A stretch of DNA of 34,751 nucleotides, taken from NCBI GenBank assembly GCA_021741195.1, contig JAIOYL010000012.1, forward strand, positions 1 to 34,751, written 5' to 3'. The first letter of the stretch is position 1. Each line of letters starts with the position of its first letter. The notes under the pieces were generated by a model. That model did no database searches. It saw nothing but the letters and a program-made list of their open reading frames with translations, and was not told where the DNA came from. This document shows, one piece after another, positions 1 to 34,751 of the stretch. This stretch comes from Sneathiella sp. GTDB taxonomy: Bacteria > Pseudomonadota > Alphaproteobacteria > Sneathiellales > Sneathiellaceae. The position numbers were made by a program, and so were the translations under genes.

Positions 1-313
1 TTGCGACGCCGGGGCGGAAATTTTCGACAACCACATCAGCGTCGTCGATCAGGCGATAGGCAATTGCCCGTCCCTCCTCCGACTTGAGATCGATTGCAAG
101 GCTTCTTTTACCAAGGTTCACCGTCAGGAAGGCAGGGGATAAGCGCTTGGCAACCATCTCAGCATCAGAAAGAGTCGTGCGGAGCTGATCCCCCTTGATC
201 GGTGCCTCGATCTTTATGACGTCCGCACCGAGCAAAGAGAACATTTGCGTGCTGATCGGGCCCGCCAAAACTTGCGTGAAATCGACAACTTTCAGACCTT
301 CATAGGCTCTCAT
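1..313 (-). CDS. Class III CoA-transferase (CaiB/BaiF family), N-terminal part only
   Basis: The gene begins at 313 on the minus strand and runs off the left edge, so only about 104 N-terminal residues are visible. The start reads MRAYEGLKVVDFTQVLAGP, followed by LGADVIKIEAP and later VNLGKRSLAIDLKSEEG and DDADVVVENFRPGV. These are the standard N-terminal blocks of formyl-CoA/carnitine-type CoA-transferases, which move CoA from one acyl thioester to a free carboxylic acid in the cytoplasm. The catalytic aspartate of the family lies beyond the visible part. Its ATG overlaps the TGA of the upstream acyl-CoA synthetase gene by four bases (ATGA), so the two are probably translationally coupled as the distal end of the leftward tetR operon. 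The acid substrate is unknown; activation of a terpenoid or branched acid is an inference from context. Confidence 0.9.
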   Translation of the reverse strand, partial: MRAYEGLKVVDFTQVLAGPISTQMFSLLGADVIKIEAPIKGDQLRTTLSDAEMVAKRLSPAFLTVNLGKRSLAIDLKSEEGRAIAYRLIDDADVVVENFRPGVA

Positions 314-2409
314 GTTGCGCTTCCTTTCGGGACGATCAATGCATCGACCGCAACCGCCCCTTTGGGCAGAACGATGAAGGGGTTGACGTCAATCGTCTCA
401 ATCTTGTCCGCATTCTCGGCGGCAAAAACGGAAAGCCTGGAAAGCGCGTCGGCGAGCGCGTTCAAGTCCGAAGGTGGCGCACCGCGCACACCATCGAGCA
501 TTGCCCGCCCCTGGATTTCGTCTATCATCCGATAGGCTTCATCCACGCCGAAGGGCGCAAGCCGAAAAGTGACGTCTTTCAACACCTCGACGAAGACACC
601 GCCAAGGCCGAACATGACAGCCGGACCGAAAACCGGATCGCAGACAACGCCCATCACCGTCTCCACGCCGCCCGAGACCATTTCGGCAACGATGACGCCA
701 TCAATTTTCGCATCTGGTTTCGCTTTTTTTGCGCGCTCTATCAGCGTGTCGAACCCTTCAGAGACTTCCTTTTCGGAGTTTAGCTTCAACAGCACGCCAC
801 CGATTTCCGTCTTGTGGAGAATATCCGGCGAGGCGATCTTCATGACCACGCCGCCGCCGATATCCCGCCAGACCCTGACGGCATCGGCCGCCGATTGCAC
901 GAGTTCTTCCCGGGTAACAGGAACGCCGATACTTGAAAGGACTTTCTTTGCTTCATGCTCGGCAATGGGTTCCGTCGGCGCGGGCAATGCGCTATCGGGA
1001 AGTTTCGCCGGAGCATCCGGACGGCCACGGGCAAATACTTCGCCAAAGTAAGTGAGCGCCGCCATCGCCCGGACCGTGAGCGACGGATCCTCATAGCAGG
1101 GCATTTTCAATTTTTCGTAGATCGAGACAATCTCCTCTGGACCGATAAGGCTCATCATCATGACTTCGTCGGGATATTTCGTCCGGATATTCTTGAAGAT
1201 CTGCTCGCAAGCATCCTTCGTAAAGGGCGAAGCCGGCACACCCGCAAGATAAACGATGTGGCTGTCGAAGTCCGCCTCCTCAATCGTCATCTCGATGTTG
1301 GCTTCCATCAGTTTTGGATCGTTCAGCGCCTGGGCGGTAAAATCCACCGGATTGGCGACTCCCGCAAAAGGGATAAGGTCCTTCATTTTTTTCTGCGTTG
1401 CGGCAGGAATTGGCGCAACGTCCAGACCATATTTCACCGACGCGTCCGCCATCTGAACGCCGACACCGCCGGAGATAGTCTGCAGGTCTATCTTGCGCCC
1501 CTTCGGATATTTCCCGAACTGGCAGGCGTAGGCGATATCGATAAATTCTTCGGTTGTCTCTGCGCGGTAGACGCCATACTGCTTAAAAAGCGCATCATAA
1601 ATCGCGTCCGCCCCGGCAAGCGATGCGGTATGGGAGGCCGCCGCCGCCGCGCCTGCTTCGGTTTTTCCGACTTTCATGAAAATGACCGGTTTTTCAGCGT
1701 CCCGCGCCATTTCCAGCGCCCGGCAGACCCTGTCCGCATTCTTCATCCCTTCCGCATAGGCGAGGATGACCTCCACTTCCGGGTTCTGGGCGTAATATTC
1801 GATTACTTCGGCAACATCGACGTCGGATTCGTTCCCCGTCGTCACCCAATAGTTGGAGCCGACACCGCGCAGCTGCGACACCGTGAAGACATGCGCGCCA
1901 TAGGCGCCGCTCTGGCTGACAATCCCGATCGGTCCGGGCGGTTGCAGTAGCGCCCCTGGCGCATTGCTGAAGGTTCCATACCAGCCTGCGCTGATATTGA
2001 AGACGCCAAGACAGTTGGGGCCGACAATCCGCATTCCGCTGGTCCGGGCAATCTCGGTAATCTCACGCTGCGCCCTTGCGCCGTCCTCACTCTGCTCGGC
2101 AAAGCCCGAGGTGAACATGACTGCGCTTTTGACCCCCTGGTCCGCGCAGTCGCGCAATGTCTGCACGGCGACTTTCGCTGCAACCGCGATCACCGCGCAA
2201 TCGACGCCTTTCGGCACATCCTGAATGCTCGCATAGGCGGGCAATCCCTGAATTGTCTCGTAATTCGGATTAACCGGATAGATATTGCCTTTGTAACCGG
2301 CAGTCTTCATCGCGTGGATGGGACGGCCACCAATACGCGACGCCGTATCAGAGGCGCCGATGATGGCGACAGATTTTGGCCGCAGCATGGGCTCAAGTGG
2401 ATGGGTCAT
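310..2409 (-). CDS. NDP-forming acyl-CoA synthetase (acetate--CoA ligase family, ATP-grasp)
   Basis: The 699-residue protein has the fused layout of ADP-forming acyl-CoA synthetases. A CoA-binding Rossmann domain (about 8-135, with SVAIIGAS near the start and VGPNCLG at 129-135) is followed by succinyl-CoA-ligase-like domains containing SQSGAYG (about 165) and SHTASLAG (about 259), whose histidine matches the phosphorylated histidine of the family. A C-terminal ATP-grasp_5 domain lies beyond about 485, with KIASPDILHKTEIGGV. The family reversibly couples acyl-CoA formation to ATP/ADP through phosphohistidine. The start at 2409 is supported by AAGGA eight bases upstream. It lies downstream of atuA and is coupled to the CoA-transferase. 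The acyl substrate cannot be read from sequence; recycling a released acid such as acetate, or activating the terpenoid acid, are both plausible. Confidence 0.9.
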   Translation of the reverse strand: MTHPLEPMLRPKSVAIIGASDTASRIGGRPIHAMKTAGYKGNIYPVNPNYETIQGLPAYASIQDVPKGVDCAVIAVAAKVAVQTLRDCADQGVKSAVMFTSGFAEQSEDGARAQREITEIARTSGMRIVGPNCLGVFNISAGWYGTFSNAPGALLQPPGPIGIVSQSGAYGAHVFTVSQLRGVGSNYWVTTGNESDVDVAEVIEYYAQNPEVEVILAYAEGMKNADRVCRALEMARDAEKPVIFMKVGKTEAGAAAAASHTASLAGADAIYDALFKQYGVYRAETTEEFIDIAYACQFGKYPKGRKIDLQTISGGVGVQMADASVKYGLDVAPIPAATQKKMKDLIPFAGVANPVDFTAQALNDPKLMEANIEMTIEEADFDSHIVYLAGVPASPFTKDACEQIFKNIRTKYPDEVMMMSLIGPEEIVSIYEKLKMPCYEDPSLTVRAMAALTYFGEVFARGRPDAPAKLPDSALPAPTEPIAEHEAKKVLSSIGVPVTREELVQSAADAVRVWRDIGGGVVMKIASPDILHKTEIGGVLLKLNSEKEVSEGFDTLIERAKKAKPDAKIDGVIVAEMVSGGVETVMGVVCDPVFGPAVMFGLGGVFVEVLKDVTFRLAPFGVDEAYRMIDEIQGRAMLDGVRGAPPSDLNALADALSRLSVFAAENADKIETIDVNPFIVLPKGAVAVDALIVPKGSAT

Positions 2410-2444
2410 TGATTTTTTCCTTCTTATCCCTTTTTTCGAATTCT

Positions 2445-4256
2445 TTATGCCAGTCTTTTGGCGAGAGAGCTAGGGACTTTCACAGGCAAGGCCAGTAATT
2501 GCTGGGCATAGGTTTTCGCCAGGTTATCAAGATGCAATGTCGACGTTCCGCCGCCGCCGAGACAATTGGTCAGCAGGAAATTGATAGCCTTCATACCCGG
2601 AAGGTCGAACCGCATGACGTCCCCTTCCACGACATGACCAAACCACTTTTTTACGCTGTCTTCCGTGGCGCTTTGCTTTATCCAGGGCAGGTAGTCCGCC
2701 GACCGCGCAATGACGCCGACGTTGGCATTGTTGCCCTTGTCGCCGCTCCGGGCCGCCGCGAGCTTGATCAGCGGCACCTCCACCGTTGCTTCGGGTGTCG
2801 GCGTTAACGCATCATCCCCTTCTGCATGCTTCGGTGTTGGAAATTCCGAGAAGGATGCAGGAACCGGAATATTAAAATTAACCGGTTTATTGGAAACAAT
2901 TATCAATGGCTGGATGCGCGCCTTGTCAATCTGGAATGCAAACTGCGCAACGACTGGCGTGATCTTCGGTCGGCCTGCCGCCCCGGCGGAGCAGCGCCCT
3001 GTCGTCATGGACAACCCGACACCTGTCGTCTCTTTCGAGAATAATTCCAGCGCTGCCTTCTCGTCATGGCGGACATCGATCTGCGTAATGATCTCCCGCG
3101 CGGCAGCCGCATGTTCGTCCGCATTGTTTCCCCAAAGCGTTTGTGCACCGATTATGTGAATGGCCGTATCCTGATAGTCGCCAAGATTTCTCTCCATAAA
3201 CAACCGCCTGGTTCGCTTCAACAGCGCTTCGGCAAAGGCCTTGCCTTTTTCAACCGCATCAAATCCGGTAATGACAGTCGATGCCGTCGCGCGATATCCA
3301 TCCTTATAGGTTCCGGATACCTTGTAGGTTGACGTCGGTGCGCGCCCCTTGGCTCCGGCGATTTCCAACCAGTCCTTTTTTGTTTCATTAAGCGTGACGC
3401 CGGAAAAATCGCAGATGACATCTGGCATGATATAGGCAGAAGGATCCCCAATCTCGTAGAGGATCTGTTCGCCAACGGAAAGGCGGGACACAATTCCACC
3501 CGTGTTTTCAGGCTTAGTAATGGCGAAAGTGCCATCGCCTCTGCAGACTGCAATCGGATAACCCATGTCGTCCCAGCCCGCCACGGTATCGCGCCAGTCC
3601 GTGAAATTCCCGCCGGTCGCCTGCGCGCCGCATTCCAGAATATGCCCCGCGAGCGAACCGGACGCAAGTTTGTCATAGTCATCAACGGTCCAGCCGAACT
3701 CATGAATAAGCGGGCCGAGCGTAACGGCACTGTCGACGCATCTGCCGGTGATGACCACATCCGCGCCCGCGTCCAATGCGACGGCGATGGGAAAGGCCCC
3801 AAGATAGGCATTGGCACTGATCATGCTGTCGGGCATAGGGGCACCGGAAAACATTTCGCTTGTGCCCTGCGCCCGCAGGCTTTCGATCTCGTCGGCAAGA
3901 TTATCGCCTTCGACCGTACCAATCTTGAGATCGACGCCAGCCTCTTCTGCTACTTTCGCAAGCGCCGCAGCGCAGGCTGCGACATTAACGCCACCCGCAT
4001 TGGCCACAACCTTGATGCCACGCGCCTTAATCTCGTGAATTAGTGGTTTCATGACCAGGCTGACGAAGTCGCTGGCGTATCCGGCATCGGGGGATTTTTC
4101 CTTCGCCCGCACCAGGATAGACATGGTGACTTCCGCAAGATAATCGAAAACGAGATAATCGACGTTTCCTTTAAGGACGAGTTGCCGAGGCGCTTCCTGG
4201 GAATCACCCCAATAACCGGAGGCGCCGCCAATACGGATGGTTTTTGAACGGGTCAT
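2445..4256 (-). CDS. atuA: AtuA family protein (DUF1446 plus AtuA-like C-terminal domain)
   Basis: The protein opens with IRIGGASGYWGDS and continues with LVFDYLAEVTMSIL and KVVANAGGVN. These are hallmark blocks of the AtuA/DUF1446 family, which occupies roughly residues 5-440. The C-terminal AtuA-like domain (about 495-590) contains LAAARSGDKGNNANVGVIAR and NCLGGGGTSTLHLD. AtuA is needed for citronellol/geraniol growth in pseudomonads, but its reaction is not established as far as I know. An in-frame ATG at 4265 overlaps the upstream hydratase stop as ATGA, but AAAGG abuts it directly. The ATG at 4256 has AAAGG nine bases upstream, so I prefer it (603 residues; 606 with the other start). It follows the enoyl-CoA hydratase gene in the leftward operon. 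Confidence 0.92.
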   Translation of the reverse strand: MTRSKTIRIGGASGYWGDSQEAPRQLVLKGNVDYLVFDYLAEVTMSILVRAKEKSPDAGYASDFVSLVMKPLIHEIKARGIKVVANAGGVNVAACAAALAKVAEEAGVDLKIGTVEGDNLADEIESLRAQGTSEMFSGAPMPDSMISANAYLGAFPIAVALDAGADVVITGRCVDSAVTLGPLIHEFGWTVDDYDKLASGSLAGHILECGAQATGGNFTDWRDTVAGWDDMGYPIAVCRGDGTFAITKPENTGGIVSRLSVGEQILYEIGDPSAYIMPDVICDFSGVTLNETKKDWLEIAGAKGRAPTSTYKVSGTYKDGYRATASTVITGFDAVEKGKAFAEALLKRTRRLFMERNLGDYQDTAIHIIGAQTLWGNNADEHAAAAREIITQIDVRHDEKAALELFSKETTGVGLSMTTGRCSAGAAGRPKITPVVAQFAFQIDKARIQPLIIVSNKPVNFNIPVPASFSEFPTPKHAEGDDALTPTPEATVEVPLIKLAAARSGDKGNNANVGVIARSADYLPWIKQSATEDSVKKWFGHVVEGDVMRFDLPGMKAINFLLTNCLGGGGTSTLHLDNLAKTYAQQLLALPVKVPSSLAKRLA

Positions 4257-4261
4257 GTCCC

Positions 4262-5089
4262 TCATCCTTTCACTTTATCATCAGTTATCTGCCAGGCGGG
4301 TTTTCGTTTTTCGGCAAAGGCGGACTGGCCTTCCTTGCCTTCCGAGCTCCGGTTCAATTCAGAGAATTTCGTGGCGGAGAAACGGATCATGTCCTCTTCC
4401 GGAAGAGAGCCCACTTTCAACATAATGGCCTTGGTCGCGGCATTCGCCATTGGCCCGCAGCGCATCACCCTGGCAACGACATCTTCCAGTGTCTGATCTA
4501 TTTCCGCATCAACGCAAAGATATTGTGCAATGCCATAGTCGAAGGCTTTCACGCCATCGAAGCGATCGCCGGTGAGAGCAAGCTGCCGTGCCCGCGTCAA
4601 CCCGATACGCTTGACGACATAAGGCGCAATCTGCGCCGGCGCAACGCCGAGTGTCGTCTCCGGCATCCCCATGCGCGCGCCTTCTGCGACGATAGTAATA
4701 TCGGCGAGGCAGGCATATCCCATGCCGCCGCCAAAAGCGGACCCTTCCACCACGGCAATGGTCGTCTGCGGTAAATGTTCGAATTTCAAAAAAGCCATGC
4801 CGGCGTCGCGGTTCCGCTCCATAATCGGGTCGCGATCTTTCGTCACAACATCGTCGGCCATATTGCGCCGCTCCTTTATATCGCCGCCCGCGCAGAAATG
4901 TCCGCCCGCTCCGCGCAAGACAACAACCCGCACTTCCGGTGTCGCTTGCAGCCAGTCAACGACTGCCGCGAATTCCGCCCCCATCTGGCTGTTGATCGCG
5001 TTGCGTTGGTCCGGCCGGTTGAATGTCAGGTTCAGGCGCGGCCCCTTGACTTCCAGCAGCAAATTTTCACATTCAGGTAATCCATGCAT
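4262..5089 (-). CDS. Enoyl-CoA hydratase, glutaconyl-CoA hydratase type (AtuE/LiuC-like)
   Basis: This is a 275-residue crotonase. The oxyanion-hole segment GGHFCAGGDIKERR is at about 62-75 and a second glycine-rich segment SAFGGGMGYACLAD at about 117-130. Of the two crotonase glutamates, the one in GMPETTLG (E144 here, equivalent to rat E164) is kept. The other (rat E144 in GGCEL) is glycine 124. Loss of that residue together with the VAPAQIAPYVVKRIG block is typical, from memory, of methylglutaconyl- and isohexenylglutaconyl-CoA hydratases (LiuC, AtuE). With atuA directly downstream and a carboxylase nearby, hydration of isohexenylglutaconyl-CoA is the best guess. The start has only a purine-rich leader and no strong ribosome site. 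The TetR gene ends 39 bases upstream, so the two are likely co-transcribed. Confidence 0.88.
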   Translation of the reverse strand: MHGLPECENLLLEVKGPRLNLTFNRPDQRNAINSQMGAEFAAVVDWLQATPEVRVVVLRGAGGHFCAGGDIKERRNMADDVVTKDRDPIMERNRDAGMAFLKFEHLPQTTIAVVEGSAFGGGMGYACLADITIVAEGARMGMPETTLGVAPAQIAPYVVKRIGLTRARQLALTGDRFDGVKAFDYGIAQYLCVDAEIDQTLEDVVARVMRCGPMANAATKAIMLKVGSLPEEDMIRFSATKFSELNRSSEGKEGQSAFAEKRKPAWQITDDKVKG

Positions 5090-5128
5090 TATTCTTTTTC
5101 TTTCTTTTTAAGCGCATCTTCCAGACCC

Positions 5129-5746
5129 TTATTTTTCGGTCAGGTATTTTTTAAACATATCCTTAAACTGGTCTATTTGCAGCGAAACTTTTTCATGTCC
5201 TCCCGCAATCATTTTCGTAAGGGCGAGGCCCCTGAGAATAATCAACAGCATCAAACGCCAAGAGAGGATTTCCTTCCGTCCACGCCCACTATCGGCAAAA
5301 ACCCTTTGCCAGACAATAGCTCTTTGCTGCTCCAGCTCCTCCAAGGTTGAAGAAATTGCAGCCTCGAATTCCGGATCCTGGCGTCCCCGCACGGCAATTT
5401 CGATAAAGGCCGCATAATTTTCACTTCTAAATCCGCGCCAATAGTCGTCGACCACCCTGTCAATCCGCGCGGGCAACGGCAACTTGATGAGATCATCGGC
5501 CGCCAGATGCTGACCAAGACGTCCAGCAATCTCGACGATACTATCCATCAACAGAGACTTCGGGCTATCAAAATGATATTGAATGGCGCCCCGCGTGAGC
5601 CCCGCTTCCCGCGCGACATCCTCCATGGTCAGTTGCGCGGCCCCTTTTTCATGCAGCAGCTTTATCGTCGCCTCAACCAGCTTGGCGCGGGTTTCAAGGC
5701 GCCGTTCTTCCTGCCGCCTCCGCCCGCCTCCATTCTCCTCATCCAT
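5129..5746 (-). CDS. TetR/AcrR family transcriptional regulator (AtuR-like position)
   Basis: The N-terminal helix-turn-helix reads TRAKLVEATIKLL, then LTMEDVAREAGLTRGAIQYH and FDSPKSLLMDSI, the standard TetR DNA-binding pattern at about 20-70. The remainder is a divergent helical ligand-binding domain with WRGFRSENYAAFIEIAVRG. Length (about 205 residues) is normal. I place the start at the ATG at 5746. A GTG at 5755 in the same frame has a weak AGAGA six bases upstream and is an alternative. The gene heads the leftward operon and faces the rightward acyl-CoA dehydrogenase operon across a 180-bp gap holding a perfect palindrome, the usual arrangement for a local repressor acting on both sides. 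AtuR of pseudomonads is a TetR repressor of the atu genes, so an acyl-CoA or terpenoid-CoA ligand is likely (inference). Confidence 0.93.
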   Translation of the reverse strand: MDEENGGGRRRQEERRLETRAKLVEATIKLLHEKGAAQLTMEDVAREAGLTRGAIQYHFDSPKSLLMDSIVEIAGRLGQHLAADDLIKLPLPARIDRVVDDYWRGFRSENYAAFIEIAVRGRQDPEFEAAISSTLEELEQQRAIVWQRVFADSGRGRKEILSWRLMLLIILRGLALTKMIAGGHEKVSLQIDQFKDMFKKYLTEK

Positions 5747-5821
5747 GAAAGTCACTGGGCATCTCTTTCACATCCGTTCTTCCCGCAAAAAATCGGACAG
5801 ATCCCGCCAAATTAATTGCAA

Positions 5822-5850
5822 TTGTAACATTCATGCATGAATGTTAATAT
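5822..5850 (+). promoter_or_regulatory. Candidate sigma-70-type promoter for the dehydrogenase operon
   Basis: TTGTAA at 5822-5827 and TAATAT at 5845-5850 are separated by 17 bases and each agrees with the sigma-70 consensus at about four of six positions. The spacer is almost wholly covered by the 22-bp palindrome, so a bound repressor would exclude RNA polymerase. The match is modest and the assignment tentative. Confidence 0.4.
5825..5846. promoter_or_regulatory. Perfect 22-bp palindrome, probable TetR operator
   Basis: The half-site TAACATTCATG is followed directly by its exact reverse complement, giving 11-bp arms with no spacer. It sits in the middle of the divergent intergenic region between the TetR gene and the acyl-CoA dehydrogenase gene. 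TetR-family regulators usually bind such sites beside their own gene, so I infer that it controls both the leftward tetR-hydratase-atuA operon and the rightward dehydrogenase operon. Confidence 0.75.
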
Positions 5851-5931
5851 CAATGAGCCAAAAAAACAATCCCTGTCAAGGGCCCGCGGATACCTATCGG
5901 ATCGACGGGAATAAAAAAGTGGAATACCGTC

Positions 5932-7077
5932 ATGCAATTCACCCAGGAACACCGGGAACTTACCGAAAGTCTGAAAAAATTCATCGAGGCGGAAATCAAT
6001 CCCCATGTCGACGGGTGGGAGGAAGCGGAGCAGTTTCCCGCCCACAAGCTCTTCAAAAAAATGGGCGACATGGGATTTCTAGGGATCAGTAAACCCGCCG
6101 AATATGGCGGCAGCGGTCTGGACTATTCCTATGAGGCGGTCGCGTCGGAAGCACTCGGATATATCGCCTGTGGCGGCGTCGCCATGGCGATTGGCGTGCA
6201 GACGAATATGTCTACGCCCGCTCTCGCCCGGCATGGCTCGGATGAACTCCGCCGGAATTTCCTCGCGCCCGCTATCAAAGGCGAGATGGTCGGTTGCGCC
6301 GGCGTGACGGAGGCCGCCGCCGGTTCGGACGTTGCCAGCCTCAAGACGACAGCGCGCAAAGACGGCGACGACTACGTGATCAACGGCTCGAAGATGTATA
6401 TCACCAACGGCTTGCAGGCGGACTGGATTTGCCTTCTTGCAAACACCGGCGACGGCCCCGCACACAAGAACAAGTCGCTGATCATTGTTCCTATGGACAG
6501 CCCCGGCATAACGAAACACAAGATCCGCAAGATCGGTATGATGTCCTCCGATACCGCACAGCTTTTCTTTGATGAGGTACGGGTACCCCAGCGCAACCGG
6601 ATCGGCGAGGAAGGACGCGGCTTTATCTATCAGATGCAGCAGTTCCAGGAGGAACGGCTGTTTGCCGCCGCCCGCGGTCCCCGGGTCATGGAAGAGGCGA
6701 TTAATGAGACGATTGAATATACCCGTGAACGCAAGGCTTTCGGGAAATCCATCCTCGACAATCAGGTGGTAAATTACCGTCTCGCGGAATTGCAAACGGA
6801 AGTCGAGGCGCTGAGGGCCCTTACCTACCATGCAGTCGAGCGGTATGTCTCGGGTGAGGATGTCACCAAGCTCGCCTCCATGGCGAAACTGAAAGTCGGG
6901 CGGCTGCAACGTGAAGTGATGGACAGCTGCCTGCAATATTGGGGTGGTCAGGGCTACATGTGGGAATCTTCTATCTCCCGCAAATTCCGTGATTTCCGCC
7001 TCACGTCCATCGGCGGCGGTGCAGATGAAGTCATGCTGAAGGTGATCACCAAACTGATGGGGATCTCGCCGGACTGA
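5932..7077 (+). CDS. atuD: Acyl-CoA dehydrogenase, citronellyl-CoA dehydrogenase type
   Basis: The 381-residue protein has the complete acyl-CoA dehydrogenase fold. Features include the FAD/substrate motif GVTEAAAGSDVASLKTT (about 124-140), INGSKMYITNG, the arginine of TRERKAFG and the C-terminal LQYWGGQGYMWE and IGGGADEVM. The usual MCAD-type C-terminal glutamate position is glycine (IGGGADE). Glutamate 241 in QFQEERL lies where isovaleryl- and long-chain-type dehydrogenases carry their base. The blocks AIGVQTNMSTPALARHGSDE and YQMQQFQEERL agree closely, from memory, with AtuD, which makes the 2,3-double bond of geranyl-CoA from citronellyl-CoA. It is the first gene of a rightward operon behind the palindrome; the next gene starts 11 bases after its stop. 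Confidence 0.85.
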   Translation: MQFTQEHRELTESLKKFIEAEINPHVDGWEEAEQFPAHKLFKKMGDMGFLGISKPAEYGGSGLDYSYEAVASEALGYIACGGVAMAIGVQTNMSTPALARHGSDELRRNFLAPAIKGEMVGCAGVTEAAAGSDVASLKTTARKDGDDYVINGSKMYITNGLQADWICLLANTGDGPAHKNKSLIIVPMDSPGITKHKIRKIGMMSSDTAQLFFDEVRVPQRNRIGEEGRGFIYQMQQFQEERLFAAARGPRVMEEAINETIEYTRERKAFGKSILDNQVVNYRLAELQTEVEALRALTYHAVERYVSGEDVTKLASMAKLKVGRLQREVMDSCLQYWGGQGYMWESSISRKFRDFRLTSIGGGADEVMLKVITKLMGISPD

Positions 7078-7088
7078 GGGAGGGAAAG

Positions 7089-8300
7089 ATGGATCTAACG
7101 GATCGCGCGGAGCATAAGATTTTCCGTGAGGAAGTGCGCGACTTTATTGCCGCTTACCGGCATCTCGCCCCCGAAGACACTGCCCATTCCTATAGGCTGA
7201 TGCCCCGCCCCTATTCAGACGAAGTGCGGAACTGGCAGAAACTGCTGGTCGAGAAAGGCTATGCGAACCGGACTGTCCCAAAGGCTTATGGCGGCTTCGG
7301 TGCGGAGCCGGATATCCTGAAATCGAAAATTATCGCGGACGAGTTTTTTAAGGTAAATGTGCCGCAAGGGCTCTACAGTCAAGGTATCTCTATGCTGGTG
7401 CCGACGTTATTGGAACATGGCACGGAAGAGCAAAAGAGAAAATGGATCGCCCCAACGGTCCGCGCCGACGTTTTCTGGTGCCAAGGCTACTCGGAACCCA
7501 ATTCAGGTTCCGATCTCGCCAGCCTACAAACGAGCGCCATTGAGGATGGCGATGATTTCATCATCAACGGCTCGAAAATCTGGACATCCTCGGCCCATGT
7601 CGCGCAAATGATTTTCTGCCTCGTCAGAACCGAACCTGAAGCCGGAAAATATGATGGGATCAGTTACCTGATTTTTCCAATGGATACACCCGGGATTGAG
7701 ATACGGCCACTGCAAACGATGACAGGCCACCCGTCCTTCAACGAGGTCTTCTTCACTGACGTCCGCGTCCCGAAAGCAGCCGTCGTCGGCGGCCGCGGCA
7801 ACGGCTGGAAAGTCGCGAACAGTACTCTTGCTCATGAGCGCGGCATGCTGTCCAACGCAAATCTGTCGCTGGAGCGGTTACAGAAAATCGAGAAGCTCCT
7901 CAAGACCGAAACAATTGACGGCGCGCCTGTCGGCGAGAATGCCGCCCTGATGGATCGCTATATTCGCCTGCAGGCGCGGGTGCAGGGCATGCGGCTCCAT
8001 GAAATGCGGCTGATTACGGCGGCATCCATGGGTAAGCCGCGCGGCCTCGAGGATTTGGTCTGCAAGCTGCTCGGGTGCGAAATCAACCATCAGCTCGATG
8101 CTCTCGCCATAGATATCCTAGGTGAGATTGGCGTTCTCTACGACGGCATTCCCTCGATCGATCTCGACGGGGTCTGGCAGCAGCTTTACATGTATGATCT
8201 TGGCCTGATCATCGGTGGCGGCACCGCGCAAATCCAGAAGAATATCATAGCGGAACGAGGCCTGGATATGCCGCGTGAGCCTAAAACGACAAAAGGATAA
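7089..8300 (+). CDS. Acyl-CoA dehydrogenase, FadE pair, probable catalytic subunit
   Basis: The 403-residue protein has the dehydrogenase blocks GYSEPNSGSDLASLQT (about 133-148), INGSKIWTSSAH and a C-terminal LGLIIGGGTAQIQKNIIAER. Glutamate 250 in LAHERGML sits at the internal catalytic-base position used by isovaleryl-type enzymes. The sequence style and its direct partner gene recall the heteromeric alpha2beta2 dehydrogenases that act on sterol side chains in actinobacteria (FadE26/27-like). A strong ribosome site (GAGGGAGGG) fixes the start. It lies in an operon between atuD and its presumed partner. A bulky branched or cyclic acyl-CoA is a likelier substrate than a straight chain, by family analogy only. 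Confidence 0.88.
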   Translation: MDLTDRAEHKIFREEVRDFIAAYRHLAPEDTAHSYRLMPRPYSDEVRNWQKLLVEKGYANRTVPKAYGGFGAEPDILKSKIIADEFFKVNVPQGLYSQGISMLVPTLLEHGTEEQKRKWIAPTVRADVFWCQGYSEPNSGSDLASLQTSAIEDGDDFIINGSKIWTSSAHVAQMIFCLVRTEPEAGKYDGISYLIFPMDTPGIEIRPLQTMTGHPSFNEVFFTDVRVPKAAVVGGRGNGWKVANSTLAHERGMLSNANLSLERLQKIEKLLKTETIDGAPVGENAALMDRYIRLQARVQGMRLHEMRLITAASMGKPRGLEDLVCKLLGCEINHQLDALAIDILGEIGVLYDGIPSIDLDGVWQQLYMYDLGLIIGGGTAQIQKNIIAERGLDMPREPKTTKG

Positions 8301-8304
8301 CCCG

Positions 8305-12270
<3,966 letters not shown>

Positions 12271-12315
12271 CGGAATTTCTCCATTTTCATTGATATTATA
12301 GCAGCTTGCGCTTTA

Positions 12316-14304
12316 CTAGACTTCTGCAATCTCGAACAAAAGGTCATCGACCGCAACCTGGCTCGCCGCTGTTGCAATCACCTCCTGCACGACACCTGCT
12401 ATCTGGGCAACGATATCATGCTGCATTTTCATCGCCTCGAGGACAGCAAGGCGGGTCCCGACCTCCACCTCGTCACCGACTTGAACAAATACCTCCAGGA
12501 GAGTGCCATGCATTGGAGCGGCCACGTGCCCACTCCCCGCCATCACCTCTGCCGCCCCTGCAAAGGCAATCATATTGACGAAGCGGAGCGTCTTGCCTTC
12601 ATCCGTGAGTTCAAGAATACCCTCCGCCGGTGCCTCGAAATGCACACGCTTGCGGCGGCCGTCGACAGTCAACTGAGCCCTGTTGTCCGCCATTGCCACG
12701 ACTTCTACAAACAGATCGGCGCCGTCGACATTGATTTCATAGTTGCCGTCCCTCAGCGGAGAAACCGTGACATCGGTTTTCATATCCGCTGAGCCATACA
12801 CATAACGCGTGAGAAGCGATCCGCCGCTTGACCAGTCCATGAGACGATCACTGACGCAGATTGCCTCAGCCAGCGCCTTCTCCCGCTCGACCCGATATTG
12901 CAGCACGGCCGCCATCGCCATCTCTGTCCTGTCCGGATTTTTCGCGGCGAGTTTGTCACTGTCAAATTCCTCGGTGATAAATGCGGTTGTCACCTGCCCG
13001 CGCGCAAATTTCTCATTCGCGAGAATATCAATCAGGAACCCCCGGTTCGTCGTTAACCCGAAAAGCACCGTATTTTTAAGTGCCTCGATCAACCGATTCC
13101 GCGCGACTTCCCGTGTCTCACCATAGGCAATGACTTTTGCGATCATCGGATCGTAGAAAGGGGAAATTGCCGCGCCTGCATCAATCCCGCTGTCGAAGCG
13201 GATGCCATCACCGGACGCTGGACGCCATGTGGTGATTTTGCCCGTGCAGGGAAGGAAATCCTGTGCCGTATCTTCAGCATAAAGCCGCACTTCAAGGGCG
13301 TGCCCTGTGAGCTTCACATCCTTTTGCTCGATCCCAAGTGGTTCGCCTTGCGCAACCTGGATTTGCAGGGACACAAGATCAAGTCCGGTAATCAATTCCG
13401 TCACTGGATGCTCTACCTGCAGGCGGGTATTCATCTCTAGGAAATAGAAATTATTTGCGCTATCCAGCAGGAACTCGACCGTGCCCGCACCGCGATAGTT
13501 GATACTGCGGGCGGCTTCGACGGCTGCCGCTCCCATTCTCGCGCGAAGTTCCTCCGTCATCACGGGACAAGGCGCTTCCTCGACAATTTTCTGGTGGCGC
13601 CGCTGAACCGAGCAATCGCGCTCGCCCAGATGAATAACATTTCCATGCGTATCCGCAAACACCTGAACTTCCACATGGCGCGGTTCGATGATTGCCCTTT
13701 CCAGGATCAACTCATCAGAACCGAACGCGTTCAGCGCTTCCGATCTGGCCGAGGCCAAAGCGGTCATCAGTCCGTTTTCATTCTGTACAAGGCGCATACC
13801 GCGACCGCCGCCGCCCGCTGCGGCCTTCACCATCAGCGGAAAGCCGATTTTCCTGGAGGCTTCGACAAATGCCTCGCCGGATTGATCCGGCTCCTCGTAG
13901 CCCGGAACGCAAGGGACATCCGCTGCAATCATTCGCCGTTTTGCCGCCGCCTTGTTTCCCATGAGATCGATGGCTTCCGTGGTCGGGCCTATAAAAACCA
14001 GACCGGCCTCATCGCAGGCGCGGGCGAACGATGCATTTTCGGACAGGAACCCGTATCCCGGATGGATGGCTTCTGCTCCCGTTTCCGCGGCAGCCTGCAA
14101 AATTTTATTCATGTCAAGATAGGACTGCTGAACCGGCGCTGGCCCGATCAGGACCGCTTCATCGGCCATCCGGACATGAAGGGCAGCGGCATCAGCCTCA
14201 GAATAGACGGCGATTGTCCGGTAGCCGAGGCTTTGTGCAGTCTTCATAACCCTGACGGCGATTTCGCCCCGATTGGCGACAAGTATACTATTGAATTTTC
14301 TCAT
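12316..14304 (-). CDS. atuF: Biotin-dependent acyl-CoA carboxylase alpha subunit (geranyl-CoA type)
   Basis: The 662-residue protein has the biotin carboxylase N-terminal domain (FNSILVANRGEIAVRVM), an ATP-grasp domain with VKAAAGGGGRGMRLV, HLGERDCSVQRRHQK and the LEMNTRLQVEHPVTELITG catalytic block, then a C-terminal biotinyl domain. The biotin lysine is K626 in LEAMKMQHD. It carboxylates biotin with ATP and bicarbonate for transfer by the partner beta subunit. Length and layout fit methylcrotonyl-, geranyl- and propionyl-CoA carboxylases alike; the alpha subunit alone does not decide the substrate. Context (atuA, atuD-type dehydrogenase, AtuE-like hydratase) favours geranyl-CoA carboxylase. 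It lies directly downstream of the beta-subunit gene in the leftward operon. Confidence 0.85.
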   Translation of the reverse strand: MRKFNSILVANRGEIAVRVMKTAQSLGYRTIAVYSEADAAALHVRMADEAVLIGPAPVQQSYLDMNKILQAAAETGAEAIHPGYGFLSENASFARACDEAGLVFIGPTTEAIDLMGNKAAAKRRMIAADVPCVPGYEEPDQSGEAFVEASRKIGFPLMVKAAAGGGGRGMRLVQNENGLMTALASARSEALNAFGSDELILERAIIEPRHVEVQVFADTHGNVIHLGERDCSVQRRHQKIVEEAPCPVMTEELRARMGAAAVEAARSINYRGAGTVEFLLDSANNFYFLEMNTRLQVEHPVTELITGLDLVSLQIQVAQGEPLGIEQKDVKLTGHALEVRLYAEDTAQDFLPCTGKITTWRPASGDGIRFDSGIDAGAAISPFYDPMIAKVIAYGETREVARNRLIEALKNTVLFGLTTNRGFLIDILANEKFARGQVTTAFITEEFDSDKLAAKNPDRTEMAMAAVLQYRVEREKALAEAICVSDRLMDWSSGGSLLTRYVYGSADMKTDVTVSPLRDGNYEINVDGADLFVEVVAMADNRAQLTVDGRRKRVHFEAPAEGILELTDEGKTLRFVNMIAFAGAAEVMAGSGHVAAPMHGTLLEVFVQVGDEVEVGTRLAVLEAMKMQHDIVAQIAGVVQEVIATAASQVAVDDLLFEIAEV

Positions 14305-14355
14305 TTTTCCGGGCCTGCTATTTCATTTGTTTATTATTATCATTTATTTCCGGAT

Positions 14356-15978
14356 TTAAAGCCGGCCCACGCCGAAGCTGTTCGGCTGTAACGTTCGATT
14401 GCGGGCCTCCCAGCAGGTTTGCAACGCAAACCCCAGAACCTTGCGACTGTCCCGAGGGTCGATCACGCCCTGGTCCAGCAACCGGCCCGAGGTATAGAAA
14501 GCATCCGCCTGACTATCAAAATGCGCGATCAATCGCTTCTTTTGCGCGGCCAGCGCCTCTTCATCGACAGGTATGCCTTTTCGCTCGGCACCGCCGCGCG
14601 CGACCTGTTCCATTGTGATCGCTGCCTGCTCTCCACCCATCACGCCGGTTTTAGCATTCGGCCAGGCAAACAGAAAGTCGGGTTCATAGGCAAGGCCGGC
14701 CATGCCATAGTTGCCAGCGCCAAAGCTCGCGCCGATATAGAGCGTAAGCTTGGGCACCCGGACGTTGGAGACCGCCTGGATCATTTTCGACCCATGTTTG
14801 ATCATGCCCTTTTGCTCATACTCCTTACCGACCATGTAGCCGGTGATGTTGTTTAGGAAAACAAGCGGGATATTGGCCTGGTCGCAGAGCTGGAAAAACT
14901 GACCGCCTTTCGCCGCCCCGTCAGGATCGATCGGTCCGTTATTACCGACAATGCCGCAGGCCTGCCCGAAAATGCTCCCTTGCAGACAGACAAGGGTCGA
15001 GCCGTATCTCGGCTTGAATTCGTCAAACTCCGATCCGTCCACAAGCCTTGCAACAACTTCCCGCACATCATAGGGCTTGCGATAATCGACTGGCACAACA
15101 CCTGCAATCTCGTCGGGGTCATACAGCGGCTCCCTGAAATTTTTGATATCGGGTTTCGGACAGTTATTGTTCCAGCCCAGCCGACCAACAATATCACGGG
15201 CAATCAGCAGGCCATGGGCATCGTCTTCGGCCAGATATTCCACAAGGCCCGTCGTCGTCGCATGCATTTCTGACCCGGCCAATTCTTCCTCATCGGAAAT
15301 CTCCCCTGTCGCGGCCCGTACCAGCGCCGCGCCGCCGAGTGACGCGCGGCCGCGCCCCCGGATACCGATAACATAATCGCTCATTCCGGGAAGATAGGCA
15401 CCGCCCGCCGTCGATGGGCCGTGCAGAACAACAAAAGTCGGGATTCCGGCAGCGCTCAACTTCGCAAGGCGCTGAAACCCGCCACCGCCATGCGCCCAGG
15501 ATTCCACCTGATATTTCAGGAGATTGGCGCCCGCGCTCTCGACCAGATGAACAAAGGGAAGCTTCTTGTCGATCGCTATGTCCTGACAGTTACGGAGTTT
15601 CTCTCCCGATTTTTGCGTCATCGCACCTGCGTTGATACCGCTGTCGCTTGCGCAAATCATGCAGCGGACACCCTTGATAAAGCCGATCCCCGTAATTGAA
15701 CTCGCGCCCGGTATGCTTTTCTCCCGGTCATTTGTGTCGACCATATAGTTGGCAAGGCCGAATAGCTCGAGAAACGGCATACCCGGATCCAGAAGACGGA
15801 CAATCCGCTCCCTCGGCGTCAGTTGCCCTCGCTCCTCAAACCGGTCGCGCCGACGTTCGGACAGCTGTTTCGCCCTGTCTTTCAAGGCATGAAGATCATC
15901 GACGAGCGCCAGCATTTCACGGCGGTTGGCCGCAAAGGTTTCAGACGCAGGTACTATTCTGGAAGTGAAGACTGCCAT
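14356..15978 (-). CDS. atuC: Acyl-CoA carboxylase beta subunit (carboxyltransferase, geranyl-CoA type)
   Basis: I start at 15978 (MAVFTSRIVPAS, 540 residues) because GGAG lies six bases upstream; the longer in-frame start at 16020 has no such site. The carboxyltransferase domains contain SGINAGAMTQKSGEKLRN, LVESAGANL, LHGPSTAGGAYLPGMSDYV, the C-domain segment FLNNITGYMVGKEYEQKG and YIGASFGAGNYGM. The protein carboxylates a 3-methyl-2-enoyl-CoA at its gamma carbon. Residues 162-168 (AHGGGGF) are glycine-rich where methylcrotonyl-CoA carboxylases have bulky phenylalanines. From memory, a glycine in this region admits the longer geranyl chain, so geranyl-CoA carboxylase is favoured. It is the first gene of the leftward operon beta-alpha-TIGR03084-fadH. 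Confidence 0.86.
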   Translation of the reverse strand: MAVFTSRIVPASETFAANRREMLALVDDLHALKDRAKQLSERRRDRFEERGQLTPRERIVRLLDPGMPFLELFGLANYMVDTNDREKSIPGASSITGIGFIKGVRCMICASDSGINAGAMTQKSGEKLRNCQDIAIDKKLPFVHLVESAGANLLKYQVESWAHGGGGFQRLAKLSAAGIPTFVVLHGPSTAGGAYLPGMSDYVIGIRGRGRASLGGAALVRAATGEISDEEELAGSEMHATTTGLVEYLAEDDAHGLLIARDIVGRLGWNNNCPKPDIKNFREPLYDPDEIAGVVPVDYRKPYDVREVVARLVDGSEFDEFKPRYGSTLVCLQGSIFGQACGIVGNNGPIDPDGAAKGGQFFQLCDQANIPLVFLNNITGYMVGKEYEQKGMIKHGSKMIQAVSNVRVPKLTLYIGASFGAGNYGMAGLAYEPDFLFAWPNAKTGVMGGEQAAITMEQVARGGAERKGIPVDEEALAAQKKRLIAHFDSQADAFYTSGRLLDQGVIDPRDSRKVLGFALQTCWEARNRTLQPNSFGVGRL

Positions 15979-16211
15979 TCGGAACTCCGGCTTATTTTTA
16001 TTTTTATTTATTAATAGCATAGGTAAGTCTGTGGGGTTAAGAAAAAAACGGCGTCTGCAAATTTAGCCCGTCGAAATTCTCTGGCGTTATATCCGCAGTC
16101 GTTCTAAACTGCACCAATGCCGGTAATGGCATCGCGGGGAACACGGAAAACGTGGCCCAAGGCAAAGACATATAACGGCACTAAGAAATAATAAAAAAGG
16201 AGCCTGTCGAG

Positions 16212-17681
16212 ATGGAAGTAGGAATATTGGCCTACGGGGGATATATCCCGCAAAGCCGATTGCAGCGTAGCGAAATTGCCAAAGCCCATAGCTGGTTTAA
16301 CCCGGGATTAAAGGGCCTCGCCAAAGGTGAGCGCGCCATGGCGAACTGGGATGAGGACAGCGTCACCATGGCGGTCGAAGCCGCGCGGGATTGCTTGGCC
16401 GATTTTGACCGCGATCAGCTCTCCGCGGTCTATATGGCCTCAACCACCTTTCCGTTTATGGATCGGCAGAATGCCGGTATCGTTGCTGACGCGTTGAATT
16501 TGAATAGCAGTCTGCAAACTCTGGATTTCGCCTCCTCGCAACGCGCGGGCAGTGGCGGATTGTCCGTCGCCTTGCAGGTCGCCAATGGCGGCAGCGGCCC
16601 GATCCTGTTCACCACGTCCGAAAAACGTCTGACTAGGGCTGCAAGCCCACTGGAAATGACTTCAGGTGATGGCGCTGCTGCTTTCCTCGTTGGTCAGGGC
16701 AAGGTGATTGCCCGTCTTCTAGGTAGCCATACAGAAGCCGTCGATTTTGTCGATCACTTCCGCGGCGAGGGCGAGGCATATGATTATAACTGGGAAGAAC
16801 GCTGGGTGCGCGATGAGGGCTATCTCAAGATCGTACCTGCGGCGGTTGAAGCCCTCCTTTCAAAAACCGGCGTCACGGCGGCGGAAATTACCACCTTCTG
16901 CTTCCCGGTGGCCGCGCGCGGCGTCGCGGCAAGCCTTGCGAAGAAAATCGGCATGCCGGAGAGTGCGGTTGCGGATAATCTGCAGGAAAATTGTGGTGAA
17001 ACCGGCACAGCCCACTCCATGGTGATGCTGGCCCAAGCGCTGCAGAACAGCAAGCCCGGCGACAAGATCCTTGTCGCAAGCTTCGGTCAGGGCAGTGACG
17101 CTCTGCTCTTTGAGGTGACAAAAGAAATTAACTCGCTTTCACCGCGCAAAGGGGTATCCGGTTATCTTGCTCGCCGCTATGCGGAAACCAATTACAACAA
17201 GTTCCTGGCTTTCCACGACCTCGTCAATTTGGAACGAGGCATTCGCGCGGAAACGGACAAAAAAACAGGACTTACGACCCTCTACCGGAACAAGAGCATG
17301 ATCCAGGGAATGGTGGGCGGACAATGTTCGCAATGCGGTACGGCGCAGTTCCCGAAATCCAATATGTGCGTCAACGAAAATTGCGGCGCCATAGGTACGC
17401 AGGAGGATTACCCCTTCGCAGATCGGGTTTCCAAGGTGAATTCCTTTACCGCTGACCGGCTGACCTATTCTCCCGATCCGCCCGCTTACTACGGCATGAT
17501 CCAATTCGAGGAAGGCGGGCGGTTGATGAGTGATTTTACGGACGTTTCACCGGAGACCGACATCAAGGTGGGCATGCCTATGCGCATGATGTTCCGGGTC
17601 AAGGACTATGACAACAAGCGTGGGTTCAGGCGCTATTTCTGGAAAGCGGCCCCCGCGGGCGCTTCAAATAAAGGAGAATAA
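16212..17681 (+). CDS. HMG-CoA synthase-like thiolase-fold protein fused to a C-terminal OB-fold/zinc-ribbon (DUF35) domain
   Basis: The N-terminal 310 residues resemble archaeal-type HMG-CoA synthase (MEVGILAYGGYIPQSRL, TSGDGAAAFLVGQGKVIARL, a glycine-rich NCGETGTAHSMVMLAQAL). A DUF35-type rubredoxin-like zinc ribbon follows, with C372, C375, C386 and C391 in QCSQCG...MCVNENCG, then an OB fold. The canonical catalytic cysteine position (NACYGG in the family) reads RAGSGG, so G113 replaces it. The FHxP histidine reads FCFP, with C230. The active glutamate segment reads ASTTFPFMD. This is my manual alignment. The gene is divergent from the carboxylase operon and two bases upstream of a thiolase. 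A role in cleaving the 3-hydroxy-3-isohexenylglutaryl-CoA analogue of HMG-CoA is a hypothesis. AAGGAG nine bases upstream supports the start. Confidence 0.82.
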   Translation: MEVGILAYGGYIPQSRLQRSEIAKAHSWFNPGLKGLAKGERAMANWDEDSVTMAVEAARDCLADFDRDQLSAVYMASTTFPFMDRQNAGIVADALNLNSSLQTLDFASSQRAGSGGLSVALQVANGGSGPILFTTSEKRLTRAASPLEMTSGDGAAAFLVGQGKVIARLLGSHTEAVDFVDHFRGEGEAYDYNWEERWVRDEGYLKIVPAAVEALLSKTGVTAAEITTFCFPVAARGVAASLAKKIGMPESAVADNLQENCGETGTAHSMVMLAQALQNSKPGDKILVASFGQGSDALLFEVTKEINSLSPRKGVSGYLARRYAETNYNKFLAFHDLVNLERGIRAETDKKTGLTTLYRNKSMIQGMVGGQCSQCGTAQFPKSNMCVNENCGAIGTQEDYPFADRVSKVNSFTADRLTYSPDPPAYYGMIQFEEGGRLMSDFTDVSPETDIKVGMPMRMMFRVKDYDNKRGFRRYFWKAAPAGASNKGE

Positions 17682-17683
17682 TA

Positions 17684-18889
17684 ATGGCTTCAGGAATTAG
17701 AGATAAGGTTGCTATTTTGGGCATGGGTTGCTCGAAGTTCGGCGAACGCTGGAACGACAACGCGGAAGATCTGATGATCGAGGCCTATGTCGAAGCTCTT
17801 GAAGATGCTGGCATTGAGAAAAGCCAGATCGAGGCTGCCTGGCTTGGCACCGGAATTGAGGAAGAACATGTCGGCAAGTCGGCGGTTCCGCTTTCCATGG
17901 CGTTGCGGCTACCCAATATTCCGGTTACGCGCGTTGAAAACTATTGCGCCAGCGGATCAGAAGCCTTCCGGGGCGCCGTCTATGCCGTTGCCTCCGGCGC
18001 CTGTGATATTGCCCTGGCTCTCGGCGTCGAGAAGCTGAAAGACACCGGCTACGGCGGTCTGCCGCAACGCAATCGTGGCTCCGTCAACGACCTGTTCTGG
18101 GCGAATGCTTCTGCGCCCGGATCTTTCGCGCAACTTGCCTCCGCATATTCCGCCAAGCATGGTGTCAGCAAGGAAGACATGAAGCGGGCCATGGCCCATA
18201 TTTCTGTCAAAAGCCATGACAACGGGTCACGCAATCCGAAGGCGCATCTTCGCAACAAGATCAATGAAGACAAAGTGATAAACGCTCCGATCATTGCGGA
18301 TCCGTTTGGCCTTTTTGATTGCTGCGGCGTCAGTGACGGATCAGCCTGCGCCATCGTAACAACGCCGGAAATCGCAAAATCCCTCGGCAAGAAAGATCCC
18401 GTACCGGTCAAGGCGATGCAGCTTTCAGCCTCCAATGGTACCGAAGCCCAGCATAACTCCTGGGACGGTAGCTATTTTGTGACCACGCGCGCTGCTGCCA
18501 ATCGCGCTTATAAGGAAGCGGGGATCACTAAACCCCGCGACCAGATCAGTTTGTTCGAGGTTCATGACTGTTTCTCCATTACGGAATTTGTTACCATGGA
18601 AGACCTTTTCATTTCCGAGGAGGGCAATGCGGTCAACGATATCATGAATGGCTTCTATGATGCGGACGGCAAAATTCCCTGCCAGATTGATGGCGGTCTT
18701 AAATGCTTCGGCCACCCGATCGGCGCGTCGGGCCTTCGCATGATTTACGAGATGTATCTGCAGATGCAGGGCCGCGCGGGAGAACGCCAGCGTAAAGAGG
18801 AACCAGTCTTCGGCATGACGCATAATCTGGGCGGTTTCCCCCATCAGAATGTCTGCTCAATCACGATTGTCGGAAAAGAAGGCGCGTAA
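17684..18889 (+). CDS. Thiolase family protein (SCP2/lipid-transfer-type)
   Basis: The 401-residue thiolase has the nucleophile C88 in VENYCASGSEA, a histidine in FEVHDCFSITE (H294) and the GGLKCFGHPIGASG block with H344, which is the SCP2-thiolase pattern. It can therefore perform thiolysis of a 3-oxoacyl-CoA or a related retro-Claisen reaction. The start is fixed by AAGGAG at 17671-17676, seven bases upstream. The gene follows the HMGS-like gene after two bases, so the two probably form a complex, as thiolase-fold proteins and DUF35 domains commonly do. The natural substrate may be 7-methyl-3-oxo-6-octenoyl-CoA (inference from the Atu pathway). A strong terminator follows. Confidence 0.88.
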   Translation: MASGIRDKVAILGMGCSKFGERWNDNAEDLMIEAYVEALEDAGIEKSQIEAAWLGTGIEEEHVGKSAVPLSMALRLPNIPVTRVENYCASGSEAFRGAVYAVASGACDIALALGVEKLKDTGYGGLPQRNRGSVNDLFWANASAPGSFAQLASAYSAKHGVSKEDMKRAMAHISVKSHDNGSRNPKAHLRNKINEDKVINAPIIADPFGLFDCCGVSDGSACAIVTTPEIAKSLGKKDPVPVKAMQLSASNGTEAQHNSWDGSYFVTTRAAANRAYKEAGITKPRDQISLFEVHDCFSITEFVTMEDLFISEEGNAVNDIMNGFYDADGKIPCQIDGGLKCFGHPIGASGLRMIYEMYLQMQGRAGERQRKEEPVFGMTHNLGGFPHQNVCSITIVGKEGA

Positions 18890-18901
18890 TTCTTTTCGCT
18901 G

Positions 18902-18949
18902 ATCTCTTCAGGTTGCCTCCACTCCCGGGCAGCCTGAAGAGATATTTTT
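18902..18949 (+). terminator. Rho-independent terminator between convergent genes
   Basis: ATCTCTTCAGGTTGCC at 18902-18917 pairs with GGCAGCCTGAAGAGAT at 18928-18943 over 16 bp, with a single G-T pair and a 10-base loop. ATTTTT follows on the plus strand. It ends the HMGS-like/thiolase operon. The leftward ligase ends just beyond it, and the same hairpin may limit read-through from that side, although no T-run follows on the minus strand. Confidence 0.85.
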
Positions 18950-18958
18950 CAGACAGTT

Positions 18959-20500
18959 TCAGGCTGATTTACGAAGGTCGCCTATCTTGTCTTTCAGAAC
19001 CCTTTTTAAAACCTTCCCCGTCGCGTTGCGCGGCAATTCATCCATAAACACCACATGTTTCGGGATCTTGTAGCGGGCGAGCTTGTCCTGGCAAAAGAGG
19101 ACCAGATCATCGGCGGTCAGTTTTTTATCCGGCGCCACTACAACGACGGCGCATCCAACCTCATCCCAGCGATCATCCGGCACTCCGATGATGGCGAGGT
19201 CGGCGATTTCCGGCATTTTGAATAATATGCTCTCGATTTCTGCCGGATAGACATTCTCCCCGCCGGAGATATACATATCCTTCCAGCGGTCGACGATAAA
19301 ATAATGCCCATCCTCATCGACGCGGCAGGCGTCGCCGGTATGGAGCCAGCCGTCCGTGATTGCTTCCGCGTTTGCTTCCGGCCGGTTCCAGTAGCCAGGA
19401 GTAATATTCGGGCCCTTCACCCAGAGCTCACCGGTCGTTCCTTGCGGAACATCATTTCCATTCTCATCGACGACGCGCGCCTCGGCATTCATCGCCAGCT
19501 TGCCCGCGGAGCCCGGCTTGGCAAATGCCATCTCTGCATCCTGAACGGTAACGGTCGGGCTTGTCTCGGTCATGCCATAACCTTGCTGTAGGGCCAGACC
19601 GCGCGCCTTGTAGGCTTCAAGAAGCGGTACCGGTGTTGGCGCGCCGCCGACGCCTGAGCAGGCTAAACGCGAGAGATCCGTCGCGCCGAATGCCGGATGC
19701 TGGCTCATGAAAAGATAATTCGCTGGCACGCCGAAGAAATGGGTAAGGCCGATCTCCGGATCATCAATAAGCCGGAGGCATTCGCCGGGGTCAAAGGTGC
19801 GCATGACAAGGGTCGTGCCGCCGAAATAAAGCGCAACCGAGCTATAACAGTTCAGCCCGCCCGTATGGAAGAGTGGCAGTATGGTGAGCGTCTTCGCATT
19901 CGGCGTGAAATAGGTCGGAACACCCAAATTCACCGCGTTGTAAAAAGCCATGCCATAAGTGTTCATCGCGCCCTTCGGCAGACCAGTCGTGCCCGAGGTA
20001 TACATGATCGTCCAGACATCGTCATGGGTGAGTGTGGCAACCACCGGTGTCGGGCTTGCGGCCGCGATAGCTGCCTCATAGGGTGTATGGCCACCACCGC
20101 CCGTTGTCTCCAATATATGGGACACGCCTGTTTTTTCTTTCAGTTCTACCATCTCAGCCGCAAACTGCGCGTCGTGGATCATTACCTTTGGCTCGGCATC
20201 GCGGATGATAAAATCGAGCTCCGACACCGTCAGCCGCCAGTTCAAAGGAAGGAATATAGCGCCAATCTTGGCGCATGCGGCCTGTGTCTCGAGCATATCC
20301 GTCGAGTTCATCGCAAGAACACCGACGCGATCGCCTTTTTCAACACCGCAGTTCTTCTGCAGATGCGCCGCGAGCCTCAACGCCCGGTCATTGGCCTCGG
20401 CATAAGTGAAGTGGCGATTGGAGTGAAGGTCCACCCAGACCTCCTTCCCCGGCACCCTTTCCGCGTGATGGGCCAGCCAGTCATAATGCATTACAGTCAT
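18959..20500 (-). CDS. AMP-forming acyl-CoA synthetase (AtuH-like position)
   Basis: The 513-residue adenylate-forming ligase has the P-loop IMYTSGTTGLPKGAM (about 165-179), the A5 block GYGMTETSPTV, and the hinge region LHTGDACRVDEDGHYFIVDR followed by WKDMYISGGENVYPAEIES. The catalytic C-terminal lysine is in RNATGKVLKR (about K496). It converts a carboxylic acid, ATP and CoA to acyl-CoA, AMP and pyrophosphate. GGAGG five to six bases upstream supports the start. It lies 46 bases downstream of an acyl-CoA dehydrogenase gene in a two-gene leftward operon. In the Atu scheme it would activate citronellate or geranate, but medium-chain or aromatic acids cannot be excluded from sequence. Confidence 0.9.
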   Translation of the reverse strand: MTVMHYDWLAHHAERVPGKEVWVDLHSNRHFTYAEANDRALRLAAHLQKNCGVEKGDRVGVLAMNSTDMLETQAACAKIGAIFLPLNWRLTVSELDFIIRDAEPKVMIHDAQFAAEMVELKEKTGVSHILETTGGGGHTPYEAAIAAASPTPVVATLTHDDVWTIMYTSGTTGLPKGAMNTYGMAFYNAVNLGVPTYFTPNAKTLTILPLFHTGGLNCYSSVALYFGGTTLVMRTFDPGECLRLIDDPEIGLTHFFGVPANYLFMSQHPAFGATDLSRLACSGVGGAPTPVPLLEAYKARGLALQQGYGMTETSPTVTVQDAEMAFAKPGSAGKLAMNAEARVVDENGNDVPQGTTGELWVKGPNITPGYWNRPEANAEAITDGWLHTGDACRVDEDGHYFIVDRWKDMYISGGENVYPAEIESILFKMPEIADLAIIGVPDDRWDEVGCAVVVVAPDKKLTADDLVLFCQDKLARYKIPKHVVFMDELPRNATGKVLKRVLKDKIGDLRKSA

Positions 20501-20546
20501 AGTTTCCTCCCGGTCATACTTTTTGTTCTTTTGGGTTTTTCTTTAC

Positions 20547-21734
20547 TTATATCTCCATCTGGCGCGCGACAAGATCGCGCATGATCTCTTCCGATCCGCC
20601 GCCGATCGCCATCACACGCACCTCGCGATAAATCCGTTCCACGCGGCACCCCCGCATATAACCGGCGCCGCCCAGTATCTGCATCGCCTCGCGCGCGCAG
20701 AATTCAAGGGTCTGCGTCGCCTGGACCTTCAGCAGGGAAAGATCTGCGACCGGGCGTTCACCCGCCTCCACACGGAAGGCGCATTGCTCAAGATAGGCCT
20801 GGGTCGCGTTTATCTTGCGAGCCATTTCGGCAAACTTGTGACGGATCACCTGATGATCGGCTAGCCTTTTGCCAAAGGTCTTGCGCTCCCGCGCCCAGGC
20901 GAGGGCATCCTCAAGACAAACTCGCGCCGATGCATTGGCACCCGCAGCCATTCCCAGTCTTTCGCTGTTGAAATTGGTCATGACACCAATGAAGCCTTTG
21001 TTTTCCTCGCCGATCAGGTTGCTTTTGGGTACCCGGACGTCATCAAAATAAAGTACCGCAGTATCAGATGCCCACCACCCCTGCTTCTTGAGCGGTGTAC
21101 GGGTAAAGCCAGGCCGGTCCCGCTCGATCAGCAGCAAGGAAACGCCCCCCCGCCCCTCGCCGCCGGTGCGGACGGCCACACTATAATAATCGGCACGCAT
21201 GCCGCCCGTGATAAACATCTTCGAGCCGTTCACCAGATAGTCATCGCCGTCGGCAACGGCACGGGTCTGGAGGTTCGCGACATCCGATCCGCCGGAGGGT
21301 TCCGTAATGGCCAGCGCATGGATCTTTTCCCCCGCAAGAACGGCGGGGGCAATTCTGCGCTTCATTTCCTCTGATCCGGTGGCAAGGACCGGAGGCAAAC
21401 CGATGCTATGCACCATCAGGCTTGCGTTGATGCCGCCCGCCCCGATGCGGGCCATTTCCTCGGCGGTTATGATATTGAAAAAGGCATCGACCGGCGTGCC
21501 GCCGTATTCCTCCGGATAGCCCAGGCCCAGTAGCCCGACAGCCGCCGCCTTCTTATAGAGATCGCGCGGGAATTCGCCCGCCTCGTCCCACTCATCTACA
21601 TGAGGCATGATTTCCTGATAGACAAAGGCGCGGAGGGTCGCCCGCCAGGCGCGGTGATCTTCTGTGTAATAGGGGCCATGGTAGCGGTGGTCAAAGTCAA
21701 ACGGATTCTCTCCATTTTCGAACGACGGGGCCAT
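20547..21734 (-). CDS. Acyl-CoA dehydrogenase
   Basis: The 395-residue protein has ITEPSGGSDVANLQTRAV (about 143-160), VNGSKMFITGGMRADYY, ARERKTFGKRLADHQ, ILGGAGYMRG and a C-terminal MAIGGGSEEIM. As in the atuD-type enzyme, glycine occupies the MCAD glutamate position. E258 in NFNSERLGM is the likely base. About 20 extra N-terminal residues precede the first dehydrogenase helix. It is the first gene of the leftward operon with the AMP-forming ligase. It may provide a second dehydrogenation step, for example on the shortened C6 intermediate, but the substrate is not readable. AAAAAAGGA upstream supports the start at 21734. Confidence 0.9.
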   Translation of the reverse strand: MAPSFENGENPFDFDHRYHGPYYTEDHRAWRATLRAFVYQEIMPHVDEWDEAGEFPRDLYKKAAAVGLLGLGYPEEYGGTPVDAFFNIITAEEMARIGAGGINASLMVHSIGLPPVLATGSEEMKRRIAPAVLAGEKIHALAITEPSGGSDVANLQTRAVADGDDYLVNGSKMFITGGMRADYYSVAVRTGGEGRGGVSLLLIERDRPGFTRTPLKKQGWWASDTAVLYFDDVRVPKSNLIGEENKGFIGVMTNFNSERLGMAAGANASARVCLEDALAWARERKTFGKRLADHQVIRHKFAEMARKINATQAYLEQCAFRVEAGERPVADLSLLKVQATQTLEFCAREAMQILGGAGYMRGCRVERIYREVRVMAIGGGSEEIMRDLVARQMEI

Positions 21735-21933
21735 TGCATTGGTCCTTTTTTCTTAATTTTACAACCGATCCGCTTCATGAACGGATATCTCATTTTCCCT
21801 TATCATGCCCGTTTTCGAAGGTTTGTGAAAGCCCCTCGCACGCAAATTGCGAAGAGATTTGAAACCTGCCCCATATCGCCGTAAGATGAGAAAAAATAAC
21901 AACGATCCTCACATCAGAAAGGGACAACCCGCC

Positions 21934-22782
21934 GTGACCGACAGCTGCTTCGACGTACAAATAGCCAACGACATTGCCCATATCATCCTCAATCGGCCGG
22001 AAAAGCGAAACAGCATGATCCCTGCATTCTGGAATGAACTTCCGGAAATTGTCCATGACATTGATGAGAATGCAAAGGCACGGGTTATTGTTATCTCCTC
22101 AACAGGTCCGCATTTCACATCCGGTCTGGATGTCAGCTCGTTTGCTAAAGCGGAGATTACGGATCCGGCGGCAAAAAGGGCCGCTCGCCTTCGTGCCGGC
22201 GCCGACTTCTATGGCACCGTCAAGAATATGCAACAGGCCTTCACGGCTCTGGAGGAATGCCGCGTTCCCGTTCTTGCCGCCATCCAGGGCGGCTGCATAG
22301 GCGGCGGCGTTGATCTGATTACCGCTTGTGACATGCGCTATGCTACAAAGGATGCCTTCATCACGATTTTCGAGACGAACATCGGCATGACCGCCGACGT
22401 TGGAACTTTCCCCCGCATTTCAAAACTCATTGCCGACGGCGTCGCGCGGGAGCTCGCCTATACTGGCCGCCGCATGCCTGCCGACGAGGCGAAAGATGTC
22501 GGGCTCGTCAACCGTGTTTTTGACGATCATGCAGCGATGATGAAAGGCGTTATGGAAGTGGCGTCCGAAATCACCAGAAAAGCACCACTTGCGGTCATGG
22601 GATGCAAGCGTCTGATGAATTACTCGAGGGATCATTCGGTGCAGGACGGTCTCGACTATATCGCCATCTGGAATGCCAGCATGCTGCAACGGGAAGAGAT
22701 TTTTGAGGCGATGAAGTCCAATGCCGAGAAACGGCCCGGCGAGTTTGTCGATCTTCCGCCGATCAAGAAACATATTGGCTAA
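21934..22782 (+). CDS. Crotonase family protein, delta3,5-delta2,4-dienoyl-CoA isomerase-like
   Basis: I use the GTG at 21934, which has AAAGGGA about ten bases upstream and gives VTDSCFDVQIANDIAHIILN (282 residues). In-frame ATGs at 21886 and upstream lack a ribosome site. Family blocks are GPHFTSGLDVSSFAKAE (about 58-73), QGGCIGGGVDLITACDMRYA and TIFETNIGMTADVGTFPR. The three acidic residues used by mammalian ECH1 dienoyl-CoA isomerase appear conserved as D127, E147 and D155, which separates it from plain hydratases. It would move conjugated double bonds during breakdown of unsaturated chains, in keeping with the dienoyl-CoA reductase in the same block. It is divergent from the dehydrogenase gene at 21734. 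Confidence 0.87.
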   Translation: MTDSCFDVQIANDIAHIILNRPEKRNSMIPAFWNELPEIVHDIDENAKARVIVISSTGPHFTSGLDVSSFAKAEITDPAAKRAARLRAGADFYGTVKNMQQAFTALEECRVPVLAAIQGGCIGGGVDLITACDMRYATKDAFITIFETNIGMTADVGTFPRISKLIADGVARELAYTGRRMPADEAKDVGLVNRVFDDHAAMMKGVMEVASEITRKAPLAVMGCKRLMNYSRDHSVQDGLDYIAIWNASMLQREEIFEAMKSNAEKRPGEFVDLPPIKKHIG

Positions 22783-22820
22783 GCCCCAAATGGTGCCGAC
22801 CGATCACCCCTAATCCGGGG

Positions 22821-22897
22821 TGGCGATCCCGACAGGACTCGAACCTGTTACCTCAAGATTAGGAATCTTGCGCTCTATCCTGATGAGCTACGGGACC
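22821..22897 (-). tRNA. tRNA-Arg (anticodon CCT)
   Basis: On the minus strand a complete 77-nt cloverleaf can be drawn. It has the acceptor GGTCCCG with CGGGATC, D stem GCTC/GAGC, anticodon stem CAAGA/TCTTG around loop TTCCTAA (anticodon CCT), a 5-base variable loop and T stem ACAGG/CCTGT with loop TTCGAGT. The discriminator is G and the 3' CCA is encoded. CCT reads the AGG arginine codon. It lies between the catabolic block and the unrelated genes to the right. Confidence 0.96.
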
Positions 22898-22990
22898 CAA
22901 AACTGGGTTTAGCAGAGTGACAATTTTCAGGCCACAGAAAAGTGAAGATTGCACAATGCACAGGCAAAAACCGCCCCTTGCATAAGCCAG

Positions 22991-23170
22991 CTAGTCAGAA
23001 GTCAGCACGCAGTTCTTGGCAAAATCTGCGGCATCATTGGCGGACCAGTCGCCTTTTGGTTTCTCTTTCATCGCCAGGCACCATTCCTTACTGCCGACTT
23101 CAGGATCGCAGGCCGTAAGACCGAGAGTAAAAAGGGACAGTAAGAGGAGACTCGCAAGCTTTTTGACCAT
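22991..23170 (-). CDS. Small lipoprotein, DUF3012-type
   Basis: The 59-residue protein starts at 23170 (MVKKLASLLLLSLFTLGL). A lipoprotein signal peptide ends in the lipobox LTAC at 18-21, so C21 is the likely lipidated residue. The mature part CDPEVGSKEWCLAMKEKPKG continues to DWSANDAADFAKNC and matches, from memory, the DUF3012 family of small envelope lipoproteins of unknown role. Two further cysteines (C31, C53) could form a disulfide. A longer in-frame start at 23227 would run through a terminator hairpin and is rejected. It lies downstream of the OmpA-family gene but behind that gene's terminator, so it is probably transcribed separately or by read-through. Confidence 0.85.
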   Translation of the reverse strand: MVKKLASLLLLSLFTLGLTACDPEVGSKEWCLAMKEKPKGDWSANDAADFAKNCVLTSD

Positions 23171-23181
23171 GTGGCTTTCCC

Positions 23182-23224
23182 AAAAAATAAAAAAGGGACG
23201 AGGTGCAATTATGCGCCCCGTCCC
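23182..23224 (-). terminator. Rho-independent terminator after the OmpA-family gene
   Basis: Read on the minus strand, GGGACG and CGTCCC arms at 23195-23224, with further GC pairs inside and an AT-rich loop, are followed by two T-runs (TTTTTT and TTTTTT split by one A) at 23182-23194. It lies 15 bases beyond the OmpA-family stop codon and just ahead of the small lipoprotein start. Confidence 0.85.
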
Positions 23225-23239
23225 CATTGTCCGTCAAGA

Positions 23240-24121
23240 TTACTTGCCTTCGATGGTCACTACCACACGACGGTTAGCGGCATTGCGCGTTCCATCGGCT
23301 GTCTGGACCTTCAAATCCTTCTTACCATAGCTGCGCATGGTGATCTTTTTGGCTTCCATGCCCATATCCATTCCCATGAAGGCAACGGCTTCAGCACGGC
23401 GTTCACCAAGCTTGTCGTTATACTCCACGGTACCAACCGTGTCAGTATAACCGGCAATCGTTATTCTGGGATCCTTGAATTTCTTCATATACTCGGCTGC
23501 CGCCTTGATTTCCTCAGCAGAACCCGGAAGTGGCGTCGACGAATCGAAGTCAAAGTTCACCTCAAATGATTTTGGCACCATCATCATGGGTTCCGGCTTC
23601 TTCTCAATCACGACAACCTTTTCTTCGACGACAGCGACCGGCGCCATCATTTTATCAAGAGCGTCCATTGCGAGAACGAAGGAATCGCGACATGCTGCGA
23701 TATCTTTGGGTTGGAAATTTTCTTCCTGTTCCTGCACCCAGCAATCAAACCCGGTCTGGGCCTGCGCAGCTTCTTTCGGGAACTTATCGCCGGCACCAGC
23801 GCCGAGGGCCGCCATCAAGCGCTCCCGCGCGCCCATCAACACCGGTTCGCGGTCTGCGGGAAGATGCCATTCTTCCGGATGATAGGGGTCAACCTGTTCA
23901 CCCCGCGTTGCCGCCATGGCTTTTTCTGCAAAGCGGTCTGAATCGATATAATCGCCTTCGTTATATTCTGCTTTTGCAAGCTCGATATAACCGGTATAAA
24001 GCGCCTGCTGGAATTCAGTTCCAGTAGGACTTAACTTCTCCGCCTTTTCAAGCTGGCCTCCACAGGCCGCCAGCACGAGCGAGGCAGCGCCAAGAATTGC
24101 GTAAGTAACGGTATTTCTCAT
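23240..24121 (-). CDS. OmpA family lipoprotein
   Basis: I start at 24121 (MRNTVTYAILGAASLVLAAC, 293 residues), with GAGGGG six bases upstream; the open frame extends 33 codons further without support. The signal peptide ends in lipobox LAAC (C20). The middle region (about 30-165) has a helical stretch with YIELAKAEYNEGDYIDSDRF, then a valine/lysine-rich linker (VVEEKVVVIEKK). The C-terminal OmpA peptidoglycan-binding domain (about 185-293) carries FEVNFDFDSSTPLPGSAEE, ITIAGYTDTVGTVEYNDKLG and ERRAEAV...ANRRVVVTIEG. It anchors the outer membrane to peptidoglycan, as Pal-like proteins do. The N-terminal module is typical of alphaproteobacterial relatives but has no function I can name. Confidence 0.93.
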   Translation of the reverse strand: MRNTVTYAILGAASLVLAACGGQLEKAEKLSPTGTEFQQALYTGYIELAKAEYNEGDYIDSDRFAEKAMAATRGEQVDPYHPEEWHLPADREPVLMGARERLMAALGAGAGDKFPKEAAQAQTGFDCWVQEQEENFQPKDIAACRDSFVLAMDALDKMMAPVAVVEEKVVVIEKKPEPMMMVPKSFEVNFDFDSSTPLPGSAEEIKAAAEYMKKFKDPRITIAGYTDTVGTVEYNDKLGERRAEAVAFMGMDMGMEAKKITMRSYGKKDLKVQTADGTRNAANRRVVVTIEGK

Positions 24122-24267
24122 TTTATTCCCCTCAACCTTGTTCAAGGTAAAATTCGTATTAAGCCAGTCATGGTTAATATTAGTACGTAAAAGGCCACCA
24201 AACAACAACATTTCCGGCATATAATTAGGCTGTCCACCGCCGCCAAAAAGAACTGTTCCTAACTTAT

Positions 24268-24296
24268 TGAAATAAGCACGAAACGCCCAATGTCAA
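24268..24296 (-). promoter_or_regulatory. Candidate promoter for the OmpA-family gene
   Basis: On the minus strand a perfect TTGACA (24296-24291) is followed after about 17 bases by a weak ATTTCA -10 element. This lies in the AT-rich 282-bp gap upstream of the OmpA-family start, about 150 bases from the ATG. The -10 match is poor, so this is tentative. I see no other gene in 24122-24403. Confidence 0.3.
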
Positions 24297-24403
24297 CTCC
24301 TCACGCCCAAATATATTAAAAACACGATAATAAATGAAAATGGTCAAAATTGGGCAATTATTGACTTTTATTGTGATTCGGCGGGAATCGAATACTCCTT
24401 CGA

Positions 24404-25663
24404 TCACGGGATTCTTAAACCGATATTGTTTTTATTTCTGCCCATTCCCTGAATGATAAAGGCCGCCCCTGCGATCATGGCAGCAGATCCGGCCAGACAA
24501 GCCGCGATACCGCCCCACTGATACAGCAGGCCGGACAGAAGGGTCCCGGCGAGGCGACCGCCGGCATTCGCCATATAGTAGAAACCAACATTGAGCGACG
24601 TCGTTTCCGCTTCCGAAATCGCGAGGATCAGATAGGAATGTAAGGACGAGTTAATGGCAAACAGCGCACCGAATAACGCGAGACCGGAGATAATGACAAG
24701 ACTAACGATATCCAGCGTGCTGGTAGCCACCAGCTTATTCATTAGAATATAAAGGATGATGGCCAACAGCGCCGGAACCAGGGAAAGGCCCCACCCCCAG
24801 CGGCTGGCCGCCACGATTTCCGCCGAAAGGCCATCCACCGACTTTTTCACGAACCGCGGTGTAATGGCCTGCACCATTCCGTAGACGATAACCCAGAGCG
24901 CCATAAAGGTACCAATTTCGATAAAGCTCCATGCCAGCACTTCCTCCAGAAAGAGGGGCACGCCGACCACAAACCACACATCCCGTCCACCGAAAAGGAA
25001 AAACCGGGCGAGTGCGATCAAATTTATCTCGCGGGTTTTCGAGAGAATTCTGGAAAAAGGCGTCTTTGATTTTACCTCCCCTATCCGAGCCTGACGCAAC
25101 AGAAAGGCCCCCGCCAGAACAAAAGTCAACCCCGCGGCCATCACAATCAATGCGCCTTCAAAACCTATGCCGCCAAGCAAGGCACCGCCAACAAAAAAGC
25201 CTGCGCCTTTAAGCGCATTCTTTGACCCCGTGAGCGCTGCCACCCATTTAAACAGTCTGGAATTTCCGCCCTCCGGCACCAGTGCCTTGATTGACGATTT
25301 GGCGCTCATCTTGGTCAGGTCCTTGGCAATTCCCGAAAGACCCTGCGACAGGAATACATACAGAACCGAAAATTCCTTCGACCAGCTTGCATCCAGTTGC
25401 GACAGCATGAAAAGCGCCGCAATCTGCAGCCAAAGCCCGGCATACAGCGTCACTCTCAAGCCTAATCTGGCAGCGATCCACCCGCCAACCAGATTTGTCA
25501 CAATTCCGAAAAATTCATACAGAACAAAAAGCGATGCAAGCTCAAGCGGGGAATAACCAAGGCTGTGGAAATGCAGCAGAACCAGCATCCGAAGTGCGCC
25601 GTCGGTAAGTGTCAAGCCCCAATAGGCACCGGTTACAACGGCATAATCGCGAACGGCGCTCAT
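24404..25663 (-). CDS. arsJ: Organoarsenical efflux MFS transporter ArsJ
   Basis: The 419-residue membrane protein has about 12 hydrophobic segments and opens with [19 protein letters not shown], then [20 protein letters not shown] and [20 protein letters not shown], the characteristic N-terminus of ArsJ as I know it. ArsJ exports 1-arseno-3-phosphoglycerate, made from arsenate by an accompanying glyceraldehyde-3-phosphate dehydrogenase. The compound hydrolyses outside, so the pair removes arsenate. Its ATG overlaps the stop of the GAPDH gene as ATGA, which strongly supports the pairing. No ArsR-type regulator or arsenate reductase gene is present nearby. Confidence 0.93.
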
Positions 25664-26685
25664 GAAAGCTGGCCTGCGGCCTTCGCCACCAATTCCGCCA
25701 TCCGCCAGACATAGCCGATTTCATTGTCATACCAGGCAAGTATTTTGACTTGGGTGCCATCAACAACCATCGTCGAGGGCGCATCGACAATTGAAGAGCG
25801 CCGATCATTGAGAAAATCGGCAGAGACAAGTGGCCGGGTTTCGAACCCCAGAATTCCCGCAAGTTGGGTGCGGCTCGCCTCTTCAAAATAACCGTTCACT
25901 TCTTCAGCCGTTGTCGGACGCGCGACCTCCAGGACACAATCCGTCAGCGATGCGTTGAGAAGCGGGACCCGGACGGCTATTCCATTCAGTTTTCCGGCAA
26001 GCTCGGGGTAGATCATGGCAATCGCCGTGGCAGATCCGGTCGAGGTCGGAATGAGGGAATTCAGGGCCGATCTTGCCCGGCGCAGGTCCTTGTGCGGGGC
26101 GTCGACAAGAACCTGTGTGTTCGTAACATCATGAATGGTCGTGATCAGGCCATGACGGATGCCGATATTTTCCTGCATCACCTTGATTACCGGCGCGAGG
26201 CAATTCGTCGTACAGGAGGCATTTGTGAGAATATGATGCCGCGCAGGATCATACAGATGATCGTTTATGCCCATGACGATGTTTAAATCCGCATCCTTCA
26301 CCGGCGCGGCGACGATGACTTTCCGAACGCTCCCCGAAAGATAAGACGCCAAAACCACTTTCTTTTTAAATTTTCCGGTGCATTCCACAACGATATCGAC
26401 GTCATGCTCCGCCCAAGGGATATCCTGTGGATCCGCAAAATCCGAAAAAGTCATTTTCCACGGACCGGCCTCTATACTCAGGGGCGTCCAGCGGACCGGC
26501 ATGTCAAAATGCCCATGAACGCTATCGAATTCCAGCAAATGCGCCGCAGTTTCCGGACCGCCGCTCACTTCATTTATATGAACCACCTCAAATGCGGGAT
26601 TGCGAGAGGCAATATCATCCAGCGCGGCCCGCAAAAACAACCGCCCCATACGGCCAAAGCCATTGATTCCAACACGAATTGCCAT
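25660..26685 (-). CDS. ArsJ-associated glyceraldehyde-3-phosphate dehydrogenase
   Basis: The protein begins [20 protein letters not shown], a Rossmann NAD-binding start. The catalytic block is [15 protein letters not shown] with nucleophile C158, and the C-terminal [15 protein letters not shown] is canonical. Length (341 residues) is normal. I prefer the ATG at 26685 because GGA lies six bases upstream; the ATG at 26691 directly abuts the same GGA. Sitting one frame-overlap upstream of arsJ, it is the dedicated isozyme that uses arsenate in place of phosphate to give 1-arseno-3-phosphoglycerate for export. A housekeeping glycolytic role is less likely given the coupling. It is divergent from a CDF metal transporter gene. 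Confidence 0.93.
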
Positions 26686-26798
26686 CACCATTCCAATTTC
26701 ACATGAAGCCCGGCTATATCATCTTATTCTATAGGACGGCTGGAAAATTCAGACAATATGATTTGAGTGTTACCGTTACATGACGGGATATTTTGCTG

Positions 26799-26822
26799 GA
26801 CAGGGTCCGCCTTGACCCTGTC
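26799..26822. promoter_or_regulatory. 24-bp dyad upstream of the CDF transporter gene
   Basis: GACAGGGTC (26799-26807) and GACCCTGTC (26814-26822) are perfect 9-bp inverted repeats with a 6-base centre. The element lies 39 bases before the CDF gene and includes TTGACC, which could serve as a -35 box. No T-run follows on either strand, so it is not a simple terminator. It could be an operator for a metal sensor or a structured leader; nothing here decides between them. Confidence 0.45.
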
Positions 26823-26861
26823 TAATCGGGTTGGAACATACGGACGGAAACGACAGGAAAC

Positions 26862-27812
26862 ATGGCCCACTCGCATACACAATCCGAGAATTCGCAATCG
26901 GCTCATCTCCATAATCACGACCACGCTCCCACAGTGACCGAGGATAGCGAACGCCGGATATTCTGGATAATGTGCCTGACAGGCGGCTATATGGTGTTAC
27001 AGGCCGTGGGGGGATTATTGTCCGGCTCCCTCGCTCTTATCGCTGATTCCGGCCATATGCTCTCGGATACAGCAGCGCTTGGCCTCGCATGGTTTGCCTT
27101 TCTCCTCGCCAAAAAGCCGGCCGACCAAAAAAGGTCTTACGGATATCACCGGTTTCAGATCATGGCCGCCTTCACCAATGGCGTTACCTTATTTTTCATT
27201 GCTGGCTGGATTATTTTTGAGGCCATTCAAAGGCTTATTAGCCCTGGCGAGGTTCTTGCCGGCCCCATGCTGGTGATTGCCGCTGGTGGTCTTGCCATCA
27301 ATGTGGCCGGTTTTCTGGTATTGCATCGCGGCGACAAGGATAATGTCAATATGCAGGGGGCCCTGATCCATATAATGGGCGACATGCTGGGCTCGGTCGC
27401 GGCGATTGCGGCCGCCATCATTATTATGCTCACCGGCTGGATGGCAGCAGATCCGTTGCTCTCCGTGCTTGTGGCGGTGATCATTCTCAAAAGCGCTTAT
27501 AGCTTGGTCCGGCGGTCAGGGCATATCCTGCTGGAAGGAACACCCGATCATCTCGATATGATGCTGATAAGAGACAAGCTGATCGCGTATCTCCCCGAAA
27601 TTGTCGATGTGCACCATATGCACGCATGGTCCTTGACGGCAGAGAAACCAATAGTCACGATGCATATCCAGATCGAACCCGCCGCAGATCTTGCGACAAC
27701 CCTGAAGCAGGTAAACGCGTTTTTACTGTCCGAGTTCGAGATCGACCATGCGACAATCCAGCTGGAGCATGGCGCCTGTGCAGAATCATCAATGGTTGGG
27801 GCAGACGAATAG
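26862..27812 (+). CDS. Cation diffusion facilitator (CDF) family metal exporter, ZitB/CzcD-like
   Basis: The 316-residue protein has six predicted membrane helices and a histidine-rich N-terminus (MAHSHTQ...HLHNHDHAP). The transport-site motifs are HMLSD (H65, D69) in helix 2 and HIMGD (H170, D174) in helix 5. The cytoplasmic C-terminal domain contains VDVHHMHAWSLT. This His-Asp/His-Asp set is typical of zinc/cobalt/cadmium exporters that exchange metal for protons across the inner membrane. AGGA a few bases upstream supports the start. It is divergent from the arsenate gene pair and preceded by a 24-bp dyad that may control it. Confidence 0.92.
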   Translation: MAHSHTQSENSQSAHLHNHDHAPTVTEDSERRIFWIMCLTGGYMVLQAVGGLLSGSLALIADSGHMLSDTAALGLAWFAFLLAKKPADQKRSYGYHRFQIMAAFTNGVTLFFIAGWIIFEAIQRLISPGEVLAGPMLVIAAGGLAINVAGFLVLHRGDKDNVNMQGALIHIMGDMLGSVAAIAAAIIIMLTGWMAADPLLSVLVAVIILKSAYSLVRRSGHILLEGTPDHLDMMLIRDKLIAYLPEIVDVHHMHAWSLTAEKPIVTMHIQIEPAADLATTLKQVNAFLLSEFEIDHATIQLEHGACAESSMVGADE

Positions 27813-27818
27813 ACTGTC

Positions 27819-28229
27819 TTACTGCCAGAGGGGGCGTGATGCGGATGACATTCCCCTGGCTTCTCCCCATGGGCCGGTACTGGAAACGGCCAGCCATCTT
27901 AGCGGCGGTGGACTGACCTGCTGCAATTCGACGATATCATTTCGTATAATTTTGGCGGCAAGCCGGCTGACAATTTTTGCTTTCTCTAGACTGCAGCGAG
28001 CGGATATGGCGGGAAGCCAGTATTTAGCCGGGACCGTCCCGTTAATGCGATATCGCTTTTCCGGCCCAAATTTCGTATACAACCAGCAGTCTCCAGAGAA
28101 ATCCACTTCCGGATCACCGGTAACCTCAAGCACGATCATAGGCACATCTTTCGCCTGAGCGGAATGCCCGGATATCAACAGTGACAGAAACAACAATGCT
28201 GATAAAGTTCTAATCGCCAATTTTGTCAT
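27819..28229 (-). CDS. Small secreted protein of unknown function
   Basis: The 136-residue frame begins MTKLAIRTLSALLFLSLLIS, a clean Sec signal peptide likely cut after GHSAQA (about residue 26). The mature part starts KDVPMIVLEVTGDPEVDFSG and has a short conserved-looking segment, DCWLYTKFGPEKRYRINGTV, with two cysteines (about 48 and 79) that could pair. I do not recognise a family. The gene converges on the CDF gene with six bases between stop codons. No clear ribosome site is visible upstream of 28229. The C-terminal tail after about 110 is low in pattern and may be loosely conserved. Confidence 0.6.
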   Translation of the reverse strand: MTKLAIRTLSALLFLSLLISGHSAQAKDVPMIVLEVTGDPEVDFSGDCWLYTKFGPEKRYRINGTVPAKYWLPAISARCSLEKAKIVSRLAAKIIRNDIVELQQVSPPPLRWLAVSSTGPWGEARGMSSASRPLWQ

Positions 28230-28320
28230 TCAGCAATTTTAGGTGGCGATGGTTAACAAAACGAAAACCCGGCAAATCGGGATAAACTGCCCGACATTGT
28301 TTCAAAATCCCGGGGTGACT

Positions 28321-28512
28321 TTATGAGGTAGACGTCAAGTCTATACCCAAAATCGTCATGCGAAGGGCAAAAATCCCCTCCGTCCTCACCCCGGCAAACA
28401 ACGCCCAGAGATTTGTCCACCAGCATTACCCCGGCGGTGCCATTTGACGGTCGGCATTCTCTCAATATAAAAGCTTCACAGATTTACTGATGGGCAGGAT
28501 AAAAGCTGAGCG
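28321..28512 (-). pseudogene. Decayed copy of the DUF3126-type gene
   Basis: Read on the minus strand this stretch aligns with the intact gene at 29421-29639. FILRECRPSNGTAGVMLVDK corresponds to FILKERRPSDGTAEVMLGDE, and SLGVVCRGEDGG to FLGVVYRDEDEG. After a one-base frameshift, ALRMTILGIDLTSTS with stop matches ALHMTILDMDLPPTS with stop. An in-frame TAA replaces a phenylalanine codon in the N-terminal part and the start region is unrecognisable. An open frame of 70 codons at 28253-28465 is a by-product of the frameshift, not a gene. The remaining 28513-28636 is AT-rich and holds only the leader of the next gene. Confidence 0.78.
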
Positions 28513-28623
28513 GACGTCTGTAAAACACAAATCACAACTCTTTGATTGATTTTGTATTGTGTGTAAATAACGGCCCTCTAAAGTCAAAACAAATTGCACA
28601 CTACAGGCAATCTTTGCATAATT

Positions 28624-28630
28624 AAGGAGA
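28624..28630 (+). promoter_or_regulatory. Ribosome binding site deciding the start of the YiiX-like gene
   Basis: AAGGAGA lies six bases before the ATG at 28637. An in-frame GTG at 28631 touches it directly and would be too close, so the ATG is taken as the start. Confidence 0.75.
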
Positions 28631-28636
28631 GTGCAA

Positions 28637-29395
28637 ATGTGGAACTGGTTATGTAGGCTGGCCGGAAGAACTTTGGTCCATTATCTCGAAACTCCTGTAC
28701 ATAATTACATCTCTTTTTCCGTCTCCGACCCAGACATATTGCGCCAATTTCTGCAGCCGGGCGACATTTTATTGGTCGAGGGGAATGAACGAATTAGCAT
28801 CGCCATCAAATATCTCACGCAATCAACGTGGTCGCATGCTGCACTTTTCGTTGGCGGTTCCATCGGCGGATCTACAAATTCAAACGAAATGTCCGTATTA
28901 ATCGAAGCCAATCTCGCCAAAGGTGTGATTGCCGTACCACTTTCAAAATATTGCCTTCACAACACACGTATTTGCCGACCCGTGGGATTGACAGACAATG
29001 ATCGACTAAAGTTGATAACCTTCGCAATCAACGCCATTGGGACAAAGTATGATCTGAAGAACGTTATTGATTTAGCGCGATATTTAGTTCCGACACCTCC
29101 GGTCCCGGTACGTTGGCGTCGTCGTATGCTGTCCCTTGGCAGCGGTGATCCCACGCAAGCTATCTGCTCAACCCTGATTGCCAAAGCATTTCAGTCTGTC
29201 CAATATCCAATCCTGCCACAGCCGAAAAGTAACGTGTCACGTGATTTCGGAGTCAATAAAGAGATATTGCAGATACGTCACCATAGCCTGTTTGTACCGA
29301 GGGATTTCGATATCTCACCTTACTTTCAGGTGATCAAGCCTACTATTGAACAAGGTTTCAATTATCGTGACCTTTGCTGGGCGGACGAATCTTAA
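28637..29395 (+). CDS. YiiX/YaeF-type permuted papain-like (NlpC/P60) cysteine hydrolase
   Basis: The 252-residue protein contains LQPGDILLVEG (about 39-49), IKYLTQSTWSHAALFVGG with H67, LIEANLAKGV with E90 and, after about 85 residues, DPTQAICSTLIAKAF with C177. A histidine ahead of the cysteine is the circularly permuted order of YiiX/LRAT-like amidases, which act on peptide, acyl or lipid substrates. No signal peptide is evident. It lies on the opposite strand between an intact and a decayed DUF3126-type gene, and its surroundings are AT-rich compared with the rest of the window, which hints at later acquisition. The substrate is unknown. Confidence 0.82.
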   Translation: MWNWLCRLAGRTLVHYLETPVHNYISFSVSDPDILRQFLQPGDILLVEGNERISIAIKYLTQSTWSHAALFVGGSIGGSTNSNEMSVLIEANLAKGVIAVPLSKYCLHNTRICRPVGLTDNDRLKLITFAINAIGTKYDLKNVIDLARYLVPTPPVPVRWRRRMLSLGSGDPTQAICSTLIAKAFQSVQYPILPQPKSNVSRDFGVNKEILQIRHHSLFVPRDFDISPYFQVIKPTIEQGFNYRDLCWADES

Positions 29396-29420
29396 AATAT
29401 TGTCGCGGCAGGACGAAAAT

Positions 29421-29639
29421 TTATGACGTCGGGGGCAGATCCATATCCAAAATGGTCATATGAAGGGCGAAAGAAACCTCTCCTTCATCCTCGTCGCGGT
29501 AAACGACGCCCAGAAATTCGTCGCCCAGCATTACCTCCGCGGTTCCGTCTGATGGCCTTCTCTCTTTCAGAATGAAGTCTTCATTACCAAATTTCTCGCG
29601 CAGGTACCGCTGAACCCGCAATGTTTCCGTCCGTGTCAT
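29421..29639 (-). CDS. DUF3126-type small protein
   Basis: The 72-residue protein reads MTRTETLRVQRYLREKFGNE, then DFILKERRPSDGTAEVMLGD and a basic/acidic stretch VVYRDEDEGEVSFALHMTIL. It matches, from memory, the short DUF3126 family found mainly in alphaproteobacteria, with no known function. It has no signal peptide or membrane segment, so it is probably cytoplasmic. It starts 15 bases after the stop of the double cold-shock gene and is probably co-transcribed with it. A frameshifted copy lies about 1.1 kb away at 28321-28512. Confidence 0.85.
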   Translation of the reverse strand: MTRTETLRVQRYLREKFGNEDFILKERRPSDGTAEVMLGDEFLGVVYRDEDEGEVSFALHMTILDMDLPPTS

Positions 29640-29654
29640 ATTTTTTCTGCCTTC

Positions 29655-30140
29655 CTAGAGGATTTCAAGAGTATCGGCGATTGGGCCTTTCACGCCCATT
29701 CGCACAACACATTTCACCCTCGTATCAAGCTCAATATCTTCCAGATTGATATCCGAGCGTTCCAGCATATTAGTATGAATAAATACATCCGCACCGCCAC
29801 CGTTTGGAGTTACGAAGCCGTATTTATGTTCAGGGACATAGGTTGTTACGACGCCCTCAACTTCAAAAGTGGCATTCGCGGGCGCAGCTTCCTCACCATC
29901 CTCAGGATCGTGAATTGCAACAACTTGCTGGCCACGATCACCGTCGGCCAGGTCGCAGACGATCTGCATACCCTCAACAAGCTCATGATATGACGTGTCC
30001 TGCAGGACAGATATATGGACAAAAGCGTCCGGCGATCCATCTGCTGGCGAGACAAACCCGAATCCCTTCGCCTCATCAAAAAATTTAACAGTCGCCGCAA
30101 TATTCTTACGGACAGCTTTAGACGGCTTACGATCATTCAT
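29655..30140 (-). CDS. Cold-shock protein with two cold-shock domains
   Basis: The 161-residue protein has a first cold-shock domain at about 14-75, with the RNA-binding motifs KGFGFV (25-30) and AFVHIS (39-44). An acidic linker (EDGEEAAPAN) leads to a second domain at about 91-161, with KYGFVTPNGGGADVFIHTNM. Tandem-domain Csp proteins of this size are common in alphaproteobacteria. They bind single-stranded RNA or DNA and act as RNA chaperones in stress or stationary phase. The upstream 128-bp gap to the chelatase gene should hold its promoter and leader, but I see no convincing -35/-10 pair. Confidence 0.93.
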   Translation of the reverse strand: MNDRKPSKAVRKNIAATVKFFDEAKGFGFVSPADGSPDAFVHISVLQDTSYHELVEGMQIVCDLADGDRGQQVVAIHDPEDGEEAAPANATFEVEGVVTTYVPEHKYGFVTPNGGGADVFIHTNMLERSDINLEDIELDTRVKCVVRMGVKGPIADTLEIL

Positions 30141-30268
30141 CCCTGGAGGACCTCTTATTCAAAAACATACACTGCAATACCCAATATAGGCGCAAAGCTC
30201 AAATCTTTCCGTCATATTTCGATAAATTACATGGTAACTGACAATTTCCTGGCACTTAGAGGTGATGT

Positions 30269-31036
30269 TCAGGTGCCACCCGCGAACCCGGCCGACGCAC
30301 ATCTTGAAATACTATGTTGAATCAGCCGGACGATTTCAGGCCTTACGCCAACCGCGCCGGCGTAATGAGCATTGACTGGCGACGACGATTTCGCTCGCCA
30401 GTTCGAAATTCCTGAGGGAACATCTTCGGCAGCGTGCGGCCCGTCCGCAGCAAACAAGCCGACAAGGACAAGCGGCAATCCATCATCCGGTTGCTCCAAC
30501 AGCCAGTCTTCCAGGTAAGGACGCTCATTCAGGAAAGCAACCGAGACTGCGGCAAATTTTTTCTTACTCTCCACTGCCTTCCGCTGAAGATAGGTCGCCT
30601 CGGACGACGCCCGGGATTTTTCCGACCCATGAGCGACGAGGACAAGATGCACATGTTTCGGATCATCGGACTGATCCCGGCAAACCTCCTCTCCCATCGT
30701 GACTATAATATCCGCCAGCTCGGGGTCTGTCCCCAGAGCCTCGCATTGATAGATATGCCGATCCAACTCTATTCTACGCCCGTTTTCCAGACCAAACAGT
30801 TCTGGGATGCACTTGGCGACGAAATAGCCGTTACTCATAAAGAAAGGCAGCAGAAAAATTTCACCCTTGGGTAAATTCGGTAAATTTTTCTGAGTCGCAA
30901 GGAAACAAACATCAACGAACCCATAGCGATTGCTTTGCCGAAGGGTAAGCGCATGCCGAACAGCCGCTTCATGCGCATCATCAGATAAACGGGAGCCGTG
31001 AGCTATAAGAATAACCGAAGGTCTTGAAGGCAGCAT
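30269..31036 (-). CDS. Two-domain CbiX/SirB-type sirohydrochlorin chelatase-like protein
   Basis: The 255-residue protein is an internal duplication of the CbiX fold. The first half has VILIAHGSRLSDDAHEAAV (H13), the second has LVLVAHGSEKSRASSEATYL (H136). Each half also shows a hydrophobic strand set with LLPFFMSNGYFV and LVLVGLFAADG. CbiX/SirB enzymes insert cobalt or iron into sirohydrochlorin for cobalamin or siroheme synthesis; the active-site histidine is in the HGS-type motif. The long form is common in proteobacteria, but no cobalamin or siroheme genes are next to it, so metal and product are uncertain. It is transcribed leftward, away from the TRAP operon. Confidence 0.82.
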   Translation of the reverse strand: MLPSRPSVILIAHGSRLSDDAHEAAVRHALTLRQSNRYGFVDVCFLATQKNLPNLPKGEIFLLPFFMSNGYFVAKCIPELFGLENGRRIELDRHIYQCEALGTDPELADIIVTMGEEVCRDQSDDPKHVHLVLVAHGSEKSRASSEATYLQRKAVESKKKFAAVSVAFLNERPYLEDWLLEQPDDGLPLVLVGLFAADGPHAAEDVPSGISNWRAKSSSPVNAHYAGAVGVRPEIVRLIQHSISRCASAGFAGGT

Positions 31037-31229
31037 TGCAGAGTTACACCGGTAAGTCAGTTGTGGATCGCAAAGTCTTGTTGCATCTGTGTTTACAATT
31101 TCTGGGGCAAAAAAGGAAAAAATATCATGCCGTGGCCCCTTTACCTATTCCGTTCCGCCGGGTATGTAGAAAATTGTAGCCCGCAGGCGCTGAAATATGT
31201 GATAGTAGTTGCATAAGATGGCACAAACA

Positions 31230-31241
31230 TAATGGCCATTA
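31230..31241. promoter_or_regulatory. 12-bp palindrome in the TRAP operon leader
   Basis: TAATGGCCATTA is a perfect palindrome 37 bases before the start of the TRAP binding-protein gene, in the 242-bp gap after the chelatase gene. It may be an operator for a local regulator, but it is short enough to occur by chance, and no regulator gene is adjacent. Confidence 0.3.
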
Positions 31242-31278
31242 ATAAAACTAAATGTTCTTAAAGGGAGGACTAATACAG

Positions 31279-32322
31279 ATGATTAAACGTACAATAATGT
31301 CTATTGCTGCGCTCACGGCAGTTGCGAGCCTGGCGTTTGGCGCTTCGGCCGCAGAGATGGTGGATGGGCCCGAAGTTAATTGGAACTTGTCCACTTGGGG
31401 CAAGCAAAGAGCCTTTACTGCTAGCGCCGAAACAATAAGAGATTACGTCGCGGAGCGGACCGGCGGAAAATTTAAAATCAAAATCCATTACGGTGAAGCC
31501 CTGTCCAAAGCAAAAGAGAATCTTGACGGCATCAAACTTGGTGCGTTTCAGATGGCGATGTTTTGCTCCGCGTATCACCCGGCCAAAAATCCGACATTGT
31601 CAGGATTGGACCTTCCCTTTCTCCCCTTCCCCAACCTGAAGGTACAAACAGCTGTGCATGAGGCCTTTTATCATGATCCTGCAGTGGTTAAGGACCTTGC
31701 CCGTTGGGACGCGTTGCTTCTGATGAGTTCACTGCTGCCACAATATGAGTTTACCGGTGTAGGCAAACCCCCGCTTACGCTCGAAGACTGGAATGGTATG
31801 CGCGTCCGGGCTCTTGGTGGTATTGGCGAAGCAATGCGAAAAATTGGCGCAGTTCCAACAACAGTGCCAGCGCCAGAAGTCTACACATCGCTGGAGCGCG
31901 GTACCATCGACGCCGCGTCTTTTCCATTCACATATGCCCATGTTGCCTATCGGCTAACGGATATTGGCAAATGGTATACAGCGAACATGTCACCGGGTGC
32001 GAATAACTGCCCGATTGTTGTCAATATTCCGGCCTACGAGAAGCTTCCGCCCGCGTATCAGCAACTTTTGCAGGATGCCAAACCGTTAGCTTACGAAGCC
32101 CTGTACAAAGCCTATGATGCTGCGGACAAGAAAAATTTTCCAATCATGAAGGAAAAAGGCATGCTGGCCATTACCTACACGGATGAAGAGCTTGCGAAAT
32201 TCCGCGCAGTTGGCGCAAAGCCAGTCTGGGATGAATGGATTGCAAAAATGAATGGCGATGGATATCCCGGCGATCATTTGTTTGAGGTGATCGTGACGAC
32301 AGCCAAACAAGCGTCCAAGTAA
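31279..32322 (+). CDS. TRAP transporter substrate-binding protein (DctP family)
   Basis: I start at 31279 (MIKRTIMSIAALTAVASLAF, 347 residues), ten bases after GGAGG; the frame extends upstream to 31252 through that site. A Sec signal peptide ends near ASAAEM. The mature protein has the DctP pattern: WNLSTWGKQRAF, YVAERTGGKFKIKIHYGEAL, the dimer/ligand helix NWNGMRVRALGGIGEAMRKI preceded by LTLED, and VYTSLERGTIDAASFPF. The arginine of MRVRALGG is where the family binds the ligand carboxylate. It captures an organic acid in the periplasm for the two permease subunits encoded next. The ligand cannot be named from sequence. Confidence 0.93.
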   Translation: MIKRTIMSIAALTAVASLAFGASAAEMVDGPEVNWNLSTWGKQRAFTASAETIRDYVAERTGGKFKIKIHYGEALSKAKENLDGIKLGAFQMAMFCSAYHPAKNPTLSGLDLPFLPFPNLKVQTAVHEAFYHDPAVVKDLARWDALLLMSSLLPQYEFTGVGKPPLTLEDWNGMRVRALGGIGEAMRKIGAVPTTVPAPEVYTSLERGTIDAASFPFTYAHVAYRLTDIGKWYTANMSPGANNCPIVVNIPAYEKLPPAYQQLLQDAKPLAYEALYKAYDAADKKNFPIMKEKGMLAITYTDEELAKFRAVGAKPVWDEWIAKMNGDGYPGDHLFEVIVTTAKQASK

Positions 32323-32332
32323 GTAAACTCAT

Positions 32333-32360
32333 ATGAGGGCCTGGCATGCCGGGCCCTCAT
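32333..32360 (+). promoter_or_regulatory. Stem-loop between the binding-protein and permease genes
   Basis: ATGAGGGCC (32333-32341) and GGCCCTCAT (32352-32360) form a perfect 9-bp stem with an internally palindromic loop. No strong T-run follows, so it is more likely a partial attenuator or an RNA-stabilising hairpin that keeps the binding protein in excess over the permeases. It also argues against the small permease starting at the ATG at 32346, which lies inside the loop. Confidence 0.6.
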
Positions 32361-32381
32361 TATTCATCAAAGTACAAAACC

Positions 32382-33050
32382 ATGACAACAAAAACTCTCC
32401 CGAACGGTTCGGCCTCCGGGTCTGCATTCGCGACTTTTGACCGCAGATTTTCCAAACTCGAAGATTTTCTGAATGGTGTTTCTGCGCTGGCGATATTTTT
32501 TGTAATGCTTCTTGGCGTTACCCAGGTTTTGAGCCGGAAATTACTTAATCTGCCAATACCTGGATATATCGACTTCATCGAACAAAGCATGGTGATTTTC
32601 GCCTTCTTCGGTATTGCCTACTGTCAGCGTCTTGGCGGCCATGTCCGCATGGATCTGTTTATGGCTAAGTTCAGCGCCCGTCCGCTGTATTTTTTTGAAG
32701 CGATAGCAACGTTGATTGGGCTTTTGGCCATAACCGTTTTAATCCAGACCAGCTGGCTGCACTTTCTCAGAGCTTATCAGTTGGGCGATTCAACAATTGA
32801 TATCGGGATTCCTATATGGCCGGCGAAACTGATCGTCCCCCTGGCGTTTTCCATCCTCTGGGTCCGCTTTGCCCTGCAGTTGATCGGATTTATGCGCCTT
32901 TTGGTCAATCCGAACGCAGAAATTATTGCGGTTCCCGTGATTGAAGACGTAACCGCTCTCGCACGTCATGAAATTGAAGACGCGCTCGGCGAAGAAGCCG
33001 CCAGACAAGCGAAGTTTGATGAAACCTACCGTAAAAAGGGCAAAAAGTAA
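32382..33050 (+). CDS. TRAP transporter small permease subunit (DctQ-type)
   Basis: I start at 32382 (MTTKTLPNGSASGSAFATFD, 222 residues), beyond the intergenic hairpin; the ATG at 32346 lies inside the hairpin loop. There are four hydrophobic segments, including VSALAIFFVMLLGVTQVLSR and IEQSMVIFAFFGIAYCQRLG, followed by GHVRMDLFM, the usual DctQ arrangement. The charged cytoplasmic tail (EDVTALARHEIEDALGEEAA to the lysine-rich end) is longer than in many DctQ proteins. Its TAA shares one base with the ATG of the large permease gene (TAATG), so translation is coupled. It forms the membrane complex with that subunit. Confidence 0.9.
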   Translation: MTTKTLPNGSASGSAFATFDRRFSKLEDFLNGVSALAIFFVMLLGVTQVLSRKLLNLPIPGYIDFIEQSMVIFAFFGIAYCQRLGGHVRMDLFMAKFSARPLYFFEAIATLIGLLAITVLIQTSWLHFLRAYQLGDSTIDIGIPIWPAKLIVPLAFSILWVRFALQLIGFMRLLVNPNAEIIAVPVIEDVTALARHEIEDALGEEAARQAKFDETYRKKGKK

Positions 33051-34351
33051 TGGATCCTCTCCTCTCCGGTATTATCGGCATGGGCTTTTTGGTCGTTATG
33101 GTATTTTTTGGTGTCCGTGTCTATATCGCCGCCACTGTCGTCGGCATGCTCGGCATCGTTTCCATTATCGGGTGGGATGCGGGCACCGGTATCGTCGGAA
33201 CAATACCCCATTCCAAGGCAACGCTCTATTCTTTGAGTGTGTTGCCAATGTTCATATTAATCGGATTTCTGGCATTTCATGCCGGTATCACGACATCCGC
33301 CTTTGAAGCAGCGAAGCGATGGATCGGCTGGGTTCCGGGTGGTCTCGCTGTTGCCACAGTCTTTTCCGCCGCAGGATTTGCCGCTGTTTCCGGCGCCAGT
33401 ACTGCGACAGCCGCCGTCTTTAGCCGCGTTGCCATCCCGGAAATGCTGAACAATGGTTATGACCGACGTTTGGCGGCGGGCGTCGTTGCAGCAGCAGGAA
33501 CTCTTGCCTCCCTTATTCCGCCAAGCGCGATCCTCGTTATTTATGCGATCATCGTGGAACAGTCTGTGGGCGCCTTGCTTCTCGCCGGTTTCATACCCGG
33601 CATTGTATCCGCCCTGGTCTATGCGTTTATTATCATGGGAAGAGCGGCGGTCAATCCGAAGCTCGGACCTCCTGTTGGCGGGTTCACGTGGATGCAGAGG
33701 GTGCAATCTCTGCCTGGCACCTTACCCATCATCGCCGTGATCGCTATTATTTTCAGCGCCATCTATGGCGGCTGGGCAACTCCGACGGAAGCCGGAGCGC
33801 TGGGGGCTTTTGTGGTTCTCATTCTCGCTTTCTTTCATGGTATGCGGACTAAAGAGCTGAAAGACGCCTTGTTTGAGACGGCAAAACTGACCGTCATGAT
33901 CTTTTCGATCATCTGGGGGGTTCTGGTCTTCGTCCGTTTCCTTGGCTTCTCCGGTCTGCCGGAAGCCTTTGCCGAATGGATACTCACCCTTCCCTTTCCA
34001 CCAACCGTTATTATTATTCTGATTCTCTGCGGATACGCTATTTTGGGCATGTTCATGGATGCGATCGGCATGCTTTTGCTGACACTTCCAGTTGTCTATC
34101 CGGCGGTGATCGGACTTGGGTATGATCCGATATGGTTCGGGATTATCGTGGTGAAAATGGCAGAAATATGCCTGATTACGCCGCCCATCGGATTGAACTG
34201 CTATGTTGTCAATGGCGTGAGACCGGACATACCGCTATCGGATGTCTTTCGGGGGATTGGTCCTTTTTTCATTGCTGACGTGTTGACAATCGCCCTGTTT
34301 ATTGCGTTCCCGTGGCTAATTACATGGTTGCCGCAAACAATGCTAAACTGA
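33050..34351 (+). CDS. TRAP transporter large permease subunit (DctM-type)
   Basis: The 433-residue integral membrane protein has about 12 hydrophobic segments and the DctM blocks FAAVSGASTATAAVFSRVA, AAAGTLASLIPPSAILVIYA and, near the end, PPIGLNCYVVNGV. Two homologous halves with helical hairpins around the GAST and PPIG segments are typical of the sodium-coupled elevator-type transporter. With the small subunit it imports the acid delivered by the binding protein. The start overlaps the preceding stop by one base. The next gene begins 55 bases downstream with its own ribosome site and is probably in the same operon. Confidence 0.94.
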   Translation: MDPLLSGIIGMGFLVVMVFFGVRVYIAATVVGMLGIVSIIGWDAGTGIVGTIPHSKATLYSLSVLPMFILIGFLAFHAGITTSAFEAAKRWIGWVPGGLAVATVFSAAGFAAVSGASTATAAVFSRVAIPEMLNNGYDRRLAAGVVAAAGTLASLIPPSAILVIYAIIVEQSVGALLLAGFIPGIVSALVYAFIIMGRAAVNPKLGPPVGGFTWMQRVQSLPGTLPIIAVIAIIFSAIYGGWATPTEAGALGAFVVLILAFFHGMRTKELKDALFETAKLTVMIFSIIWGVLVFVRFLGFSGLPEAFAEWILTLPFPPTVIIILILCGYAILGMFMDAIGMLLLTLPVVYPAVIGLGYDPIWFGIIVVKMAEICLITPPIGLNCYVVNGVRPDIPLSDVFRGIGPFFIADVLTIALFIAFPWLITWLPQTMLN

Positions 34352-34406
34352 CATCGATGACTAGTCCGGCCTCCTGCCAACAACAAAAATAACGAGGAGT
34401 AGGTAA

Positions 34407-34751
34407 ATGGATTTCACCCTGACGGAAGAGCAGGAAGCCATTAAAGAGAATGTCGCAGCGCTTTGCGGCCGGTTTGGTGACAATTACTGGCTCGAAAAGG
34501 ATCGAACCGGCGACTTCCCGTTTGATTTTCATGCCGCCATGGCGGAGGCAGGCTGGCTCGGGATCACGATGCCTGAGGAGTATGGTGGTGCCGGATTGGG
34601 CGTAACGGAAGCCGCGCTGATGATGCATGAGGTTGCGAAATCCTCAGGCGCTATGTCGGCAGCCTCGGCCATTCATATCAATATTTTCGGGCCTCATCCG
34701 ATTGTCGTCTTTGGTAATGACGAGCAGAAGAACCGCTGGCTGCCGCCATTG
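34407..34751 (+). CDS. Acyl-CoA dehydrogenase, N-terminal part only
   Basis: The gene starts at 34407, seven bases after GAGGAG, and runs off the right edge after 115 codons. It reads MDFTLTEEQEAIKENVAALC, then GWLGITMPEEYGGAGLGVTE and HINIFGPHPIVVFGNDEQKN, which is the N-terminal helical domain of the acyl-CoA dehydrogenase family. The FAD-binding and catalytic parts lie outside the window. Following a complete TRAP transporter, it probably oxidises the CoA ester of the imported acid, although no acid-activating gene is visible in this partial operon. Confidence 0.9.
   Translation, partial: MDFTLTEEQEAIKENVAALCGRFGDNYWLEKDRTGDFPFDFHAAMAEAGWLGITMPEEYGGAGLGVTEAALMMHEVAKSSGAMSAASAIHINIFGPHPIVVFGNDEQKNRWLPPL

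Follow-up and report, generated by a model that had tools for sequence, protein, structure and literature searches.

The window, that is, the whole 34,751-nucleotide stretch of DNA that was analysed, is a single contig of a Sneathiella-like genome of a marine bacterium. The question it raises is whether bases 1-22782 encode an alphaproteobacterial version of the Atu pathway and, if so, which protein would perform the lyase step, the original prediction having seen no lyase there. An Atu-type core (a geranyl-CoA-carboxylase-like pair, an AtuE-like hydratase, AtuA, acyl-CoA dehydrogenases, TetR, and CoA ligases) was found in this block, adjoined by TIGR03084, FadH, a dienoyl-CoA-isomerase-like gene, and a thiolase unit. 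Each gene named in the original prediction was recovered with a family match, and two left-edge genes missing from it, those for an NDP-forming ligase and a CoA-transferase, were added. The genes are as follows.

2..313, minus strand: family III CoA-transferase, truncated by the contig end (PF02515, E 2.7e-35)
310..2409, minus strand: NDP-forming acyl/acetate-CoA ligase (ATP-grasp_5, Succ_CoA_lig, CoA_binding_2)
2445..4265, minus strand: AtuA (PF07287, E 1.8e-138, and C-terminal AtuA_ferredoxin PF23544, over cut-offs)
4262..5089, minus strand: AtuE-like hydratase (crotonase)
5129..5755, minus strand: TetR-family regulator (PF00440)
5932..7077, plus strand: acyl-CoA dehydrogenase (ACAD1; proposed AtuD-like role)
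7089..8300, plus strand: PimC-like subunit of a dehydrogenase pair, optional (TIGR03204, 238 bits, under cut-off)
8275..9432, plus strand: PimD/IpdE2-like subunit of the pair, optional, without a middle-domain match
9411..11573, minus strand: FadH-like 2,4-dienoyl-CoA reductase (OYE) with the Fe-S cysteine motif C-x2-C-x3-C-x11-C, which we take to serve as in FadH
11476..12270, minus strand: TIGR03084 MDMPI-type metal protein (TIGR03084, 292 bits, cut-off 248)
12316..14304, minus strand: carboxylase alpha subunit (biotin carboxylase and biotin carrier, AMKM site)
14356..16020, minus strand: carboxylase beta subunit (carboxyltransferase), geranyl-CoA-carboxylase-like
16212..17681, plus strand: pseudo-HMG-CoA synthase fused to DUF35 (zinc ribbon and OB fold)
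17684..18889, plus strand: SCP2-type thiolase (NF004810, 694 bits, cut-off 403)
18959..20500, minus strand: AMP-forming acyl-CoA ligase
20547..21734, minus strand: acyl-CoA dehydrogenase
21847..22782, plus strand: crotonase of the PRK06142 model (332 bits, cut-off 308), presumably a dienoyl-CoA isomerase; the name of the model goes no further than crotonase/enoyl-CoA hydratase family

The block shares a GCC-like carboxylase, AtuE-like hydratase, AtuA, dehydrogenase, CoA ligase, and TetR with the Pseudomonas Atu pathway (atuABCDEFGH), but it lacks the AtuB/AtuG reductases and adds TIGR03084, FadH, the isomerase, the NDP ligase, the CoA-transferase, and the pseudo-HMGS/DUF35-thiolase unit. The predicted absence of AtuB and AtuG was confirmed, as no SDR was present among the 29 window ORFs scanned. 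In S. chungangensis, a full 401-aa CoA-transferase follows the NDP ligase and is succeeded by GST, rhomboid, and sulfite-assimilation genes, and no SDR occurs among the eight ORFs past the window end; judging by that relative, neither an SDR (AtuB/AtuG) nor an HMGL-like gene lies just off the contig. The window's own genome does carry three HMGL-like (PF00682) genes, all on other contigs. A further comparison is plasmid pA82 of Achromobacter xylosoxidans A8 (NC_014642), which shares the NDP ligase, carboxylase pair, dehydrogenase, hydratase, AtuA, dehydrogenase pair, OB protein, thiolase, and FadH-type 2,4-dienoyl-CoA reductase at 28-62% identity, but in which the OB protein is separate and no TIGR03084 is present in the 31.6 kb seen.

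In Sneathiella loci elsewhere, the gene order was retained at about 62-98% protein identity with some losses, indicating that the block is not a chance assembly. An AtuA-family match at E<=1e-20 was found in 94 of the 337 sampled alphaproteobacterial genomes. When AtuA neighbourhoods were compared, as the original prediction had suggested, AtuA, the carboxylase pair, and TIGR03084 occurred together in seven sampled alphaproteobacterial families and also on the plasmids pRB98 of Rhodococcus oxybenzonivorans, pLPS8 of R. opacus, and pMYCCH.01 of Mycolicibacterium chubuense. For co-occurrence counts, uncorrected for relatedness, the AtuA set was limited to 76 places scoring E under roughly 1e-91 (64 of the 94 genomes); weak and partial HMGS-DUF35 matches in G178 and G319 were excluded, as were the second places of G031, G140, G191, G221, G223, and G289. 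A carboxyltransferase was visible in 29 of 72 AtuA locus rows, a set that includes the window piece (L098) plus L002/L058 and many short or cut stretches, implying that the AtuA family is wider than this pathway. In L013, L014, and the majority of Sneathiella rows, ACAD1 keeps its association with AtuA, the hydratase, and TetR. Five Sneathiella rows (L002, L003, L005, L008, and L058) have no dehydrogenase pair between OYE and ACAD1; of these, L002 and L058 are identical and probably one strain.

The absence of a visible lyase, as stated in the original prediction, is probably wrong, because AtuA appears to be a fused homologue of both citramalate lyase subunits. The predicted AtuA model (pLDDT 86) matched 9evf_A, entitled "Citramalate lyase - ADP - pyruvate complex", with E 4.1e-23 and a probability of 1.00, and this was the only PDB chain at E<=0.001. 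The large part of AtuA corresponded to chain A and the small part, more weakly, to chain B (9evf_B, 105 aa; probability 1.00 but E 0.0077). Sequence similarity was weak (E 0.0042), with 18% identity in the structural alignment, and unlike CmlA/CmlB (9erq, 9evf), AtuA is a single fused chain for which a CoA-ester substrate is expected. The two-part CmlAB-type fold is thus found in the predicted AtuA model and also in separate-gene form in one genome (G129), where a 457-aa PF07287 gene and a 117-aa PF23544 gene precede a phosphate acetyltransferase. No paper on the citramalate lyase structure was found in the open-licence literature; what this lyase catalyses and what ADP does in it are therefore read from PDB names. 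No HMG-CoA lyase turned up in 8 of the 16 sampled genomes in which AtuA, both carboxylase genes, and TIGR03084 share a locus (G015, G076, G103, G105, G190, G210, G263, and G279); these belong to four families and cluster by family, so they represent fewer than eight independent cases. All eight are 95-100% complete, two consist of one contig, and for G015, G210, and G279 the threshold E<=1e-60 left a single carboxyltransferase match. We assume that the Atu core is functional in these genomes. Together, the predicted fold, the two-gene form in G129, and the genomes in which no HMG-CoA lyase turned up suggest that AtuA is probably an acetate-releasing lyase. PMC4847356 gives the cleavage of hydroxyglutaryl-CoA in terpene breakdown to AtuA.

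TIGR03084 is, to our knowledge, a family name without known function, and the name occurs in no paper of the open-licence literature searched. H44, H46, E138, and H142 were invariant in 16 rows, and judged by sequence the zinc ligands of MDMPI/DinB isomerases are represented by H46 (or H44), E138, and H142. PMC4351081 gives His52, Glu144, and His148 as the MDMPI ligands, and TIGR03084 shares with this mycothiol-dependent maleylpyruvate isomerase an MDMPI_N match and the His-Glu-His pattern with spacings of 92 and 4. The resemblance suggests that TIGR03084 may be a thiol-dependent zinc Z/E isomerase making Z-enoyl-CoA, although its Gram-negative host would need a thiol other than mycothiol. The fold model was poor (pLDDT 47), and a sequence search of the PDB gave no match at E<=1. 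TIGR03084 lay within 15 kb of AtuA in 18 of the 51 genomes carrying it (relatedness uncorrected), which counts in favour of the Atu-type reading; as an Atu-exclusive protein it is ruled out by its other occurrences. Loci were fetched from 20 of the remaining 33 genomes; 2 lay beside a carboxyltransferase, and in 18 none was present in the fetched stretch, some stretches being short. Likewise, two of the five actinobacterial plasmid loci opened for TIGR03084 contained neither AtuA nor carboxylase. The neighbours of three unlinked copies, picked by length among ORFs, were copper-oxidase and cupredoxin genes, beta-lactamase-fold and HXXEE genes, and genes of no family, respectively. On a 50-row TIGR03084 tree (L058 left out), the linked state, with AtuA or carboxyltransferase within 12 kb, needed 8 changes, at least 4 of them forced.

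The predicted AtuE/LiuC-like hydratase is present, its closest solved relatives being 4k3w (229 bits) and the isohexenylglutaconyl-CoA hydratase 4zu2 (220 bits), with the next at 124 bits; the NCBIfam AtuE model scored 175 bits, under its cut-off of 426, and ranked second to PRK07468. The nearest chains to ACAD1 are those named acyl-CoA dehydrogenase and long-chain dehydrogenase, and no AtuD model is among its family-model matches. The NDP-forming ligase scored 474 bits with the acetate--CoA ligase model, far under the cut-off of 1200; we propose that it re-activates released acetate or activates the acid substrate.

The "HMGS-like" protein of the original prediction retains its family match but no longer has the residues of a synthase, and it appears to act with the thiolase. 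In 23 of 23 rows, T78, Q/M/L/R110, and P232 occupied the positions of the catalytic Glu, Cys, and, presumably, His. A true HMG-CoA synthase is ruled out because the catalytic residues are gone. The same HMGS-like, DUF35, and thiolase components form the PhlACB acyltransferase and the archaeal thiolase/HMGCS/DUF35 complex (5m3k, 6esq), and PMC6392133 agrees on the Glu and Cys columns and reports that PhlA has lost Cys and Glu too. By analogy, pseudo-HMGS/DUF35 looks like a partner of the thiolase, as PhlA is, except that in the window HMGS-like and DUF35 parts form one protein in a catabolic setting. In the thiolase, C88, H294, C296, and H344 (nucleophilic Cys, HDCF motif, and GHP His) were intact in 23 of 23 rows. 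A retro-aldolase like Ltp2/Sal is disfavoured because the nucleophilic Cys and HDCF motif remain; according to PMC12329534, the aldolase Sal has Gly for the nucleophilic Cys. HMGS-DUF35 was within about 5 kb of a thiolase in all 20 fetched loci and within 50 kb of AtuA in 5 of 62 genomes; only 2 of the 62 (the window and G290) had it within 15 kb, ruling it out as a fixed Atu-cluster part. The original prediction had counted the FadE pair and this unit among the pathway parts; as the pair is optional and the unit usually lies elsewhere in the genome, neither defines the pathway.

Several other explanations were weighed. A leucine/isovalerate-type pathway, serving as a second methylcrotonyl-CoA route, has identical reaction logic, and the carboxyltransferase does match MCC beta at 466 bits; however, it scored 572 bits with GCC beta (5ikl), and in the tree it joined 5ikl (98/98 support) and not MCC. 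PMC4673880 gives Phe191 and a three-residue insertion in the beta subunit as the mark of MCC. Both are absent from the window subunit, which has Gly at this preference-setting pocket position, and G, A, or S occupied it in 39 of 40 AtuA-linked carboxyltransferase rows (those covering <85% of the query, including that of M. chubuense, were dropped; the identical L002 and L058 were both kept). The genome also has a separate MCC-like carboxyltransferase with Phe. A leucine-type carboxylase is ruled out by the bit scores, tree position, missing insertion, and Gly for Phe, making the leucine route highly improbable, and the window carboxylase classifies by these features as geranyl-CoA type, so that, for this enzyme, the original prediction passed its tree-based check. 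Alternatively, the block might act not on an acyclic terpenoid but on an isoprenoid or steroid-like acid that is cyclic or dicarboxylic, which would be compatible with AtuA as a lyase. PimC, PimD, and IpdE2 were the best models of the dehydrogenase pair, all under cut-off, and DUF35-thiolase-type complexes in steroid side-chain breakdown are described in PMC12329534. Nevertheless, the pair is missing from the five Sneathiella rows listed above, and the thiolase, unlike Sal, retains its four residues; we consider such a substrate rather unlikely.

The lyase step itself could follow the canonical Atu/Liu split, in which an HMG-CoA-lyase homologue (LiuE) elsewhere in the genome performs the cleavage and AtuA has another role. 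The review PMC4097962 gives that cleavage to LiuE (EC 4.1.3.26). The own genome has an HMG-CoA lyase at C1:8306-9124 (428.6 bits, cut-off 246) near the MCC-like carboxyltransferase (C1:3834-5438), with MCC-like, hydratase-like, biotin-carboxylase, and HMG-CoA-lyase genes inside about 6 kb, so its own LiuE could do the step. Against this stand the eight core-bearing genomes in which no HMG-CoA lyase was found, the lyase-type predicted fold of AtuA, and the 72 locus rows, none of which shows a match to HMG-CoA lyase less than 12 kb from AtuA; we regard the split as unlikely.

The alphaproteobacterial Atu-like pathway proposed originally is supported by the clustering of the carboxylase with geranyl-CoA carboxylase, and the block probably serves, following Atu logic, to strip isoprenoid acyl-CoAs of their beta-methyl branch, the kind of branch that obstructs the degradation of terpene-like acids; we infer its substrate, reaction order, and all of its activities. 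An AMP or NDP ligase would activate the acid, a dehydrogenase would give the 3-methyl-2-enoyl-CoA, and its Z configuration may be established by TIGR03084, a putative zinc- and thiol-dependent enzyme. The carboxylase pair would then place CO2 on the gamma-methyl, and the AtuE-like hydratase would form the tertiary alcohol, a 3-hydroxy-3-alkylglutaryl-CoA. AtuA, with its fused citramalate-lyase-type subunits, would catalyse retro-aldol cleavage to acetate and a 3-oxoacyl-CoA, which the thiolase, held by its dead HMGS-like/DUF35 partner, would split. Remaining double bonds would be handled by FadH and the dienoyl-CoA isomerase, and acetate would be re-activated, possibly via the adjacent NDP-forming ligase. 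More tentatively, AtuA might cleave 3-hydroxy-3-alkylglutaryl-CoA to acetate or an activated acetyl product without HMG-CoA lyase, with TIGR03084 as the thiol-dependent zinc Z/E isomerase supplying the Z-3-methyl-2-enoyl-CoA that geranyl-CoA carboxylase appears to need; this combined proposal is possible rather than probable. The activated product is included because the ADP-bound relative and the neighbouring phosphate acetyltransferase hint at it.

The question of AtuA versus LiuE can be tested directly, given the predicted fold, the two-gene form in G129, and the genomes in which no HMG-CoA lyase turned up. Should AtuA-family proteins prove to be lyases acting on tertiary hydroxy acids, a defined chemistry would follow for many genes now annotated as "terpene" genes.

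The original prediction held that the cluster lacked a visible lyase. The structure modeled for AtuA of the window (pLDDT 86) gave a single PDB match at E ≤ 0.001, chain A of citramalate lyase 9evf (E = 4.1e-23), and its small C-terminal part matched chain B (probability 1.00, E = 0.0077). A sequence search likewise gave one match at E ≤ 0.1 (E = 0.0042), to the same citramalate lyase, which bears the name "AtuA family protein, citramalate lyase subunit A". The motifs G-R-x2-D and I-L-E-C were common to AtuA and subunit A in the sequence alignment, and G174, R175, D178, E211, and C212 were invariant in 19 AtuA rows, as was RSGDKG (506-511) in the small part. In one alphaproteobacterial genome (G129, L111:6307-9007), each of the two parts had a gene of its own (457 and 117 aa), and a phosphate acetyltransferase gene came directly after them, which fits an acetyl product; the carboxylase pair and the TIGR03084 gene lay on a different contig from this split AtuA. 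An NDP-forming ligase was found near AtuA in Sneathiella, G162, L014, and Achromobacter. In L042, L043, L062-L064, L066-L069, and L073-L077, no carboxylase match accompanied the full-length AtuA within the retrieved flank (short or cut in some cases), which suggests that the family has other substrates too.

HMG-CoA lyase (NF004283, E ≤ 1e-20, absence meaning that a genome was not in the match list) was present in 174 of 337 genomes. We compared the 16 sampled genomes carrying AtuA, both carboxylase genes, and TIGR03084 at one locus. The lyase was present in eight from three families (G000, G290, G054, G154, G162, G234, G242, and G301) and was not found in the other eight, from four families (G015, G076, G103, G105, G190, G210, G263, and G279), none of which gave a match to the LiuE of the window's own genome at E ≤ 1e-10. 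Among five genomes with AtuA and the carboxylase and no TIGR03084 at the locus, it was present in G001, G006, G033, and G099 and not in G046. Should the core be functional in the eight lyase-free genomes, cleavage there must be performed by something other than HMG-CoA lyase; within the core, AtuA, whose fold is of lyase type, would be the candidate for this step. LiuE, to which the same cleavage step is assigned in PMC4097962, may help in genomes with both proteins, such as the window's own; AtuA is listed as an acetate lyase by annotation in PMC4847356, where it was detected in linalool-grown cells. The fold match and the eight of 16 core genomes without HMG-CoA lyase thus make AtuA a good candidate for the lyase reported as not visible. 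In the openly licensed literature covered, we found no paper joining AtuA with citramalate lyase, citramalate lyase structures, or TIGR03084.

The carboxylase was of the Atu type rather than the leucine type, as originally proposed. Its beta subunit scored 572 bits against the solved geranyl-CoA carboxylase (GCC) and 466 against methylcrotonyl-CoA carboxylase (MCC). In a 33-row tree with long branches among distant rows, it fell into a 20-row group with GCC 5ikl (support 98/98), separate from MCC and from the MCC-like gene of its own genome. Jurado et al. 2015 (PMC4673880) traced the preference to Phe191 of MCC versus Gly162 of GCC and noted that MCC carries three inserted residues at this site. 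At the Phe191 position, located by counting residues in the human MCC chain, the window subunit has Gly, and the insertion is absent. G, A, or S occupied this position in 39 of 40 AtuA-linked carboxyltransferase rows, the sole Phe row being a second, MCC-like gene in L101; among unlinked carboxyltransferases, two genes of the window's genome had Phe, and L108 and L109 had Gly. A second AtuA-linked carboxylase clade (L018, L019, L021, L025, and L065) retained the MCC-like insertion, yet its residue at the Phe191 position was Gly or Ala; it appears to have arrived at the same pocket independently.

The TIGR03084 protein of the window scored above its NCBIfam cut-off and also matched MDMPI_N. H46, E138, and H142, as well as H44, were invariant in 16 TIGR03084 rows, and the first three are spaced by 92 and 4 residues, just as are the maleylpyruvate isomerase zinc ligands His52, Glu144, and His148 (PMC4351081). 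Because the trans isomer of geranyl-CoA was considered unlikely to fit GCC (PMC4673880), a Z/E isomerase beside a GCC-like carboxylase is plausible, and we infer this as a candidate role for TIGR03084. The family occurred in 51 of 337 genomes, and in 18 of the 51 its gene lay no more than 15 kb from AtuA. Of 20 further loci, two lay beside a carboxyltransferase with no AtuA in view and 18 did not; two other Rhodococcus plasmid copies that we opened had neither AtuA nor carboxylase in view. A gene for GST, another thiol-enzyme family, directly followed the CoA-transferase gene in S. chungangensis (GST at L003:15205-15840), and one lay within the run holding the GCC-like pair on Tistrella pTM1 (L109).

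The catalytic Glu, Cys, and His of archaeal HMG-CoA synthase (6esq) corresponded to T78, Q110, and P232 in the HMGS-like/DUF35 protein, P232 standing at what we take to be the catalytic His column. Across 23 rows, these columns held T (23), Q/M/L/R (16/3/3/1), and P (23), and the adjoining thiolase retained C88, H294, C296, and H344 in all 23. The HMGS-like partner thereby resembles PhlA of the PhlACB complex, which also lacks the Cys and Glu, the acting residues lying only in PhlC (PMC6392133). From these residues, we interpret the thiolase of the pair as putatively active and the HMGS-like/DUF35 protein as its scaffold or as a binding partner. The pair was common (64 of 337 genomes) and mostly not near AtuA, which suggests a module of general use on acyl-CoAs that was recruited into the cluster.

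Contig C169, which makes up the window, belongs to a genome of 3.38 Mb (completeness 92%). The AtuA encoded there shared 80-86% identity with the AtuA of most of the named Sneathiella that were found, and 67% with that of S. chinensis, which places the host in Sneathiella or very close to it. The block (1-22782) holds 17 genes, and its left edge is the contig end. Beyond this edge, S. chungangensis has the full CoA-transferase followed by GST, rhomboid, and sulfite-assimilation genes, so, judged by that species, the contig break did not cut off a nearby lyase or SDR gene. Genes of other kinds lie to the right:

24404-26691: ArsJ organoarsenical efflux transporter and adjoining ArsJ-associated GAPDH, both above NCBIfam cut-offs
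26862-27812: cation-efflux gene, after the ArsJ and GAPDH genes
31252-34751: TRAP transporter DctP, DctQ, and DctM, then a further acyl-CoA dehydrogenase, truncated by the contig end so that only its start is present

Sneathiella loci retained the block with few losses. The PimC/IpdE2-like pair was absent between FadH and ACAD1 in L002, L003, L005, L008, and L058 (L002 and L058, with identical carboxyltransferase rows, are probably one strain), and L012 retained the HMGS-like/thiolase unit and FadH (L012:1054-4900) with neither the carboxylase pair nor TIGR03084 lying between them. Beyond Sneathiella, the common denominator was AtuA, the carboxylase pair, and TIGR03084 (L041, L044, L045, L052, and L112-L121), with a hydratase match in most loci and none in L118 and L121. 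On Rhodococcus oxybenzonivorans pRB98 and R. opacus pLPS8, the core set formed a single gene run (carboxyltransferase, biotin carboxylase, hydratase, TIGR03084, AtuA, dehydrogenase, AMP ligase, and TetR); Mycolicibacterium chubuense pMYCCH.01 carried the same set in two groups on opposite strands. Several of the parts first regarded as additions to the Atu route recur in a distant host, as Achromobacter pA82 carries the core without TIGR03084 together with an NDP ligase, a dehydrogenase pair, an OB protein, a thiolase, and a 2,4-dienoyl-CoA reductase. The cluster is real, conserved, and Atu-type; what is new is its variant form, in which AtuA is a good candidate for the supposedly missing step. 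It also offers a testable role for TIGR03084, a family without one.
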